A stretch of DNA of 64,000 nucleotides. Origin: Cellulophaga sp. F20128 (GTDB lineage: Bacteria > Bacteroidota > Bacteroidia > Flavobacteriales > Flavobacteriaceae). The notes under the pieces are model-generated. The model ran no database searches and was not told where the DNA came from. It worked only from the letters and a program-made list of their open reading frames with translations. Below, piece by piece: positions 1-64,000 of the stretch. The position numbers and the translations under genes were made by a program. Each line of letters opens with the position of its first letter. The first letter of the stretch is position 1. The stretch spans positions 62,001 to 126,000 of the forward strand of contig NZ_JALKBA010000006.1 of NCBI RefSeq assembly GCF_023015805.1. The letters are read 5' to 3'.

Positions 1-516
1 ATCTTTTTTTCATGCGGTTCAAAAACAATATCAGAACCTAAGCTTAGCATTTATGACATCGCAATTAATGAAATAACAGGATCTCCTATTGATTTGGCTG
101 ATTTTAAAGGTAAAAAAATACTTTTTGTAAACGTAGCTTCTAAATGTGGATTTACGGGTCAGTATAAAGAGTTACAGCAACTCTACAACACCTACCAAGA
201 CAAGCTAATGATTATTGGTTTACCTTGTAACCAATTTGGAAGCCAAGAAGCAGGTTCTAACGAAGAAATTGAAACCTTTTGTCAATTAAATTACGGTGTA
301 ACTTTTTTAATGACCGAAAAAATAAGTGTCAAAGGAGACAAGCAACATCCATTGTACGCCTGGTTAACACAAAAAGAGCGCAATGGTAAAACCAATACAA
401 CCGTAAAATGGAATTTTCAAAAATATTTGGTAGATGAAAAAGGTAGGTTAATAGACTACTTCTATTCTACTACAAATCCGTTAAGTAAAAAAATAACAAA
501 ACATATAACGGGCTAA
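1..516 (+). CDS. Glutathione peroxidase, lipoprotein form (5' end outside window)
   Basis: Thiol peroxidase of the glutathione peroxidase family, which reduces peroxides. The frame is open from base 1, so the true start lies upstream of the window. The first visible residues (IFFSCGSK) look like the end of a lipoprotein signal peptide with a lipobox Cys, so the enzyme is probably anchored in the periplasm. Family motifs are clear: NVASKCGFT with the peroxidatic Cys (not selenocysteine), LPCNQFGSQE with the conserved Gln, and WNFQKYLVD near the end. Most of the mature protein is present and it stops at 514-516. A TTG at 94 could be taken as a start but would cut off the first conserved strand. 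Confidence 0.9.
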   Translation: MFFSCGSKTISEPKLSIYDIAINEITGSPIDLADFKGKKILFVNVASKCGFTGQYKELQQLYNTYQDKLMIIGLPCNQFGSQEAGSNEEIETFCQLNYGVTFLMTEKISVKGDKQHPLYAWLTQKERNGKTNTTVKWNFQKYLVDEKGRLIDYFYSTTNPLSKKITKHITG

Positions 517-675
517 GACATAGCTTGTATATTTAGAAACAGTTAGGTCTTAGATCAACTACATCAAAGTATACACCATACACCAAGAAAGATAGGCTTG
601 CTACAATAAACTACTTTAAGTACATTTTCTAGTTTGTAAAGCAGGAGATACAATGTAGATATAAAAAACGCACTT

Positions 676-1137
676 ATGAAACTAGCTAAATTTACCACAC
701 TTTTCCTTGTTTTAAATTTCGGCGCCTTAGCACTGGGTATGTGGCTTATGAACAATGGCCCGCAAACCACTTGGTACATGCAACTGAATAAGGCTCCTTG
801 GACGCCTCCAGGTTGGGTTTTTGGTTTTGCTTGGACCACCATAATGATTTGCTTTGCCTTTTATATGGCGTATGTAGCAAAAAACAGCAACAACTTTAAG
901 TATATTATTCCCTTTGCCCTACAGTGGCTTTTAAATGTTGGGTGGAATTATGCCTTTTTTAACCAACATTATGTTGGCATAGGATTACTTGTAATTGTTG
1001 CGCTAACACTAGTTGTTATTTACATCCCTTTACGCTACCGGAAAGAAACTGGAAATAAATGGCTCTTATTGCTTCCTTATTGTGTTTGGTTAATTATAGC
1101 AACTTCTTTAAATGCCTATATTTTAATCTATAACTAA
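676..1137 (+). CDS. tspO: TspO/MBR family tryptophan-rich sensory protein
   Basis: Integral membrane protein of the TspO/peripheral benzodiazepine receptor family, which binds tetrapyrroles and related ligands. At 153 residues it has the family's usual size, with five hydrophobic segments. Diagnostic motifs are visible: NKAPWTPPGWVFGFAWTT, LNVGWNYAFF and a C-terminal LPYCVWLIIATSLNAYI. The next gene starts on the base after this stop codon, so the two are probably translated together. The physiological role in flavobacteria (stress or light response) is inference. Confidence 0.93.
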   Translation: MKLAKFTTLFLVLNFGALALGMWLMNNGPQTTWYMQLNKAPWTPPGWVFGFAWTTIMICFAFYMAYVAKNSNNFKYIIPFALQWLLNVGWNYAFFNQHYVGIGLLVIVALTLVVIYIPLRYRKETGNKWLLLLPYCVWLIIATSLNAYILIYN

Positions 1138-1665
1138 ATGAAAATTTACCGCTTACATAAAAAACAAAATTTGCCAATAGGCATAGATACAGCTTGGGAA
1201 TTTTTATCGAATCCTGAAAATTTAAAAATTATTACTCCAGACTATATGGGGTTTAAAACACTTTCCGGAGCAGACAGACCCATGTACCAGGGGCAGGTCA
1301 TACAGTATAGCGTAACTCCTGTGTTAGGGATAAAAACAAAATGGGTGACAGAAATCACCCATATGGTGCCAAACCAATATTTTGTAGATGAACAGCGCTT
1401 TGGCCCCTATGCATTTTGGCACCACAAACACTTTATAAAAGAAATAAATGGTGGTGTAGAAATGGAAGATATTATTGACTATAAGCTGCCTTTAGGGATA
1501 ATAGGTGAACTTGTGCAGCCATTTCTTGTACAACCAAAGTTAGATGAGATTTTTAGCTATAGAAAAACGAAGTTAGTCCAGTTATTTGGCACCTATGAAC
1601 AGCAAGAGGGTAACTTATGCTTTGCTAACAATGCAGAAGTACGACCAGAATACAAGGAAAAATAA
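1138..1665 (+). CDS. SRPBCC family ligand-binding protein
   Basis: Soluble 175-residue protein of the SRPBCC (START/Bet v1-like) superfamily, a fold with a hydrophobic ligand cavity. The N-terminal pattern (AWEFLSNPENLKIITPDYMGF) and the RFGPYAFWHHKHFIKE and LGIIGELVQPFLVQPKLDEIFSYR segments resemble the subgroup often annotated as cell-division-inhibitor-like or ligand-binding SRPBCC proteins. It starts exactly where tspO ends, which suggests a two-gene operon and possibly a shared hydrophobic ligand. The ligand is unknown. Confidence 0.75.
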   Translation: MKIYRLHKKQNLPIGIDTAWEFLSNPENLKIITPDYMGFKTLSGADRPMYQGQVIQYSVTPVLGIKTKWVTEITHMVPNQYFVDEQRFGPYAFWHHKHFIKEINGGVEMEDIIDYKLPLGIIGELVQPFLVQPKLDEIFSYRKTKLVQLFGTYEQQEGNLCFANNAEVRPEYKEK

Positions 1666-1864
1666 ACTTCCCGACATTAAATTAGTGTCATTTTATTTCA
1701 CGAAATAACAATTCTTCGGATTTTTTCCTTATCTTATAGTGTTCTCTTGTAGATATTAGTAACAGTACCACTCCCCCAATTCCAATTCATTTCTTACTTT
1801 GATTCCTAAAAATTATTAAATTATGGAAGCAAATTATTAATTACTTTTTAAAACCAAATGTAGT

Positions 1865-2311
1865 ATGATTGATATCTTAAGATTACTGTTTGAATTTGGT
1901 TCTGTAATTGTATTTTGTATGTTACAATTTATTATCTACCCTTCCTTAAAATTCTATTCTAAAGATGAATTAATAAAGTGGTACCACTTGGAAAGAGATC
2001 GTATCTTTTTATTTGCCGTTATTTTAGCTCCTGGGCATTTAATAGTGTCCGTTTTTCAACTTTTAAACAGACAAGATGCTTATACAATGACAAGCATTGG
2101 GGTTATTTTCCTTTTATGGCTGCATCATTTTATGATTGTAGAACCAAAACATCGTAAAATAATAGCGGGCATAGGTTCTACGGATCAGATATTGAATAGT
2201 ATCACAAAAAACAACCTAGCACGAATACTGGTATTAGTATTCTTACTAGGTTGGTCTATATATAATACGATACTAGAAACCGATCTGTGGTTAAGCAGTT
2301 CTAGGAATTAG
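1865..2311 (+). CDS. Small integral membrane protein, unknown function
   Basis: A 148-residue protein with about four hydrophobic segments (near residues 5-25, 48-68, 75-92 and 120-138). A HHFMIVEPKHRKIIAG stretch between segments three and four carries the only charged conserved-looking residues. I do not recognise a named family. It ends immediately before the stop of the convergent murA gene, with no intergenic base, so the two transcripts probably overlap at their 3' ends. Confidence 0.7.
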   Translation: MIDILRLLFEFGSVIVFCMLQFIIYPSLKFYSKDELIKWYHLERDRIFLFAVILAPGHLIVSVFQLLNRQDAYTMTSIGVIFLLWLHHFMIVEPKHRKIIAGIGSTDQILNSITKNNLARILVLVFLLGWSIYNTILETDLWLSSSRN

Positions 2312-3619
2312 TTACACTCTTGTAATTTTTGCACCAATAGCTTGCAAACGCTCATCAATATTTTCATACCCGCGATCTATTTGCTCTATATTGTGAATGG
2401 TAGAAGTTCCTTTTGCAGATAAGGCTGCAATTAGTAACGAAACACCAGCTCTAATATCTGGAGATACCATTGTAGTTGCTTTTAAGGTAGATTTAAAATC
2501 GTGCCCAATGACCGTTGCTCTATGTGGATCACAAAGAATAACTTTTGCACCCATATCTAATAATTTATCGACAAAGAACAGACGACTTTCAAACATTTTT
2601 TGATGAATTAAAACTTCACCACGAGCTTGGGTAGCCACCACTAGAATGATACTTAATAGATCTGGAGTTAATCCAGGCCATGGCGCATCGGCAATGGTTA
2701 AGATAGAGCCGTCAATATAGTTTTGGATTTCATACCCATCTTTATGTTCAGGAATATAAATATCATCACCTCTTCGCTCTAACTGAATTCCAAGTTTTTG
2801 AAAAACCGTAGGTATTTGTCCTAGATCATCCCAACTTACATTTTTAATAGTAAGTTCACTTTTTGTCATTGCAGCCAAACCAATCCAACTCCCAATTTCA
2901 ATCATATCGGGGAGCATTCTGTGTTCTGTACCGCCCAAAGCGTCTACACCTTCTATAGTTAATAGATTAGAACCTACTCCCGAAATTTTTGCGCCCATCC
3001 TATTTAACATCTTACAGAGCTGTTGTAAATAGGGCTCGCAAGCTGCATTATAGATGGTCGTTGTTCCTTCTGCCAATACAGCAGCCATAACAATATTTGC
3101 GGTTCCGGTAACCGAAGCTTCATCTAAAAGCATGTAAGTGCCTTTTAATTTTTTAGCTTCAACTCCGTAAAAATATTCCTCTTTATTGTATCTAAATTTA
3201 GCTCCAAGTTTAATAAAACCTTCAAAATGGGTATCCAATCGTCTTCTTCCAATTTTATCCCCACCTGGTTTTGGAATATATCCTTTACCAAAGCGAGATA
3301 ACAAGGGGCCTACAAGCATTATTGAACCTCTTAGTCCACGCCCGTCTTCTTTAAACTGATCGGATTGTAAGTATTCTAAATTAACATCATCCGCTTTAAA
3401 CGTATACGATCCTTTGCCTCGTTTCTGAATTTTAACACCCAAATCTTCTAGCAAAGCAATTAGCTTGTTCACATCTACGATATCGGGTATATTATTAATA
3501 TGAACCTCTTCTGGAGTAAGTAATACAGCGCAAAGTATTTGTAAAGCTTCGTTTTTTGCACCTTGTGGAGTTATTTCTCCTTGCAGACGATGACCGCCTT
3601 CAATTTTAAATGTTCCCAT
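2312..3619 (-). CDS. murA: UDP-N-acetylglucosamine 1-carboxyvinyltransferase (MurA), Asp active-site variant
   Basis: Catalyses the first committed step of peptidoglycan synthesis, transferring enolpyruvate from PEP to UDP-GlcNAc in the cytoplasm. The 435-residue length and motifs fit MurA: GAKNEALQILCAVLL near the N-terminus (Lys and Asn of the active site), LPDMIEIGSW, and DIRAGVSLLIAALSA near the C-terminus. At the mobile-loop position where E. coli has Cys115, this protein reads KPGGDKIGRRRLD, placing Asp121 there. The Asp form is known in other bacteria to be insensitive to fosfomycin. The gene is followed 14 bp upstream by the DUF4290 gene, forming a likely minus-strand operon with it and the DUF493 gene. 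Confidence 0.96.
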   Translation of the reverse strand: MGTFKIEGGHRLQGEITPQGAKNEALQILCAVLLTPEEVHINNIPDIVDVNKLIALLEDLGVKIQKRGKGSYTFKADDVNLEYLQSDQFKEDGRGLRGSIMLVGPLLSRFGKGYIPKPGGDKIGRRRLDTHFEGFIKLGAKFRYNKEEYFYGVEAKKLKGTYMLLDEASVTGTANIVMAAVLAEGTTTIYNAACEPYLQQLCKMLNRMGAKISGVGSNLLTIEGVDALGGTEHRMLPDMIEIGSWIGLAAMTKSELTIKNVSWDDLGQIPTVFQKLGIQLERRGDDIYIPEHKDGYEIQNYIDGSILTIADAPWPGLTPDLLSIILVVATQARGEVLIHQKMFESRLFFVDKLLDMGAKVILCDPHRATVIGHDFKSTLKATTMVSPDIRAGVSLLIAALSAKGTSTIHNIEQIDRGYENIDERLQAIGAKITRV

Positions 3620-3633
3620 TTAAGATAAGAATA

Positions 3634-4305
3634 TTAATACCGTTTTTTACCGCGGTTGTTTGTATTATTATTATTTGATCTTTGATTGCTCTTTCCATTG
3701 GTATACCTAGAATTAGATTTCGCAACCTTATTTTTTAAGAATTGTCCGCTATCTGTTAAGGTTTCTTCCTTTTTAGCAAAATCTATTCTTCCATCACTTA
3801 ACTCATATAAATGTTTAAAGATGGCACTGTCATCAACCACATCTTTATTCCAATTTAAGTAGCATTTTTTCATGTGATTTGCAATAGCGTATTCTAAGCC
3901 ATCTCTCATATCACCTTCTTCCCACTCTACTGCAACATCTATCATACGTTTTATGTTATTCCCATAAAACCTGTATTTTGGAAAATTCTGAGGATACTCT
4001 AACGGCTCTGGTCGCTCTTGCAACATTTCCTTTGTAGTTATGGGGAATGGTGATTCTACATCCAATTTAAAATCGGACATGATGAATAACTGGTCCCATA
4101 ATTTATGTTGGAAATCTGGCACATCTCTTAGGTGAGGTTGTAAATTGCCCATCACACTAATAATAGATTTGGCTATTTTATTACGTTCTTCTGTATCTTC
4201 TATAGATACAGCATAGTCTACCATTTTTTGAAAATGACGACCGTATTCAGGAATAATGAGCTGACTGCGCTCAGTATTATATTCTAAGTTTTCTACTAAA
4301 TTCAA
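3634..4305 (-). CDS. DUF4290 domain protein
   Basis: A 223-residue protein of the Bacteroidota-specific DUF4290 family, function unknown. Recognisable segments are LEYNTERSQLIIPEYGRH at residues 7-24, the VMGNLQPHLRDVPDFQHKLW stretch in the middle, and FYGNNIKRMIDVAVEWEEGD. The last 35 residues are low-complexity (SNSRYTNGKSN..NNNNTNNRGKKRY), probably disordered and basic, and might bind nucleic acid or peptidoglycan precursors. It is encoded directly upstream of murA, an arrangement I associate with flavobacteria, which hints at a cell-envelope role. Confidence 0.85.
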   Translation of the reverse strand: MNLVENLEYNTERSQLIIPEYGRHFQKMVDYAVSIEDTEERNKIAKSIISVMGNLQPHLRDVPDFQHKLWDQLFIMSDFKLDVESPFPITTKEMLQERPEPLEYPQNFPKYRFYGNNIKRMIDVAVEWEEGDMRDGLEYAIANHMKKCYLNWNKDVVDDSAIFKHLYELSDGRIDFAKKEETLTDSGQFLKNKVAKSNSRYTNGKSNQRSNNNNTNNRGKKRY

Positions 4306-4405
4306 ACTAATAAGATTTTTGCTTATTTATTTATAAACGTGAAGTTCTACGCTAATATTCTGCAAATTACTAAATAAATCAAACAAATACCAATTCTATA
4401 CCATT

Positions 4406-4693
4406 TTATAACGATATCACCCCTTTTATTTCGCCTACTTCTTTATATTTAGCGATAACAGCAGTCGGGTTTTTCATATTTACAGTTATGGAAACACTCG
4501 TATATTTTCCATTTTTAGACTTTTTTGATTCTATTACAGCCCCTGTATTATCAAATATATTCTGTATTTGTAAAGCCTTATCCGTATTTGTTGGCACTAT
4601 AAATTTGTAGAGGTAATCTGCTGGCCAACTGTTGTTTACTTCCAGTTGCTCTTTTAAGCGTGCGTAAAAATCCTCTGGGTTATCAGTGTTCAT
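4406..4693 (-). CDS. DUF493 family protein (YbeD-like)
   Basis: A 95-residue protein resembling the DUF493/YbeD family of small ferredoxin-like-fold regulators. It has FYARLKEQLEVNNSWPADYLYKFIVP at the N-terminus and the alternating strand pattern YTSVSITVNMKNPTAVIAKYKEVGEIKGVISL at the C-terminus, which is the family signature (the substrate-sensing ACT-like fold). It is divergent from the ATPase gene at 4790 and upstream of the DUF4290 gene. Confidence 0.8.
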   Translation of the reverse strand: MNTDNPEDFYARLKEQLEVNNSWPADYLYKFIVPTNTDKALQIQNIFDNTGAVIESKKSKNGKYTSVSITVNMKNPTAVIAKYKEVGEIKGVISL

Positions 4694-4742
4694 ACTCTAT
4701 TTTTTCTACAAATATAGTGCAATGGGTTTACCCATGCTACTT

Positions 4743-4771
4743 TTTGTATAGTTGCAATTTTAGTATCTTTG
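4743..4771 (+). promoter_or_regulatory. Candidate Bacteroidota promoter for ATPase-recQ-fmt operon
   Basis: A -33 TTTG at 4743-4746 and a -7 TATCTTTG at 4764-4771 are separated by 17 bp, matching the Bacteroidota sigma factor pattern TTTG...TAnnTTTG. The predicted start codon lies 18 bp further downstream at 4790. Confidence 0.5.
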
Positions 4772-4789
4772 CTGTATTAATCTACGCTA

Positions 4790-5332
4790 TTGAAACCAAA
4801 AAAAATAGTTCTTACTGGCGGCCCCAGTACCGGAAAAACTACAGTCATTGAGCAAATTAAAGCCATGGGCTTTTCTTGTTTGCACGAAATATCGAGAGAT
4901 GTCACCTTAGAAGCTAGAAATGAAGGCATTTCTCAGCTTTTTCTAACACAGCCTTTGTTGTTTAGTGATCGCTTACTCGCTGGAAGAATTGAGCAATTTA
5001 AAACTGCTGAAGGCATCGAAAGGGAGCAGGTTTTTTTAGATCGTGGTATTCCAGATATTGTTGCCTATCTGCAAGGAACCGATATTGCATATGGTGAAAA
5101 TTACACCAAAGCTTGTACCGATAATTGCTATGATGTTGTTTTTATTTTTCCGCCTTGGAAAGAAATACACGCCAACGATAATGAGCGGTATGAAGATTTT
5201 GACGAGGCCAAACGCATTCACCAACTCTTAGACAAAACGTATAAAAAGTTTGGTTATACGCCCCTTATAGTACCTCAAGGAACTGTTCTTGAGCGCACTA
5301 ATTTTATACTAAAATCTCTAAATATTAGCTAG
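4790..5332 (+). CDS. AAA-type ATPase/nucleotide kinase-like protein
   Basis: A 180-residue P-loop protein of the AAA_28 type. It shows a Walker A GGPSTGKTT at residues 10-18, a conserved HEISRDV segment, and FLDRGIPDIVAYL around residue 82 with the Asp expected at Walker B. The start is TTG at 4790: an in-frame stop lies 10 bp upstream and no ATG precedes the Walker A motif, so TTG is the only sensible choice. The stop overlaps the recQ start by one base. The substrate is unknown; related proteins are predicted nucleoside or metabolite kinases. Confidence 0.82.
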   Translation: MKPKKIVLTGGPSTGKTTVIEQIKAMGFSCLHEISRDVTLEARNEGISQLFLTQPLLFSDRLLAGRIEQFKTAEGIEREQVFLDRGIPDIVAYLQGTDIAYGENYTKACTDNCYDVVFIFPPWKEIHANDNERYEDFDEAKRIHQLLDKTYKKFGYTPLIVPQGTVLERTNFILKSLNIS

Positions 5333-7239
5333 TGCAAAAAAATCCAAAAGATATTTTGCAACACTATTGGGGGCACGCCGAATTTAGGGGTTCTCAAGAG
5401 AAAATTATTGCTAATATTCTAGATCAAAAAGACGTATTGGCCCTATTGCCTACAGGGGGTGGTAAATCTATTTGCTACCAAATACCCGCTCTTGCCATGG
5501 ATGGCATCTGCATTGTAGTATCTCCATTAATTGCATTAATACAAGACCAGGTAAATAGTTTAAGAGAAAAAGGCATTAAAGCAATTGCACTTACGGGTGG
5601 TATATCTTTTGACGAAGTCTCCAATCTCTTAGACAATTGTGTGTTTGGCGGATATAAATTTTTATACCTCTCCCCTGAGCGCCTGCAACAAGATGTGGTA
5701 AAGGAGCGTATTTTACAAATGAACGTGAACCTTATTGCCATAGATGAGGCCCATTGTATTTCTCAATGGGGCAATGATTTTAGACCCGCTTATAGAGATT
5801 GTTCTGTATTGCGAGAAATGTTTCCTGCCATTCCTGTTTTAGCCCTTACCGCCACGGCAACTAAAAAAGTAGCGGAAGACATTGTAGAGAACCTTCACTT
5901 TAGGACGAAACTAATTATCAAAGATTCTTTTTCAAGGGATAATATTACTTTTAAGGTCGTATGGAATGAAGACAAGCACTACCAATTAAAACAACTGTGT
6001 TCGCAAACAGACAAAAGCTGTATTGTCTACGTCCGCTCTAGACGAATGTCTGAACAAATATCCTCCTTTTTAAGCACGGCAGGATTTACCTCTACTTTTT
6101 TCCATGGTGGCATATCAAAAAAGGACAAAGAAAGCAAACTTAACCAATGGCTCACGAACAAAGTAAAAATAATGGTGGCTACCAATGCCTTTGGTATGGG
6201 TATAGACAAAGCAGATGTAGGTTTGGTTGTACACTTCCAAATTCCAGATAGTATAGAAAATTACTACCAGGAAGCAGGGAGAGCAGGGAGAAACGGGGCC
6301 CCGGCTGCAGCAATCTTGTTACTTAATAAAGAAGATGAATTACAGGTAAAAAGGCAATTTTTAAGCGTTCTACCCGATGTGGCTTTTTTAAAACTATTGT
6401 ACAACAAACTAAATAACTACTTGCAAATACCCTATGGCGAGGGATCTCAGGAAAAGTACCTATTAAATTTTAACACCTTTTGTTCTACGTATAAATTAAA
6501 TAGTTTGTTGACTTATAACGGACTCAAAATACTAGACCAGCATTCTGTTTTGTCGCTATCAGAAAACTATGCCAAACAGGCAACGGTAAAGTTTATCGCT
6601 TCCAAACAAGACCTTAACCACTATTTAAGTACGCACAAACATTTGGTGACCGTAGTACAAGCCCTTTTGCGAACTTATGGGGGAATTTTTGAATATGACA
6701 TCAAAATAAACACCCTTTTAATTGCTAAAAAAACAACAACTGATGAGGCACTTATAACCAAAACCTTAACCCAGTTACAAAAGGATGAAATCATTGAATA
6801 TACGGCCCAGCACAGTGATTTAGAGCTTACATTTTTAGTGCCGCGAGAAGACGACCAGACCATACATAGCTTTTCTAGAAAAGCAAAAGAATTGCAGCAG
6901 GTTAAAATAGACAATATAGATCAGATGATTCAGTATATCAAGAATGATACTGTTTGTAGAAACATACAATTGCTGGCGTATTTTGGAGAAAAAAAGAAGC
7001 GATGTGGTCAATGTGATGTATGCTTAAAACACGTACAATTAGACAGTTCTGTGATCGCTATAGCTGAGAGTGAAATTTTGATTATCTTAAAGTATGGGAC
7101 TATGAGCTCCAGAAAACTAATACAAACACTACCTTACAAAGAGACTATTGTTTTGGAAGCCTTACAAAATTTATTAGAGGACCAAAAAATAGAAATAAAC
7201 GAACAGAACCAATATCAAACACAACACATAGATGACTGA
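5332..7239 (+). CDS. recQ: RecQ-family ATP-dependent DNA helicase
   Basis: 3'-5' DNA helicase of the RecQ family acting in recombination and replication-fork repair. Seen in order: Walker A TGGGKS at residues 41-46, IDEAHCISQWGNDFRPAYRD (motif II plus the RecQ aromatic loop), LALTATAT (motif III), ATNAFGMGIDKADV and QEAGRAGRNG (motifs V-VI), and a C-terminal zinc-binding cluster CRNIQLLAYF..CGQCDVC. At 635 residues it is a typical core RecQ with a shortened C-terminal region and no obvious HRDC domain. The start is GTG at 5332, overlapping the previous stop by one base. The 3' end overlaps fmt by 8 bp, so the three genes form one operon. Confidence 0.95.
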   Translation: MQKNPKDILQHYWGHAEFRGSQEKIIANILDQKDVLALLPTGGGKSICYQIPALAMDGICIVVSPLIALIQDQVNSLREKGIKAIALTGGISFDEVSNLLDNCVFGGYKFLYLSPERLQQDVVKERILQMNVNLIAIDEAHCISQWGNDFRPAYRDCSVLREMFPAIPVLALTATATKKVAEDIVENLHFRTKLIIKDSFSRDNITFKVVWNEDKHYQLKQLCSQTDKSCIVYVRSRRMSEQISSFLSTAGFTSTFFHGGISKKDKESKLNQWLTNKVKIMVATNAFGMGIDKADVGLVVHFQIPDSIENYYQEAGRAGRNGAPAAAILLLNKEDELQVKRQFLSVLPDVAFLKLLYNKLNNYLQIPYGEGSQEKYLLNFNTFCSTYKLNSLLTYNGLKILDQHSVLSLSENYAKQATVKFIASKQDLNHYLSTHKHLVTVVQALLRTYGGIFEYDIKINTLLIAKKTTTDEALITKTLTQLQKDEIIEYTAQHSDLELTFLVPREDDQTIHSFSRKAKELQQVKIDNIDQMIQYIKNDTVCRNIQLLAYFGEKKKRCGQCDVCLKHVQLDSSVIAIAESEILIILKYGTMSSRKLIQTLPYKETIVLEALQNLLEDQKIEINEQNQYQTQHIDD

Positions 7240-8179
7240 TTTACGCATTGTTTTTATGGGAACACCAGAATTTGCCGTAACTATTTTAGACAGTTTACTG
7301 CAGCATAACTACACTATTGTTGGTGTAATAACTGCGGCAGACAAACCGGCTGGCCGGGGTAGAAAAATGCATACCTCTGCTGTAAAACAATATGCAGAAG
7401 CAAAGAATCTAACTATTTTACAACCTACAAACCTTAAAAGTCCTGAGTTTTTAACCGAATTAGAAAGCTTGCAAGCCAACTTACAGATCATTGTGGCTTT
7501 TAGAATGCTCCCTAAAGTAGTATGGCAGATGCCCAAATACGGTACTTTTAACCTACACGCATCTTTACTACCGCAATACCGAGGGGCTGCTCCTATTAAT
7601 TGGGCCATTATAAATGGAGAAACCGAAACGGGTGTCACCACCTTCTTTATTGATGACAAGATTGATACCGGTGAAATTATCTTAAATGAGAAAATTGCAA
7701 TTACTAAGGAAGAAAACGCAGGGGTTTTACACGACAAACTAATGCATCTTGGAGCAGAGTTAGTTGTACAAACAGTACAACTCATTGAAGAAAACAAAGT
7801 AAAGACCAAAAAACAGGACGATACTAAGACTCTAAAACTTGCGTATAAGATTCATAAGGACACTTGTAAAATAGATTGGAATCAAGACCTCCCTACTACC
7901 TATAATTTAATACGAGGGCTAAGTCCTTATCCTGCTGCTTGGACAACCTTATATAATGAAGATGCCGGCACAACCGTAAAAATTTACACCACAGCAATTG
8001 AAAAAAGCACACACAATTTAAAAATTGGGAGTTTGGTATTTGATAAAAAAACCATAAAAGTAGCGGTACCTAATGGCTATTTAAATGTGTTAGAATTACA
8101 GCTATCTGGCAAGCGTAGAATGAAAACTATTGATGTTTTAAACGGCTTACAACTGAAAGAAACAGCCTATTTCAGCTAA
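7232..8179 (+). CDS. fmt: Methionyl-tRNA formyltransferase
   Basis: Formylates initiator Met-tRNA using 10-formyltetrahydrofolate. The 315-residue length is typical. The N-terminal hydrolase-like domain shows VFMGTPEFAV, then NLHASLLPQYRGAAPI with catalytic Asn and His, then DDKIDTGEI with the catalytic Asp. The C-terminal OB-fold tRNA-binding domain begins near residue 205 (IRGLSPYPAAWT). It overlaps the recQ 3' end by 8 bp, which indicates translational coupling. Confidence 0.96.
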   Translation: MTDLRIVFMGTPEFAVTILDSLLQHNYTIVGVITAADKPAGRGRKMHTSAVKQYAEAKNLTILQPTNLKSPEFLTELESLQANLQIIVAFRMLPKVVWQMPKYGTFNLHASLLPQYRGAAPINWAIINGETETGVTTFFIDDKIDTGEIILNEKIAITKEENAGVLHDKLMHLGAELVVQTVQLIEENKVKTKKQDDTKTLKLAYKIHKDTCKIDWNQDLPTTYNLIRGLSPYPAAWTTLYNEDAGTTVKIYTTAIEKSTHNLKIGSLVFDKKTIKVAVPNGYLNVLELQLSGKRRMKTIDVLNGLQLKETAYFS

Positions 8180-8279
8180 GTTCGCTTCATTTTAGCCTCA
8201 AAAAAGTGTAAAAAATGCCCTACTTTATTAACAAACCGTCCTAGTTATTAACAAAATGGTGCATTTCACCTAATTTTAC

Positions 8280-8309
8280 TTGCGTTAACGCTAAATCCAT
8301 ATAAATTTG
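8280..8309 (+). promoter_or_regulatory. Candidate promoter of the HU gene
   Basis: A -33-like TTG at 8280-8282 and a -7 TAAATTTG at 8302-8309, 19 bp apart, fit the Bacteroidota consensus. A leader of about 40 nt rich in A and T would follow before the ATG at 8357, typical of highly expressed genes in this phylum. Confidence 0.5.
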
Positions 8310-8356
8310 TTAGAAGAATATAAGTTATTAAAAACAACAATTAATTTTATTTAATT

Positions 8357-8629
8357 ATGAACAAAACAGAATTAATCGATGCAATGGCAGCTGACGCTGG
8401 CATCACTAAAGCAGCAGCAAAGAAAGCATTAGAGTCTTTTTTAGGAAACGTTGAAGGATCACTTAAAAAAGGTGGTAGAGTTTCTTTAGTAGGATTTGGA
8501 TCATGGTCTGTATCTAGAAGAGAAGCTAGAGACGGTAGAAACCCTCAAACTGGTAAAACTATAAAAATAGCAGCTAAAAATGTTGTTAAATTTAAAGCAG
8601 GTACTGAGTTAAGCAGCTCTGTAAACTAA
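8357..8629 (+). CDS. HU-family DNA-binding protein
   Basis: A 90-residue histone-like protein that binds and bends DNA as a dimer. Family features are complete: NKTELIDAMAADAGITKAAAKKAL at the N-terminus, the arm region VGFGSWSVSRREARDGRNPQTGKTI with the intercalating Pro inside GRNPQTG, and a C-terminal AAKNVVKFKAGTEL. It is monocistronic, with its own promoter and a strong terminator directly after the stop. Confidence 0.96.
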   Translation: MNKTELIDAMAADAGITKAAAKKALESFLGNVEGSLKKGGRVSLVGFGSWSVSRREARDGRNPQTGKTIKIAAKNVVKFKAGTELSSSVN

Positions 8630-8648
8630 ACTGTATAGTTTTCAAAAT

Positions 8649-8684
8649 AAAAAAAGCACTTCTTTCATTAGAGGTGCTTTTTTA
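8649..8684 (+). terminator. Rho-independent terminator after the HU gene
   Basis: AAAAAGCAC and GGTGCTTTTT form a stem around a TTCTTTCATTAGA loop, followed by a T run. It begins about 20 bp after the HU stop codon. Confidence 0.85.
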
Positions 8685-8744
8685 TTGGCATATTTTTTAT
8701 TTTAAAAAAAAATAGTTACTTTAAAAGCATATTAATAAAATTAT

Positions 8745-9305
8745 ATGCCAACTAGCCACCCCAAAAAAGGAAACCTCCTTATAGCAGAACCATCCCTCAC
8801 TGGTGATGTATCCTTCAACAGATCCATTGTTTTACTTGCAGAACACAACACAGATGGCTCTGTAGGCTTTATCTTGAACAAACCCTTACAATATACCATA
8901 AACGACCTTGTAGATGATATCAAGGCTTCTTTTAAGGTCTACAATGGTGGCCCTGTAGAACAGGATAACCTCTACTTTATTCATAAAGTACCTCATTTAA
9001 TTGAAGACAGTGTAGAAATATCCAATGGAATATTTTGGGGCGGAAATTTTGAAAAAATCGTAGACCTCATCAATAACGAAATGATTACCAAAGAAGATAT
9101 TCGATTTTTCTTAGGGTATTCGGGCTGGGATTCCTTTCAATTGGATGATGAATTATCGTCAAAATCTTGGATTGTATCTCACAATATATACGAAAGTGAT
9201 ATCTTGCTAAAATCTACCACTGCCTTGTGGAAAGAAAAAATGAATGAATTGGGAGGCGATTATCTCTTGTGGTCCAACGCTCCTGAAAATCCAGCTTTAA
9301 ATTAA
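8745..9305 (+). CDS. YqgE/AlgH family protein
   Basis: A 186-residue UPF0301 (YqgE/AlgH) protein of poorly defined function. The hallmark N-terminus is present: KGNLLIAEPSLTGDVSFNRSIVLL, then GSVGFILNKP, GGPVEQDNLYFIH and FFLGYSGWD. Its 3' end overlaps the convergent aminotransferase gene by 4 bp. Confidence 0.93.
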   Translation: MPTSHPKKGNLLIAEPSLTGDVSFNRSIVLLAEHNTDGSVGFILNKPLQYTINDLVDDIKASFKVYNGGPVEQDNLYFIHKVPHLIEDSVEISNGIFWGGNFEKIVDLINNEMITKEDIRFFLGYSGWDSFQLDDELSSKSWIVSHNIYESDILLKSTTALWKEKMNELGGDYLLWSNAPENPALN

Positions 9306-10147
9306 GACAGTCTCGCTGCAGCATTTAATTTCCCCAAAAGGTCTTTTGCTACTTCGTTACTGAATTCTTTTTTTCGATACTTGCTAATACTCTGTATGCC
9401 TGTGATTGCATTTGTTATGAATAATTCATCGGCTTTTTGAAGTTCAAATGGAGAAATAGGCCCTATTTCTAAGGTATAATTCTCTAATTTTTCTAAAATA
9501 GCAATCAATTTTTTACGGATAATACCATTTAGACACCCATTTTTTAAATGCGGTGTTTTAATAACGGTCCCCTTTACAAGAAATAAATTCCCGTTTAAAG
9601 CCTCTATTACCTGTTTGGAGTTGTTTAATAACAAGCAATTTTGATACCCGTTTTCACTGGCGTATATACTTCCCAATACATGTATAACTTTATTGTTGGA
9701 CTTTAAGGTAGACAACATACCTTCATTAACGTAATGGTCTTTAAACAATTCTACTTCATAAGCAGTATCAGCATGGGTATAGAAGGGCGCTTCAAGCACC
9801 TTTGTTTCTATGATAAAACTAATATCATTGGTCGCTGGCAAATACAGTCCCCCTGAATTCCTAAAAACAGTTAGGCGGATCCGTACCGGATTGTTCTGTA
9901 AATTGTTGGCTGCAATAGTCTCCAAAATCTGAGCTTCTAAATATTCCATCGTAAAATTCATAGGAATCTCCATACGCAAAATCCGCATGGATGCCATTAA
10001 TCGCAGGTAATGGTCCTCCCAGAAGTAAATCTTATCATGTACAACACGGATACTTTCAAATAGGGAGTCTCCGTACCTTAGGCCTCTATTATCTTGATCT
10101 AAAAATTGAGTGTTGTTTTCTAAAAAACTGCCATTAAAATTTACCAT
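9302..10147 (-). CDS. Class IV PLP-dependent aminotransferase (PabC/IlvE-like)
   Basis: PLP enzyme of fold type IV, the group holding aminodeoxychorismate lyase and branched-chain aminotransferase. Seen: DNRGLRYGDSLFESIRV near the N-terminus, the LKSNNKVIHVLGSIYA segment with the likely PLP Lys, EALNGNLFLVKG, and CLNGIIRKKL. I start it at the ATG at 10147 (MVNFNGSFLENN). An open frame continues to 10177, but those ten extra codons lie inside a perfect terminator hairpin of the gene upstream. The exact substrate cannot be told from sequence alone; aminodeoxychorismate lyase is the best guess for a stand-alone gene of this type. Confidence 0.85.
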   Translation of the reverse strand: MVNFNGSFLENNTQFLDQDNRGLRYGDSLFESIRVVHDKIYFWEDHYLRLMASMRILRMEIPMNFTMEYLEAQILETIAANNLQNNPVRIRLTVFRNSGGLYLPATNDISFIIETKVLEAPFYTHADTAYEVELFKDHYVNEGMLSTLKSNNKVIHVLGSIYASENGYQNCLLLNNSKQVIEALNGNLFLVKGTVIKTPHLKNGCLNGIIRKKLIAILEKLENYTLEIGPISPFELQKADELFITNAITGIQSISKYRKKEFSNEVAKDLLGKLNAAARLS

Positions 10148-10174
10148 AAAAAAAGCCTTGAAAAAATTCAAGGC
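10148..10174 (-). terminator. Terminator hairpin directly abutting the aminotransferase ATG
   Basis: On the minus strand GCCTTGAA-TTTT-TTCAAGGC forms a perfect 8-bp stem followed by seven T residues that run straight into the ATG at 10147. It lies 27 bp after the stop of the START-like gene at 10201 and presumably terminates that transcript. Confidence 0.8.
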
Positions 10175-10200
10175 CAAAGATATTATTTATTTCAGGATTT

Positions 10201-10584
10201 TTATGCCGATCCTAAGACTTGTTTTAAACTAGAAATTTGATTGGTCCATAACAGTTTACCCTCTTCTACCTCGTCTTCCTCCGCAAAATCGGAAATAAAC
10301 AAGGAAACGTCAGACGTAATATCATCGACTTTAATTCGCAACTCAAAATAACTATCATCATCTTCCTCTTCCCAAGAAAAACGAATAAATTCGTCATTTT
10401 TCTTTTTCAACAAATTGGCAACTTCTTCAGAACCATCCCAGATAAACGTAAATTTTTCACCTCTGGAATTCACATTATCTGCAAACCATTCTGATAATCC
10501 AGAAGGCGTTGAAATATATTGATAAAGCATTTGTGGTGATGATTGGATCACAAACTCTAGCTCGTAGTTAATTTTTTCACTCAT
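10201..10584 (-). CDS. START-like domain protein
   Basis: A 127-residue SRPBCC-fold protein of a Bacteroidota-specific START-like family. It opens with KINYELEFVIQSSPQMLYQY, followed by STPSGLSEWFADNV (common to AHSA1-like proteins) and FIWDGSEEVANLLKK. It is acidic at the C-terminal half (DDDSYFEL, DFAEEDEVEEG). Function is unknown; the fold suggests a hydrophobic ligand pocket. It is followed by a perfect terminator. Confidence 0.85.
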   Translation of the reverse strand: MSEKINYELEFVIQSSPQMLYQYISTPSGLSEWFADNVNSRGEKFTFIWDGSEEVANLLKKKNDEFIRFSWEEEDDDSYFELRIKVDDITSDVSLFISDFAEEDEVEEGKLLWTNQISSLKQVLGSA

Positions 10585-10671
10585 TACTCGTAATTATTTA
10601 GAATGGGCAATATATATATTTCTCTATGATAAAAAAACTAAAAGATATATAATATTTTCATTCATTTTTTT

Positions 10672-10703
10672 TTTGATATAGAGAAAAAATAACTCTATAT
10701 TTG
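10672..10703 (+). promoter_or_regulatory. Promoter of tRNA-Met
   Basis: TTTG at 10672-10675 and TATATTTG at 10696-10703 are 20 bp apart, a near-ideal Bacteroidota promoter. The tRNA begins 20 bp after the -7 element. Confidence 0.65.
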
Positions 10704-10722
10704 CAGCCGTTTAAAAAACCTT

Positions 10723-10796
10723 GGCGAGGTAGCTCAGTTGGTTAGAGCGTCGGATTCATAACCCGGAGGCCACGGGTTCAAATCCCGTTCTCGCTA
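10723..10796 (+). tRNA. tRNA-Met (CAT anticodon)
   Basis: The cloverleaf folds by eye: acceptor GGCGAGG with TCTCGCT (two G-U pairs at the ends), D stem GCTC/GAGC, anticodon loop TTCATAA with CAT, and T arm ACGGG-TTCAAAT-CCCGT. The discriminator is A and CCA is not encoded. The first acceptor pair is formed, so it is the elongator rather than the initiator type. A lysidine-modified tRNA-Ile cannot be excluded from sequence alone. One A-C mismatch closes the anticodon stem. Confidence 0.95.
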
Positions 10797-10816
10797 CAAC
10801 ATAAAATGCAAGAAAC

Positions 10817-10849
10817 AAACGGTTTAGTTCACACTAAACCGTTTTTTTT
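10817..10849 (+). terminator. Terminator after tRNA-Met
   Basis: A perfect 12-bp stem (AAACGGTTTAGT / ACTAAACCGTTT) with a TCAC loop is followed by a T run. It lies 20 bp after the tRNA. Confidence 0.9.
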
Positions 10850-11235
10850 ATGTCCATTTTTTAGGATATACTGTTCTTTTGTCCCTATTTTTTTAGACAA
10901 CGCAAATTGTATTACTCCAAAAGAAATAGCCTTCCTCACTATTCTAAAAACCAAAATTTCTTTTTTTTTCATAAAAAAGCAGTGCTTTAATTTGTTTTAC
11001 AACCTTGATTTTGGAGAAATCCTCATCCAAATCAATTAGACTTATTCCCAAAAGCAGAAAGGTTAGTCAGGCAACTAGCTCACACAGCAAGAAATACATC
11101 TACGCCCCACTAATTGATGAATATCTGGGAACAGACACAAATGCAGCCGCTAGGTCTTTTCTCCAAACAAAAGTTTTACTATTTTAGACAACGAACGAGA
11201 ACCAATCGCCGACAACTTATTCCTAAAAACAACTT
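10850..11235. other. Gene-free stretch before the GH16 gene
   Basis: About 390 bp with no convincing gene. A 60-codon open frame at 11005-11187 ends in TDTNAAARSFLQTKVLLF. The same kind of ending (TDTNAASSILLQKKVLLY) occurs before the gene at 15845, so this is either the decayed 3' end of a duplicated gene or a conserved leader. The final ~103 bp form the first copy of a dispersed repeat. Confidence 0.5.
11131..11233 (+). repeat. Dispersed leader repeat, copy 1
   Basis: This 103-bp stretch aligns without gaps to 15731-15833 with roughly 80% identity. It opens with ACAGACACAAATGCAGCC and contains AAGTTTTACTAT, TTAGACA and AGAACCAA in both copies. It ends 2 bp before the ATG of the GH16 gene. 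It may be a shared regulatory leader or a duplicated remnant. Confidence 0.75.
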
Positions 11236-12114
11236 ATGAAAACCATATCAAAAACTATACTGCTTCTTTTGCTCGCTGGAGGAAATTTAATTGTTGCTCA
11301 AGAAGCACCTTTTTTTATCCAGGGAGAAGATCCGAAAGAAACTGGAGTAAAATGGCAATTGGTCAAAGAAATGTCGGATGAATTTAATGGAAACAAAGTA
11401 GATGAAGAAAAATGGCAAATTTCGGGTCAAGGATGGATTGGTAGAGCCCCAGGATTGTTCATGGCTGAAAATATTAAAGTTGCAGATGGTAGTTTGCAGA
11501 TTACAACCCAATTATTACCGCAAAAAGTGGTTAAAAATGGGAAAGAATTTACACATGGGGGTGGTTATGTGGGTTCAAGAAAAGGAATGACGTATGGGTA
11601 TTACGAATGCGAAATGAAAGCCAATAAAACCTTTATGTCTTCTACTTTTTGGTTAATAAACGAGGGAAAGGGAAGACAAGGTTGTGATAAAAGAACAACT
11701 GAATTAGATATCCAAGAATGTGTAGGCCAAATTGAAAATAAAGCAGAATGGATGAAAAATTTTGACGAAAAGATGAACGCCAATACGCACAGTAGAAATA
11801 TTCCTGAAGGATGTACGTATGAATCAGGATCTCATAAAGGCGGAGGAGTTATTGGAAAAAAAGTATATGACGATTTTCATGTGTATGGCGTATGGTGGAA
11901 ATCAAAAGATGAAATTCTATTCTTTTTGGATGGTAAATTTGTTTCAAAAGTGAACCCCCCAGCTGATTTTGATATTGAAATGTATTTGAGAATGGTGATA
12001 GAAACCTATGATTGGAATCCGGTTCCAGAAGATGGTGGAATGACAGGCTCTGAAGCAGATAGAACCACGACCTACAATTGGGTTAGGTCTTGGAAATTAG
12101 GGAATTCTAAGTAA
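11236..12114 (+). CDS. Secreted glycoside hydrolase family 16 enzyme
   Basis: A 292-residue secreted endo-acting glycanase of family GH16. It has a signal peptide at residues 1-22 (cleavage after IVAQ) and the GH16 catalytic signature ELDIQE, giving Glu156 as nucleophile, Asp158 as helper and Glu161 as acid/base. SDEFNGNKVDEEKW is the usual N-terminal strand. The tail ETYDWNPVPEDGGMTG and DRTTTYNWVRSWKL resembles the agarase/porphyranase branch more than laminarinases, so a red-algal galactan is the likeliest substrate, but this is inference. There is no extra carbohydrate-binding module or secretion tail. It is preceded by a repeat shared with the gene at 15845 and is convergent with a membrane regulator. 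Confidence 0.88.
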   Translation: MKTISKTILLLLLAGGNLIVAQEAPFFIQGEDPKETGVKWQLVKEMSDEFNGNKVDEEKWQISGQGWIGRAPGLFMAENIKVADGSLQITTQLLPQKVVKNGKEFTHGGGYVGSRKGMTYGYYECEMKANKTFMSSTFWLINEGKGRQGCDKRTTELDIQECVGQIENKAEWMKNFDEKMNANTHSRNIPEGCTYESGSHKGGGVIGKKVYDDFHVYGVWWKSKDEILFFLDGKFVSKVNPPADFDIEMYLRMVIETYDWNPVPEDGGMTGSEADRTTTYNWVRSWKLGNSK

Positions 12115-12142
12115 TAGACCACACCCATGCGCTGTTGCGGTG

Positions 12143-13318
12143 TTATTTTAGTACTTCTAAGGCTACTAGCTTACAACTAATATCATTTCGTTGCAGTCCT
12201 TTTACCTCAAACAAAGCATTAAAATGTGTTGCTCCATCTGGTAATTCTGCTTTAAATTCTTCCAATAAATCCGGATCAGTAAACTTTCGTACCGTTGCAA
12301 GCACACCAATATCATTATTGGATACAAAATATAAAATACTTTTTTCGGGACGTATAGCAGTATAAGAAACCATGGCGTATTCTACATTTTGATGATTGCC
12401 ATATTGGGTAACATATTCTTTTTTAGTACCCTCTTTTTGGTATTTGAAACCATCTTTAAAAGTTGTAAATACTTTACTATCTTTTAAAAACAAGGATTTT
12501 GATAAGTTCATGGTTTTAAACTGCCCCACAAATAGTATATTATGGTTCTGCATATCTTCATACTTGAGTTTGCTTTCCAAGGCAAGTTGAAAGTCGCTAG
12601 CATTAGACATAAACCACTGCGTTAGCGATTTAACCGTATAAGGACCCATTTTAGACATTAGGGTATAATCTGTAGGCTTTACTATCTTATCAGGATTTTT
12701 TTGAGAGTATTCAATTAAGTCATTGTGGTTATTGATTTCAGGATATGTAATTCCATAAAATTTACCATCTGATAATTTTTCATAAATTATAAACTGGTCC
12801 GAAATTACTAAGAGGTTTTGCGCATTCTTTTCAAAATAATTTTCCCAAACAAAACTCGGTTTTGCGCTAATGGTTCTTGCAATAACAACTGTAAGAACTG
12901 CAATAAGCATAAATCCTCCTAGTAACTTTAGGTATTTAGCTGGAATTGTAACCGATTTATTGGTACTAGTTTGGTCCTTATAATACGCATTGACATCTAA
13001 AAAACTTAGGTTGTATTGCCCTTTGATTATTTGGAATATTATAGTTTCATGCGCAGCAGCATCACTATAGTATGCGGTTAATTTTTTTCGAAGCTTATAG
13101 ATATAGGACCTTACTGTACTATTGTTCTTATTTTCTGAATAATCAATACCATAGAGGTCACTACCTATGGTTACCTCATTTAATTCTTCCTCTTTTAGTG
13201 CTTTTTCAACGAGGTATTTTAACAAGTTGCTATGAATGTCCGAATTCACAAATAGTTTGTGCGCACAAATACGATTTAATGCCGCTTCGATAACTTTTGT
13301 TTCGTGTTCATTTTTCAT
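12143..13318 (-). CDS. Membrane-anchored winged-helix transcriptional regulator (ToxR-like layout)
   Basis: A protein of about 391 residues with an N-terminal cytoplasmic winged-helix domain (roughly residues 1-115, including VRSYIYKLRKKLTAYYSD, typical of OmpR/PhoB-type recognition helices). One transmembrane segment follows (around residues 130-150, LLGGFMLIAVLTVVIA), then a ~240-residue domain likely facing the periplasm. The layout is that of ToxR/CadC-type one-component sensors. ATG at 13318 is chosen over a TTG three codons upstream. It lies between the GH16 gene (convergent) and a secreted protein (divergent), so it may sense a saccharide or envelope signal and control these neighbours; this is inference. 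Confidence 0.75.
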   Translation of the reverse strand: MKNEHETKVIEAALNRICAHKLFVNSDIHSNLLKYLVEKALKEEELNEVTIGSDLYGIDYSENKNNSTVRSYIYKLRKKLTAYYSDAAAHETIIFQIIKGQYNLSFLDVNAYYKDQTSTNKSVTIPAKYLKLLGGFMLIAVLTVVIARTISAKPSFVWENYFEKNAQNLLVISDQFIIYEKLSDGKFYGITYPEINNHNDLIEYSQKNPDKIVKPTDYTLMSKMGPYTVKSLTQWFMSNASDFQLALESKLKYEDMQNHNILFVGQFKTMNLSKSLFLKDSKVFTTFKDGFKYQKEGTKKEYVTQYGNHQNVEYAMVSYTAIRPEKSILYFVSNNDIGVLATVRKFTDPDLLEEFKAELPDGATHFNALFEVKGLQRNDISCKLVALEVLK

Positions 13319-13603
13319 ATAGCACAAAAATACTAGGATTTTTTAATTAAAATATTTTTATTACAAAACTACACTTTAAGATTACAACCTTATAATTGCC
13401 AGTGTCTTATGTGGTTTTATAAATAGAAGAAATCACCGTTGCAATCACCGTTTTACAACAATAAATGACCTTGTTTTTTCTTATCAAGAAATAATATAAT
13501 GTAATATTGTTTTATAGCGGCCTAACATAAAAATAGTTTTCAGAACTGCCAATCTGTTTTTAAAACAAGTATAATTCCTAGTCTCCATTAAATAATAGAA
13601 ATT

Positions 13604-15472
13604 ATGAAATCAAAAATAGTATTAATACTTACCATTGCTATTCATTTAACGTTTATCAAAAGTTTTTCTCAAGCATGGGATTACAACAATAACCGTATTG
13701 CGGTAAGTGCTGATGGCAATAGCGCACCAGATTACGAACACAAATGGGCCACTGGTGATCCTGACGATTGGGGCGCAAACGCTGCAATTCTTGCTATTTT
13801 AGCTAAAATGGAAATGCAGGATAAATTGGTTCATTTTTCTTACAATAACTTTATTGATGCTCCTGCAGGTCCCGATGAAAAAAACCAGAATAAATTAAGT
13901 TGTGATGGCGGCATAATTCGGTGGCATTTTGATGCTGATAAATTTTATGATGTAACCACGCAATTGGAAGAAGCTAAAAATAGTTTGGCAAGAGAAATGG
14001 TAAAGTCAACCGCTGAAGACCCCTTGTATTTCTTACACGCTGGACTTTCTGAATTCGTTTATCAGGCCGTAGAAAAAGCAATTGAATTGGGCGGATTAGA
14101 AAATTTAAAACATGTTAAACTGGTTTCCCATAGTGGTTTTAATGAAAATCACAAACGTAGAGAATGGCACCATACCTGGGAAGATATTCAAAAACTTTGT
14201 GGAAATAGAATTCAATATCATAAAATAAAAGATCAGAACGCTTGTGATCAACGTGATGTTTTATGGTGTTCGGGTAAAGATTTTTCACCTTGGTATTGGA
14301 TGCGATACCATACAGATGAAAGCATTAACTGGTTATATACTCGTGTACAGGCCCATGAAACAGGTAAAGCAGATATATCAGATTGCGGATTGCTTTATTG
14401 GCTACTTACAGGTGATGAAAATGGAAATCCTCTAAAGTTTAAAAAATTTATTGGAACGGGTATTCCTAACGCAGCGCAAGGACTTGCAATTAAAAAAACC
14501 TTGGATGCGAACGCTAGTTTTACCTTAAATGCAATACAAGATTTTCCCGTAATTACAATTCCAGGTTTTGCGATTCCCTATAAAGATAACGCGCGTAAAG
14601 CAATGGCTATTGATGCCGTTCACTACAAAGGAGTTTATGCGGCTAGCAAGGTTAAATTAACAGCACCCAAAGGGTTATACGATATTACATTAACGTCACT
14701 CTGCGAAATTGATGGAGAATCTACGTATAGATTAAAGGTAAATGGTGAAGTGATTGGTGAAATACAAAATGCTACAACCGACAAAGATTATCAAAAGCAA
14801 ACTTACACCTTCAAAAATGTTAAACTAGATGCGATGAATGATATCCAGGTGGAATTCAATTCACATTCTAACGGGAAAATTCCAGAGGATGATGCGTTTG
14901 CGTTTTCTAGAGGAATATGGACAGCGCTTACCTTTCATTGTATTGAAAAAGCTCCTGAAAAAAAAACAGCCAATAACTTTATCGCTATTGAAGGAGAGCA
15001 CTTTGACTTACATGGCGAATGGACTTTTAAGAATGATGATATCGCTAGCGGAGGAAAATATATCCAATATACCGGAGCCAATAGTTACGAGGCTGTGGTG
15101 GAAAAAAACATATGCGAATCAAATTTTGAGGTTACAGAACCAGGCACCTATACCGTAAAATGGCTTATGCGGCAACCTGAGGATGCCGAAGGAGACAAAT
15201 CAAATGATGCGTGGATTAACTTCCCGGATGCCATTCAAATTGGCCGTGAACCTATCAAAGGTTTTCATAAGTTTGTTGGTCGCGGTAAAGTCGATTTTGC
15301 AATGAATGGTCAATTAGACCTGCACGGTGAACAGCCATGGATGAAGGTTACCTTTGAAAAGTCAGGTTTTTATACCTTACAACTTTCGGGTCGTTCAGAA
15401 TTACTTCAAATTGATAAAATTGTTCTTTATAAGGATATGAGTTTTGAAGAGGCTCTAAAAATGGCCAAATAG
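13604..15472 (+). CDS. Secreted protein: nucleoside-hydrolase-like domain plus carbohydrate-binding-like domain
   Basis: A 622-residue exported protein with a signal peptide at residues 1-23 (ending SFSQ). Residues ~28-290 resemble the inosine-uridine nucleoside hydrolase/DUF1593 fold: IAVSADGNSAPDYEH with DPDDWGANAA (metal-binding Asp cluster), LYFLHAGLSEFVYQAVEKAI, and VKLVSHSGFNENH with HTWEDI. A middle beta domain follows (~335-455). A C-terminal module (~465-610, starting FIAIEGEHFDLHGEW) looks like a carbohydrate-binding jelly roll. I do not recognise a characterised family. The context, between a GH16 enzyme and a cytochrome/DUF1501 pair, suggests polysaccharide use. Confidence 0.6.
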   Translation: MKSKIVLILTIAIHLTFIKSFSQAWDYNNNRIAVSADGNSAPDYEHKWATGDPDDWGANAAILAILAKMEMQDKLVHFSYNNFIDAPAGPDEKNQNKLSCDGGIIRWHFDADKFYDVTTQLEEAKNSLAREMVKSTAEDPLYFLHAGLSEFVYQAVEKAIELGGLENLKHVKLVSHSGFNENHKRREWHHTWEDIQKLCGNRIQYHKIKDQNACDQRDVLWCSGKDFSPWYWMRYHTDESINWLYTRVQAHETGKADISDCGLLYWLLTGDENGNPLKFKKFIGTGIPNAAQGLAIKKTLDANASFTLNAIQDFPVITIPGFAIPYKDNARKAMAIDAVHYKGVYAASKVKLTAPKGLYDITLTSLCEIDGESTYRLKVNGEVIGEIQNATTDKDYQKQTYTFKNVKLDAMNDIQVEFNSHSNGKIPEDDAFAFSRGIWTALTFHCIEKAPEKKTANNFIAIEGEHFDLHGEWTFKNDDIASGGKYIQYTGANSYEAVVEKNICESNFEVTEPGTYTVKWLMRQPEDAEGDKSNDAWINFPDAIQIGREPIKGFHKFVGRGKVDFAMNGQLDLHGEQPWMKVTFEKSGFYTLQLSGRSELLQIDKIVLYKDMSFEEALKMAK

Positions 15473-15844
15473 TAATCCGAATTTTAATTCCAGAAATAGG
15501 CTCATGATTGGACCAAAACCTCCGCTTACCTAGGAGAAGCGACTTTTGAGATTCTTGGTGCTAACACCGTAATCAAAAACTCGCTTTTAGGATACTGACT
15601 AGCTCCTAATTTGGTTTAATTTTCCTTAGAAACTGTTGTTCTAAGCACACAAAACAAAAGGACGAAACAGCAGGCTATCGCACAAAACCAAAAATACCCC
15701 TACGCAAACCCAATTGTTGTAGCTGTACCTACAGACACAAATGCAGCCTCTAGTATTTTACTCCAAAAAAAAGTTTTACTATATTAGACAGCTAACTAGA
15801 ACCAACAGCATACAACCTATTGCTAAAAAGAAGTAGATCACCAC
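15473..15844. other. Gene-free stretch before the cytochrome/DUF1549 gene
   Basis: No gene is evident. It contains the second copy of the dispersed leader repeat (15731-15833). Upstream of that is a short open frame ending QNQKYPYANPIV...KVLLY, which resembles the frame ending just before the GH16 gene. No terminator is evident after the preceding gene. Confidence 0.5.
15731..15833 (+). repeat. Dispersed leader repeat, copy 2
   Basis: Gap-free alignment to 11131-11233 at roughly 80% identity. It ends 11 bp before the ATG at 15845. In both places it sits between a short decayed frame and a gene start. Confidence 0.75.
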
Positions 15845-18682
15845 ATGGAAGATTTTAATTGGATGCTACAGCTTCTTGGGCGGTTGCACCCCCTACTCGT
15901 TCATTTCCCCATCGCCTTACTGGTCATTGCCTTAGTTTTTGAGTTACTCACCTTGGGTGGCAAGCGACAAGGTTTACGCGATGGAATTTATTGGATGCTG
16001 CATATAGGAGCTGCAACCGCAGTTCTTACGGCACTTATGGGCTGGCTGCTAAGCACCTATGATGAGTATACCGGTGACCTGGTTACCTACCATCAATATA
16101 CAGGTATAGCCACTGCTGTTTTATCTGTAATTACGGTGCTTGTACTGCGCAATTTGGTCTCCAAAAAATTGGCCGATTACCGCTTGTACCGTTTCCTATT
16201 GACTGCAACAGTACTCACCTTAACCATTGCCGGGCATTTGGGTGCCAGCCTTACCCATGGTGAGGATTATCTAACAAGTGTTTTACCCGGAAAAGCAGCT
16301 GCCTATGATGCTACCAAATCAGTAGCCCTATTAGCAGAATTAAAACAATTAGATTCCTTAAGCCTACCACAGCAAGACAAACTAAACTTGGAAGTCCGAG
16401 CTATTTTTGCCCACAATTGCTACCAATGTCACAGTGAGAATAAGCAGAAAGGGGAATTGATACTGGACAGTAAAGAAGGCGTTTTTGCTGGTGGCGAATC
16501 GGGTCCTGTACTACGCCCAGGAAAGCCCGAAGAAAGTGAACTTTATAAGCGCATTACCCTGTCTCCCAATGATGATGATGTGATGCCAAAAAAGGGAAAA
16601 GTACTCAAGCAAAATGAAATAGCACTTATAAACCTCTGGATTAAAAATGGCGCTCATTGGAGCGATCAGGCCTTAAAAGTATTTCCGGAAGCGGCCTTGG
16701 CCTTGGTAAAACCCGAATTACCAAATGCAAGCAACCAATCGCACCCTGTAGACAAGCTCATGGCGGCCTATTTTGATGAAAACGGCCTGGATTGGCCAGC
16801 GGTTGTTGACGATAGAACCTTTATGCGACGCGCCTATATGGACATCACAGGATTGCTTCCCAAACCCAACGAGATCCAGGAATTTGTGGCGGATACCCGC
16901 CCCGACAAACGAAATATCCTGATAGACACCCTTTTAAGCGATACCCACAACTATACCCAAAACTGGTTGAGCTTTTGGAATGACCTACTGCGCAATGATT
17001 ACAGTGGCACCGGATTTATTACCGGCGGAAGAAAACAAATTACCCATTGGCTCTATACCGCTTTGGAGGAGAACAAGCCGTATGACCAGATGGTAAAAGA
17101 ACTGGTAAACCCAACCGAAGTATCTGAAGGCTTTATCAAAGGCATCCAATGGCGTGGGGTGGTGAATGCCAGTCAGCGTACCGAGATGCAAGCGGCGCAA
17201 AACATTGGACAGTCTTTATTGGGCGTCAATGTAAAATGTGCATCCTGTCACAATAGCTTTGTGAGCAATATCACCCTGGAGCAGTCGTATGGTTTTGCCT
17301 CCATTTTTGCTACCCAAGCCTTAGAACTAAACCGCTGCGACAAACCCTTGGGAAAATTTGCCACGGCAAATTTTCTATACCCAGAATTGGGAGCGGTAGA
17401 AGCCGAAAGTATCAAAGAGCGCTTGTTTAAACTCTCGGAAGTGATTGTAAAACCTGAAAATGGAAGATTGTATAGAACCCTTACCAATCGGTTTTGGGAA
17501 CGCCTTATGGGGCGCGGTATTATTGAACCCTTAGATGAAATGGACAATGAACCCTGGAATGCAGATCTGCTAGATTGGTTGGCGTCCGATTTTATAGATT
17601 CGGGTTACGATCTAAAGCAGCTGCTAAAGCAAATCATGACCTCCAAAACCTATCAATTGCCTGCAGCAAACTATAAAAATAGCGCCGCCATTAAAAATGA
17701 ATATGTATTTAAAGGTCCTATGCTAAGACGTATGAGTGCGGAACAATTTTCTGATGCGGTTAGTCAGGTGATAAAACCAGTCTTTGCGGCTTTGGCTTAT
17801 AACCCAAAAGGCAATGCCCTACCCTACAATCGCATTTGGCATCGGGAGGTAAAGTTCGACAGGGATGTGCTGCCCGAACCCGGAAAGCGGTATTTTAGAA
17901 AAACAGTGATACTTCCAGAAAAAGCCATCGATAGTGCCACGGTGCTTATTTCAGTAGATCATAGCTACACCCTTTACATCAATGAAAAAAAGATATCTGA
18001 AGGAAACGATTGGACAAAAGTGGATCAATTGCAAGTAGCAAATGCACTTACTTCAGGAACAAATACCATTGCTATTGCAGGGATGAACGAAGGCACCATT
18101 GCCAACCCTGCCGGCATCCTATTCGCCTTAAAAATAAATCATTCAGATGGCAGTGAAACCATACTGCACGCTGATGGCAGTTGGAAAAGCACCGCCGAAG
18201 CCCAAAAAAACGATTGGATACAAGCCGACTATAATGATGAAAAATGGGCAGGCGTTCGCAATTATGGTACTTCCAATTGGGGGAATCTAATGGCGTTCAC
18301 TTTTGAAGCGCAAAATGGTGAATTTGCAAGAGCCAGCCTGGTAGAGCAACACCCCTTCTTAAAAGCCTTGGGGCGACCAAGTCGGGAAAATGTAACCACC
18401 TCTAGGGACGATCAAGCGACTCTTTTACAAGCCTTGGAACTGACCAATGGCGAATTTTTTAACAAGATTCTAGATGAAGGAGCTACCCTTTGGCTCCATG
18501 AATATCACAACAATAGTGAACAGATTACAGAGGCCCTGTATCACAACGCTATGGGCAGGGCACCTACACCCACAGAAAAGGACCTCATGCTTGGGGTATT
18601 GGGAAAACAACCCACAAAAGAGGCCTTGCAAGATGTGTTTTGGTCTACCTTAAACCAACCCGAATTTCAATTTATAAACTAG
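15845..18682 (+). CDS. Planctomycete-type cytochrome / DUF1549 / DUF1553 membrane protein
   Basis: A 945-residue protein. An N-terminal membrane part of about four helices (residues ~10-150, DUF2231-like, HPLLVHFPIALLVIALVFELL) is followed by a haem-binding PSCyt1 motif (FAHNCYQCHSENKQKGELILD), then DUF1549 (ENGLDWPAVVDDRTFMRRAY...) with a second haem-type motif CASCH around residue 463. DUF1553 follows (NRFWERLMGRGIIEP). An insert with a jelly-roll look (~680-810) interrupts the C-terminal part. Such proteins occur paired with DUF1501 proteins in Planctomycetes and some Bacteroidota, often near polysaccharide genes. The enzymatic role is not established. Confidence 0.88.
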   Translation: MEDFNWMLQLLGRLHPLLVHFPIALLVIALVFELLTLGGKRQGLRDGIYWMLHIGAATAVLTALMGWLLSTYDEYTGDLVTYHQYTGIATAVLSVITVLVLRNLVSKKLADYRLYRFLLTATVLTLTIAGHLGASLTHGEDYLTSVLPGKAAAYDATKSVALLAELKQLDSLSLPQQDKLNLEVRAIFAHNCYQCHSENKQKGELILDSKEGVFAGGESGPVLRPGKPEESELYKRITLSPNDDDVMPKKGKVLKQNEIALINLWIKNGAHWSDQALKVFPEAALALVKPELPNASNQSHPVDKLMAAYFDENGLDWPAVVDDRTFMRRAYMDITGLLPKPNEIQEFVADTRPDKRNILIDTLLSDTHNYTQNWLSFWNDLLRNDYSGTGFITGGRKQITHWLYTALEENKPYDQMVKELVNPTEVSEGFIKGIQWRGVVNASQRTEMQAAQNIGQSLLGVNVKCASCHNSFVSNITLEQSYGFASIFATQALELNRCDKPLGKFATANFLYPELGAVEAESIKERLFKLSEVIVKPENGRLYRTLTNRFWERLMGRGIIEPLDEMDNEPWNADLLDWLASDFIDSGYDLKQLLKQIMTSKTYQLPAANYKNSAAIKNEYVFKGPMLRRMSAEQFSDAVSQVIKPVFAALAYNPKGNALPYNRIWHREVKFDRDVLPEPGKRYFRKTVILPEKAIDSATVLISVDHSYTLYINEKKISEGNDWTKVDQLQVANALTSGTNTIAIAGMNEGTIANPAGILFALKINHSDGSETILHADGSWKSTAEAQKNDWIQADYNDEKWAGVRNYGTSNWGNLMAFTFEAQNGEFARASLVEQHPFLKALGRPSRENVTTSRDDQATLLQALELTNGEFFNKILDEGATLWLHEYHNNSEQITEALYHNAMGRAPTPTEKDLMLGVLGKQPTKEALQDVFWSTLNQPEFQFIN

Positions 18683-18690
18683 GCACCACT

Positions 18691-20145
18691 ATGGACAAAC
18701 AAAACGCGCGTAGAGATTTTATAAAGAATATGGCAGCCGCTAGTTTAGCAGCCTCTGCTACCACCATTCCTTTGGCTAGTTTTTTAAGTGGTTGTAGTAG
18801 GCCCATTGATAAACTGAAAGCTACGGCAGATACCGTTATTCTCCTTTGGATGGCGGGCGGTATGGCACATACAGAAACCTTTGATCCCAAAGCCTATGTT
18901 CCCTACGAGAAAGGCGTAGAAAGCAAGCGTGTTTTAAGTACCTTCCCCAAGGTACCTACTAGTGTAGACGGACTCGATTTTTCAAAGGGATTGGAAGGTA
19001 TTGGCGGACAAATGGACAAGGGTGCTATTATCCGTTCCTATAAAGCTGCAGATTTGGGGCATATTTTACATACCAGACACCAATACCATTGGCATACCTG
19101 TTACGAGCCACCACAAACGGTACAAGCCCCACATATAGGCGCATGGATTGCCAAGGAATTAGGACCTAAAAACCCTGTTATTCCACCATTTATTGCCATG
19201 GGGCAACGATTTACGGTTGGGGAGGCCGAAGAATTAAAAGCCTTTCACTCTGCCGGATTTTTGGGGAGTGAATACGGTCCCTTTTTAATTCCCGATCCTT
19301 CTACCGGTTTGGACAGTGTAAAACCGCCACAGGGAATGTCCTTAAAGCGCTTTGAAGCACGTTACAAGCTCTATAAAGAATTGGCCAACAAAAGTGAGGT
19401 GATGGAAGGTGCTAGTGATTACCAACGTGAATCTTTAATGCGCTCTATGGAATCTTCCTATAGACTCCTGAACTCGCCAGAGGCTAAGGTGTTCGATTTA
19501 TCACAAGAACCCAAGGAAGTGTACGACACCTACAATACGGGACGCTTTGGTTTGGGGTGCCTACTCGCCAAACGCTTGGCGATGAACGGCGGACGCTTTA
19601 TCAGTGTCTCTACAGAATACGAACCCTTTTTAGGGTGGGATACCCATGAAAACGGGCATAGCCGTGCCGCAAAAATGAAGGAACTCATAGACCGGCCCAT
19701 TGCCCAGCTAATCCAAGATTTGGAGGAAAGTGGGCATTTAGACAGAACCTTGATTGTATTGGCGAGCGAGTTTAGTAGGGATGCTATTATGGAAGGCCGC
19801 CCAGGCGAACCCGTACAAGACCAAGTAGCCCAACCCGATATTATTGAAGATGAGAAATTCTACGGCATGCACCGGCATTTTACCGATGGTTGTTCTATTT
19901 TAATGTGGGGCGGTGGCATAAAAAAAGGTTTGGTGTATGGCAAAACCGCCGATGAACGGCCCTGTGCGTCTATAGAAAACCCGGTGGTAATAGACGAAGT
20001 ACACCAAAGCATTTACCACGCATTGGGTATCCCTCCAGAAACCCAATATACCATAGAGGGACGGCCCTTTTATACAACGCCAGACGGCCATGGAAAACCC
20101 ATCCTAGACCTGTTTGGGCAGCCCTTACAAAAAAGTACGGTATAA
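18691..20145 (+). CDS. DUF1501 family protein with Tat signal
   Basis: A 484-residue protein of the DUF1501 family, part of the alkaline phosphatase/sulfatase-like superfamily. The ATG at 18691 lies 8 bp after the stop of the cytochrome gene and gives a twin-arginine signal (RRDFIKNMAAASLAASATT) followed by a lipobox-like SGC; an upstream in-frame ATG at 18640 would bury the signal, so I reject it. Later motifs include LLWMAGGMAHTETFDPK, FGLGCLLAKRLAMNGGRF, WDTHENGHSRAAKMKEL and LASEFSRD, typical of the family. It is probably exported folded with cofactor and works with the cytochrome partner. Confidence 0.9.
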   Translation: MDKQNARRDFIKNMAAASLAASATTIPLASFLSGCSRPIDKLKATADTVILLWMAGGMAHTETFDPKAYVPYEKGVESKRVLSTFPKVPTSVDGLDFSKGLEGIGGQMDKGAIIRSYKAADLGHILHTRHQYHWHTCYEPPQTVQAPHIGAWIAKELGPKNPVIPPFIAMGQRFTVGEAEELKAFHSAGFLGSEYGPFLIPDPSTGLDSVKPPQGMSLKRFEARYKLYKELANKSEVMEGASDYQRESLMRSMESSYRLLNSPEAKVFDLSQEPKEVYDTYNTGRFGLGCLLAKRLAMNGGRFISVSTEYEPFLGWDTHENGHSRAAKMKELIDRPIAQLIQDLEESGHLDRTLIVLASEFSRDAIMEGRPGEPVQDQVAQPDIIEDEKFYGMHRHFTDGCSILMWGGGIKKGLVYGKTADERPCASIENPVVIDEVHQSIYHALGIPPETQYTIEGRPFYTTPDGHGKPILDLFGQPLQKSTV

Positions 20146-20259
20146 CGCCCTAAATGGAATAGCCTATAAAATAATAATGTACTATATTGTCCTATAAAAG
20201 AAATAACAGTAGACATACAGTTAGCTCTACGCTACTTGCAATATGAAAAACTAATAAGA

Positions 20260-20925
20260 ATGAACGAACAAGCATTTGAAGTTCTAGTGAATGGAAATAG
20301 AGAAATATATGCGAATCTCTATGAATATCCAAATGAATGCCCACACTGTCACAAACATATAATCCCTAAATATAAATCAGATTATTTAAGTGGAGAACAG
20401 TATACAATTTATATTACACTCATTTGCCCAAATACTAAATGTGACAAACCATTTATCGCGCAATATGGAAGAGAAAACCATAACAATTATTACTATGAAA
20501 AAATCGTCCGCTATTCGGTAATTACTAAAACCTTTTCATCTGAAATAATTGAAATTTCTCCTCAATTTCAGAAAATTTATAATGAAGCATTTTTCGCTGA
20601 GCAGAATAATTTATTTGAAATATGCGGTGTAGCATACCGGAAGTCTTTAGAGTTTTTACTTAAAGATTATTTAATAAAACTATTCCCAGAGAAAAAGGAA
20701 TTAATAATAAAAAATTCAATTATGAATTGTATAAGTTCACATGTAGATGACACAAGATTAAAAACAACATCAAAGCGTGCAATATGGTTAGGGAATGACC
20801 ATACACATTATGAAAAAAAGTGGAATGACAAAAATTTAAGTGATTTAAAAACTTTAATTAAACTAACTGTAAATTGGATTGAATCAGATGTTTTAACAAA
20901 AAAATTTAATGATTCAATGCAATAA
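20260..20925 (+). CDS. DUF4145/HEPN-like protein with zinc ribbon (first cassette gene)
   Basis: A 221-residue protein from the ATG at 20260 (an upstream TTG at 20236 is less likely). A CPHCHK...CPNTKC zinc ribbon is near the N-terminus. The C-terminal half has the DUF4145 pattern SPQFQKIYNEAFFAEQNNLFEICGVAYRKSLEFLLKDY and an RAIWLGNDHTH segment equivalent to the GN-x-x-H motif. DUF4145 is one of the HEPN-related families seen in restriction and defence contexts. The gene is AT-rich compared with the DUF1501 gene upstream, and it opens the cassette-like region. Confidence 0.72.
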   Translation: MNEQAFEVLVNGNREIYANLYEYPNECPHCHKHIIPKYKSDYLSGEQYTIYITLICPNTKCDKPFIAQYGRENHNNYYYEKIVRYSVITKTFSSEIIEISPQFQKIYNEAFFAEQNNLFEICGVAYRKSLEFLLKDYLIKLFPEKKELIIKNSIMNCISSHVDDTRLKTTSKRAIWLGNDHTHYEKKWNDKNLSDLKTLIKLTVNWIESDVLTKKFNDSMQ

Positions 20926-20933
20926 ATACTATA

Positions 20934-21064
20934 GGAAACAATAGCTATAAATAATACGGAGTTTGGTGTTTAATCAAAGGTCGTTGCGTGTTTGTAACGT
21001 CTGAATTTCCTTCGGAAATTCCTCGCACGTAAACCCGCAACTATTCTTATACAAACCGTTGGCA
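20934..21064. repeat. attC-like palindromic site S1
   Basis: A 131-bp imperfect palindrome. Outer arms are GCTATAAATAAT...CGGAGTTT and AAACCCGCAACTATTCTTAT. It has a perfect inner hairpin GAATTTCC-TTC-GGAAATTC (21003-21021) and ends in GTTGGCA (21058-21064) just before the next gene. It contains GTTGCGTGTTT, the reverse complement of the AAACACGCAAC found in other sites of the region. Confidence 0.6.
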
Positions 21065-21070
21065 ATAATT

Positions 21071-22234
21071 ATGACCAAATTTCTAGAATTAACATATTAT
21101 AATAATAGAGATTTTATATTTCCTAAGCATATTGAACCAATAATTGATACAAATCTAGTTGGTATTCAAACTCATTATATTGATTTGTCTGATAGCAATT
21201 ATGGAGAGAATTTATTCCGTGAATTTCATAACATTGATGATTTAGATTTAATTTTAGAATTAATCAAAGAATATGGAGTGTTTTTCGAAAAATTCCTTTC
21301 CGCTAAATTTAGACACCGAATTCATCCATTTTTTAATAATGAAGAGAATTCTGAATATCTAATTGAGAAATGCAGATTTTATTATAAAATTAAAGAAAGT
21401 AGAAACAGTATAATTGGTCGAATAAAACACGATTTCCTTAAAGTTTCATTAACTAGGTTAAAGAATAATTTTATTTATCAAGAACTAAAGAAATCTGAAC
21501 TAGAAAAATCGGAAATTAGAACATGTGCAATTTGTAACAATCAATTTCAACCAATAAAACTACCTGATTGGGTTTACTATGGTTCGAATGGTAATGATAC
21601 AATTTGCTTTCAATGCCCAATTAGCAAAAATCAAAAAAAACAAGAATTAAAAAAATTAATCCATAAACTTGTTAAAACCTGCAACTTTATACCCAATTCA
21701 GATTTTAATCCAATCAATATTAACTTTAGCTCAAGGATTAATAAAGAAAAATGGAACGAGGTTTGTAAGATAATATTTCAAATGGGAGTTCAGGGAAATG
21801 ATACGCTCCATAGCAGTTCTGTTTTCAAAAAGAAATTTGGTAGTTGGTTCAAAGCGCTTGCAGAATCAAATGTGCTTCCTAACGGTATTTTGGAATCTTC
21901 AAGAGGTTTTAGATGTATTGCAAGAAGTGGCAATGAATGTAATTCACTTGACGAAATGTTTGTAGACAACTGGTTATTTGAAAATAATATAATTGCAGAA
22001 AAAGAACCGATATATCCTAAACATGTAATTTATAATAAGTCTGGAAGAAGACGAGCAGATTGGAAAGTAGGTAAATATTTTATTGAATATTTCGGATTAA
22101 AAGGCGAGGAAGCATATGACAAAAAAACTAAAGAAAAATTTCTATTAGCAAAAGAATTAGATTTAGAGCTTATAGCAATATTTCCATCAGATTTAAATTC
22201 CATACACAAAAAACTTAATGTATTATTAAAATAA
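21071..22234 (+). CDS. Zinc-ribbon protein with PD-(D/E)XK-like nuclease domain (cassette gene)
   Basis: A 387-residue protein from ATG 21071 (an in-frame TTG at 21059 overlaps the attC-like end). A zinc ribbon CAICNNQF...CFQC sits near residue 155. The C-terminal ~115 residues look like a restriction-endonuclease fold: SLDEMFVDNWLFENNI, then RRRADWKVGKYFIEYFGL with Asp and Glu in the D-x(6-15)-E spacing, then a helix KTKEKFLLAKELDLELIAIF, as in Vsr/DUF559-like nucleases. The central part is unrecognised. It is AT-rich and occupies one cassette-like unit. A role in DNA defence is inference. Confidence 0.6.
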   Translation: MTKFLELTYYNNRDFIFPKHIEPIIDTNLVGIQTHYIDLSDSNYGENLFREFHNIDDLDLILELIKEYGVFFEKFLSAKFRHRIHPFFNNEENSEYLIEKCRFYYKIKESRNSIIGRIKHDFLKVSLTRLKNNFIYQELKKSELEKSEIRTCAICNNQFQPIKLPDWVYYGSNGNDTICFQCPISKNQKKQELKKLIHKLVKTCNFIPNSDFNPININFSSRINKEKWNEVCKIIFQMGVQGNDTLHSSSVFKKKFGSWFKALAESNVLPNGILESSRGFRCIARSGNECNSLDEMFVDNWLFENNIIAEKEPIYPKHVIYNKSGRRRADWKVGKYFIEYFGLKGEEAYDKKTKEKFLLAKELDLELIAIFPSDLNSIHKKLNVLLK

Positions 22235-22270
22235 CAAAACCACAACTTTCCATATACATAAACGTTGGCA
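22235..22270. repeat. Shortened attC-like junction S2
   Basis: Only 36 bp separate the gene stop from the next GTTGGCA (22264-22270). The right arm (CATATACATAAACGTTGGCA) is recognisable but the left arm and loop seen in neighbouring sites are missing, so the site looks truncated. Confidence 0.45.
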
Positions 22271-22295
22271 TTCATTGAAAAGGAATCTACAAACT

Positions 22296-23873
22296 ATGAT
22301 TGAAATAGATAAAAATATATTTGAAATTGTTAATTTAGGTTTCAATAAATTATTACCTGAAAAGAAAAATGATATAATAGCTGATTTTAAAAATCATCCT
22401 CTAGCAATAAAACACGAAAATTATAAATATGAAATACTAGAAGATGCAAAAAATCAATTATTATTAAAAACTTGGAAAGAAAATGATATTGGTTCTGGGA
22501 GAATTTTAGGAAATATTAAAAATGCAATAAATGTAAAATCAAATAATTTAATAGATTGGAGAAAAAAAGATGATTTTAAGAAATTAAAAGCAAATAGAGA
22601 AAATGACAAATTTTTATTTGACTTCTTTAAATCTAAAATTCAAGATGAAATTGCTTTTAAAAATTTCATTGAAATTGGATTTTCATATCAATTGATTGCC
22701 TATATTTTTTTTATAAAAAATCATCAAAAATATATGCCTATTTCGCAAGAGAAATTTGACGAAATATTTAGTTCTATAAATATCGATTTTAAAACAAGTC
22801 ATAACTGTTCTTGGGAAAATTATTTAGAATACAATGAAATAATAAAATCATTTAGAAAACAACTAACAACAAAACACCAAATAGTTTCTCTACTAGATGC
22901 GCATTCTTTTTTATGGATTTATGGTCTTCAATTAGAAGAATCAGAAAAAAAAATCAAGGATAAAAAAGAAACTAAAGGAAAAACGCTTGAAAAGTATTTT
23001 AAAAGCCACTTTGATGACTCTAATTTTAAATTAACTACCAAAAAAGATAAAGATAAAGTAGGCACTAATTTTGAAATACAATCAGAGGAAATAAGAACTA
23101 GATTTCAACTTTCAAAAAAAGCAAAAAATATATTTTCATTTATAACTGGAGATTCTCATTTGTTATTTTATTTTAGAATTGATAGAGACAAATTCATTAA
23201 TAAAGAAATAGAAGAAAAATTTAAGAATCAAATTAATCCAAAAACTGATGGTGAAACAACAATAACTTTAAATGACACAGAAGAAATTGACGAGTTATTT
23301 AAACTATTATTTATTAACGTTATATATCTTGAAAATAAACAAAAAGTAGTTTTTAGTCAAGGAGAAACTAATGAAAACTCAAGACAACTTTCAGATGAAT
23401 TAAAAATATATCATCCTAAAAAAATTATTGATATAGATTCACTTGATGATTCAAAAACAGAAATAGACTATATTGAAATTCATCGAAAACAAATGGAAAT
23501 TGGAGATTTAGCAGAAAAAATTGTTTTAAAAAGTGAGATAGATTTTTTAAAACCTAATTTTCCTAAACTTGCTGAAAAAGTACGACTTGTTTCAAACGAT
23601 TCACACCTTGGTTGTGATGTATTATCATTTGAAACCGATGGAAAACAAAAACAAATTGAAGTAAAAGCAATTTCTACAACCAACAATTCAAAGAGTTTTA
23701 TAATTACACAAAACGAATTATCCAAATCAAAAACATATTCAAATTATTATGTTTATTGTGTAACTAAAGTAAATTCTGAAAATCCAGAAATATTAAGAAT
23801 TAAAAATCCGGATTTTGAAAAAAATGAGGAGTTTTTAATAAAACCATTAACGTATAAAATAACATTTGATTAA
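22296..23873 (+). CDS. DUF3883 nuclease-like domain protein (cassette gene)
   Basis: A 525-residue, very Lys- and Asn-rich protein from ATG 22296. The N-terminal ~350 residues are unrecognised (LLKTWKENDIGSGRILGNIKN near residue 55; a charged linker around 210-240). The last ~130 residues match DUF3883: IGDLAEKIVLKSE, VRLVSNDSHLGCDVLSF, KQIEVKAIS, SFIITQNELSKS and YYVYCVTKV, a PD-(D/E)XK-related fold common beside helicases and restriction systems. Its flanks are complementary: GTTGGCATTC before and GAAATGCCAAC after, marking it as one cassette-like unit. Confidence 0.68.
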   Translation: MIEIDKNIFEIVNLGFNKLLPEKKNDIIADFKNHPLAIKHENYKYEILEDAKNQLLLKTWKENDIGSGRILGNIKNAINVKSNNLIDWRKKDDFKKLKANRENDKFLFDFFKSKIQDEIAFKNFIEIGFSYQLIAYIFFIKNHQKYMPISQEKFDEIFSSINIDFKTSHNCSWENYLEYNEIIKSFRKQLTTKHQIVSLLDAHSFLWIYGLQLEESEKKIKDKKETKGKTLEKYFKSHFDDSNFKLTTKKDKDKVGTNFEIQSEEIRTRFQLSKKAKNIFSFITGDSHLLFYFRIDRDKFINKEIEEKFKNQINPKTDGETTITLNDTEEIDELFKLLFINVIYLENKQKVVFSQGETNENSRQLSDELKIYHPKKIIDIDSLDDSKTEIDYIEIHRKQMEIGDLAEKIVLKSEIDFLKPNFPKLAEKVRLVSNDSHLGCDVLSFETDGKQKQIEVKAISTTNNSKSFIITQNELSKSKTYSNYYVYCVTKVNSENPEILRIKNPDFEKNEEFLIKPLTYKITFD

Positions 23874-23884
23874 AAACAACGAAA

Positions 23885-24010
23885 TGCCAACACTGTGTAA
23901 AAAAAATTGCTGGTAAAAGCCTACTTACGAAAATCCTCGCGGATTTTCTATTCGGTTTTTATTTTCTAAATTAGGTACTAAAACACGCTACGAAATCATA
24001 AACGTTACCT
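23885..24010. repeat. attC-like palindromic site S3
   Basis: Left end TGCCAAC (23885-23891) is complementary to the GTTGGCA that precedes the gene at 22296. There is a perfect inner hairpin GAAAATCC-TCGC-GGATTTTC (23929-23948). The conserved right half has CTAAATTAGGTACTAAAACA. The right end GTTACCT (24004-24010) belongs with the next gene. Total ~126 bp. Confidence 0.65.
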
Positions 24011-24022
24011 GCAAGCTGAAAA

Positions 24023-24700
24023 ATGAGCGACAAAAAAGAAAAAAATCAAATTGATATATTTAAATCAGTAAAGTCAGAGGCTCTAACTGAATTAACACCT
24101 GAACTTTTAGAAACTGGACTTGATTTAATAACTGAATCGGACTTATTAAAAGATATTCCTGTATTTGGAATTGGATTTAAAGGTTATAGTCTATACAAAA
24201 AAATAACGGAGTCCTTTTTCACCAAGAAGTTGCTCAAATTTCTAATTGAATTAAATGAGATTCCATTATCAGACCGTGAAAATTTCATTAATGAATTGGA
24301 ATCAAAAAATGAAACGAATAAAGCAGGGGAAAAACTACTAATAACTCTGAATAGATTAAACGATGACGAGAAAGCGACTATTATCGGAAAGCTGTTAAAA
24401 AAAACAATCATAGGAAAATTGGAGTATAAAGATTTTAATAGACTGACTCACATTATTGACAATGCTTACATAGAGGATTTAAAATTGTTGGAAAATAATT
24501 ATCATCTTGCATATATAAGTGATGATGTTAAATCAAATTTACACCAAATAGGACTTATAAAACAATCGATTTCGGATGTTAAAAGACAAAGACAATCACA
24601 AATTAGAGTTGGGGGAAATGGAGATGATGTCCAACCTAAACTGATTTATAAAATTAACGATATTGGCTCAAAATTAATTGAATTCGGTTTTGATAAATAA
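24023..24700 (+). CDS. Helical protein of unknown function (cassette gene)
   Basis: A 225-residue, mostly alpha-helical protein with no family I can name. A hydrophobic stretch DIPVFGIGFKGYSLYKKITESFFTK (about residues 45-70) could associate with membranes; it resembles small helical proteins in toxin or abortive-infection contexts, though without a diagnostic motif. The GTTACCTGC before the gene is complementary to the GCAGGTAA(C) after it, which is now split by a group II intron. Confidence 0.6.
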   Translation: MSDKKEKNQIDIFKSVKSEALTELTPELLETGLDLITESDLLKDIPVFGIGFKGYSLYKKITESFFTKKLLKFLIELNEIPLSDRENFINELESKNETNKAGEKLLITLNRLNDDEKATIIGKLLKKTIIGKLEYKDFNRLTHIIDNAYIEDLKLLENNYHLAYISDDVKSNLHQIGLIKQSISDVKRQRQSQIRVGGNGDDVQPKLIYKINDIGSKLIEFGFDK

Positions 24701-24705
24701 AGCCA

Positions 24706-25016
24706 GCAGGTAATCGAGTAGACGGGGTCCGCCCCTAAGTAGGAACGGACTGCGCCTCTCACACCACCGCACATACAGGTCTCGTATACGGTTTCTGTTT
24801 GTCAGTACCGAGTTTTGTAGTCTCGCTTCCTTCAGATGTAACCTCGCGGTTACCACCCTTGCGACTTACTAATGGTTCGAAGCGTTACCTCCGCCCATAA
24901 GGGACTTGCACCCTCTAAATGAATTAGCTACCTTTCGGTAAAGTAAAAGATGTCCATGCTGGGCACACACAATGTATAAACGGCATTAAAACGACCGTTT
25001 ATACGGTACGTTGTGC
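24706..25016. repeat. attC-like site S4, interrupted by a group II intron
   Basis: GCAGGTA at 24706-24712 is the left end, and 24969-25016 is the rest. Removing 24713-24968 restores GCAGGTAACAATG. A perfect 10-bp stem follows, GTATAAACGG (24974-24983) with CCGTTTATAC (24995-25004), and then the right end GTTGTGC (25010-25016). The restored site is about 55 bp, a usual attC size. Confidence 0.7.
24713..24968 (-). mobile_element. Compact group II intron without ORF, in an attC-like site
   Basis: Read on the minus strand, it begins GTGTGCCCAGCATGG, contains GGGTGCAAGTCCC (a hallmark of domain I), has a domain V-like hairpin ACCGTATACG...TGTGCGGT (24765-24792), and ends CTACTCGAT with an A in branch-point position. 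It is only ~256 bp with no reverse transcriptase, so it is an ORF-less or internally deleted copy that would need a helper protein. It reads opposite to the host gene array and splits TTGT/TACC. This placement matches group IIC-attC introns, which insert in attC bottom strands. Boundaries are inferred from the end motifs and from repair of the interrupted site. Confidence 0.72.
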
Positions 25017-25035
25017 TTAATTTGCGAAAAAAAAT

Positions 25036-25506
25036 ATGGAACAAATTAGAAATTATAGTTTAGACGAATTTGAGGAACTTATTTTAAATCAATTTAAAAA
25101 CATATTTGATTTAGAATTGTTAATCCTTAAAGGTCATATAATAACAGAATTTACTATAAACTGTTATCTTGAAAATTTATCGAATAAAACTGAAGCAAAT
25201 TTTTTCAAAGAAAGATATAATCACAGTTTAAAAATCGGAATGATAGAACATTTCGGGAAATTTGGAGAGAAAAGTACTGGATTGATAAAGTCATTAAGAT
25301 TGCTGAATAAAATAAGAAACGGAATTGCGCATACTCTAACTGTTAATGAAAATTTAATTCAGGAATATATAAATTCTGTAATTCAAATCGCAAGTGAAGA
25401 TTTTATAAATCCTGACTATGAAATAAGACTGAGATTCTCAATGGCTACAGGTTATTTATGCGCTGAAATATTTCGTGAATATTATGACCAAAGAGAAAAA
25501 GAATAA
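25036..25506 (+). CDS. HEPN-type protein (cassette gene)
   Basis: A 156-residue helical protein. RNGIAH at residues 94-99 is the R-x4-H motif of HEPN ribonucleases, within a typical helix LRLLNKIRNGIAHTLTVNE. N-terminal helices contain LLILKGHIITEFTINCYLE, also usual for HEPN families. Many HEPN proteins are toxins or defence RNases, but there is no obvious partner antitoxin here. GTTGTGCTTAATTT before the gene mirrors AACTAAGCACACC after it. Confidence 0.68.
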   Translation: MEQIRNYSLDEFEELILNQFKNIFDLELLILKGHIITEFTINCYLENLSNKTEANFFKERYNHSLKIGMIEHFGKFGEKSTGLIKSLRLLNKIRNGIAHTLTVNENLIQEYINSVIQIASEDFINPDYEIRLRFSMATGYLCAEIFREYYDQREKE

Positions 25507-25510
25507 AACT

Positions 25511-25777
25511 AAGCACACCAAAGAACTGAGGTAAAAAACAAACAAATTCTTCGTTAATTTGAGATACTATTATTCTAGGCTCATAGATTCAAAAATCTGG
25601 TTCTTTGCGCCTTTTTATTGTATTCATTTTCTATTTATCTAAGCACTATGGAAACGTAAGTTTCATCATAGGACCTTCCAGATTTTGCAATAGCAAAAGA
25701 CTTGCCAGAACCCTTAGTTTTTATTTGCTAAATTAGGTGCTGAAACACGCAACGAATCTTATACCAACAAGTTCTGT
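25511..25777. repeat. attC-like region S5
   Basis: The left end AAGCACACC (25511-25519) is one mismatch from the complement of the GTTGTGCTT that precedes the gene at 25036. The right half carries TTTGCTAAATTAGGTGCT and AAACACGCAACGAATC, with GTTCTGT at 25771-25777 before the next gene. The ~200 bp between carry an extra inserted or decayed stretch. Confidence 0.55.
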
Positions 25778-25791
25778 TCAATTGACAAACT

Positions 25792-26358
25792 ATGAAATAC
25801 GAAATAGTAAAAGAAGAAATAGTTTTTGATAATTTTTTCAAAATAAAAAAAGCAAAAATTAAACACGAATTATTCGACGCTACTACAATAGAAGTTGAAA
25901 GACTTTCTTTTGAGAGAGGTGATTCTGTTGCAATTCTTATATATGAAAAAGATACTGACTCTTTACTTTTTACAAACCAATTTAGATATCCAACAATTAA
26001 AGAAAAAGATGGTTGGATACTGGAACTAACCGCAGGTAGTCTAGAAGGTAATGAAGCGCCTAAGAATAGAGTTAAAAAAGAGGTTGAAGAAGAAATAGGA
26101 TATCAGGTAAACGAAATAGAATTTATAAGTTCATTTTTTGTTTCCCCAGGAGGTAGTTCGGAAAGAATTTTATTGTACTATTCAGAAGTTAATTCTTCCG
26201 ATAAACTTTTTAAAGGTGGAGGTATGAAGTACGAAAAAGAGGATATCCAATTACTAAAGATAAAACCGAAAGAAGTCTTGCAACAATTGAAAGAGAATAA
26301 ATTTCGTGATGCTAAAACCATCATTGGAATTCAATGGTTTCTAGCAAATAAAATTTAA
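25792..26358 (+). CDS. NUDIX hydrolase, ADP-sugar pyrophosphatase type (cassette gene)
   Basis: A 188-residue protein cleaving nucleoside diphosphates linked to a second group, most like NudK/ADP-ribose pyrophosphatases. Residues ~80-110 hold the Nudix box: G-x5-E then KEVEEEIGY, with Lys replacing the first Arg of REUxEE. FRYPTIKEKDGWILELTAG precedes the box as in ADP-sugar hydrolases, and FFVSPGGSSERILLYYSE follows it. GTTCTGT before the gene is complementary to ACAGAAC after it (26390-26396). Confidence 0.85.
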   Translation: MKYEIVKEEIVFDNFFKIKKAKIKHELFDATTIEVERLSFERGDSVAILIYEKDTDSLLFTNQFRYPTIKEKDGWILELTAGSLEGNEAPKNRVKKEVEEEIGYQVNEIEFISSFFVSPGGSSERILLYYSEVNSSDKLFKGGGMKYEKEDIQLLKIKPKEVLQQLKENKFRDAKTIIGIQWFLANKI

Positions 26359-26389
26359 AGATTATTTGAAGACATTTATAAAAACAGCA

Positions 26390-26540
26390 ACAGAACAAGA
26401 CTGTTTTATTTCATTTGCGCTACAACAAATTAAAAGGTTCTTTTTTTTATTGAACAGCACTTGCCCCGAATCTTATCTGCCAGCACGTTTAGGTTTTATT
26501 TACTAAATTAGGTGCTTAAACACGCCACTAATCGTATACA
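26390..26540. repeat. attC-like region S6
   Basis: It starts with ACAGAAC, complementary to GTTCTGT before the NUDIX gene. It includes the first copy of an 87-bp direct repeat (26428-26514) and the conserved CTAAATTAGGTGCTTAAACA core, and ends near CATCAACAGTAAC before the next gene. Confidence 0.5.
26428..26514. repeat. 87-bp direct repeat, copy 1
   Basis: Near-identical to 28237-28323 over 87 bp with only a handful of differences. It contains GGTTCTTTTTTT, TTGAACAGCACTTGC and CAGCACGTTTAGGTTTTAT and lies in the right half of an attC-like region. Confidence 0.85.
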
Positions 26541-26557
26541 TCAACAGTAACAATAAT

Positions 26558-26854
26558 TTGAAAAAAATAAACTACAAAACAATATTTCTAGCTTATATTC
26601 CAATCGGAATTATACTTTTTTTCATTCTAAAATCGGAACTAAGTACTGGATTTAGAGGATACCATGACTTTGTAAAGTATACCATCTTTTTGGTTAGTGG
26701 AATCATAGTGTTTATTTACACTATAATAAAACAAGGGATAAAAATAAAGAAGAAAGTTGAAGTTAGAGAAGCCAAAATTATTATAATCCTACTTTTAATT
26801 TCTGCTTTTTTGGCCATTGGCTCATTATATATTCCAGATTATTTATTATACTAA
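26558..26854 (+). CDS. Small membrane protein (cassette gene)
   Basis: A 98-residue protein with three hydrophobic segments (about residues 8-24, 38-56 and 72-92) and short charged loops. No family is recognised. The start is a TTG at 26558, as no ATG is available in frame; this lowers certainty. Confidence 0.5.
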   Translation: MKKINYKTIFLAYIPIGIILFFILKSELSTGFRGYHDFVKYTIFLVSGIIVFIYTIIKQGIKIKKKVEVREAKIIIILLLISAFLAIGSLYIPDYLLY

Positions 26855-26943
26855 AACTAAAAACACCCTATTATTTACTTCCTATAATTTCAGAATAGAA
26901 TTTAAACAACTAAGCTTTACAACCACTTTTATAAAAATTTAAA

Positions 26944-27771
26944 ATGAACGATTTATTAATATTGGATATATTTTGGGACCGACAACTGGTAAAAGATAAA
27001 TCAGGCAAAGAGTTTGAAATTTTTAGAGGGAAAGATTACGACTATGACTGGGTACATTTAGGCCACGGATATTCAAAAAATAAAGATTGGATTTATTTTT
27101 ATCTCAACACTTGTTTTGAGAAACATCTAAACAAGATTGATATTGCCAGCTTCAGTTTAGTTGAAGCAAATGAAGCTGAAAACACCATTTATTTTAAAGA
27201 TAAAAATGCGGTTTATCTAAAAAGCTACATGTGTGGTTTTACAATCTTACCAGAAGTAAATTCAAGCGATTTTCAAATTATAGATATTGATAAAGGCTAC
27301 TCAACTTCGGGGGAATTCGATTATTGGTATGAATCTAAACTACCATATTCCCTTTCTGAAATGACGCCCATTAATGAATGCTACCAAAGCGTAGAAAATG
27401 CCATTTATTATGGTCACACCATAAAAATGACTTGTGATGTAAATACTTTTGAACAAGTTCACCCAAAAGTGGATACACTTTTTAAAGATAAAAACCATCT
27501 CTATTTTAAAAGTGAAATAGTAGAAGGCGCTAATCCTGCAACTTTTCAATTCTTAGAAGAATGCATTGGAGAAGATGCTCCATATTATTTAGAATGTGAT
27601 ATTCATTTCTATGCTAAGGATGACCAATGGGCCTACTTTGTAAACGCACCTTTTGAAATTAAGATCATAAAGACTAAAGATTTGGAAAATTTTAGGTTTG
27701 AAGTGATAAATGAAATTGGATATGGAAGAGACTCTAAATACAGATATGAAAAAGGGAAAAAAAAACAATAA
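26944..27771 (+). CDS. DKNYY-domain protein (cassette gene)
   Basis: A 275-residue protein of DKNYY-type repeats: FKDKNAVYLKSY, FKDKNHLYFKSE and YAKDDQWAYFVN, recurring with spacers of 45-90 residues. Function is unknown; such repeats are widespread in Bacteroidota hypothetical proteins. There is no signal peptide. It is followed after ~20 bp by TTGCCAAC, an attC-like left end. Confidence 0.7.
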   Translation: MNDLLILDIFWDRQLVKDKSGKEFEIFRGKDYDYDWVHLGHGYSKNKDWIYFYLNTCFEKHLNKIDIASFSLVEANEAENTIYFKDKNAVYLKSYMCGFTILPEVNSSDFQIIDIDKGYSTSGEFDYWYESKLPYSLSEMTPINECYQSVENAIYYGHTIKMTCDVNTFEQVHPKVDTLFKDKNHLYFKSEIVEGANPATFQFLEECIGEDAPYYLECDIHFYAKDDQWAYFVNAPFEIKIIKTKDLENFRFEVINEIGYGRDSKYRYEKGKKKQ

Positions 27772-27802
27772 ATTGAATAAAAACGTACTATTGCCAACAA
27801 AG

Positions 27803-28105
27803 TACTTTTATAGTTTCCATCATATCTTAATCCTGATTTAGCGATAGCAAAAGCTTGTTTTACTAGTTTATTTCATACTGCTATTAATGCTAGTTTCTTA
27901 CTTTTCCCTTTAGAACCTATGCGGTAATAAATAGCCTTACAAGCCTTGTTGTGTTTACAGGCATAAAAGAGCATAGAAACAAAAGATTACGAAGTTTTCC
28001 ATTGCCCACCTTACTTATTCCTGCCCGACCTCTTACACTGTTTCCTGACTCCCTTTTCGTAGGTGTTATGCCTACGTAAATACAAAGCTGAGATGCAGTG
28101 ATTCC
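27803..28105 (-). pseudogene. IS110-family transposase remnant
   Basis: Minus-strand translation gives the C-terminal Transposase_20 pattern in two frames: QLCIYVGITPTKRESGNSV and GRAGISKVGNGKLRNLLFLCS in one, then CKHNKACKAIYYRIGSKGKS, KKLALIAV, a stop, NKLVKQAFAIAKSG in another. At least one frameshift and one stop codon, and loss of the catalytic N-terminal half, make it dead. Its 3' side abuts the attC-like TTGCCAAC. Confidence 0.8.
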
Positions 28106-28236
28106 TCGTTATTTGGGAGCTTCTGATAATCCAAGAGGAGGAATAAGGTGGTATAAAGGACAAAGGATATTATTAATCATAAAACGTAATTCAACACTGT
28201 ATTCCATAGAAAGCCCTAGTACATTGCTCCGCAGCT

Positions 28237-28323
28237 AATTAAAAGGTTCTTTTTTTAATTGAACAGCACTTGCTCCGCATCTTATCTGCCAGCACGTTTA
28301 GGTTTTATTTGCTACATTAGGTG
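28237..28323. repeat. 87-bp direct repeat, copy 2
   Basis: Second copy of the repeat at 26428-26514, in the same orientation. The ~1.8 kb between the two copies holds two cassette genes and the IS110 remnant. Confidence 0.85.
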
Positions 28324-28386
28324 TGAAAAACACCTAACACGCTATATACAAACGAATTATCACGAATTCACTTAAACTATACATCT

Positions 28387-30003
28387 ATGAAAAATTGCCT
28401 AAAAATTATTGTCATAGTACTTTTTATAAGCTGTGAAAACAATAAAAAAGACACGACAACTATTGTAGAAGTAGACCAAACAACGCTTGCCCATCACATT
28501 GAACGCCTAGCTTCAGATGAATTTCTAGGAAGAAAGCCCTTTACGGAAGGTGAAGTAAAAACAGTGAATTATTTAAAAGATGAATTTGAGAAACTCGGGC
28601 TTTTACCAGGAAATGATGGAAGCTTTTTTCAAGAGGTTCCTATGGTAGAAATTGACGGAACACCTTCTGAAACTATGATTATTGCTGGAAAAAATGAAAG
28701 TATTGCATTAACACGCTTGCAAGATTTTGTAGCCACCACCAATAAAGTAGTACCTGATGTGAGCCTTGAAAACTCCGAACTTGTGTATGCCGGTTATGGC
28801 ATTGTTGCACCAGAATATGGCTGGAACGATTATGAGGGCATTGATTGGAAAGGAAAAACAGCCGTAGTTTTAATTAATGATCCCGGTTTTAAATCGGGAG
28901 ATTCCACCTTGTTTAAAGGCAATGAAATGACCTACTATGGCCGTTGGACCTACAAATATGAAGAAGCGGCAAGGCAAGGTGCTGCTGGAGTCCTCATTAT
29001 TCATGATACAGAACCCGCTTCTTATGGCTGGAATGTGATAGAATCTAGCTGGAGTGGCGCTAAGTTGATCATTGAAAGCGATTTACCGATTTTAAATGTA
29101 GAATCATGGATAAGTGGTGAGAGTGCGCAAAAAATGTTTGATGCCTCTGCAATGAAAGGTCAAGATTATAAAACCCTCGCTAGTAATAAAAACTTTACAC
29201 CAGTGCCATTAGACGTAAACGTTTCTGTAGCCATTAAAAATAAAATTAAAAAAGATGTTTCTAAAAATGTAGTTGCTTTACTACCGGGTACAGACAGCAA
29301 AGATGAATATATTATGTATACTGCCCATTGGGATCATTTTGGGGTGGGCAAACCTATTGATGGTGATTCTATCTATAATGGTGCTGTGGATAATGCCTCC
29401 GGAACGGCAGGCCTATTGGCCATAGCAGAAGCATTTAAGAAAAGTAACCCAACAAAACGTTCTATTGTATTCATGGCGCTTACAGGAGAAGAACAAGGTT
29501 TACTCGGTTCTGCCTATTATGCTGTAAACCCTATTTATAACCCTAAAAAAACGGTAGCCAATATTAATATAGATGCGCTAGCTAGTCCTGGAAAAATGAA
29601 AGACCTGACCATTACCGGTTATGGTCAGTCCGAAATGGACGAATATGCCAAAGAAGCCGCACTAAAACAAAACCGATACATTATTCCAGATCCTGAAGCC
29701 GAAAAAGGATATTTCTTTAGATCAGACCATTTTAATTTTGCGAAAATTGGAATTCCTGCCTTGTATGCGAGCGGTTCCTACGAAGGCTTTGATATCAGTA
29801 TTGAAGCTATAACAAAGTTTAAGGAGGATTATGGCATGTACAAATACCATCAGCCCTCAGACGAATACCATGCTGAAACCACAGAACTAAGCGGTGTACA
29901 GTTAGATTTACAACTGTTTTTTAAGGTAGGATTAAAATTATCTAATGAAGATTATTTTCCAAAATGGTACAACGGAAGTGAATTCAAAGGGGCTAGAAAA
30001 TAA
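28387..30003 (+). CDS. M28 family zinc aminopeptidase, lipoprotein
   Basis: A 538-residue metallopeptidase with a lipoprotein signal (lipobox before Cys16, FISC), a PA domain insert (~150-250, GAAGVLIIHDTEPASYGW), and the M28 metal-binding core. The core has HWDHFG with the first His, VDNASGTAGLLAIAEAF with the bridging Asp, LTGEEQGLLGSAYYA with the catalytic Glu, and RSDHFNFAKIGIPALYASG with the last His. It is probably anchored to the outer membrane or periplasm and trims peptides. It sits within the cassette region and is followed by TGCCAAC at 30010. Confidence 0.93.
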   Translation: MKNCLKIIVIVLFISCENNKKDTTTIVEVDQTTLAHHIERLASDEFLGRKPFTEGEVKTVNYLKDEFEKLGLLPGNDGSFFQEVPMVEIDGTPSETMIIAGKNESIALTRLQDFVATTNKVVPDVSLENSELVYAGYGIVAPEYGWNDYEGIDWKGKTAVVLINDPGFKSGDSTLFKGNEMTYYGRWTYKYEEAARQGAAGVLIIHDTEPASYGWNVIESSWSGAKLIIESDLPILNVESWISGESAQKMFDASAMKGQDYKTLASNKNFTPVPLDVNVSVAIKNKIKKDVSKNVVALLPGTDSKDEYIMYTAHWDHFGVGKPIDGDSIYNGAVDNASGTAGLLAIAEAFKKSNPTKRSIVFMALTGEEQGLLGSAYYAVNPIYNPKKTVANINIDALASPGKMKDLTITGYGQSEMDEYAKEAALKQNRYIIPDPEAEKGYFFRSDHFNFAKIGIPALYASGSYEGFDISIEAITKFKEDYGMYKYHQPSDEYHAETTELSGVQLDLQLFFKVGLKLSNEDYFPKWYNGSEFKGARK

Positions 30004-30009
30004 AGCTAG

Positions 30010-30228
30010 TGCCAACAAAAGCTATAGACAATAAGGGCTTCGGGCATAACCGAAAGATTTGTGTATCTTTATAAAGTCGTTAAACTGAAAATTACACAAT
30101 AGCGAAATATTCAATTTTAGCTTTAAACAAGAAAAAATAAATCAATACAATACCTTTTAGTTTTGTGCATAGGCGGAAACGAAAAATTTCCATAAAACCA
30201 AACTACGCCTAGCCTAACCGTTCTGTGC
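30010..30228. repeat. attC-like region S9
   Basis: It starts TGCCAAC (30010-30016) and ends GTTCTGTGC (30220-30228), which is complementary to the sequence after the glutaminase gene. It contains an inverted GGCG...CGCC pair (TAGGCGGAAAC / AACTACGCC). It is longer than other sites, so part of it may be inserted sequence. Confidence 0.45.
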
Positions 30229-30243
30229 AATTAAAATAGTTAA

Positions 30244-31158
30244 ATGAATTTTGAAGACTTAATCCGAGATGTTTACCAGAAAATTAAGAATATAGACGAT
30301 AAAGGAGAGATGGCATCATACATTCCTGAACTGTCAAAAGTTAATCCAAAGAATTTTGGAGTACACATATCGACAATTAAAAAGGTTAACTTCGGTATGG
30401 GTAATTATAATGGCAAATTTTCTATTCAGAGTATCACAAAGGTACTTTCATTAATTCTGGCCTATCGCATTGTTGGGGATGAAATATGGGACAGAGTTGG
30501 AGTGGAACCTTCTGGTACAGCATTCAATTCTCTTGTTCAACTAGAGGCTGATAAAGGTATTCCTAGAAACCCATTTTTAAATGCAGGAGCTATCGTAGTA
30601 TCAGATATACTTTTAAGTAATTTAAAGAATCCTAAAGAAGATTTTATCGACTTTGTACGAAGTATCTCTAACAATAAAGCATTGGAATATTCGAATAAAA
30701 TAGCCCAGTCAGAAAAAGATGTAGGCTATAGAAATGTAGCCTTATGTAATTTCATTAAATCATTTGGTAAAATTGAAAATGAGCCCTCTGATGTTCTTGA
30801 TTTCTACTTTGACTTATGCTCTTTGGAAATGAGCTGCAAAGAGCTTTCAGAATTATTCTTATTTTTAGCTAATAATGGTCTTGGAGTACATAACAACAAG
30901 TCAATATTGAGCGAAAGTCAATCTAAACGAATAAATGCTTTAATGCAAACATGTGGTTTTTATGACGAATCAGGAGAATTTGCCTTTAAGGTTGGGCTTC
31001 CAGGAAAAAGCGGTGTTGGAGGAGGTATTATAGCAATACATCCAAATCAATATGCGATTGCTGTTTGGAGTCCAAAGTTAAATAAGAAAGGGAATTCGCA
31101 TAAGGGAATGAAATTTTTGGAAGAATTTACAACTAGATCTGAATTATCTATATTTTAA
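30244..31158 (+). CDS. glsA: Glutaminase (cassette gene)
   Basis: Serine-dependent glutaminase converting glutamine to glutamate and ammonia. The 304-residue size fits the GlsA family. SIQSITKV gives the Ser63-x-x-Lys66 catalytic pair. RVGVEPSGTAFNSLVQLE, PRNPFLNAGAI, GYRNVALCNFIKSFG and LPGKSGVGGGIIAI are the family's conserved blocks. The flanks GTTCTGTGCAATT and CTGCACGACACAGAAT are imperfect complements, so the gene lies in a cassette-like unit, unusual for a metabolic gene. Confidence 0.93.
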   Translation: MNFEDLIRDVYQKIKNIDDKGEMASYIPELSKVNPKNFGVHISTIKKVNFGMGNYNGKFSIQSITKVLSLILAYRIVGDEIWDRVGVEPSGTAFNSLVQLEADKGIPRNPFLNAGAIVVSDILLSNLKNPKEDFIDFVRSISNNKALEYSNKIAQSEKDVGYRNVALCNFIKSFGKIENEPSDVLDFYFDLCSLEMSCKELSELFLFLANNGLGVHNNKSILSESQSKRINALMQTCGFYDESGEFAFKVGLPGKSGVGGGIIAIHPNQYAIAVWSPKLNKKGNSHKGMKFLEEFTTRSELSIF

Positions 31159-31163
31159 AAACT

Positions 31164-31319
31164 GCACGACACAGAATACAATTCATTGTGGAGGAATTCC
31201 TTCTCAAAAATTGCTTTACCAGTTCGCTGTGCAAGTACCACGTGAATTAATTAAATTTCTGCCACGACGGAAGTTCTAACTGATTGCGCGTGACAAATCA
31301 TATACAGACACATTATGCC
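31164..31319. repeat. attC-like region S10
   Basis: Left end GCACGACACAGAATAC mirrors the sequence upstream of glsA. Right end ATTATGCC (31312-31319) is complementary to GGCATAAC at 32316-32323, which overlaps the stop of the next gene. The right arm has the familiar CAAATCATATACAGACA. Confidence 0.5.
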
Positions 31320-31377
31320 AAATTATTGAAAACAACCGACAAATGTTCAAATAATCCATACATACAATCTTAAAATT

Positions 31378-32322
31378 ATGAATAAAAAGTCAGAATCAGA
31401 AGAGTTAATTATCATTAAAAGAGAAATTTCCTTTCAGAAAGTAGAAATAGAAACGCAATCCGCAGAACTACTCTTAATTAAAAAAGAACACTCTGTACAA
31501 AATGCTGAAAAACAAAAGCTAACGGATGAATTATTCATTGCAAACCAAGAACTTATCCTTCAGAATAATGAAAAACAAAAACGGGCCGAGGAATTAATAA
31601 TTGCGAACAAAGAACTGGCATTTCAAAAAGAAGAAAAACAAAAACGTGCTGATGAATTAACTATTGCCAATAAAGAGCTTGTTTTTCAAAATAACGAAAA
31701 GCAAAAACGTGCTGATGAATTAACTGTTGCAAACCAAGAGCTTGTTTTTCAAAATGAAGAAAAGCAAAAACGAGCTGATGAATTAATTATCGCAAATAAG
31801 GAGCTTGCTTATCAAAATGATGAAAAGCAAAAACGAGCTGATGAATTAACTATTGCAAATAAGGAGCTTGCTTACCAAAATGATGAAAAGCAAAAACGAG
31901 CTGATGAATTTATTATCGCAAATAAGGAGCTTGCTTATCAAGCAGAAGAAAAGCAAAAACGGGCCGACGAGCTAATTCGTACAAATACAGAGCTTACACT
32001 CCAATACGAAGCAAAAAGAGGGTTAGCAACAGAACTGAGAATTGCCTGCGGCGAACTCAAAAAAACGGAAGTATATCTTAGAAACTATATTAAGGGATTA
32101 GAAGAAATGATGTATTTAACTTCACATAATGTAAGGCAACCTGTTTCACAAATTTTAGGCATTTCAAATTTACTAGACCTGTCTACAAATTATTCTTTAG
32201 AAGAGATGAAAAAAATAGTTGGTTATATCAAACATTCTGCACAATCTTTAGACAATTTCACAAAAGAACTCTCTGTATTTATGAAAGAAATTCACAGTAA
32301 AAATAAAAATAACTGGGCATAA
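31378..32322 (+). CDS. Repeat coiled-coil protein with orphan histidine-kinase dimerisation domain
   Basis: A 314-residue protein. Residues 44-211 are eight 21-residue repeats of the form EKQKRADELxxANKELAxQ, predicting one long coiled coil. Residues ~240-305 look like a DHp/HisKA domain (MMYLTSHNVRQPVSQILGIS, H-box His, then VGYIKHSAQSLDNFTKEL). There is no HATPase, sensor or transmembrane segment, so it cannot phosphorylate itself alone; it might be a phosphotransfer or dimer-poisoning protein. The repeats are nearly identical at DNA level, pointing to recent expansion. It lies in a cassette-like unit. Confidence 0.75.
   Translation: MNKKSESEELIIIKREISFQKVEIETQSAELLLIKKEHSVQNAEKQKLTDELFIANQELILQNNEKQKRAEELIIANKELAFQKEEKQKRADELTIANKELVFQNNEKQKRADELTVANQELVFQNEEKQKRADELIIANKELAYQNDEKQKRADELTIANKELAYQNDEKQKRADEFIIANKELAYQAEEKQKRADELIRTNTELTLQYEAKRGLATELRIACGELKKTEVYLRNYIKGLEEMMYLTSHNVRQPVSQILGISNLLDLSTNYSLEEMKKIVGYIKHSAQSLDNFTKELSVFMKEIHSKNKNNWA
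31507..32010 (+). repeat. 63-bp coding tandem repeat, eight units
   Basis: Eight in-frame 63-bp units, each beginning with a GAAAARCAAAAR-type codon string for EKQK. Units five to seven are almost identical in DNA sequence. Copy number probably varies by slippage or recombination. Confidence 0.85.
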
Positions 32323-33012
32323 CACCATCTAGTAGAAATTGGTGCAGACGAGATAATATAACATTATGTTTCTTTAAACAACCATTTGTGGTTTTAGGCA
32401 GTTGAGTGTTCCAAACGTGAACTATAATAATTGAGATCGTTAATACTGAAAAGAATAAAATCTATAGAAATAAGTGATAGTTAGTCCTCATAAAAGATCG
32501 CTGATTAAAAAATACTTCTTCGAATTCTCATATAATATTAATAATGATAATGAAGTAGCAACCATTTCAGATTTTGAGCGATTTAAATCTCTGAATTAGC
32601 AAAGCAATATTCTTTGGCGGACAGCTACAACAGGGACAATGGACCTATTGTTTTGCAATAGATTATAGAGAGTCCAAAACAAGACAAAGGAAAAGCCCTA
32701 TTCCAGTGCTCTATGCAAATTAATAGTTTTTTCATTTACTAGAATTTGCTACTCACCTACTCACCTAAAAGTTTGGTTTTTTTTGCTAAATTAGGGGTTT
32801 AACCCTGCAACTAATACTACACCTAGCTATTATGGACTTTTTTTATTAAAACACCTTATAGTTCTCCTCTTTTTCTATATAAAGTTATTTAACACAAACT
32901 ATGGAAACACCTTCTGCTTCATTCATTAAAAACCCTCCTATTTATATTTAAAATCATATATTTAGTGAAACTAAACGCTAATGTTAAAATTCATTAGAAA
33001 AATTTGTAAAAA
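32323..33012. other. Long gene-poor stretch
   Basis: It begins within GGCATAAC, the left end of a decayed attC-like site. It holds a ~40-codon open frame near 32475-32600 (VIVSPHKRSLIKKYFF...) that I cannot support as a gene, and a decayed core TTTTTGCTAAATTAGGGG around 32777-32795. Otherwise nothing is recognised. Confidence 0.5.
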
Positions 33013-33693
33013 ATGAAAGGTATCATCATCGCATTAATTTTTACAGGAATTTTGATTTCTTGTAATTCTGCCGACAAAACTAAAAACGGAACTGAGAAAT
33101 CTGCCGAAACGGAAATCTTAACCTCTAGTGACTCTATAGCCGTGGCAAAAAATTATACTACCATAGATACTGATGAAGCCTTGATTGCAACAGCATTAAT
33201 GGCTGCTCCAAAAGCAAGCAGAACCGGATGTAAAGTTATTGGATACAATATGGCTGGCGAATTTGTAACGCTAAGAGAAGGAGATAATGAATTTATTGTG
33301 CTCGCAGATAACCCCAATCAGAAAGGATTTAATGCCGCATGTTATCACAAAGAGCTTGAACCCTTTATGGCGCGAGGAAGAGCCTTAAAAGCAGCAGGAA
33401 AATCAGGACCAGAAATTTTTGCGATACGAGAAGCAGAAGTGAAATCGGGCCAACTTCATATACCTACGGGAGCAACCTTGCATATCTACTACGGAACAAA
33501 AACATTGTATAACCCTAAAACTTCAGAAGTGGAAGATGCGCAACTCCGTTATGTGGTGTATATGCCTTGGGCAACATCGGCATCTACTGGTTTACCAGAG
33601 ATCCCAGCCGCAAAAAACCATCCTTGGCTTATGAATCCAGGAACACATAGAGCGCATATTATGATTTCACCTTTAGCAGAAGATAGTGAATAA
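33013..33693 (+). CDS. Lipoprotein of unknown function
   Basis: A 226-residue protein with a lipoprotein signal and lipobox LISC (Cys17). A Ser/Thr/Glu-rich linker follows, then a ~170-residue domain (ASRTGCKVIGYNMAGEFVTLREGDNEFIVLADN, CYHKELEPFMARGRALKAAG, PAAKNHPWLMNPGTHRAHIMI). The paired Cys and several His residues could bind metal, but I recognise no family. It is probably periplasmic. Confidence 0.75.
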   Translation: MKGIIIALIFTGILISCNSADKTKNGTEKSAETEILTSSDSIAVAKNYTTIDTDEALIATALMAAPKASRTGCKVIGYNMAGEFVTLREGDNEFIVLADNPNQKGFNAACYHKELEPFMARGRALKAAGKSGPEIFAIREAEVKSGQLHIPTGATLHIYYGTKTLYNPKTSEVEDAQLRYVVYMPWATSASTGLPEIPAAKNHPWLMNPGTHRAHIMISPLAEDSE

Positions 33694-33984
33694 ATAAAAA
33701 AAGATATAGCTGCTCAAAACAGCATAATAAGAGACACCTATAAAAGCACAACCTTCGACAGTTTAAATCACTAAAAATAAGGTATTTAAAAACTTATTGC
33801 ACCGTACCAAATCCATGTAAAAAGAGAGGAGGTTTTTGCGAAGCTTCTAGCTTGTATCCGGTTTTTAATAGTTAATTAGGTCGTTAATATACAGAACAAA
33901 CCATACACGAGCACCTGAGCAACACCCTAACAAAACTTCAAAAGATAAAACAACAGAAATTCAACTGAATTAATAGTAGCACGA

Positions 33985-34935
33985 TTATTTTAAATACTGA
34001 ATCAAATATGCAATCACCAAACTCACCACAAGTCCGATATTTACTTTGCCAAAATCTTTGGCAATGATGATGTAGGTGAATTTTATTTTCTTTTTATTCA
34101 ATAAATAGGTTATCCCTAATTCCCTTCCTGCCAAAATTCCAATAAATACCCAAGTTGTGCTCATGGGAATTGAATTGAGGTTGCCAAATACAAATAGAAA
34201 AACACCATAGATTAAGTCAATAATTGTGGCAGAACGAATATTCTTGGTGTTCGATTTTTGATTGACTATTTCCTGAATCTTTCCGCCCCGTTTCCTGAAA
34301 ATATAAGCCATAATCAGAAGAATGCAGCCCAATGAGATTAAGAGTTGTTCAAGGGAGAGTTTTCTTGGAAGAAAAACATAAATATTCGCAAAATCCTGAA
34401 TCAGCCATTGCGACCATAAAAATCCGGTAGAAAACCATTGCGCCACTAACCAATAATGCTTCTTTTTATGTTTATCGAGTTTAGCGAGAGAAAATTTAGA
34501 TTCAAATTTTCTTGAAATAACAACATAGACCACCATGGCAAAGACAAAGGAAATTGCATACCCAAAGACCGATTTTAATATCATTTTTTCTATGATCATA
34601 CCCGAAGAAAAAATACTTAAAATCATAAACGTGGTACTCACAGGAATTCCAAATCGAGTGATGGCTAGCAGGGCAATGGGTGCTAACAGATACCACCATG
34701 CTACTGTTTCTGGTAACGGTATGTTCGCCAATCTACCATAAGACACATCACCATCATTTACATACCATCCGTAACACAGGGTTATGGATAGAATACCGAT
34801 AGCAAAAAGCCAAAGCCACCACCATTTTACCTTAAAATTTGAAGATATAAACGTACCTAGCGTCTGAATAACATCGTTGGCAATCACCGAATAGGCAGAA
34901 ATAATAAAACCAATATACCCAATAACCAATTCCAT
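33985..34935 (-). CDS. PiT-like inorganic phosphate/ion transporter (divergent)
   Basis: A 316-residue polytopic membrane protein with about nine hydrophobic segments. Two internally related halves carry ANDVIQTLGTFISSN and GIPVSTTFMILSIFSSGMI in the first, and FGNLNSIPMSTTWVFIGILAGRELG in the second, matching the duplicated PiT signature (GxPVSTTH). The usual His is replaced by Phe and Trp, so substrate or coupling may differ. It is the only minus-strand gene between 20 and 39.9 kb. Confidence 0.7.
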   Translation of the reverse strand: MELVIGYIGFIISAYSVIANDVIQTLGTFISSNFKVKWWWLWLFAIGILSITLCYGWYVNDGDVSYGRLANIPLPETVAWWYLLAPIALLAITRFGIPVSTTFMILSIFSSGMIIEKMILKSVFGYAISFVFAMVVYVVISRKFESKFSLAKLDKHKKKHYWLVAQWFSTGFLWSQWLIQDFANIYVFLPRKLSLEQLLISLGCILLIMAYIFRKRGGKIQEIVNQKSNTKNIRSATIIDLIYGVFLFVFGNLNSIPMSTTWVFIGILAGRELGITYLLNKKKIKFTYIIIAKDFGKVNIGLVVSLVIAYLIQYLK

Positions 34936-35125
34936 AAGTGCATAAATAAAAGCACAGTAAATGTAGGGGGAAATTGATATGAAAAAATGCGATGTAAGAA
35001 AGATTTTTAAAAATTAATTTTTATGAATTTCTTAACGTACAATAGCGCTACATTTGTTCAATAATCCTCTAAAAATGCAAGGCATTAAGTGTTTATAAAA
35101 GCGCCACTAAATGTTTTTTAAAATC

Positions 35126-36134
35126 ATTGGCAACGGCTCAATATTACCAAAACAAACTAAAATTAAAGACTTTAAATACTCATGCAACACCTAACCCCTT
35201 GGATTGTACTTATCTCCTACCTGCTTGCACTTTTGTTGATTGACTTTTTTGTTTTACACAAAAAAAATCGTGTAACTTCAGTAAAGAGAGCCATTTTTGA
35301 AACTATTTTCTTTATCATCAATGCCTTATTATTTTCAGGCCTGATTTATTATTTTTATGATACGTCTCTTGTAGCAAATGCAAATAATCTTGAACCCGCC
35401 CAAGCTGTAGTTAAATACTTAACAGGCTATCTTATTGAGCTCTCCTTAAGTGTAGACAACCTTTTCGTTATCGCCATTATCTTTACGTCCTTTAAAATTC
35501 CAAGACAATACCAGCACAAATTGCTTTTTCTTGGAATTCTAGGAGCCATCATTTTTCGTGCGATATTAATTAGTGTGGGATTGATACTTTTAGATAAAAT
35601 TCACGGAATGAGTATTGTTTTTGGCTTGTTTTTATTGTTTACAGCCTTTAAAATGTTGAAAAAAGAGAGTGAACACAAAGACATTGAGGAACCCAAAGGG
35701 GTGATGAAATTTTTTCGATTCAGCAAGGAATTGCATGATGGAAAATACATAACCAAGGTCAATGGGAAACGAGTTTTTACAGCACTTTTTGGAGCATTGA
35801 TAACAATAGAATTTACTGATTTACTTTTTGCTTTAGATAGTATTCCTGCAATTTTTGCGGTGACTACAGACCCCTTTATTGTTTATAGTTCAAATATATT
35901 TGCAATTATGGGCCTAAGGTCACTTTACTTTTTCCTTTCAAATATGTTGGAGAAATTTGTTTATTTGAAGTACAGTGTTTTCGCAATACTAATATTTGTT
36001 TCGGTGAAATTGATGACAGCTAGCTTAATTGAAATTCCCGAATGGTTTTCACTGCTATTTATTGGAATTTCACTCTCAGCAGGAATTTACAGCTCAACCA
36101 TTACTATTAAATCGAAATAAAGTCAGTTGCCAAC
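35126..36134. repeat. Matched ends flanking the terC gene
   Basis: ATTGGCAAC (35126-35134) before and GTTGCCAAC (36126-36134) after the gene are reverse complements apart from the first G, the same cassette-type arrangement seen from 21 kb onwards. Confidence 0.5.
35182..36120 (+). CDS. TerC family membrane protein
   Basis: A 312-residue protein of the TerC/Alx family, linked to metal (manganese, calcium) handling and tellurite resistance. It has about eight transmembrane helices. Family motifs: TGYLIELSLSVDNLFVIAII (acidic residues in the membrane), LGILGAIIFRAILI, ITIEFTDLLFALDSIPAIFAVT and NIFAIMGLRSLYFFLSNM. It is cassette-like by its matched flanks. Confidence 0.92.
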   Translation: MQHLTPWIVLISYLLALLLIDFFVLHKKNRVTSVKRAIFETIFFIINALLFSGLIYYFYDTSLVANANNLEPAQAVVKYLTGYLIELSLSVDNLFVIAIIFTSFKIPRQYQHKLLFLGILGAIIFRAILISVGLILLDKIHGMSIVFGLFLLFTAFKMLKKESEHKDIEEPKGVMKFFRFSKELHDGKYITKVNGKRVFTALFGALITIEFTDLLFALDSIPAIFAVTTDPFIVYSSNIFAIMGLRSLYFFLSNMLEKFVYLKYSVFAILIFVSVKLMTASLIEIPEWFSLLFIGISLSAGIYSSTITIKSK

Positions 36135-36242
36135 ACAGGATTTTGAAATTATTAATTCAATTCAAATTTAAAACGATTGCGAAATTAAAGGCTGATAAAA
36201 TTCTTTAGTGGAATAATGCGGGATAGCCAAAAACCGACCAAA

Positions 36243-36768
36243 ATGAAAACCAAACCAGATTAACAAGGCAATTGACTTTCGTTGTAATGTTGCTCACATT
36301 GACTTTAACAACGTAAAGTTGTGAACAAAAGGAAAAGAAACAAGTAAAGAAGTTGAAAAAGAAATAGTTATTAAATCTGAAAAACCTGAATACTTCTTGC
36401 TTCGACCTGAAGTGGAAAAGGCCTACGGATATTCGCATGCTGTCAAAATTGGGAATGCGATTAAAATTTCTGGTGCTGTAAGTATGGACGATGATGGAAA
36501 TCCAACTGCCATAGGCGATTTTGGGCAACAAATGAAAAATTGTTATGCAGATTTAGAAAAAATACTAAAACATTTTGGTTGCACTTTTGACGACGTAGTT
36601 GTGGAAAATATTTTTACAACCGATATGGCCTTGTTTATTGAAAACGCAGCTTACAGAAATGAAATTTACACCAAACAATTTCCAACAGGTTCTTGGGTTG
36701 GCGTAAAAGAATTGGTACTCCCTGAATTTTTGATTGAAATTGAATTGGAAGCACATAAATCAGAATAA
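36243..36768 (+). pseudogene. RidA/YjgF-family protein with broken lipoprotein leader
   Basis: The Rid core is intact from ~36337 (KEVEKEIVIKSEKPEYFLLRPEVEKAYGYSHAVKIG...) to the stop at 36768. Upstream, a signal peptide and lipobox can be read only across two frameshifts and one stop: MKTKP, then LTRQLTFVVMLLTLTLTT-stop-SCEQKEKKQ, then the core frame. So the gene looks like a once-exported Rid-family lipoprotein now disrupted. A cytoplasmic product could still start inside the core (a TTG at 36397). The Arg that binds substrate in RidA is replaced (FPTGSWVGV), so deaminase activity is unlikely. Confidence 0.7.
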
Positions 36769-37269
36769 AGCCTGAAGTATTGAGGATCGCAACTTCCAGT
36801 AGACAAAGTAAGGTTTTCTAATTGCGATTTATTCCTTAGAATAAGGGCTTAAACAAGTTAAAAACCACATTCAAAACCAATACATGAGCCTAAAGCCAAC
36901 AACTTCTAAATACAATTAAAGCTATACCAATATTTATTCTCTGTTTATTAGGCTCTTGCAGTTATACGGCCAAGAATTAAACTACTCAAATTACAACAGG
37001 TTGTTTTAATTGGTTAACTGTGGTTTGGTCTAATCTCCATAAATTCAATTGAGACTTGGTGTGTTGTAGAAGGTCATCCCTGGCATCATTGCTTAGTTCT
37101 ATTTGGACAAAATTTGTCGTCATCACTACAAACGGCTTAGGTTCTAATTTTTAATAGGTTCCTGATATAAGTGTTAGCGCTAAGAATATGAGTTAAGCAT
37201 TCTTCCATTTGTGTTAAGGTTCTATTTACAGCTATGGTACATTTATGATCTAATTAAAATCATAAAAAA
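36769..37269. other. Intergenic stretch, no gene seen
   Basis: 500 bp without a supported gene. An AAGCCAAC at 36893-36900 resembles attC-like left ends in this region, but I cannot pair it with a right end. Nothing else is recognised. Confidence 0.45.
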
Positions 37270-37857
37270 ATGAAAACTAAAATAGCAACATTAATGGCTC
37301 TTGTATTTTTTACAGCCATTGCATGTAAAAATGATAAAAAAACAGTGGAAGGTAGTGATACCAAAGATGCTGTAGTGGAACAAGAAAAAACCATGACGTA
37401 TCCACAAACAAAAGTGTTAAAAGTTCAATTGTTTGCCAAGAGCAACAGTAATGTTACTGGCGAAGTGGTCTTTACACAAAAAGATGACAAAGTAGTAATG
37501 GTAGCCAATTTACAAGGTTTAACTCCGGGTGAACACGCGATGCATTTGCACGAAAAGGCAGATTGCAGTTCTGACGACGCTAAATCAACTGGTGGACACT
37601 GGAACCCGGAAGATAAATTACACGGCAAATGGGGCGACGAAAATGGATATCACAGCGGTGATATTGGTAACCTTACTGCAGATTCTGACGGCAATGCAAC
37701 CATGACTATGGAAACCGATCTATGGGCCATTGGCGGTGATGATGAAAATAAAAATATAATGGGTAGAGGAATAATTGTACATGAAAAAGCAGATGACTTT
37801 ACAACGCAACCAACAGGTGCTGCTGGAGGAAGAGTAGCTTGTGGAGAAATTAAATAA
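37270..37857 (+). CDS. sodC: Cu/Zn superoxide dismutase, lipoprotein
   Basis: Periplasmic or outer-membrane enzyme dismutating superoxide. The 195-residue precursor has a lipobox TAIAC (Cys20) and an acidic linker. The Cu/Zn SOD core shows LTPGEHAMHLHEKADCSS with two copper His, GGHWNPEDKLHG with bridging and zinc His, GYHSGDIGNLTAD with zinc ligands, and IIVHEKADD with the last copper His, ending GGRVACGEI with the disulfide partner Cys. Confidence 0.95.
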   Translation: MKTKIATLMALVFFTAIACKNDKKTVEGSDTKDAVVEQEKTMTYPQTKVLKVQLFAKSNSNVTGEVVFTQKDDKVVMVANLQGLTPGEHAMHLHEKADCSSDDAKSTGGHWNPEDKLHGKWGDENGYHSGDIGNLTADSDGNATMTMETDLWAIGGDDENKNIMGRGIIVHEKADDFTTQPTGAAGGRVACGEIK

Positions 37858-38166
37858 AAAATCTCTTACAATTTGGGGTACATGGCAACAATGCTAATTC
37901 TGACAATTGTCTTTTCCATAAACACCCCAAGTTTTAAGCACAAAAGGCACAGTAAAAAGCCCTAGACAAGGGCTCTTAAGTTAATGGCTATTTTCTATTT
38001 TGCTTTACCCCCCATTTTTACTTTTAAAATCGCTTTATAGGCAACTACTTTCAGGGAGGTTTCGTTTTTATTTGTTACATTAGTTGCTTTACCAACTGTC
38101 TGTCAAAAACCAAACGTCAGCAACCATATCCAAACACGATAGCGATAACCTAAGAATTATTTATCC
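37858..38166. other. Intergenic stretch between sodC and the OsmC gene
   Basis: A short hairpin AGCCCT-AGACA-AGGGCT lies at 37958-37974, with a weak T run; it is possibly a terminator. A decayed core TTTTTATTTGTTACATTAG (38064-38082) matches the attC-like cores to the left. There is no gene. Confidence 0.45.
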
Positions 38167-38571
38167 ATGCAGTATACCAGTAAAGCAAGCTCTTCTTCAA
38201 AAAATGATGCAACCTTAAAAATTAAAGATTCAGAAATTGATTTTGGGACTACTCCAGAATCCGCGGATAATTTGCCAAACCCCGCGGAATTATTTTTAGG
38301 TTCATTTGCAGCCTGTATTCTTAAAAATGTAGAACGCTTTTCTGTTTTAATGAATTTTGAATACACTAGTGCTGAAATAACCGTAAAAGCAACACGCCTA
38401 GAAAAACCACCTAGGATGGACGAAATACATTATGAATTAAAAATACACAGTCAGGACAATAGCTTAAATCTTAATTTACTCCAAAAGAATATTGAAAAAT
38501 TTGGAACAATCTTTAACACTGTTAAGATATCCTGCACCATCAGTGGTGCAATTAAACAGATATCGGAATGA
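38167..38571 (+). CDS. OsmC family protein
   Basis: A 134-residue cytoplasmic protein of the OsmC/Ohr superfamily, thiol peroxidases for organic hydroperoxides. Pattern: NPAELFLGSFAACILKNVERFSVLMN with the first Cys, then TVKATRLEKPPRMDEIHYEL and VKISCTISGAIK with the second Cys. It is closer to the stand-alone OsmC-like subgroup than to Ohr. Confidence 0.85.
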   Translation: MQYTSKASSSSKNDATLKIKDSEIDFGTTPESADNLPNPAELFLGSFAACILKNVERFSVLMNFEYTSAEITVKATRLEKPPRMDEIHYELKIHSQDNSLNLNLLQKNIEKFGTIFNTVKISCTISGAIKQISE

Positions 38572-38908
38572 ATTCCTGGCTTACGCCGTGTACAATAAGC
38601 CCCAACAACTACCCTTAAAAAAGCAGCAAAGCTATTTCCGCAAAAATCGCAACTATAGCCTTTAAAAGAGCAGCTACAAAGGCCAAAAGAGTGCAGTCTG
38701 ATTTTAAGGGATTACGCTAGAAAAATAGCACATATCTCAAGAGTAGTACTCATTACATATTTTTATAAATACATTGTAGTCAAAATTTCTATACTCCCTA
38801 TTTTACCAAGATTTAAGATTGTATTTGGTACATTAGTTGCTTGAAAACAATGTAAGGCGGATGCATTACTTTAGTTCAATATAGTATGAAAACGTATAAA
38901 CCAATACA
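38572..38908. other. Intergenic stretch before the patatin gene
   Basis: There is no gene. GTATTTGGTACATTAGTTGC at 38821-38840 is a decayed copy of the core seen at the attC-like sites; it is the rightmost one in the window. Confidence 0.45.
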
Positions 38909-39808
38909 ATGAAAAATATAGCGTTAGTTTTATCAGGTGGTGGTGCAAGGGGAATTGCGCATATAGGTGTGATAGAAGAATTGGAAAAACTAGGGTATAC
39001 CATTCACTCCATAACAGGAACTTCTATGGGAGCCCTGGTTGGTGGTGTTTATGCCGCTGGAAATTTGAAAGGATTTAAACAATGGCTTTTAAATCTAGAT
39101 AAGGTAGAAATTTTTAAACTAATTGATTTTACCTTAATTAACAAAGGCTTTGTTAAAGGAGACAGAGTGTTTAACGAACTTAAAGAATTTATTCCAGACA
39201 TAAATATAGAGGATTTAAAAATTAGTTTTTCGGCCATTGCCACAGACATCACCAACAAACAAGAAATGGTCTTTACAGAAGGTAATCTGTTACATGCAAT
39301 ACGAGCATCTATATCAATCCCCAGTATCTTTACGCCAGTATTAAATGGCAACGCTATTCTTGTTGATGGTGGTATTATAAATAATATTCCAATTAATCAT
39401 GCAAAGCGAATTGCCAATGATATTTTAATTGCTGTAAATGTCAATGCCAACATTCCCCCAGCGAAAATAATTACTAGTACTAAAGAAAACACAGAAAAGC
39501 ATATCATGCATCAAAGTCTATTGCAAAGTTTTAACCAAAAGCTTCATAAATTACTACCATCGGAAAAGAAAAATAGTTTGGGGTATTTTGATATTATGAA
39601 TAGCTCTTTTGAAATGATGAGAGATCAATTGGTTAAATTAAACCTTGAAATTAATCCCCCCGATATTTTAATTGAAACCTCCCGTAGTATCTGTAGTATC
39701 TATGATTTTTACAAGGCACATGAATTGATTGAAAAAGGGCATCAAGCAACAGCAATACGGTTAAAGAATTATGAAAATTCAACACCAACATTGACTAAAA
39801 ACGAATAA
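38909..39808 (+). CDS. Patatin-like phospholipase
   Basis: A 299-residue cytoplasmic acyl hydrolase of the patatin/RssA type. The oxyanion motif GGGARG (residues 10-15), the nucleophile GTSMG (Ser39) and the catalytic Asp in DGG (Asp153) are all present. There is no signal peptide or membrane anchor, so it is likely cytoplasmic, acting on membrane lipids. Confidence 0.93.
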   Translation: MKNIALVLSGGGARGIAHIGVIEELEKLGYTIHSITGTSMGALVGGVYAAGNLKGFKQWLLNLDKVEIFKLIDFTLINKGFVKGDRVFNELKEFIPDINIEDLKISFSAIATDITNKQEMVFTEGNLLHAIRASISIPSIFTPVLNGNAILVDGGIINNIPINHAKRIANDILIAVNVNANIPPAKIITSTKENTEKHIMHQSLLQSFNQKLHKLLPSEKKNSLGYFDIMNSSFEMMRDQLVKLNLEINPPDILIETSRSICSIYDFYKAHELIEKGHQATAIRLKNYENSTPTLTKNE

Positions 39809-39936
39809 GCAACTTGCTCCTAAGCCTACCAAAGTTAAAAACATCCTTCTGAGCGTACCCTTAAGTTTGGAGCACATTTATAGCAACTAAAAATAGTTTT
39901 GCTTAAGGTGGTTGTAAAAATGAAACAATTATCGCA

Positions 39937-40500
39937 TTACTCTTTTTCACCCCAAGGGGCTCCCGGAGCTTCTATTTCTTTAGTAAGATCAAATTTCACC
40001 GAAAAATAGCGCTCTGTTCCAACCCTTCGCAAATTATATGTAAAGATCGTTTTATCAACTGTAACCCACCAAACGTTATTGGAAGCATATGGGATTAAGT
40101 CTGCTGTTTGCTGGTCTGCAGGAAAAACCTGAATATGAGCTAAACCTGTATTTGGATTGGTACCACCATATTGGGTAACCTCATCAGGAGAACCATCTGT
40201 ATGTCTATGATCGTGTTTTAAACTGAGTATCTGCTCCTTACTTTTACGAAAAACCCAAGTACGCGATTTATCGTCTCCTACAAAAAAAGGAATACGAATG
40301 GTGTTTGCTTCACAAGAACGAACATGCATCACTAGTTTTTCTCCCATAAAACCATCGCCTTCTTTGCCCCCTGCTACTATTTCTCCTTCATAGGCTTTTC
40401 CACAATGCTCTTTTAAGCTGTTCCAGAATAACTCTGAATTAGGGACCTCTTGGGCCATTAATTGTAACGGAACTAAAATTAAAAATAGAATTTTTCTCAT
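39937..40500 (-). CDS. Secreted protein of unknown function
   Basis: A 187-residue protein with a signal peptide (cleavage after LQLMAQ). The mature part has CGKAYEGEIVAGG, MHVRSCEANTIRIPFFVGDDKSRTWVFRKS, and LKHDHRHTDGSPDEVTQYGG. It looks like a compact beta-rich periplasmic protein with two Cys. No family is recognised. Confidence 0.75.
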   Translation of the reverse strand: MRKILFLILVPLQLMAQEVPNSELFWNSLKEHCGKAYEGEIVAGGKEGDGFMGEKLVMHVRSCEANTIRIPFFVGDDKSRTWVFRKSKEQILSLKHDHRHTDGSPDEVTQYGGTNPNTGLAHIQVFPADQQTADLIPYASNNVWWVTVDKTIFTYNLRRVGTERYFSVKFDLTKEIEAPGAPWGEKE

Positions 40501-40676
40501 GCTTCTTGTTATTTTAAATACAAACCCCTGAACGAGCTAAAATAGAAAAAACAATTTGGAGATACTTATAAAATTACTCTAATTTTCAAGGAGTAAGATT
40601 TACCTCCTATTTACTTCTAAAAAAGTGTCTTTAGACTCCGATTTATTTTTTAATTTTATAAGGTAAAGCTTAGTCC

Positions 40677-41042
40677 ATGTCCACAAACACAAAAGCCATT
40701 GCCTTTTTAAATGATGCCTATCGCGCAGATATCGGTAGTTCCCGGAACAGTTACCCCGATATTAAAGGAAAATGTACCATAAGTACAGAAATTTCTAGCC
40801 TATCCGATATACATGTCGCAGAAATCATATATAGGACCCAGTCCTTTAACGGTTTTGATAAATATAACGATCCTAATGGGGAACACAAACAAGGTCGTTT
40901 TTATTATGCTGCTATTGCCATGGATGTGGTATGGGAGATACATTACTACAGGGATTATTTTGACAAAATCCCTTGTGAAGATCCTTCCGATGTATCAAAA
41001 ACGATTCGGCATTTATTGATTACGCTTGCCCCTAGAACATAA
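40677..41042 (+). CDS. Conserved hypothetical protein
   Basis: A 121-residue soluble protein. HVAEIIYRTQSFNGFDKYNDPNGEHKQGRF and the closing KTIRHLLITLAPRT are its most patterned parts. It may be a small regulatory or enzyme-accessory protein of a flavobacterial family I cannot name. It ends at a terminator shared with the convergent purC gene. Confidence 0.65.
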   Translation: MSTNTKAIAFLNDAYRADIGSSRNSYPDIKGKCTISTEISSLSDIHVAEIIYRTQSFNGFDKYNDPNGEHKQGRFYYAAIAMDVVWEIHYYRDYFDKIPCEDPSDVSKTIRHLLITLAPRT

Positions 41043-41068
41043 AATGGCCACCAATTGGCAGCCATTTT
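41041..41068. terminator. Bidirectional terminator
   Basis: AAAATGGC and GCCATTTT form a perfect 8-bp stem. The hairpin overlaps the stop of the gene at 40677 and lies 22 bp from the purC stop, so it can serve both strands. Confidence 0.7.
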
Positions 41069-41090
41069 ATATCCTTCAAAATTAAGGCAA

Positions 41091-42041
41091 TTATAAGGTC
41101 TTTAAACATTTTAAAACATTCCCTTCTATTCTAGTCTTAATATTAGAAACATCGGCCTTAACAAATTGTTCTCCCGTGATGTTTTCATACAATTCTATAT
41201 AGCGTTCAGAGACTGTTGTTATATACTCATCTGTCATTTCTGGTAATGCCTGTCCTTCTAACCCTTGAAAGCCATTGCTTATTAACCACTGCCGTACAAA
41301 CTCTTTTGACAATTGTTTTTGTCCTTCTCCCCTTTCTTGGCGCTCGGCATACCCATCTGCATAAAAATACCGAGAAGAGTCTGGGGTATGAATCTCATCA
41401 ATCAATACAATTTTTCCATCTATGGTTTTGCCAAATTCATATTTGGTATCCACTAAAATTAAACCACGTTTTGCCGCTATTTCTGTTCCTCTTTGGAATA
41501 ATGCATGGGTATAGGTTTCTAATTGTTTATAATCCACCTCAGAAACGATACCCCGTTTTATGATGTCCTCTCTTGATATATCTTCATCGTGATCTCCCAT
41601 TTCTGCCTTTGTCGCTGGGGTAATTATAGGAATAGGAAACTTATCGTTCTCTTTTAGGCCTTCTGGCATTGCTACCCCACACAAGACTCTTTTTCCGAGC
41701 TTATATTCCCGTGCCGCGTGACCAGACATATAACCACGTATCACCATCTCAACCTTAAAAGGTTCACAAGCGTGACCAATAGCCACATTGGCGTCTGGGG
41801 TTGCCATGAGCCAGTTGGGAACAATATCTGCCGTCTCATTCATCATTTTGGTGGCAATCTGATTCAGGATCTGCCCCTTATACGGTATCCCTTTTGGCAT
41901 TACAACATCAAAAGCAGAAAGCCTATCTGTTGCTACCATTACCATAATATCATTCGCTAAGCGATATACCTCTCTTACTTTTCCCTTGTATACATCTATT
42001 TGGTTTGGAAATTCAAAATCTGTATTTGTTATTGTATTCAT
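41091..42041 (-). CDS. purC: Phosphoribosylaminoimidazole-succinocarboxamide synthase
   Basis: Purine biosynthesis enzyme joining CAIR and aspartate with ATP to form SAICAR. The 316-residue long form shows [73 protein letters not shown] and [19 protein letters not shown], all conserved. It lies 9 bp from phoH on the same strand, in an operon with it. Confidence 0.97.
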
Positions 42042-42050
42042 ACTGCCTTT

Positions 42051-43004
42051 TTAATTTTGATGCTCAATATTTCTATATGCTTCTATTACACTTTTTACCA
42101 ATTTATGGCGAATAACATCCTTATCGTCTAAATGGATAATCTTAATTCCTTCTACATTGCCCAATACTAAAATGGCTTCCTTTAGCCCAGAAATTATTCT
42201 TCGTGGCAAATCGATCTGTCCCGGATCTCCTGTTAATAAAAACTTTGCGTTTTTACCCATACGCGTCAAAAACATCTTCATTTGTGCATGTGTTGTATTT
42301 TGGGCTTCATCCAAAATAACAAATGCATTGTCTAAAGTTCTCCCTCGCATAAATGCCATTGGCGCTATTTGAATGGTCCCATTTTCTATGTAGTGTGCTA
42401 GTCTTTCTGACGGTATCATATCTCTCAATGCATCGTACAAAGGTTGCATATAAGGATCTAATTTTTCTTTTAAATCTCCCGGCAAAAACCCGAGATTCTC
42501 CCCTGCTTCTACTGCAGGTCTAGTTAAGATAATACGACGTACTTGCTTCTCTTTTAATGCCTTAACTGCCAAGGCAACACCTGTATATGTTTTTCCGGTA
42601 CCAGCAGGGCCAATAGCAAAAACCATATCATGTGTTTTTGCAGCTTCGACCAATTTTCGTTGGTTAGCGGTTTGTGCCTTTATAAGTTTACCATTAACAC
42701 CATGCACCAAAACATCCCCACTACTTTCACTGGTGGCATAATCTGCTTTACTATCGCTAGTAAGGACTCTTTCTATGACATTCTCATCTATTTTATTGTA
42801 TTTAGAAAAATGGTTCATAAGCATTTCTATTCGCTTATTAAATTCAACCAAATGCTCATCATCACCATATGCCTTTATTTTACTGCCACGTGCAACAATT
42901 TTAAGTTTTGGGAAGTATTTTTTTAATAAATCTATGTTTGCATTTTGATGCCCAAAAAATTCCCTGGGGCTTATTTCTGTAAGTTCAATTATGATTTCGT
43001 TCAA
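42051..43004 (-). CDS. phoH: PhoH family protein
   Basis: P-loop ATPase of the PhoH family, probably a helicase- or RNA-related NTPase. The 317 residues show an N-terminal KH-like domain (~20-95), Walker A GPAGTGKTYTGVALAV, LTRPAVEAGENLGFLPGD, Walker B VILDEAQNTTHAQMKMFLTRMG and LTGDPGQIDLP. It is the first gene of the pair with purC and is divergent from the gene at 43132. Confidence 0.95.
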   Translation of the reverse strand: MNEIIIELTEISPREFFGHQNANIDLLKKYFPKLKIVARGSKIKAYGDDEHLVEFNKRIEMLMNHFSKYNKIDENVIERVLTSDSKADYATSESSGDVLVHGVNGKLIKAQTANQRKLVEAAKTHDMVFAIGPAGTGKTYTGVALAVKALKEKQVRRIILTRPAVEAGENLGFLPGDLKEKLDPYMQPLYDALRDMIPSERLAHYIENGTIQIAPMAFMRGRTLDNAFVILDEAQNTTHAQMKMFLTRMGKNAKFLLTGDPGQIDLPRRIISGLKEAILVLGNVEGIKIIHLDDKDVIRHKLVKSVIEAYRNIEHQN

Positions 43005-43131
43005 AAAAAATATATTAAAGGGTTAGGACGCAAATATTAATTTTAGTTGGCTATTTTTTTGTGTAATTTTGTGTAACAAATTTAATTAAAAATCAGTTTG
43101 CATCCGCAAAAACATATCAACAGTCTCATAA

Positions 43132-43962
43132 ATGGCAATTATTACATTAACTACTGATTTTGGATATAAAGACCATTTTGTTGGTGCTTTAAAAGGAGCT
43201 ATTTATAGTGAAGTAGAAAATGCTAAAATAGTTGACATATCTCATAGTATAAATCCTTTTAACATTCAAGAATGTGCCTATATCCTTAAAAATTCTTACC
43301 ATACTTTCCCAAAAGGAACAGTACATATTGTTGGTGTAGATGCTGAATTAACAAAGGAAAACGAGCACATCATTGTCGCTGTAGACGGACATTTTTTTAT
43401 AAGTGCTAACAACGGCGTTATGTGTTTAATAACTTCTGAAATTAAGCCCGATAAAATTGTATCCATTTATATCCCGGACTCCATTGACGGCTCTTTTCCT
43501 ACCTATGATGTGTTTATTAAAGCGGCTTGCCATTTAATTCGCGGTGGCAAAATGGAGGTTGTAGGCAAACCTTTTAACACCCTTAAGAGTATTAAAGATT
43601 TTGTACCACAATTAATAGACAATGGCAATACAATTATTGGGAACATTGTATACATTGACAACTATGGCAATGTGGTTAGTAATATTCAAAAAAGTTTGTT
43701 TGATGCGTATAGAAACGGAAGAAACTATGAAGTTAAAGTACGTGGAAAGGTCATCAAAAAAATATTTTCTAAATACAGTGACATCATAGACTATTCTATT
43801 GAAAAAAATTATAGAAAAGGACCAGGAGACCTGCTGGCTTTATTTAATTCTTCCCAGTACCTAGAATTGGCAATTTACAAAAGTAACCTGACTACAGTTG
43901 GTGGTGCTTCTACCCTACTGGGGCTGGATTATAGGGATACTATTACAATAAATTTTTTATAA
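43132..43962 (+). CDS. SAM hydroxide adenosyltransferase (DUF62)
   Basis: A 276-residue enzyme of the DUF62 family, converting S-adenosylmethionine and water to adenosine and methionine. LTTDFGYKDHFVGALKGAIYSE holds the Asp and His of the active site, IVDISHSINPF follows, and the C-terminal domain has VYIDNYGNVVSNI. It heads a plus-strand run through gldG with gaps of one to four bases, so it is probably the first gene of that operon. Confidence 0.9.
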   Translation: MAIITLTTDFGYKDHFVGALKGAIYSEVENAKIVDISHSINPFNIQECAYILKNSYHTFPKGTVHIVGVDAELTKENEHIIVAVDGHFFISANNGVMCLITSEIKPDKIVSIYIPDSIDGSFPTYDVFIKAACHLIRGGKMEVVGKPFNTLKSIKDFVPQLIDNGNTIIGNIVYIDNYGNVVSNIQKSLFDAYRNGRNYEVKVRGKVIKKIFSKYSDIIDYSIEKNYRKGPGDLLALFNSSQYLELAIYKSNLTTVGGASTLLGLDYRDTITINFL

Positions 43963-43963
43963 A

Positions 43964-44260
43964 ATGATTGTACGCATTGTGAAATTGGAATTTAAAACTG
44001 AAAATATTGTTAGCTTTGAAAACATATTTAACGACACTAAACATTTGATCAGAGATTTTGAAGGTTGTCATTTTTTAGAATTATACCAAGACAAAAGCAA
44101 TTCCAATATCTTTTTCACCTATAGTTATTGGGCCGATGAAAATGCCCTGGAAACCTACCGAAATTCAGCCTTTTTTAAAAATGTATGGGCAAAAACCAAA
44201 CCGCTGTTTGCTGGCAAGCCTGAAGCTTGGACCGTAAACAAGATAGCAACTTTAAACTAA
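43964..44260 (+). CDS. Antibiotic biosynthesis monooxygenase-type (ABM) protein
   Basis: A 98-residue ferredoxin-like alpha/beta protein. It contains LIRDFEGCHFLELYQDKSNSNIFFTYSYWADENALETYRNSAFFKNVW, the standard ABM pattern. It probably acts as a small dimeric oxidase or stress protein. It starts one base after the previous stop. Confidence 0.85.
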   Translation: MIVRIVKLEFKTENIVSFENIFNDTKHLIRDFEGCHFLELYQDKSNSNIFFTYSYWADENALETYRNSAFFKNVWAKTKPLFAGKPEAWTVNKIATLN

Positions 44261-44264
44261 ATAC

Positions 44265-44996
44265 ATGTACGCCATTTACAAACGGGAAATACAATCATTT
44301 TTCACTTCACCAATAGGCTATATGGTCATTGGTTTATTTTTAATTTTTAGCGGCCTTTTTTTATGGGTCTTTAAAGGAGACTATAATATTTTTGATTATG
44401 GATTTGCAGACCTGAGTAACTTTTTCTTTTTAGCACCTTGGGTATTTTTATTTCTGGTTCCTGCCATTACTATGAAAAGCTTTTCTGAAGAACGTAAAAG
44501 TGGCACTTTAGAGCTTTTGTTTATTAAACCCATTTCACTTTGGAACACCGTTTTGGGTAAGTTCTTTGGCACCCTTACCTTGGTTGTCATTGCTATAATC
44601 CCCACCTTTATTTATGTATATGCTATTTCACAATTAGGCACTACCATTGGTAATATAGATATGGGTGTCGTTATTGGTTCCTATTTTGGATTATTCTTTT
44701 TAATGGCCAGCTATACCGCTATCGGCGTTTTTGCATCTACACTTACTCAAAATCAAATTGTAGCCTTTTTATTGGGATTAATTCTATGCTTTGTCTTCTT
44801 CTATGGTTTCCAGGGTATTTCTACCTTATTTGAGGAAGGAAATTTGGTAGTTACCACAGCTTCGTTTGGTATGAAGGCTCATTTTGAAAGTATAGCCAGG
44901 GGTGTTTTAGACACCAGAGACTTGGTCTATTTTAGTGGATTAACAATCTTCTTTTTATTTCTTACCGTTGTGCAACTTAAAAGATTAAACCAATAA
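44265..44996 (+). CDS. gldF: Gliding motility ABC transporter permease GldF
   Basis: A 243-residue six-helix permease component of the Gld ABC transporter required for gliding in flavobacteria. YKREIQSFFTSPIGYMVIGLFLIFSGLFLWVF at the start and PAITMKSFSEERKSGTLELLFIKPIS after helix two are typical of ABC-2 permeases of this family. The stop overlaps the gldG start by one base. Confidence 0.92.
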   Translation: MYAIYKREIQSFFTSPIGYMVIGLFLIFSGLFLWVFKGDYNIFDYGFADLSNFFFLAPWVFLFLVPAITMKSFSEERKSGTLELLFIKPISLWNTVLGKFFGTLTLVVIAIIPTFIYVYAISQLGTTIGNIDMGVVIGSYFGLFFLMASYTAIGVFASTLTQNQIVAFLLGLILCFVFFYGFQGISTLFEEGNLVVTTASFGMKAHFESIARGVLDTRDLVYFSGLTIFFLFLTVVQLKRLNQ

Positions 44997-46663
44997 TGAA
45001 AAAGACATTCACTACCGCAGCCATTGGTTTAGTTGTATTATTAGGAATCAACTTTCTATCCAATTATATCTATACCAGAATAGACTTAACAGAAGACCAA
45101 AGGTATACGCTATCTGCCTCTGCATTAAGTACGGTTGATGCATTTACATCTCCTGTAATCATAGATGTGCTTCTAGATGGTGACTTACCCGCCGAATTTG
45201 TAAAATTGAAGTCGGAAACAAAACAAATCCTTGAAGAATTTGCTGCTACAAACACCAATATAAAGTTCAATTTTGTAGACCCACTTAAAGACGCCAGCAA
45301 TACGGAGGCCGTTATGGCAGAATTACAACAATTAGGCCTTACGCCGGCCAATGTAACGGTAGAAGAGAATGGTAAAATTTCCCAAGAATTTGTCTTTCCT
45401 TGGGCTATGATAAACTACAACAACAAAACTACAAAAGTAGCTTTGCTTAAAAATAAATTGGGTTCTACCACAGAAGAGCGTGTTACCAATTCTGTGCAGC
45501 AACTAGAGTATTCTTTTGCAGATGCTTTTAGCAAACTAAATCTTGTAGAAAAGAAACGCATTGCCGTCATTAAAGGGAATGGCGAGCTAGAAGATCAGTA
45601 TCTAGCAGACTATTTGACTTCCATTAAAGACTATTATAATATTGGTGCTATAACCCTAGATTCTGTTGTGACAAATCCACAACAAACCTTAGACCAATTA
45701 AAGGCGTACGATTTAGCACTTATTGCAAAGCCTACAGAAGCATTTTCTGATGAAGAAAAATATGTTTTGGACCAATATATTACCCAGGGAGGAAAATCGA
45801 TCTGGCTTATAGATAAGGTATCCATAGAATTGGATAGCTTGTTTAATGAAGAAGGTAAGTCCTTAGCATTTCCCCGAGATTTAAATCTTACTGACTTTTT
45901 CTTTAAATATGGGGTGCGGATAAACCCTGTATTACTAAAAGATATTTATGCAACACAAATAGTTCTAGCCAATGGAGAAGGCAACGACTCGCAATACAAT
46001 CCAGTTCCATGGCCCTACAACCCAATGGTTTTTTCTAGGAATGACCATCCTATAAATAATAATTTGGAAGCCTTACGTTTTCAATTTGCAAACACCATTG
46101 ATGTGTTAGACAATAATGCGTACAAAAAGAAAATTTTATACTATAGCTCTCCCCTATCTACTGTGGTAGGCACTCCAAACATTATAAGTTTAGACATTAT
46201 CAATCAAAGTCCAGACAAAGCAGCGTACAATAATGGAAATAAGGCGCTAGCTGTCCTTATAGAAGGTGAATTCAATTCAGTGTACACCAATAGAGTAAAA
46301 CCATTGGAGTTGCAAAATAACCTAGAAAAAGGACCAGCCAATAAAATGCTAATTATAGCAGATGGCGATGTTGTAAAAAATCAAATTAGAAACGGCAGAC
46401 CTTTAGAACTTGGTTATGACAAATGGACAAATAACTTTTACGGCAACAAAGAATTTATGGTGAACAGCATAAATTACCTGCTCGATGATAGTGGACTTAT
46501 AAACATCCGAACTAAAAAAGTGGGGATACCATTCCTAGATCAGGAGAAAATAAGCACCCAAAAAACAAAGTGGCAACTCATTAACATACTGTTACCATTG
46601 ACGTTAACACTTATTATTGGTATTCTATTTAATTATTACAGAAAACGTAAATACGGTAAATAA
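44996..46663 (+). CDS. gldG: Gliding-associated ABC transporter protein GldG
   Basis: A 555-residue protein with an N-terminal membrane helix, a large periplasmic domain of the ABC-type_uncharacterised type, and a C-terminal helix (LINILLPLTLTLIIGILFNYYRKRK). Features seen: RIDLTEDQRYTLSASAL, SPVIIDVLLDGDLPAEFVKL, and GGKSIWLIDKVS. It works with GldF (the start overlaps its stop) and the ATPase GldA encoded elsewhere. Confidence 0.93.
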   Translation: MKKTFTTAAIGLVVLLGINFLSNYIYTRIDLTEDQRYTLSASALSTVDAFTSPVIIDVLLDGDLPAEFVKLKSETKQILEEFAATNTNIKFNFVDPLKDASNTEAVMAELQQLGLTPANVTVEENGKISQEFVFPWAMINYNNKTTKVALLKNKLGSTTEERVTNSVQQLEYSFADAFSKLNLVEKKRIAVIKGNGELEDQYLADYLTSIKDYYNIGAITLDSVVTNPQQTLDQLKAYDLALIAKPTEAFSDEEKYVLDQYITQGGKSIWLIDKVSIELDSLFNEEGKSLAFPRDLNLTDFFFKYGVRINPVLLKDIYATQIVLANGEGNDSQYNPVPWPYNPMVFSRNDHPINNNLEALRFQFANTIDVLDNNAYKKKILYYSSPLSTVVGTPNIISLDIINQSPDKAAYNNGNKALAVLIEGEFNSVYTNRVKPLELQNNLEKGPANKMLIIADGDVVKNQIRNGRPLELGYDKWTNNFYGNKEFMVNSINYLLDDSGLINIRTKKVGIPFLDQEKISTQKTKWQLINILLPLTLTLIIGILFNYYRKRKYGK

Positions 46664-46793
46664 GTGTTAATAAGTTTGTTTTCGTTGAAAGGACATTTAA
46701 AATATCTTTGTTTCACAGATTTTTAGGTGAGATGAGAAAATCTATAGACAACATATTGTCCAATATCTTAAAATATAGAAAATTATATAGCTG

Positions 46794-47915
46794 ATGAAAT
46801 TTATAGTATCTAGTACTTATTTATTAAAGCAATTACAAGTTTTGGGTGGCGTTATTAACAATAGCAACACATTGCCAATTTTAGATAACTTTTTGTTTGA
46901 ATTGAAACAAACAAGCCTTACCGTTTCTGCTTCTGACCTTGAAACAACGATGAGTTCTGTTTTAGAAGTAGATTCAGACAATGAAGGAACCATTGCCTTA
47001 CCTGCAAAATTGCTATTGGAAACCCTTAAAACCTTTCCGGAACAACCCTTAACATTTGTTGTAGAGGAAAATAATACAGTAGAAATTAGCTCTAACCATG
47101 GTAAGTATGCCTTGGCATATGTAGACGGAGCGGAATTCCCTAATGCAGTCGAATTATCGAGTCCGAGTACCACAACCATTTTGGGCGATATTTTAGCTAC
47201 CGCAATCAACAAAACAATTTTTGCTGCTGGTAATGATGATTTAAGACCTGTAATGAGCGGTGTTTTCTTTCAGTTTTCTCCAGAGAGTTTAACCTTTGTT
47301 GCCACAGATGCACACAAACTAGTAAAATACCAACGTACCGATGTTTCTGCTTCTGAGGTTGCTGAGTTTATTATGCCCAAAAAACCCTTAACCTTATTGA
47401 AAGGAATTTTAGGAGGAAGCGAAACAGATGTGATCATTGAATACAATGAGAGTAATGCAAAATTTACCTTTGAAAATATAGAGTTAATCTGTAGGCTTAT
47501 CGATGGAAAATACCCGAATTATGAAGCTGTAATACCTAAGGAAAATCCTAATGTCCTTAGTATTTCCAGAACGCAATTATTAAGCTCTGTAAGGCGTGTT
47601 TCTATTTTCTCTAACAAAACTACACACCAAATACGTTTAAAAGTCGCAGGGGCCGAATTAAACATCTCTGCTGAAGATATAGACTACAGCAACAAAGCCG
47701 AAGAGCGTTTAACATGTTCTTACCAAGGAAACGATATGCAAATAGGATTCAATTCTCGTTTTCTAATAGAGATGTTGGGCAACCTAAGTTCTGATGATGT
47801 ATCCTTAGAAATGAGTTTACCAAACAGAGCTGGGATCTTAACACCTATAGATGGCGTAGATGAGGGAGAGTTGATTACCATGCTGGTAATGCCAGTAATG
47901 TTAAACAACGGCTAA
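46794..47915 (+). CDS. dnaN: DNA polymerase III beta subunit (sliding clamp)
   Basis: A 373-residue clamp that tethers the polymerase to DNA. Three tandem clamp folds are readable: LQVLGGVINNSNTLPILDNFLFEL, then RPVMSGVFFQFSPESLTFVATDAHKLV, then the C-terminal LIEMLGNLSSDDVSLEMS and the closing ITMLVMPVMLNNG. It is monocistronic, followed by a strong terminator. It is not beside dnaA, as is common in flavobacteria. Confidence 0.97.
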   Translation: MKFIVSSTYLLKQLQVLGGVINNSNTLPILDNFLFELKQTSLTVSASDLETTMSSVLEVDSDNEGTIALPAKLLLETLKTFPEQPLTFVVEENNTVEISSNHGKYALAYVDGAEFPNAVELSSPSTTTILGDILATAINKTIFAAGNDDLRPVMSGVFFQFSPESLTFVATDAHKLVKYQRTDVSASEVAEFIMPKKPLTLLKGILGGSETDVIIEYNESNAKFTFENIELICRLIDGKYPNYEAVIPKENPNVLSISRTQLLSSVRRVSIFSNKTTHQIRLKVAGAELNISAEDIDYSNKAEERLTCSYQGNDMQIGFNSRFLIEMLGNLSSDDVSLEMSLPNRAGILTPIDGVDEGELITMLVMPVMLNNG

Positions 47916-47940
47916 CGATAAATAGACCAATAAAAACCAT

Positions 47941-47969
47941 AAAAAAGAGGACAAATTGTCCTCTTTTTT
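47941..47969. terminator. Bidirectional terminator after dnaN
   Basis: AAAAAAGAGGACAA and TTGTCCTCTTTTTT form a long perfect stem between the dnaN stop and the stop of the convergent gene at 47991. Confidence 0.88.
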
Positions 47970-47990
47970 GTTTTCGTTATTTAATCCCGC

Positions 47991-48425
47991 TTACTTTTTA
48001 CGGAGCAACTTTTGTAATTTATCCTGTTCTTTAATCAGCTTATCTTTTGCCTTTGAAATAGAAGCGTTTAGTTTTTCCATTGCTACTGGAGAAAGTTTTC
48101 CGGCAGCCTCACCCTTTTCTAATTTCTTTTGCAATTTTAGGATATTCTTTTCTCCCTTAGCAATTGCCTTATCTTGATTGGCAATACTTTTGTTTAATTT
48201 AGCTTCTTTTTTGGCCTCTTTTTCTAATTTTTTAGCCTTTTTCTCCGCCTTTTTCGCATCTTTTTCTGCCTTTTCTAATTTTTTAGCTTCTTTCTCAGCC
48301 TCCTTCACATTTTTTAAAACTTCTTCAGGGGTTTCTATCACAGGAGGTACAGTTTCTGTTTCCTGAGCAGTTAAACCAATTGTTCCAAAAAGTAGTAGCA
48401 CAGCTACCAATACAAGCTTTTTCAT
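47991..48425 (-). CDS. Secreted lysine-rich coiled-coil protein
   Basis: A 144-residue protein from the ATG at 48425 (signal peptide ending GLTAQ; a further 20 upstream codons would precede it and are unlikely). The mature part is almost entirely Lys, Glu and Ala in heptads (EAEKEAKKLEKAEKDAKKAEK...), a long periplasmic coiled coil, ending KLSPVAMEKLNASISKAKDKLIKEQDKLQKLLRKK. Function is unknown. Confidence 0.78.
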   Translation of the reverse strand: MKKLVLVAVLLLFGTIGLTAQETETVPPVIETPEEVLKNVKEAEKEAKKLEKAEKDAKKAEKKAKKLEKEAKKEAKLNKSIANQDKAIAKGEKNILKLQKKLEKGEAAGKLSPVAMEKLNASISKAKDKLIKEQDKLQKLLRKK

Positions 48426-48491
48426 AATTTCAATTCCGTTAATGTTAGTAAGCCAAAAGTATAACTTTATTTCATTCGTACTCAAAAAAAA

Positions 48492-48520
48492 TCTACTTAT
48501 AAGACGTAGGTATAAGTAGA
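48492..48520 (-). terminator. Terminator after the DUF4870 gene
   Basis: TCTACTTATA and TATAAGTAGA form a perfect 10-bp stem, followed on the minus strand by a run of T. Confidence 0.75.
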
Positions 48521-48546
48521 CTTTTTATAAATTTAATAGGATGGGT

Positions 48547-48912
48547 TTACGATATAAATGGTATGGTCATAAAGGTACTAGGAGCTTCGCCATTGCTTGC
48601 TTTCACTGCATTTACAATAGGCATTATAAAGCCGATAACACCAACAAAAACAAAACCTAATAAGCCAAGTCCAAAAAACAGTATTGCGGGAATACTAATT
48701 AAAATATATACGAGTAAACTCAACTGAAAATTGATAATCGATTTTCCGTGTTCATTCATACCTTCTACAGTGTCCTTTGATGTTAACCAAAGTATTAAAG
48801 GAACTATAAACCCTCCAATTCCTGTACAGTAATGTAATAATTGCGTTAAGTGTGTCACTGCCAATAAAGAATTATCGGTTCTTCTTACTTTTTGTTGATT
48901 GATGATTTCCAT
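48547..48912 (-). CDS. DUF4870 membrane protein
   Basis: A 121-residue protein with three hydrophobic helices (HLLHYCTGIGGFIVPLILWL, INFQLSLLVYILISIPAILFF, LGFVFVGVIGFIMPIVNAV) and a GKSIINFQLS motif typical of DUF4870. Function is unknown. Confidence 0.85.
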   Translation of the reverse strand: MEIINQQKVRRTDNSLLAVTHLTQLLHYCTGIGGFIVPLILWLTSKDTVEGMNEHGKSIINFQLSLLVYILISIPAILFFGLGLLGFVFVGVIGFIMPIVNAVKASNGEAPSTFMTIPFIS

Positions 48913-49022
48913 TTTGATTGATTTTTGATGTTACTATACCCTATAAGTAGTAAAAAATAATAAAATGTTACATTAAAAATAAAAAAAATAGCAATCCTAT
49001 TAAAATTACTGCTCCTATTGGT

Positions 49023-49059
49023 TTAAAAAATAAACGCCTTTACATGGCTGTAAAGGCGT
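49023..49059 (-). terminator. Terminator after the S9 peptidase gene
   Basis: ACGCCTTTACA-TGGC-TGTAAAGGCGT forms a perfect 11-bp stem; on the minus strand it is followed by a T-rich run. Confidence 0.85.
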
Positions 49060-49087
49060 ATTTTAATACTGTTATAAAGTTTTCAAT

Positions 49088-51619
49088 TTAACGCTTAGGA
49101 ACATCCCTATTCATTTCTAGCATATTAACATTAGTAGCTTCAACCCCTAAAAAATGCTTGCTAAAATAATCTGCTTTCAACCAAAAGAAATACTCGGTCA
49201 TACTTCCGAAGCCATGTCGTTGGCCAGGCATCATCATAAAATCGAAACGTTTGTTGGCTTTTATTAATTCGTTCGCCATTCTAATCGTTGCTCCTGGGTG
49301 CACATTATTATCCACATCGCCCGTGACCAACAATAATTTTCCTTTTAAATTGGCCGCTAAGGTCTGATTCTTATCAATATCATATTTATAACTAACAACC
49401 CCTTTTTCATCTATTACTTCTTCTACGCCATGGTGCGTTTCGCTCCACCAACTGTTGTACATGGAATTATCGTGATTGCCAGCAGAGGATACCGCTACCT
49501 TAAAAAAGTCTGGATAGACCAACATAGCAGCTGTAGACATAAATCCGCCTCCAGAATGGCCAAAAATACCAACCTTATCAATATCAATAAAGGAGTGTTT
49601 GTCTGCCAATTGCTCTGCAACGTACTTTTTATCGGCCAAGCCATAATCCCTTAGGTTTCCGTACCCGTAATTATGGTACCATTTAGACCGGTCTGGGTGC
49701 CCACCTCTGTTGCCTAAAGTAACTACGATAAATCCAACCTGAGCTAACCTATCTAAGCGATTCATAGAAACCGAAAAAGATTTGTTAACAGCCTCCGTCT
49801 GCGGACCAGGGTATACATACTCTAAAAGTGGGTAGCTTAGCGTCTCATCAAAATCAAAAGGTTTGTACATAACACCATAAAGATCGGTAATGCCGTCATC
49901 TGCCTTTACCTTAAATGGCTCTGGAAACTGATACCCGGTTGCCATTAGCGCAGATAAATCTGCTTCTTCTAATTTTAAAACCAAATTACCATTACTAGAT
50001 CTTAACTCCGATTTTGGCACCGTATTTACCCTAGAATAATTACTGACAAAAAACCGATTGGAGTCGGACATACTTGTAGCCGTTGTAAAATCTCCCTTGT
50101 TTAGGTTTTTTAATCCGGTACCGTTTAAATTAATTTTAAAAAGATGTTCGTAATATGGGTCTTGCCCTGGAGTTACACCGTTTGCCGTAAAAAACAGCGT
50201 GCGTTCTTTTTCATTGACACCAACAAAACTATTGGAATGATAGCTACCGCTGCTAATCTGATTTTTAAGATTTCCTTGACTATCGTACAAATAAAAATGA
50301 GCCCAACCATCTCTTTCAGACCAATGTATTATTTCTTGTTCATTGTTAAACAATACAATTTGTTTGGACTCTACATAGGTATTTAATTCTTCTTTTATCA
50401 GTGTTTTAATCACCCCTGTTTGAATGTCTGCCACACAGATATCTACTTTTTTACGATCCCTACTTACACTTCTAAAATAAATTTTACCTTGCTTAGAAAG
50501 CAATAATGACGGCTGAAAATCATCAGTCCGATCCATTTTTTTTGTGGGAGCACTAAATACAGTAATACTTTGCTGCTTGGTTGTATCTAATGGTACAGAA
50601 AGCACTTCTTTAGAAGGCATATCAAAAACTAATAGTTCTGGTTTAGAAAATTCTTTTTCACCAGGCATATGGTATTTATAGGTTTCTAATGTTGGTCTTT
50701 TTTTAGCCACCGAGTTTATTACCCATAAATCTTTTAATGCTCTTGCATCGGAACGTTGGTAGACAAACTTTTTAGAGTCATGGGTCCAATTTCCCCAAAT
50801 CCCCTTACGTTTGTCCTTATTTTCTTCTTTAGTTTCATTGTTTTCTCCCCGAGAACCATTCCCATAACCGTAATTTTCTACGCCGTCTTCGGTCCATTGA
50901 TGCTCAACAATAGTAGAATCTTTTTCGTCTTTAACAGCTTTTAAAAAATTGGCTTTATCCATCCAATACAAATTGTTTTGTTTAGAAAACAATACAATAG
51001 AACTATCTGGTGCAATATTAGCCCAACGCTTCCATTTTTTCTCTTCTTCTTTTTTGTTGTGGACAATTGTAAGCGAATTACCCCCCAATGTATACTCTAA
51101 ATAGTAGACTTTATTTTCCTTTTTTGGGGCTTTTTTTGATTTTTCAACCTTGGTAGAATCTTTAGAAATGGTATCGGTTTTTATCTCTTTTTCTTCTTTG
51201 TCCTCTATCACATCTACTTTTTCTTTAGAGGTTACCCTAAAACGTATGGCAGTTTCATTCTTTACAAATTTAAAATTGAAACGCGGTAAATGCTGGGCAT
51301 CGTAGGGATCCTTTGTTATTAAGGTAAGCCATTTTGCCATTTTAGCGTTATCAAACAGTTTGCTTTTGGCACCCTTATCGGCATCAACCAAATAGTAATT
51401 AGTGCCTGTTGTGGTTTTGTATTGGTACCAAAAACGATTGCCATTTTTTAACCAATTTGGGCGTACACTTGTAGAATGAACAATTTTCTTTAGGTTATCG
51501 GGTGAAAATTTAGAGGCAAGTCTATAATTTGGTGTTGGTACCGCGGTGGTTTCTTCTTGTGCAAATGTTAGTGTACTACATACAAATAACAGGAGCAACA
51601 AGACTGTTTTTTTAATCAT
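49088..51619 (-). CDS. Prolyl oligopeptidase family S9 peptidase (DPP-IV type), secreted
   Basis: An 843-residue periplasmic serine peptidase from the ATG at 51619 (signal peptide ending LTFAQ; the frame extends further upstream but without a signal). A beta-propeller domain (~100-560) is followed by an alpha/beta-hydrolase domain with nucleophile motif GIFGHSGGGFMS, catalytic Asp in GDVDNNVHPGAT and catalytic His in MPGQRHGFGSMTEYF. A low-complexity Lys/Glu/Asp segment around residue 150 is an insertion in the propeller. It releases dipeptides from proteins. Confidence 0.93.
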   Translation of the reverse strand: MIKKTVLLLLLFVCSTLTFAQEETTAVPTPNYRLASKFSPDNLKKIVHSTSVRPNWLKNGNRFWYQYKTTTGTNYYLVDADKGAKSKLFDNAKMAKWLTLITKDPYDAQHLPRFNFKFVKNETAIRFRVTSKEKVDVIEDKEEKEIKTDTISKDSTKVEKSKKAPKKENKVYYLEYTLGGNSLTIVHNKKEEEKKWKRWANIAPDSSIVLFSKQNNLYWMDKANFLKAVKDEKDSTIVEHQWTEDGVENYGYGNGSRGENNETKEENKDKRKGIWGNWTHDSKKFVYQRSDARALKDLWVINSVAKKRPTLETYKYHMPGEKEFSKPELLVFDMPSKEVLSVPLDTTKQQSITVFSAPTKKMDRTDDFQPSLLLSKQGKIYFRSVSRDRKKVDICVADIQTGVIKTLIKEELNTYVESKQIVLFNNEQEIIHWSERDGWAHFYLYDSQGNLKNQISSGSYHSNSFVGVNEKERTLFFTANGVTPGQDPYYEHLFKINLNGTGLKNLNKGDFTTATSMSDSNRFFVSNYSRVNTVPKSELRSSNGNLVLKLEEADLSALMATGYQFPEPFKVKADDGITDLYGVMYKPFDFDETLSYPLLEYVYPGPQTEAVNKSFSVSMNRLDRLAQVGFIVVTLGNRGGHPDRSKWYHNYGYGNLRDYGLADKKYVAEQLADKHSFIDIDKVGIFGHSGGGFMSTAAMLVYPDFFKVAVSSAGNHDNSMYNSWWSETHHGVEEVIDEKGVVSYKYDIDKNQTLAANLKGKLLLVTGDVDNNVHPGATIRMANELIKANKRFDFMMMPGQRHGFGSMTEYFFWLKADYFSKHFLGVEATNVNMLEMNRDVPKR

Positions 51620-51841
51620 TTTTTTGATGTTTTTTTCGGTTGAAACTGAATTGGAACTTACAAAAATATCATTACACTTTAGAACCAACTTGATTTTAAC
51701 GTTTTATTAAGAGGATTCTAGCTTCTTATGAGTCATCCTTTTTGTTTAATAAGGAACTACTTACAGGCTAATGATAACAACCGTATTTATTTAGCGTAAA
51801 ATGAAGATGCACCAACTTTATTAATTTGTATTTTTGCACCT

Positions 51842-53230
51842 ATGTTTTCACAAGATACCATAGTTGCCTTAGCAACACCCTCTGGCGCAGGTGCCATCGC
51901 TATTATTCGGCTATCAGGACCCGAAGCAATTACCTTGGCCAATGCTAAGTTTAAATCTGTACGCCAAAAGGATTTAACCCAACAAAAAACACATACCATT
52001 CATTTGGGCCATATCGTAGATGGGCCTAAGGTGTATGATGAAGTACTGGTATCCCTTTTTAAAGGGCCAAATTCATATACGGGTGAAAATGTAATTGAAA
52101 TTTCTTGTCATGGCTCGCAATACATACAACAACAAATTATACAATTGTTTTTGCGTAACGGCTGTAGAATGGCAGATGCGGGCGAGTTTACACTACGTGC
52201 GTTTTTAAACGGAAAGCTAGATTTGAGTCAGGCAGAAGCCGTTGCAGATCTAATTGCCTCCGATAATGAAGCAAGCCATCAGATAGCGATGCAACAAATG
52301 CGTGGTGGGTTTTCGTCAGAAATTAAAAAACTACGAGAAGAGCTGCTTAATTTTGCTTCTTTAATAGAGTTAGAACTGGATTTTGCGGAAGAAGATGTAG
52401 AATTTGCAGACCGAACGCAGTTTATAGCTCTATTATCTAGAATACAAGAAGTACTAAAGCGATTAATTAATTCATTTGCAGTAGGTAACGTACTAAAAAA
52501 TGGCATTCCGGTTGCCATTGTAGGCGAGCCTAATGTGGGTAAATCTACCTTGTTAAACGCCTTATTAAATGAAGATAGGGCTATAGTAAGTGATATTGCG
52601 GGCACTACCAGAGATACCATTGAAGATGAGATTTCTATAGGCGGTATTGGTTTTCGATTTATAGATACGGCGGGTATACGAGAAACTGTAGATGTTGTAG
52701 AAAGTATTGGAATAAAAAAGACCTTTGAGAAAATAGAACAGGCTCAGGTAGTTTTGTATTTAAGTCCCCTTGCGCCCACCGCACAAAACCTCGCTGCGGT
52801 TACCGTAGAAATTGAGAAAATAAAAAATAAATTCCCTCTAAAAACCCTGGTGACCATCGCCAATAAAAAGGATTTGTATACTGCCGAGCAGATTGCAAGT
52901 ATAGAAAGTGAAATTCCTTCCATCTTATTTTTATCAGCTAAAAATGGGGATGGTATAGAAACGCTAAAAGACAAATTATTAGGGTTTGTAAATACGGGTG
53001 CGTTGCGAAATAACGAAACCATTGTGACCAATACCAGGCATTATGACGCCTTATTAAAATCTTTAGAAGATATTGAACGTGTACAGCTAGGGATGGATGG
53101 TGGTCTATCTGGAGATTTACTAGCTATAGACCTCAAAGAAGCCTTATACCACTTGGGTGAAATTACCGGTCAAGTATCTAATGATGAGTTGCTTGGGAAT
53201 ATATTTGCCAATTTTTGCATCGGAAAGTAA
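51842..53230 (+). CDS. mnmE: tRNA modification GTPase MnmE
   Basis: GTPase that, with MnmG, modifies wobble uridines in tRNA. 462 residues: an N-terminal tetrahydrofolate-binding domain (DTIVALATPSGAGAIAIIRLSG), a helical domain (LRAFLNGKLDLSQAEAVADLI), G1 GEPNVGKSTLLN, G3 DTAGIRET, G4 NKKD, and the C-terminal IFANFCIGK with the essential Cys. A TATTTTTG at 51829-51836 lies 5 bp before the ATG, so the transcript may be leaderless. Confidence 0.97.
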   Translation: MFSQDTIVALATPSGAGAIAIIRLSGPEAITLANAKFKSVRQKDLTQQKTHTIHLGHIVDGPKVYDEVLVSLFKGPNSYTGENVIEISCHGSQYIQQQIIQLFLRNGCRMADAGEFTLRAFLNGKLDLSQAEAVADLIASDNEASHQIAMQQMRGGFSSEIKKLREELLNFASLIELELDFAEEDVEFADRTQFIALLSRIQEVLKRLINSFAVGNVLKNGIPVAIVGEPNVGKSTLLNALLNEDRAIVSDIAGTTRDTIEDEISIGGIGFRFIDTAGIRETVDVVESIGIKKTFEKIEQAQVVLYLSPLAPTAQNLAAVTVEIEKIKNKFPLKTLVTIANKKDLYTAEQIASIESEIPSILFLSAKNGDGIETLKDKLLGFVNTGALRNNETIVTNTRHYDALLKSLEDIERVQLGMDGGLSGDLLAIDLKEALYHLGEITGQVSNDELLGNIFANFCIGK

Positions 53231-53307
53231 TCCCCTTGTATAAGAAGCCTTGGAACCCATAGTACCGCAGAGCACAACTTACAATACTACCAAGAGTCCC
53301 GACATCG

Positions 53308-54972
53308 CTACTCCTCCCGCCTGTTTTTCTGGTATTCAAAAACCTCAACCGCTTTTTGCCGAATAGCTGCGTTATTATGTTGTGACATTTTTTTTAAATA
53401 GGCGAATACTTGTCGGTCTTTGATGCGTTTTAAGGCTGAAATGGCTTCAACTTTTACTTGTTCAGAAGCCTGTGCATGCCCAACCAAGGAGGTGATGAAT
53501 GGAAAAACTAAGGGCGAACCTGTATTCCCCAATACCAATAGTTGCTGAATGGTATCATTTTTAAATTTCTTTTCTTCCAATAAGTAACGGGTTAATTTTT
53601 TAGCCTGCAATGGGTTAGATTGCCTCAAGTGATACGCCATACCCCCTAAGGCCAATTGAGCGGTTGATTTTATAAAATATCCTTGCGATTCTTCAGGACC
53701 AAAAGCAATAGACTTAAGGACCTTTATAGCCATAGGCGTAGGATATTCTGTGGTGCTGAGTACAGGAATTAATATCCGCAAAAAGTCTTCATTTCCTTTG
53801 TTTTTCTCTAGTAGCATCGCAATTGCATTGGTTGCACTAGGGGTTTCTGTCATGGCTAAAGCGGTGCTTAGGACCTTAAACGCTATGGTATGCTCCAAAT
53901 GGTTATTGAGGTAGGAAACAGCGGTATTGCAATATGCTGGTTGCAGATAAAAAAGGGCTCTAAACTTTAAATCTAAATTTTGGTTGAACCCCTGATTTAA
54001 ATCCTTCAATGCTGATAATTGTGACATTAATGTCTCCCAACTGTCCGCTCCTAAGGTTTCTTGATAGGCCATTTTTCTAATATCCTCATCTGAAACCCCT
54101 TCACTTAAGCTGGTTTTATGGCTATATTTTTCCGATTTCTCTACACCTAAAAGGTCAGAAATAACACTTTGTTGCACTTGTTTCTTATCCTTTATAAGAA
54201 CCAATACTTTGGCACCTAACACACTGAGCGTATCCTTATTTTGTAGCAATGTTTGCACCTCAGAAGTATGTATTCTTTTTAAAGTTCCCAAGGCATCTGC
54301 CTCAATGGTGCTATACTGTTCTATATTTAATTCCTGATTGTCACTTTTTGAGCTATAGGTCAGATAATCCAGTACATTTTTAGTATATTTTTTATGGCGA
54401 CCATCCTTAGGTTGTAGTTTGTAGACCGCCCTATAAGTGCCTTGCGTATTTTCTTCTGAAGTTTGCCATTCTTTTGTATTCTTTTTGGGTTTTATAAATT
54501 GCATTCTAGCGATTATATCTTTATACAGTCCTACCGCTGTTTCAGATACTTCAGCCTCAAATTTAAGCATGCCTATTTTTCCAGAGGTATGGGCACGTAC
54601 AAATACCGGTTTTAGTAAGTCTTGTAGGATGGTCTCTAATTGAATAGAAACGCCTTCTGTCTTTATATCTACTTTAGGGCTTACCAATTGATAACAAAGT
54701 AGTAGGCTATCCTTGGTTTGTGTTAGTATTGTTATGCTAAGATCAGCCGCCATGGTCATTTCTAAATGTTGTAAAGATTCACTGCTAAAAAAGGGTTGGT
54801 TTTTGGTTAAAGTATCAGCACTGTATAGTTTTTGTATATCGCTATATCCAAAATTTTCTGCGTTGTATGAATAGGCAAACTGATTTATAACCGTAGTACT
54901 CCTACTCCCTTTACAGCCCATTAACCATAGCTGCAAAAGAAGTATAGCACATATAACTCTTATTGTTTTCAT
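53308..54972 (-). CDS. Lipoprotein with vitellogenin-N-like helical repeat domain
   Basis: A 554-residue lipoprotein (lipobox LMGC). A beta-rich part of about 260 residues comes first (TEGVSIQLETILQDLLKP..., ENTQGTYRAVYKLQPK..., YSTIEADALGTLKRIHTSEV). A helical superhelix follows to the end, with LTRYLLEEKKF and then, around residues 481-550, LGNTGSPLVFPFITSLV, VKVEAISALKRIKD and AAIRQKAVEVFEY. This order and the LGN-x-G...ALRR pattern recall the N-terminal unit of vitellogenin and other large lipid transfer proteins. It is transcribed just downstream of the gene at 54979 (6-bp gap), probably as an operon. Confidence 0.6.
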   Translation of the reverse strand: MKTIRVICAILLLQLWLMGCKGSRSTTVINQFAYSYNAENFGYSDIQKLYSADTLTKNQPFFSSESLQHLEMTMAADLSITILTQTKDSLLLCYQLVSPKVDIKTEGVSIQLETILQDLLKPVFVRAHTSGKIGMLKFEAEVSETAVGLYKDIIARMQFIKPKKNTKEWQTSEENTQGTYRAVYKLQPKDGRHKKYTKNVLDYLTYSSKSDNQELNIEQYSTIEADALGTLKRIHTSEVQTLLQNKDTLSVLGAKVLVLIKDKKQVQQSVISDLLGVEKSEKYSHKTSLSEGVSDEDIRKMAYQETLGADSWETLMSQLSALKDLNQGFNQNLDLKFRALFYLQPAYCNTAVSYLNNHLEHTIAFKVLSTALAMTETPSATNAIAMLLEKNKGNEDFLRILIPVLSTTEYPTPMAIKVLKSIAFGPEESQGYFIKSTAQLALGGMAYHLRQSNPLQAKKLTRYLLEEKKFKNDTIQQLLVLGNTGSPLVFPFITSLVGHAQASEQVKVEAISALKRIKDRQVFAYLKKMSQHNNAAIRQKAVEVFEYQKNRREE

Positions 54973-54978
54973 TGTTTC

Positions 54979-56613
54979 TTAATCTTGTGAAAAAACTGGA
55001 TCATCCTCATACCTTGCTATATTTGCTAAGGTAATGGGTGTAAAACCACCTTGTGCTATGGTACCAGAATCTTTAAAACCATTCCAACTAAAAAGTTGGT
55101 GTGTTTTGCGGTAACAATCATCAACAAATGGAATATCTATTGGAGAACAGATCTCACCATAAGCATTGATATAACCGCTTAATACCTCTATATTATAACC
55201 AAAATAGTAATTTACGCCAACTACAATTTCCTCCATATTTTGAACAAATATACCGGTGTATGCATTTAAATCTAATTCGCCCTTAACAAAGGTTAATTCT
55301 GCTTCCACACCACCACCAACAACACCAACAAGACTAAGACCACCTTCGCCATACACTTTTAAATCTATTACTGGCTTTGCATGTACGGAAGCTATAGTGC
55401 GTTCTATAGTTGCTTCAAATTCAAAACTCACCAAACCTTTAACACCTATAAGTCCTTTAAAATCTAAGCCTGGTAATAAGGGTATTCTCAATGGAAAAGA
55501 TTTATCATAAGTTTTAGCATAGGTTTGTGTAAAGGATTTTTTTTGTGGGTATGTTTCATTTATACTAAAAACATTTTGTTCCATTGCTTGCACCAGGATT
55601 TTCGCACTCATGTTTATAGACACATTAGAAGGAGCATAAAGGTCACTACTTAAGCTTAGTACATCTACAGATTTACCCAAAAGGGAGCCGGTAGCTTTAC
55701 TATTTGCTTTTACCCGAAACTCTGATTTATTACTGTCTTTATTTTCTACATCAAAAGGATAAATTTTTGCAAAACGGGTAATAGAACCTTCTATCGTTGC
55801 CTGAAAGATATCTGGATCTCCAAAATTCCAATTTTTATCATCCGTTTTATCAAGTTCATAAAGTTTTGATAGATTCCCTATTCTTTTGGGTCTATGGTCT
55901 TTAAAATTTCTCTTTTGAAGCGGTTTTTTTTGAGCCATTACGGTACCGGATCTATTGGTATAACTGTATTTATTTAGATTGTCAATTTCGGTTTTAGAAT
56001 AACGGCTATAGGGTTTTAAGGTAACCATTGTTAACCTGCCATTAGACGATGTGCCCGCGACTTTTACCCGCTGTTCTTCACTCATAAATTTTTTAACATC
56101 GGCTTCTTTTTTAAAGCTTCCTATAGATTTTGGAGCTAAGGCTCTTCTTCCATCCAAATACTTGGTATCCGTTACCATTTTAGAAACTATATTGGCGTCC
56201 TTATTCCGTAAACTATACCCTTGGGCATTCAGTTTTTTCTCTATGGCATTGAGTTCACTAATATAGGTCTGGGCTGTTGTAGCCTTGCCGTTTTTTAGGG
56301 TCACCCTTTGGTTAGGTGCTATTGCATTTCCTTTGCTATCTACTAGGGTAAAGGGAACAAACTTTATTTCAGGTTTTCGTGTTAATTTATAATGTGAGTT
56401 GTTTGTAGTGACTTCAACGGGGCTCATTTTAGATTTTTGAACTGTCGAATTTTGAGCCACTTTCTTTAGTCTTGTAAAAGGGTCTTCTACTTTTTTAGTT
56501 CTGTGATCACGTACAACTTGAGATTGTATAGGAGACAGGTAAATACCTATAACAAGTACAAAAACCATACACATCATATTTCTATTGCGTTTTAATTTTG
56601 CTGTTCTTTTCAT
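54979..56613 (-). CDS. Secreted beta-rich protein paired with the vitellogenin-like lipoprotein
   Basis: A 544-residue exported protein with a signal peptide (ending SPIQSQ). The N-terminal part has charged segments and YISELNAIEKKLNAQGYSLRNKD. The C-terminal ~280 residues are strongly beta-patterned with Gly-Leu strands (GLDFKGLIGVKGLVSFEFEA..., LKVYGEGGLSLVGVVGGGVEA), like a beta-sandwich or beta-sheet lipid-cavity wall. No named family. It is upstream in the same operon as the vitellogenin-like protein and may be its partner. Confidence 0.65.
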   Translation of the reverse strand: MKRTAKLKRNRNMMCMVFVLVIGIYLSPIQSQVVRDHRTKKVEDPFTRLKKVAQNSTVQKSKMSPVEVTTNNSHYKLTRKPEIKFVPFTLVDSKGNAIAPNQRVTLKNGKATTAQTYISELNAIEKKLNAQGYSLRNKDANIVSKMVTDTKYLDGRRALAPKSIGSFKKEADVKKFMSEEQRVKVAGTSSNGRLTMVTLKPYSRYSKTEIDNLNKYSYTNRSGTVMAQKKPLQKRNFKDHRPKRIGNLSKLYELDKTDDKNWNFGDPDIFQATIEGSITRFAKIYPFDVENKDSNKSEFRVKANSKATGSLLGKSVDVLSLSSDLYAPSNVSINMSAKILVQAMEQNVFSINETYPQKKSFTQTYAKTYDKSFPLRIPLLPGLDFKGLIGVKGLVSFEFEATIERTIASVHAKPVIDLKVYGEGGLSLVGVVGGGVEAELTFVKGELDLNAYTGIFVQNMEEIVVGVNYYFGYNIEVLSGYINAYGEICSPIDIPFVDDCYRKTHQLFSWNGFKDSGTIAQGGFTPITLANIARYEDDPVFSQD

Positions 56614-56768
56614 AATTCAATACTTAATGATTACACTATTTTAGATTCAAATTTTCCTTAGCAGCTTAGGGTCATCCGCAGCTGGCCTGCGTTTCTAATG
56701 ACACCATAGCCCGTAGTAGGCAAGGCGGCGGTTGCGACTCTAATGTTTTTATTGTGGTTATCTGGTTG

Positions 56769-57797
56769 CTATTCTCGGACTACAAAAACGCCAGTGGCAA
56801 AAGCATTATTAGACAAGATTGTTGGCTCCCCATTTTTCCAGAGTTTCGCAATAGGTCCCTCTGACCCCACTACGTAGACATCCTTATTAAAAACAAATAC
56901 AGCGTTGGCTTCTGATGAGATGCTGCCATCTGTTAAAGCTGTGGCTGCCCCATTTTCCCAGACCATAGCAACACCCTTACCGTCTCTATATTCCCTACCG
57001 GCAGCGTACAGCTTACCATCTTTAACAAAGATTTGATTGACTTTGGAAACCTCATCCCCATTGGTTAAAAAAGTTTCTACCCCATTTTTCCATGTTTTAG
57101 CTATAAACTTCCCTCCTACAAATTCTATTCCCCCCGCATAAACAGCATTATTTTCTATATAAACCGAGTTCACTTGCGAGATACCAGTTTCACTATTCTC
57201 TAGGGTCAGTTCTATGCCATTTTTCCACAATGTAGCTTGGCTTTTAACTGCCACAAAATATCCTGCGGCATATACATCATCACCTTCTACAACTAAAGCG
57301 TTCACATAAGCATCATTGTTTCCATCGCTAAGAACAATCTCCACCCCATTTTTCCAAATTTTAGCCACATTCTTGGTGCCATTAGACTCAAACCCTCCTG
57401 CATACACCGTACTACCAACTACAAAAACGGAAGTAGCTATCGCATTATAATTGCCATCTGTCAATGGAGTTCCTATCCCATTTTTCCATACAACAGCCAT
57501 TTTATTAGCACCACTGTTTTCAAACCCAACTACGTACACATCTTTACCTTCTACGAATAAAGCATTTGCCTCAGCCTCTGGGATACCCGAGGTTATTGGT
57601 AATTCTTCTCCGTTTTTCCATAGCGTTGCCCCTATTACATCTCCAGGTTTTAGAATTGCCCCTACCGCATAAACGGCTGTCTTATGAGCCCCAAATAGTG
57701 GGTTCTTATCCTCAGAATCATCTTTGCTACAAGAAAAAACCAAGAGCAGTAGCCATACTAAAATGATTTGTTTATTTATAATATTCAGTGTTTTCAT
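56769..57797 (-). CDS. Lipoprotein with seven ~44-residue repeats (beta-propeller)
   Basis: A 342-residue lipoprotein (lipobox FSC after LLLLVF). It is built from seven repeats of about 36-45 residues with VYxxG...WKNG...LTDG...A-x-A-x-VFV, for example VYVVGFEN, VYAGGFES, VYAAGYFV, VYAGGIEF, LYAAGREY and VYVVGSEG. Seven units suit a seven-bladed propeller. It is a surface-exposed binding protein by inference. Confidence 0.8.
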   Translation of the reverse strand: MKTLNIINKQIILVWLLLLVFSCSKDDSEDKNPLFGAHKTAVYAVGAILKPGDVIGATLWKNGEELPITSGIPEAEANALFVEGKDVYVVGFENSGANKMAVVWKNGIGTPLTDGNYNAIATSVFVVGSTVYAGGFESNGTKNVAKIWKNGVEIVLSDGNNDAYVNALVVEGDDVYAAGYFVAVKSQATLWKNGIELTLENSETGISQVNSVYIENNAVYAGGIEFVGGKFIAKTWKNGVETFLTNGDEVSKVNQIFVKDGKLYAAGREYRDGKGVAMVWENGAATALTDGSISSEANAVFVFNKDVYVVGSEGPIAKLWKNGEPTILSNNAFATGVFVVRE

Positions 57798-57824
57798 AAT
57801 TTTATGTTTACTATTAAACTAGCT

Positions 57825-59594
57825 TTAATTACAACCTTCACCAGCATCTGCCAGTATCGTAAGGATACCCCCATTGGATATTTGCAGTTCGCAAACTTCT
57901 GCTGGAATACTACTAATAGGATTATTGGTGATACTTAATAATGTTAAATTGGTTAATAGTTGAAAACTGTCGGGAACAGTCGTTAAGTTGTTAGAAGCCG
58001 CGGTTATCGTGGTAAGCTTGCGTAAATTAGTAGACACCTCTGGAAAACTTGAAATGTCATTACTATTTATGTTTAATACTTCTAAATCTCCAAAAACATT
58101 AATGTCTTCAGGTATTCTAGTAAGGTTTTTATTATTCATTGTCATTTCCGTTGGATTAGAGATATCATTGAATTTAACGCCTGGGTAATTGTCTACACCC
58201 CATCCTAAAGTATTTCCTGGATTCGCACTGTATATTTGAATGAGGGCATCTTTTAGTGAGGAGGTAGAACAACTAATGCCATCATCTTTTACTAAGGACA
58301 GGCCATTAAAATCTACTAAAAAACAAATAGATATTGGAATTGACATTAGGTTGTTGCCCTTCATTTGTACACTAAGTAAATTGTTAAGAAATCCAATTTC
58401 TGGAGGTAAAATAGTGATTTGATTATCACTTATTCCTAAATATTTTAAACTGGTTAATTGTCCTATTTCTTCAGGTAGGGTAGTAAGTTGGTTCTCATTT
58501 AGCAACAATTCTGTTAAATAACCTAATTGGCCAATCTCTGGAGGTAAGGAAGTAAGTTTATTGTTTTGTAACATAATGTTTATTAAATTAAATAACTGGC
58601 CAATTTCTGAAGGAATTGAGGTAAGCTTATTACTACGTAAATCCGTAAATTCTAATTTACTTAACTGCCCAATTTCTGAAGGAATTGAGGTCAGCTCATT
58701 ACTACTTATATTCAAAATTTTTAAACTACTTAACTGGCTAATTCCTGTTGGAATTTGGGTTATCTGATTATGTCCTATGTTTAAAGATTCTAATTTTGTT
58801 AACAGAAAAATTTCAGAAGGTAAGTTTGAAAGCTGATTACGATTTAAACCTAAACTTTTCAAATTTACCAACTGTTCAATCCCTGGAGGAAGAGAAGTAA
58901 AGTTGTTATAACTTAAATTTAAATTTGTTAAGGATTTTAATTGTCCAATCTCTGGAGGCAAAGAATTAATTTGGTTTATACCCAAATCCAACCTTTCTAA
59001 AGCGACTAATTCACCTATTTTTTTAGGAAGCGCAGAAATAGTTCTACCAGTCATACTTAATTCAATAATTTCATCTTCCGTATTTAAGGTAACTCGATCT
59101 AAATCACCCAAATCTGCTGTTGCATCAAGATCCCAACTAAGGGTGTTTTCGGGATTGGCATCCAAAATAGCTTGTAATATTTGCCGCTGGGTTAAAAGCG
59201 CGGTAATGGTAACGGTATACACAGTGGTACTGCCATCTTCGGCAGTTACCGTATAAACTATTGGATTGGTAAAGTTTTGTGCAGTATCATGGCTTATGGA
59301 GGCTAATGCCGATATTTTCACTTCCGGTAAAAGGCCTGTAATATTAGTATTGGGAGGCATTGTAGCAGTAATGGTCTTGTTTTCTTCATCTATTGTAGCC
59401 ACTATATTGGTGCTTATAGCGTTGTTGGTAATTAAAAACACAAAACTTGTAATTTGCTTCTCACTGCTTTTCGGTTCAATTTGTGGCTCTGGCCCATCAT
59501 CTTTATTACAGCCAGTTGCTGCAAATAACATAAGACAACAAATAAACAGATTGATTTTACAAGTGCTTTTCCAATTTAATTTAATAGTTCCCAT
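57825..59594 (-). CDS. Leucine-rich-repeat lipoprotein
   Basis: A 589-residue lipoprotein (lipobox AATGC). Residues ~45-130 form a DUF5018/Ig-like domain (ITSFVFLITNNA..., VYTVTAEDGSTTVYTVTI). The rest is leucine-rich repeats of 23 residues (NxLTSLPxEIGQLxxL and NQITxIPxGISQL), about twelve before an interruption near residue 460 (CSTSSLKDALIQIYSANPGNTLGWGVD) and about four after. It is surface-exposed and possibly an adhesin; the substrate is unknown. Confidence 0.88.
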   Translation of the reverse strand: MGTIKLNWKSTCKINLFICCLMLFAATGCNKDDGPEPQIEPKSSEKQITSFVFLITNNAISTNIVATIDEENKTITATMPPNTNITGLLPEVKISALASISHDTAQNFTNPIVYTVTAEDGSTTVYTVTITALLTQRQILQAILDANPENTLSWDLDATADLGDLDRVTLNTEDEIIELSMTGRTISALPKKIGELVALERLDLGINQINSLPPEIGQLKSLTNLNLSYNNFTSLPPGIEQLVNLKSLGLNRNQLSNLPSEIFLLTKLESLNIGHNQITQIPTGISQLSSLKILNISSNELTSIPSEIGQLSKLEFTDLRSNKLTSIPSEIGQLFNLINIMLQNNKLTSLPPEIGQLGYLTELLLNENQLTTLPEEIGQLTSLKYLGISDNQITILPPEIGFLNNLLSVQMKGNNLMSIPISICFLVDFNGLSLVKDDGISCSTSSLKDALIQIYSANPGNTLGWGVDNYPGVKFNDISNPTEMTMNNKNLTRIPEDINVFGDLEVLNINSNDISSFPEVSTNLRKLTTITAASNNLTTVPDSFQLLTNLTLLSITNNPISSIPAEVCELQISNGGILTILADAGEGCN

Positions 59595-59752
59595 ATCCCA
59601 CGTTTTTTATGTAGGACCAAGGTATCTCTCAATGGTTTTTAAGGGATAAACTATTATTTTAATCTGTAGAAGTAATTCTGCATTGTAATTTAAAAACAGG
59701 TGCTATTCTTGCATAATGATGCAATACAAGATGATAAAAATCTGATATTCAA

Positions 59753-62700
59753 TTATTTAATAAATTCACTAGGCGCAACACCAAACTCCTCTTTAAATGC
59801 CCTACTGAACCAAGATGGATCGTTAAAACCGGTCTCATAGGCAATTTCAGATACCGTTTTTGAGCTAGATTGAAGTAACTCCTTAGCGCGTTGCAAACGA
59901 ACTGAACGGATAAAAACTGCCGTAGATTTATTGGTAATTGCTTTTAACTTTCTATAAATTTGAGATTCACTTAAACTTAATTCAATTGCCAGGCTGGCGG
60001 AACCAAAGCTCGAGTTTTCAATCTCCCCATGAATTAACTTTATTACTTTCTTAAGGAATTTAGCCTCAGGATTTTCTGCTTTTTTATCTAAAAAGGAGGT
60101 AAAACTATCCTTTTCCATTTTTAGCAACATTTTTTTGCGCAGACTAATAAGCTGATTTAACCTTGTAAATAGTTCTTCCTTAACAAAGGGTTTCGTTAAA
60201 TATGCATCAGCCCCATGTGAAAGTCCCTTAAGCCTGTCTTTCATAGCTACCTTGGCGGTAAGGATAATTATTGGAATATGGTCAGTACGCTCATCTGTTT
60301 TTAATAACTCACATACCTCATAACCGTCTTTACCAGGCATCATAACATCGCAAATAATAATGTCTGGCACTCTTTCTTTAGCCATTTCAATCCCTTGAAT
60401 ACCATCAACAGCATGTAAGGTTTGATATTTTCCTTTTAAACAGGTTTCTAAATAATGGGCTACATCATGATTGTCTTCTATTATTAAACTCAAGGGTAAT
60501 GTTGAGTCTTCATCAATTGGAAAGGCTACCTCCCTAGGGCGCTGTGGGTTAAAGGCAACAGGCTCTGGTTTATGTTCAAAATGATAGTCTTCTGCGTACG
60601 CCGCATTTCGCGTTATAGGTAGCAATACAATAAATTCACTTCCCTTATTAATCTCACTTTTAACTTCAATAGATCCTTGGAGTAGGTTTACCATTTCATT
60701 TGTTAATGCCAAGCCAATTCCGGTTCCTTCTGTTGCCCTAGATTTACTTGTATTTACTTGGTAAAATCTATTAAAAACATGGGGTATATTTTCTTTTGAG
60801 ATCCCCATTCCATTGTCTTTCACTTTAAGGACCAGCTGTTCCTTATTATTTTCAATGATACGGTTAATATGTACTATAATTTTTCCACTAGCTTTATTAT
60901 TAAACTTAATGGCATTTGAAATAAGGTTATAGATAATGGCAGATACCTTTTCAACGTCATAGTCCATCACAAGGGATTCAATTTCGGCATATACCATTAG
61001 CTTAATATGTGCTTCATCTGCCATGGTACTAAAACTTTCACTAAGGTATTTTATAAAAGGAATGATATCGCCTTTGATAAAATTTATATCCATTTTTTCG
61101 TTTTCCAACTTCGCTAAATCCAAAAGTTCATTCACCAATCGCAACAAATTACTCCCGTTGCGCTCTATCATTTCTAAAGAATTTTCTGCTGAATCTAACT
61201 CCTTTTTTCTAAGGTTCGCCTTTAAATTACTTGCCATCCCTAGAATTACGGTCAGGGGTGTTCTAAATTCGTGTGTAATATTGGTATACAAATTACTTTT
61301 TAAATGATCTAAATCTTTTAAACGTACACTTTCTGCTAGGGCAAGTTTTCTAGAGAGCTGAAACCGGTATAATTTAAAAGCCAAGGCAATAAAAAGACCA
61401 ACATACAGCAGATAGGCCCACCATGTTTTATACCAATGAGGGCGTATGTTTAATTTTATTTCTAAAGGAGCCTGATTCCATTCTTTGCCCCTTGCAAAAC
61501 CATTAACTTGCAAGGTGTGGCTGCCTGATGGTAGATTTAAAAACTGAATTTTAGGATCTGTAAGCATATTCCATTCCGTATTATCTGGTAATAGCTTATA
61601 CCCATATTTCATATTGTTATTAAAACTGTAATCAATGGTAGAAAACTCTAAATAAAAAGGGAATTGATTTTGTTTAAATTCAATTTCATTGGTATGAAAA
61701 ACAGCATTTTTTAATATTCCCGAAACGTTAGACGGTCTCATTATTTGATCTTTTATTCTCAATTGAGACAAATAAAGCGGTTTGGGGGTGTCTATATTCT
61801 TTAAATTCTTAGGATTAAAGTAGGTAATACCTCCTATTCCACCCATATATAATGTACCATCCTTATCTTTAAATTTTGCATGAATATCAAACTCGTTACT
61901 CTGTATACCGTCAACCACATTGTATTGTGAGAAACTTTCGTTCTCTGGAATAAACTTAATAAGTCCGTCATTAGTACCCAACCACAGGTTACCATCATTA
62001 TCATTTTGAACAATATAGACAACGGCATTTGGAAATTGGTCTTGCTCTGTCCAGGATTCAAATTCATTATCGCCTAAAAACAAATTTAACCCATACCTAG
62101 TACCAACCCATATTCTTTCTTGTTTGTCAATTAGAATATCATAAACAGAATTATGTGACAATGGTTTTTTTGAGTTCGCACTTTTATAATAGTTAAAAAA
62201 CGTGGGATCTGAATACTTCTTATCGGCAAATTGAATCTTGGTTAATCCTCCTTGAGTACCCACCAAAATAGTATTGTCCTTATCCGCTAAAATACAGTCT
62301 GTAAAGTCATTTTTAAGCGAGTTTACATTATTAATTTCATTGCTATAGCGGAATATTTTAACCTTTTTGTCTGGTGACATTTCTAATCGAAAAATACCGT
62401 GTCCAAAAGTGGCCCCCCAAATATTGTTATTCTTATCTAAGGTAATATCCTTTAAAAAATCTCCATTAATTGAATTTGGATTATTGGGATCTGAGTGAAA
62501 CACCAGAAATTCTGGATTATTGGGGTCAAATGTGGTTAAATCTATCATGGCCAGCCCCCTTGTTGTACCCAACCACATTCTTTTGTTTATTTCATCTTTT
62601 ACAATAGCCCTCACTACAGCCCCAGAAATACCATTTTCCTTACTATTGTTCTGGGTTAAATAATACGCCTTACCATCCCTAATCAAATTTAATCCACCAT

Positions 62701-63832
62701 CAGGGGTACCCACCCATAAATCGGTTCCATCCTTAAAAATAGAAAATATGACATTGTCATTTAATAAATGTTCTCCTAGTTTATCTTTAGAGATATTACT
62801 AAAATAGGGCTGACTAAAATCTATCAGATTTAGATAATTGGCGGTACCTATAAGAATTTTTTGTTTGCTAAGTCGCAATAATGCCTCAGTGGTATTGTTG
62901 CTTAATCCATTAACCGTTCCATACTGAATTTTTTTTATAACTTTCTTCTGCAACCAATCGAACAAATAAACTCCATTTCCTGTACCTATCCATACCTGTG
63001 TTTCCTTTTCTTCTAAAAATGAAGACACATGTTTGGTTTTAAAATTACCAGTTTCTTCCAATTCTATAAGTTCCAGTTTTTTGGCTTGAATATCATACCG
63101 ATAAAAACCAAAATCACTCCCTAAGAGCAAATACTTTCCGGCCCTATAAATGGATTGTACATTACCATTAACTTTAAACTCTGGTATTTTTAAGAATGAT
63201 TGCTCATCCTTTGTATTCAATCTGTACACCTCACCCTCAAATCCGCCAACCCATAAATCACCCGATTTATCGTGTAGCAATGCCCCTAGTGGTTTATTTT
63301 TTAAGAAATGTGATTGACTTAGATTGTCATCCTTTGCAGTAAACCTATATAAACCAGAAATACGAGAAGCTACCCATACTGCCCCATCGGGGTCTATTTC
63401 AAGGTCCGAAATAATTTCATTACCCCCTGAGTTTTTTAAGCGAATCCTTTTAAAGACATCCTTAACTGGATTGTAAAGGTTAAGTCCGTTAGCAATGGTT
63501 CCTATCCAAATATTCCCGTTCTTATCTTCTAATAATTTATTGATAAGGTTACCAGAAATAGTGGTAGAATCATTTTCATTGTACTTATAGTGTTTAAAGG
63601 TGCTACCGTCAAATTTATTTAAACCGTCTTGAGTGGCTATCCATACAAACCCCAACTTGTCTAGAAGTAAATCATTGGTAGAAACTTGTGAAAGACCATC
63701 CTCTAGAGTTAAATATTTAATCCGGGTACTATCTAGTTGCGAAAAAACAGTGTTGGCAAATAAAAGGCACAAAAAAATAAAGTGCATTTTAGTTGCAGGC
63801 AAAACAGGAAATGACCAATTGTTTTTCTTCAT
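59753..63832 (-). CDS. Hybrid two-component regulator (HTCS): propeller sensor, histidine kinase, response regulator, AraC DNA-binding
   Basis: A 1359-residue one-protein signal pathway typical of Bacteroidota polysaccharide loci. A signal peptide (~1-31) precedes a Reg_prop two-domain beta-propeller (~35-700, many WxGT repeats), then a Y_Y_Y domain (~720-785, GYKLLPDNTEWNM...LPSGSHTLQV) and a transmembrane helix (~795-812). The kinase follows: H-box NITHEFRTPLTVILG, ATP-binding to ~1070. A receiver domain (~1112-1229) has IIICDVMMPGKDGYE with the phospho-Asp, and an AraC domain ends VSEIAYETGFNDPSWFSRAFKEEFG. Ligands are usually oligosaccharides. No target glycan operon is visible beside it within the window. 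Confidence 0.96.
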   Translation of the reverse strand: MKKNNWSFPVLPATKMHFIFLCLLFANTVFSQLDSTRIKYLTLEDGLSQVSTNDLLLDKLGFVWIATQDGLNKFDGSTFKHYKYNENDSTTISGNLINKLLEDKNGNIWIGTIANGLNLYNPVKDVFKRIRLKNSGGNEIISDLEIDPDGAVWVASRISGLYRFTAKDDNLSQSHFLKNKPLGALLHDKSGDLWVGGFEGEVYRLNTKDEQSFLKIPEFKVNGNVQSIYRAGKYLLLGSDFGFYRYDIQAKKLELIELEETGNFKTKHVSSFLEEKETQVWIGTGNGVYLFDWLQKKVIKKIQYGTVNGLSNNTTEALLRLSKQKILIGTANYLNLIDFSQPYFSNISKDKLGEHLLNDNVIFSIFKDGTDLWVGTPDGGLNLIRDGKAYYLTQNNSKENGISGAVVRAIVKDEINKRMWLGTTRGLAMIDLTTFDPNNPEFLVFHSDPNNPNSINGDFLKDITLDKNNNIWGATFGHGIFRLEMSPDKKVKIFRYSNEINNVNSLKNDFTDCILADKDNTILVGTQGGLTKIQFADKKYSDPTFFNYYKSANSKKPLSHNSVYDILIDKQERIWVGTRYGLNLFLGDNEFESWTEQDQFPNAVVYIVQNDNDGNLWLGTNDGLIKFIPENESFSQYNVVDGIQSNEFDIHAKFKDKDGTLYMGGIGGITYFNPKNLKNIDTPKPLYLSQLRIKDQIMRPSNVSGILKNAVFHTNEIEFKQNQFPFYLEFSTIDYSFNNNMKYGYKLLPDNTEWNMLTDPKIQFLNLPSGSHTLQVNGFARGKEWNQAPLEIKLNIRPHWYKTWWAYLLYVGLFIALAFKLYRFQLSRKLALAESVRLKDLDHLKSNLYTNITHEFRTPLTVILGMASNLKANLRKKELDSAENSLEMIERNGSNLLRLVNELLDLAKLENEKMDINFIKGDIIPFIKYLSESFSTMADEAHIKLMVYAEIESLVMDYDVEKVSAIIYNLISNAIKFNNKASGKIIVHINRIIENNKEQLVLKVKDNGMGISKENIPHVFNRFYQVNTSKSRATEGTGIGLALTNEMVNLLQGSIEVKSEINKGSEFIVLLPITRNAAYAEDYHFEHKPEPVAFNPQRPREVAFPIDEDSTLPLSLIIEDNHDVAHYLETCLKGKYQTLHAVDGIQGIEMAKERVPDIIICDVMMPGKDGYEVCELLKTDERTDHIPIIILTAKVAMKDRLKGLSHGADAYLTKPFVKEELFTRLNQLISLRKKMLLKMEKDSFTSFLDKKAENPEAKFLKKVIKLIHGEIENSSFGSASLAIELSLSESQIYRKLKAITNKSTAVFIRSVRLQRAKELLQSSSKTVSEIAYETGFNDPSWFSRAFKEEFGVAPSEFIK

Positions 63833-64000
63833 TTACACTAAGGAATAAGTGGTCTGTTTGGATTTGTTTTCTCTTAGGTACCCTTGTTTAAACGCATATA
63901 GAAGACTTTAAATAAAATATTTTCAATACACTTCTCAACTACCCTTTTGACTACAATTTAGTACTTTTTTATGACCTAATAATTTGATATTGCATAAAAC
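63833..64000. other. Window end, upstream of the HTCS gene
   Basis: 168 bp without a visible gene. It presumably holds the promoter of the HTCS gene; no clear -7/-33 pair is seen. Confidence 0.4.

Follow-up and report, generated by a model that had tools for sequence, protein, structure and literature searches.

The interval 20200..36140 of the window, by which we mean the entire 64,000-nucleotide stretch of Cellulophaga sp. F20128 DNA analysed here, raises the question of whether a flavobacterium carries an integron-like array of gene cassettes with no integrase beside it, and of which recombinase would have assembled it. The single-gene units, mostly on the plus strand, that the original prediction described are present, as are the GTT cores ahead of the genes and the AAC cores behind them. 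The interval is an array of single-gene cassettes in degenerate form, with complementarity between the two ends of a gene, and a decayed outlier of an integron-like gene-collecting system with a different recombinase. From sequence comparison it is very probable that a chromosomal cassette-capture system of Bacteroidota, integron-like and with its own recombinase lineage, is represented here by a decayed, off-site array. Its features are listed below; R1 is a covariance model trained on 31 sites (20 from loci L061-L076, 7 from further loci retrieved for the recombinase and 4 from the window's own genome).

20220..20262, plus strand: start of cassette A, core GTTAGCT, ahead of the gene at 20262-20925 (sequence); its end (AGCTATA) is degenerate
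20933..21064, plus strand: cassette site 1, 3' half intact (CTTATACAAACCGTTGGCA) (R1, 50.3 bits)
22242..22270, plus strand: 3' half of a cassette site ahead of gene C, 5' half lost (pattern TATACANNAACGTTRGC, sequence)
22264..24003, plus strand: cassette C, comprising GTTGGCATTC, a NO VEIN C-terminal domain protein (PF13020), TGCCAAC and a site (own pair 9/10)
23885..24010, plus strand: the window's best cassette site (R1, 68.2 bits, E 1.6e-15)
24004..25009, plus strand: cassette D, comprising GTTACCTGCA, the gene at 24023-24700, AGCAGGT/AAC and a short site with an intron remnant inside (own pair 8/10; flanks joined)
24705..24712, plus strand: R'' of the short site (AGCAGGTA), resuming at 24969 (joined flanks)
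24713..24968, minus strand: group II intron remnant of 256 nt, GTGTG...CTCGAT, in R'' (Rfam RF02001 at 24742-24853; relatives; boundaries inferred)
24969..25016, plus strand: remainder of the short site, AAT-GTATAAACGG-loop-CCGTTTATAC-GGTAC-GTTGTGC (sequence; no R1 match)
25010..25519, plus strand: cassette E, comprising GTTGTGCTTA, the gene at 25036-25506 and TAAGCACACC (own pair 9/10; homologue in G187)
25510..25777, plus strand: degenerate site behind gene E (R1, 20.6 bits, E 0.004, at 25649-25777)
25771..26396, plus strand: cassette F, comprising GTTCTGTTCA, a NUDIX gene (PF00293) and ACAGAAC (sequence)
26390..26540, plus strand: degenerate site behind gene F (partial R1 match at 26485-26523, 15.6 bits, E 0.08)
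27792..27798, plus strand: R'' core TGCCAAC behind a DKNYY gene (sequence; PF13644)
30010..30016, plus strand: R'' core TGCCAAC behind an M28 peptidase gene (sequence; PF04389)
30220..31176, plus strand: cassette J, comprising GTTCTGTGCA, a glutaminase (PF04960) and the mutated end GCACGACACAGAA (sequence)
31164..31318, plus strand: degenerate site behind the glutaminase gene (R1, 16.4 bits, E 0.05)
35126..36134, plus strand: TerC-family gene (PF03741) with the decayed end pair ATTGGCAACG / AGTTGCCAAC (by eye; no R1 site)

The claim that end pairs match within each gene holds for gene C (GTTGGCATTC / AAATGCCAAC, 9 of 10 letters), gene D (GTTACCTGCA / AGCAGGTAAT, 8 of 10) and gene E (GTTGTGCTTA / TAAGCACACC, 9 of 10); the pairs of F, GH, I, J and TerC are, by eye, partial or mutated. 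The pair of gene D is real, but the letters given for its end, GCAGGTAAC, are not those present: the end reads GCAGGTAATC because its AAC is broken by the intron remnant. Against shuffled pairings the window itself gives modest support, with a best-match sum over 9 genes of 71, a permutation mean of 62.7 and 37 of 20000 permutations equal or higher. R1 recognised two sites clearly, at 23885-24010 (68.2 bits, E 1.6e-15) and 20933-21064 (50.3 bits, E 7.3e-11), one weakly (25649, E 0.004) and five doubtfully (E 0.05-0.54; two beyond the interval), and the final ~5 kb of the interval holds remnants only. As had been noticed, the cores do not keep to GTTRRRY (for example GTTGTGC and GTTGGCA).

Relatives' arrays pair plainly, which supports the proposed integron-like cassette logic. 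There, consecutive sites 200-850 bp apart form 33 pairs, all of which agree in the four letters after GTT, and T is the second letter after GTT in 24 of 33 cores. A further 83 site pairs, less than 1 kb apart, agree at letters 1-7 in 82, 79, 82, 82, 81, 77 and 67 cases. A full four-letter match was found in 35/55 comparisons across genes versus 7/55 within a site. Cassettes share one orientation, each ends with its own site, and R' of site n is paired with R'' of site n+1. Of 15 pairs of homologous cassettes elsewhere (at least 268 cassettes, from 150 of 280 matches), 10 end 3-4 nt beyond the boundary; a sixteenth pair was dropped as the same place twice, and 6 of the 15 involve only four cassettes of genome G031; the G074/G125 pair, which is between genomes, ends 100-131 nt before the boundary.

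The cassette sites are ~130 nt long, with shorter and longer forms, and have an attC-like architecture, R''-L''-loop-L'-R'. Many contain a loop hairpin and are located 3' of genes. Stem covariation is 0.233, compared with 0.079 after shuffling. The bottom strand seems, from the sequences, to be selected to fold, as in integrons, because top-strand mismatches are mostly A.C and thus, on the bottom, G.T: stems of the 31 sites hold 53 A.C, 0 G.T and 9 other mismatches on the top strand, and a wider count gave 263 A.C versus 3 G.T among 274 mismatched cells, with three column pairs dominating both counts (46/53 and 244/263). Folding of single strands, a check that had been proposed, was partly consistent with this, in that the bottom strand was lower in energy than the top in 6/6 sites; the two window strands folded no better than shuffles, and the drawn stem was absent from the minimum-energy fold in several single sites. 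We also considered the sites as RNA elements of the top strand and rejected this, as the 31 sites show A.C mismatches instead of one-sided G-U changes.

The predicted lack of an integrase applies to the window, whose contig (C81) has none of the 9 PF00589 matches of its genome, but not to the genome. A tyrosine recombinase, which the original prediction had proposed to look for elsewhere, lies on contig C35, where this cognate enzyme is followed by attI, a first cassette and a site, with 7/7 letters matching. A 298-aa recombinase on contig C44 was rejected as the cognate enzyme; an IS91-type-looking transposase gene (by eye) follows it, and in the tree it does not group with the array recombinases. 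IntI was likewise rejected, the TIGR02249 cut-off being passed by 0/60 in the genome and its relatives. With mutated sites and no recombinase nearby, the window's cassettes are probably stranded.

Across 20 loci, the arrays are headed by a tyrosine recombinase: of 138 sites, 131, in 19 loci, lie downstream of it on the same strand, the remaining 7, all at one locus (L128), lie upstream and divergent, and the other two quadrants hold none. Twelve of these loci (L119-L129, L137) come from genomes outside the R1 training, with 75 sites, 68 downstream and co-oriented and 7 divergent. An attI-like site stands behind the recombinase stop codon, and at 15/20 loci a cassette with a matching end opens at a GTT no more than 120 nt from this codon; at the other five, no boundary of attI type lies close to the gene (3 none, 2 distant). 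A comparison of relatives for genes cut at G/TT had been proposed; four genomes of the same genus (G002, G003, G006 and G011) share an identical attI ending in GTT, followed by four different first cassettes. The window locus itself offers no clean empty site, since in the 17 other genomes of the genus searched its left-flank gene was found in one, G012, with another gene after it.

The recombinase has ~300-410 aa, and its common form carries ~100 N-terminal residues with no Pfam match; a fold search with this extension (model pTM 0.51) gave recombinases and integrases in the 50 rows shown of 227. The best structural matches are to XerA (5hxy), with IntI4 (2a3v) close behind. The residues aligned with the catalytic R, K, H, R, H and Y are invariant in 19/19 recombinases. 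About 42 residues of the IntI-specific insertion near patch III are missing: IntI4 2A3V residues 180-246 align opposite query residues 198-221, and the motif distance is 64-66 residues in 47 distinct rows versus 106-107 in 25 IntI, with no overlap (3 rows of each group could not be measured). In a tree whose IntI rows come from Bacteroidota only, the 17 IntI form their own clade (100/99) with the array recombinases outside it, which supports the guess of a different recombinase; three Xer rows also stand apart from them (100/99). The clade of array recombinases is weak (67/66), as is support for the deeper order.

R1 sites occur in at least 106 of 120 Flavobacteriaceae genomes, this and the following R1-based genome counts being lower bounds obtained by scoring 28 or 11 candidates in each genome. 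Sites were found in at least 84/87 recombinase-bearing genomes versus at least 22/33 without a recombinase match (Fisher p 3e-5). Some arrays are long: L119, L120, L121, L133 and L135 have 10-14 sites no further than 10 kb from the recombinase. Outside the family, at least 22/85 IntI genomes have R1 matches versus at least 23/181 others (p 0.013), mostly one or two weak matches in the IntI genomes, which may mean that the system is not cleanly separated from classical integrons. Around true IntI genes, 11 of 12 neighbourhoods have no R1 site and L169 has one. The TIGR02249 cut-off is passed by 84/296 genomes phylum-wide, none in Flavobacteriaceae or Flavobacteriales among the matches listed. 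Eleven loci with recombinase relatives outside Bacteroidota, within 40 picked by the author from 80, gave no R1 site.

These data allow us to propose a mechanism. Cassette structure, within-cassette complementarity, location and orientation next to the recombinase, the attI boundary and the differing first cassettes in close relatives come directly from computation; we infer catalysis by the array recombinase, a single-strand step and a circular intermediate. The recombinase would join the site of a circular cassette, reacting as a folded bottom strand, to an attI that is double-stranded and lies just behind the recombinase gene. Exchange would take place at the GTT of R', and a cassette would therefore start with GTT-N7 and end with its own complementary N7-AAC plus the site. 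New cassettes would enter beside attI. It is possible, if somewhat short of an even chance, that this is a second, separately evolved integron lineage, in which a Xer-like recombinase gained its own attI and structured site, formed superintegron-like arrays across Bacteroidota and captures bottom strands without the IntI-specific domain.

Could simpler explanations suffice? Chance inverted repeats in AT-rich intergenic DNA have next to no prospect of explaining the window: its sites are degenerate and 9/210 different-gene end combinations score 9 or 10, equalling the best same-gene pairs, but two sites reach 50-68 bits, the permutation result is 37/20000, and a distant homologue (34%) of gene E lies inside an array of another genus (G187), flanked by two R1 sites. 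Scarcely more credible are dispersed intergenic repeats (terminators, or REP- or MITE-like) with end complementarity as a by-product; the loop hairpin and 3' position of many sites would suit them, whereas the complementarity links the ends of one gene, not of one repeat (35/55 versus 7/55), and the sites adjoin one recombinase family in a single orientation. Host XerC/XerD might instead move the cassettes, with the adjacent recombinase incidental, much as in the pdif modules of Acinetobacter plasmids, where genes are mobilised between 28-bp Xer sites and which resemble our arrays in moving genes between short recombinase sites. Palindromes in 8/17 attI candidates (0/300 shuffles as good) and sites in at least 22/33 genomes with no recombinase match speak for this, but dif is a 28-mer that the cassette sites do not resemble, attI lies behind the recombinase gene, and sites accompany the recombinase in at least 84/87 genomes; we consider it very unlikely. 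XerA, XerC and XerD do share the core domains of the array recombinases, which differ in standing apart from the three Xer rows and in their link to cassette arrays.

Ordinary integrons, with a divergent IntI minus the extra domain and ordinary attC sites missed by current models, are an unlikely explanation but one to be taken seriously. Sedentary chromosomal and class 1-type integrons share with the present system a recombinase, an adjacent attI, mostly one-gene cassettes in one orientation, a 3' site of R''-L''-L'-R' form, the GTT boundary, the bottom-strand signature and long arrays of near-identical sites. Insertion of an attC-type intron points the same way, as do recombinases often ending in (N/S)PLD, like IntI, and 3/4 of those tested passing NCBIfam NF040815 (XerA-type; its name includes integron integrase). 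In passages of the respective papers, the IntI insertion is incompletely conserved in an integron-like subgroup (PMC8138268) and classical end pairing often spans 9-11 nt too (PMC2727003). The IntI-genome overlap (22/85) made us rate this explanation slightly higher, and the Bacteroidota system and its second-lineage version slightly lower. Against it, the recombinases lie outside the sampled IntI clade (100/99), lack the insertion, with motif distances that do not overlap, and usually have an N-terminal extension, while 11/12 IntI neighbourhoods have no R1 site. Here attI follows the recombinase stop codon, and the R cores do not fit GTTRRRY / RYYYAAC. Among links picked for 7/7 matching letters, the eighth letter of the end repeat is paired in 0/30 here versus 14/18 canonical links, and pairing resumes at letters 9-11 only here. 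By eye, the longer site spacer is that of the L'-R' side here and that of the R''-L'' side in those canonical sites that were printed.

The Bacteroidota system also departs from CALIN. The window resembles one in having at least two sites and no recombinase nearby, but its sites are of a new type with their own consensus, R1 finds none in 11/12 true-IntI neighbourhoods, and the cognate recombinase lies elsewhere in the genome; the suggested plain CALIN of attC sites was therefore not borne out. We found no prior description of this cassette system in the literature searched. If our model is true, a large cassette pool of a major bacterial family has been overlooked. The IntI-specific domain is held essential for bottom-strand cassette capture; its role in strand-specific capture could then be tested with a natural recombinase that lacks it. 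Passages of PMC9024848 report that IntegronFinder 2.0 found a complete Bacteroidetes integron only in Salinibacter ruber M1, and an earlier IntegronFinder survey only In0 in Bacteroidetes.

Within R'', the intron remnant occupies the bottom strand and runs against the cassettes; it is inserted at TTGT/T and has a GUGYG start. Its position speaks for the proposed Bacteroidota system as well as for ordinary integrons. To judge by position and ends only, on which its subclass is assigned, this is where attC-homing (group IIC-attC) introns insert, from which the window remnant differs in having no reverse transcriptase. A relative of the remnant in L283 has an ltrA gene. Seven other array loci gave no group II introns at Rfam gathering scores. 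In L282 and L284 the strict site pattern did not match once the intron flanks were joined; R1 finds the L282 site unjoined.

Single genes on the plus strand occupy ~20.2-31.4 kb of the window, as judged by sequence inspection. The original prediction had proposed that several genes of this integron-like array carry complementary ends. That signal proved real, with the observed sum reached in 37 of 20,000 partner permutations over nine window genes, but from the window alone it is modest, being strong only in C, D and E (9/10, 8/10 and 9/10 letters), with partial or mutated end pairs in the other genes. A Pfam scan of ten window ORFs found a NO VEIN C-terminal domain protein, NUDIX, DKNYY, an M28 peptidase and a glutaminase among the contents; four ORFs had no match and one more only a sub-threshold match. 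Gene E has two homologues outside its own genome (33-34% identity, in 2 of 148 other genomes), each followed 3' by a site of the cassette-site covariance model R1, and the one in genome G187 is flanked by two sites. By eye, window 31378-32322 encodes a protein with tandem ~21-residue repeats followed by a region resembling a histidine kinase dimerisation helix.

The motif TATACANNAACGTTRGC occurs four times in the window's genome, against none for its reversed control, and led to arrays on other contigs, from there to a tyrosine recombinase beside one array (L024, genome G002) and then to arrays in relatives. Thirty-one diverse sites were alignable over their full length; the consensus reads NNNNAAC, three letters, GTRTA, a stretch, TTGC and a loop of ~80 nt, followed by GCAA, a stretch, TAYAC, four to six letters and CGTTNNNN. 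Covariation between L'' and L' in these sites exceeded shuffles in cells changed on both sides (53 vs 19.7) and in score (0.233 vs 0.079); pairs with double change and further pair types, two of five measures, were not above shuffles. Sliding the partners lowered paired cells from 88.9% to 22-43%. For 149 distinct model-aligned sites the values were 220 vs 45.3 and 0.244 vs 0.053, in an alignment that leans to structure. R1 matches come in three lengths that differ in the loop (short ~53, standard ~131 and long ~196 nt), resembling the variable terminal structure of attC:

L130, 1555-1607 and 8320-8372: R1 matches
L125, 12420-12471: R1 match
L119, 8375-8572: R1 match

Non-standard stem cells were mostly top-strand A.C (53/62 in the 31-site and 263/274 in the 150-site alignment, counts drawn mostly from three column pairs), with top-strand G.T in none and three, respectively. 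Read on the bottom strand, such A.C cells become G.T, a wobble that is tolerated; a top-strand RNA hairpin would be expected to show the opposite bias and an unfolded duplex none. The bottom strand had the lower energy in all six folded sites and the lower z-score in five; the two window strands folded no better than shuffles. We infer a single-strand recombination step; in integrons it is the bottom strand of attC that is recombined (PMC2727003).

Within an array, R' of one site matches R'' of the next, across the gene. In 33 pairs lying 200-850 bp apart, letters 1-5 agreed throughout, and letters 6 to 10 in 32, 30, 0, 31 and 30 pairs. A second set of 83 pairs <1 kb apart gave 82, 79, 82, 82, 81, 77 and 67 for letters 1-7, and 2, 76, 72 and 64 for letters 8-11. 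At all distances, four letters agreed in 35/55 consecutive pairs (shuffle mean 5.9, maximum 15) and in 7/55 comparisons between the two ends of one site; the disagreeing pairs are often far apart, and an intervening site was probably missed there. The cassette unit is therefore GTT-N7-x-(ATT) ... gene ... N7-AAC-site, in which the seven letters N7 are the cassette's own and GTT is conserved by the site. This is the cassette logic of integrons. The complementary ends would record a former closed circle, with no evident use once integrated. Pairing past four letters also occurs in classical cassettes (PMC2727003). A model-free search for chains of at least three links, each required to agree in 7/7 letters, found chains in 3/12 loci of true IntI genes and in 5/5 new-type array loci. 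Among links so selected, letter 8 paired in 14/18 at the IntI loci, with pairing fading beyond, whereas in the new-type arrays it paired in 0/30 (A.C 22, G.T 6, A.A 2) and letters 9-11 in 28, 24 and 17.

Of 120 Flavobacteriaceae genomes, 87 encode relatives of the L024 enzyme (E <= 1e-30) and 106 carry R1 sites, the latter comprising 84/87 genomes with a recombinase match and 22/33 without (p = 3e-5). Around 20 recombinase loci (~10 kb each side), 131/138 sites lay downstream on the same strand; the other seven, all in L128, were upstream and divergent, and none occupied another position. In records with names, 12 of 40 loci scanned held 42 sites, 40 downstream and co-oriented and two (L233) upstream and divergent; examples are Winogradskyella ursingii, Seonamhaeicola aphaedonensis, Algibacter onchidii and Zunongwangia mangrovi. 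The two exceptional loci (L128 9584-10729; L233 2940-3983), in which recombinase and upstream array diverge, match the arrangement of classical integrons.

The array recombinases differ from IntI in the KGxKxR-HxLRH distance (64-66 residues in 47 distinct rows vs 106-107 in 25). The IntI model TIGR02249 was passed by none of 60 relatives and by 84/296 genomes across the phylum, none of those listed being in Flavobacteriaceae. Seventeen IntI formed one clade (100/99) excluding 29 array recombinases, whose own clade was weakly supported (67/66). By contrast, three of four recombinases tested passed NCBIfam NF040815 (site-specific tyrosine recombinase/integron integrase). In the common form ~100 N-terminal residues had no Pfam match. 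Judged from sequence, the flavobacterial system appears to work like an integron, yet in these tests it lacked defining features of IntI integrons. The titles and abstracts searched described no integrons or such cassettes for Flavobacteriaceae (preprints and most subscription papers lay outside the search, so an earlier description may exist), and the IntegronFinder 2.0 paper places complete integrons of Bacteroidetes in Salinibacter only (PMC9024848). Recombinase relatives of 35-48% identity occur in archaeal, Patescibacteria and sphingomonad records (L225, L237, L258, L267, L272, L244, L252, L242, L245); R1 scans of L242, L245 and L258 gave no site.

3' of the recombinase stop codon, G002, G003, G006 and G011 share AATAAACGCAATAAACTGCGTTTACTAACTAGTT, followed by four different continuations. 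In 15/20 loci a cassette opens at a GTT lying no more than 120 nt past the stop, its N7 agreeing with the first site in at least 6/7 letters; in two loci such a GTT lay only far away, and in three none was found. Of 17 attI candidates, eight carry palindromes that none of 300 shuffles reached. Across 15 homologous cassette pairs (14 within one genome, one between two), likeness ended 3-4 letters past the cassette end in 10; to the left, in eight, it ended in the preceding site, no more than 30 nt away. These limits argue that the site travels with the gene preceding it.

The proposed absence of an integrase holds for the window's contig C81, which has none of the genome's nine tyrosine recombinase matches, but not for the genome, as a search elsewhere found a cognate enzyme and attI on contig C35:

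C35, L060:17148-18287: cognate recombinase, followed by attI, one cassette and a site
C35, 3' of the cognate recombinase: attI, palindromic, GTTGTAAAAC

The C35 site scores 43 bits with R1, and its cassette ends are complementary in 7/7 letters. Genome-wide, R1 gave 35 matches at E <= 1, several clustered on C11, C17, C44, C53 and C114. The window is thus probably a stranded, mutated array, and a complete platform sits on another contig of its genome.

One window site is interrupted, and related introns interrupt plasmid-borne sites:

24713-24968, minus strand: group II intron remnant, 256 nt, with Rfam RF02001 inside, separating R'' of cassette D from the remainder of its site
L282 1372-1506 and L283 1377-1506: R1-type sites on plasmid records of Tenacibaculum and Chryseobacterium, interrupted by group II introns where the window site is, in R''

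With the flanks joined, the site again reads AGCAGGT-AAC-AAT-GTATAAACGG...CCGTTTATAC-GGTAC-GTT, and the bottom-strand junction is TTGT/T. Group IIC-attC introns are reported to target R'' on the bottom strand of attC, inserting at TTGT/T, against the cassettes and with a 5' GUGYG (PMC7923331); the remnant shares this position, orientation and start. A related Persicobacter intron gave no site in the R1 scan. For the plasmid introns, the start falls within the R'' end of R1 matches that score 95 and 33 bits, following GTGT, and this shared position suggests that group II introns of this kind home to R1-type sites.

Across the phylum, R1 matched in 62/296 genomes, and recombinase and array occur together in a single genome from a different family within the class (L178). 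No R1 site lay in 11 of 12 neighbourhoods of true IntI genes; the remaining one (L169, G224) has one at 8144-8275, of 67 bits and divergent from intI. Yet outside Flavobacteriaceae, R1 matches occurred in 22/85 genomes with IntI vs 23/181 without (p = 0.013). R1 may detect some classical attC, or the two systems may share cassettes. R1-type sites of up to 118 bits occur in true-IntI genomes (L170 2128-3116, G307; also L169), where cross-capture between the systems or assembly contamination is possible.

A gene resembling an IS91-type transposase (by eye) lies within a six-site cassette array of the window's genome (L021 1166-3199, C44), and 5' of it is a tyrosine recombinase of 298 aa with SPLD near its end. 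In the tree this type is nearer IntI (96/88) than the array recombinases. Contig C1 of genome G140 carries eight near-identical matches to one 304-aa tyrosine recombinase, and the copy placed in the tree (L062 6090-7001) falls with the IS91-associated type.
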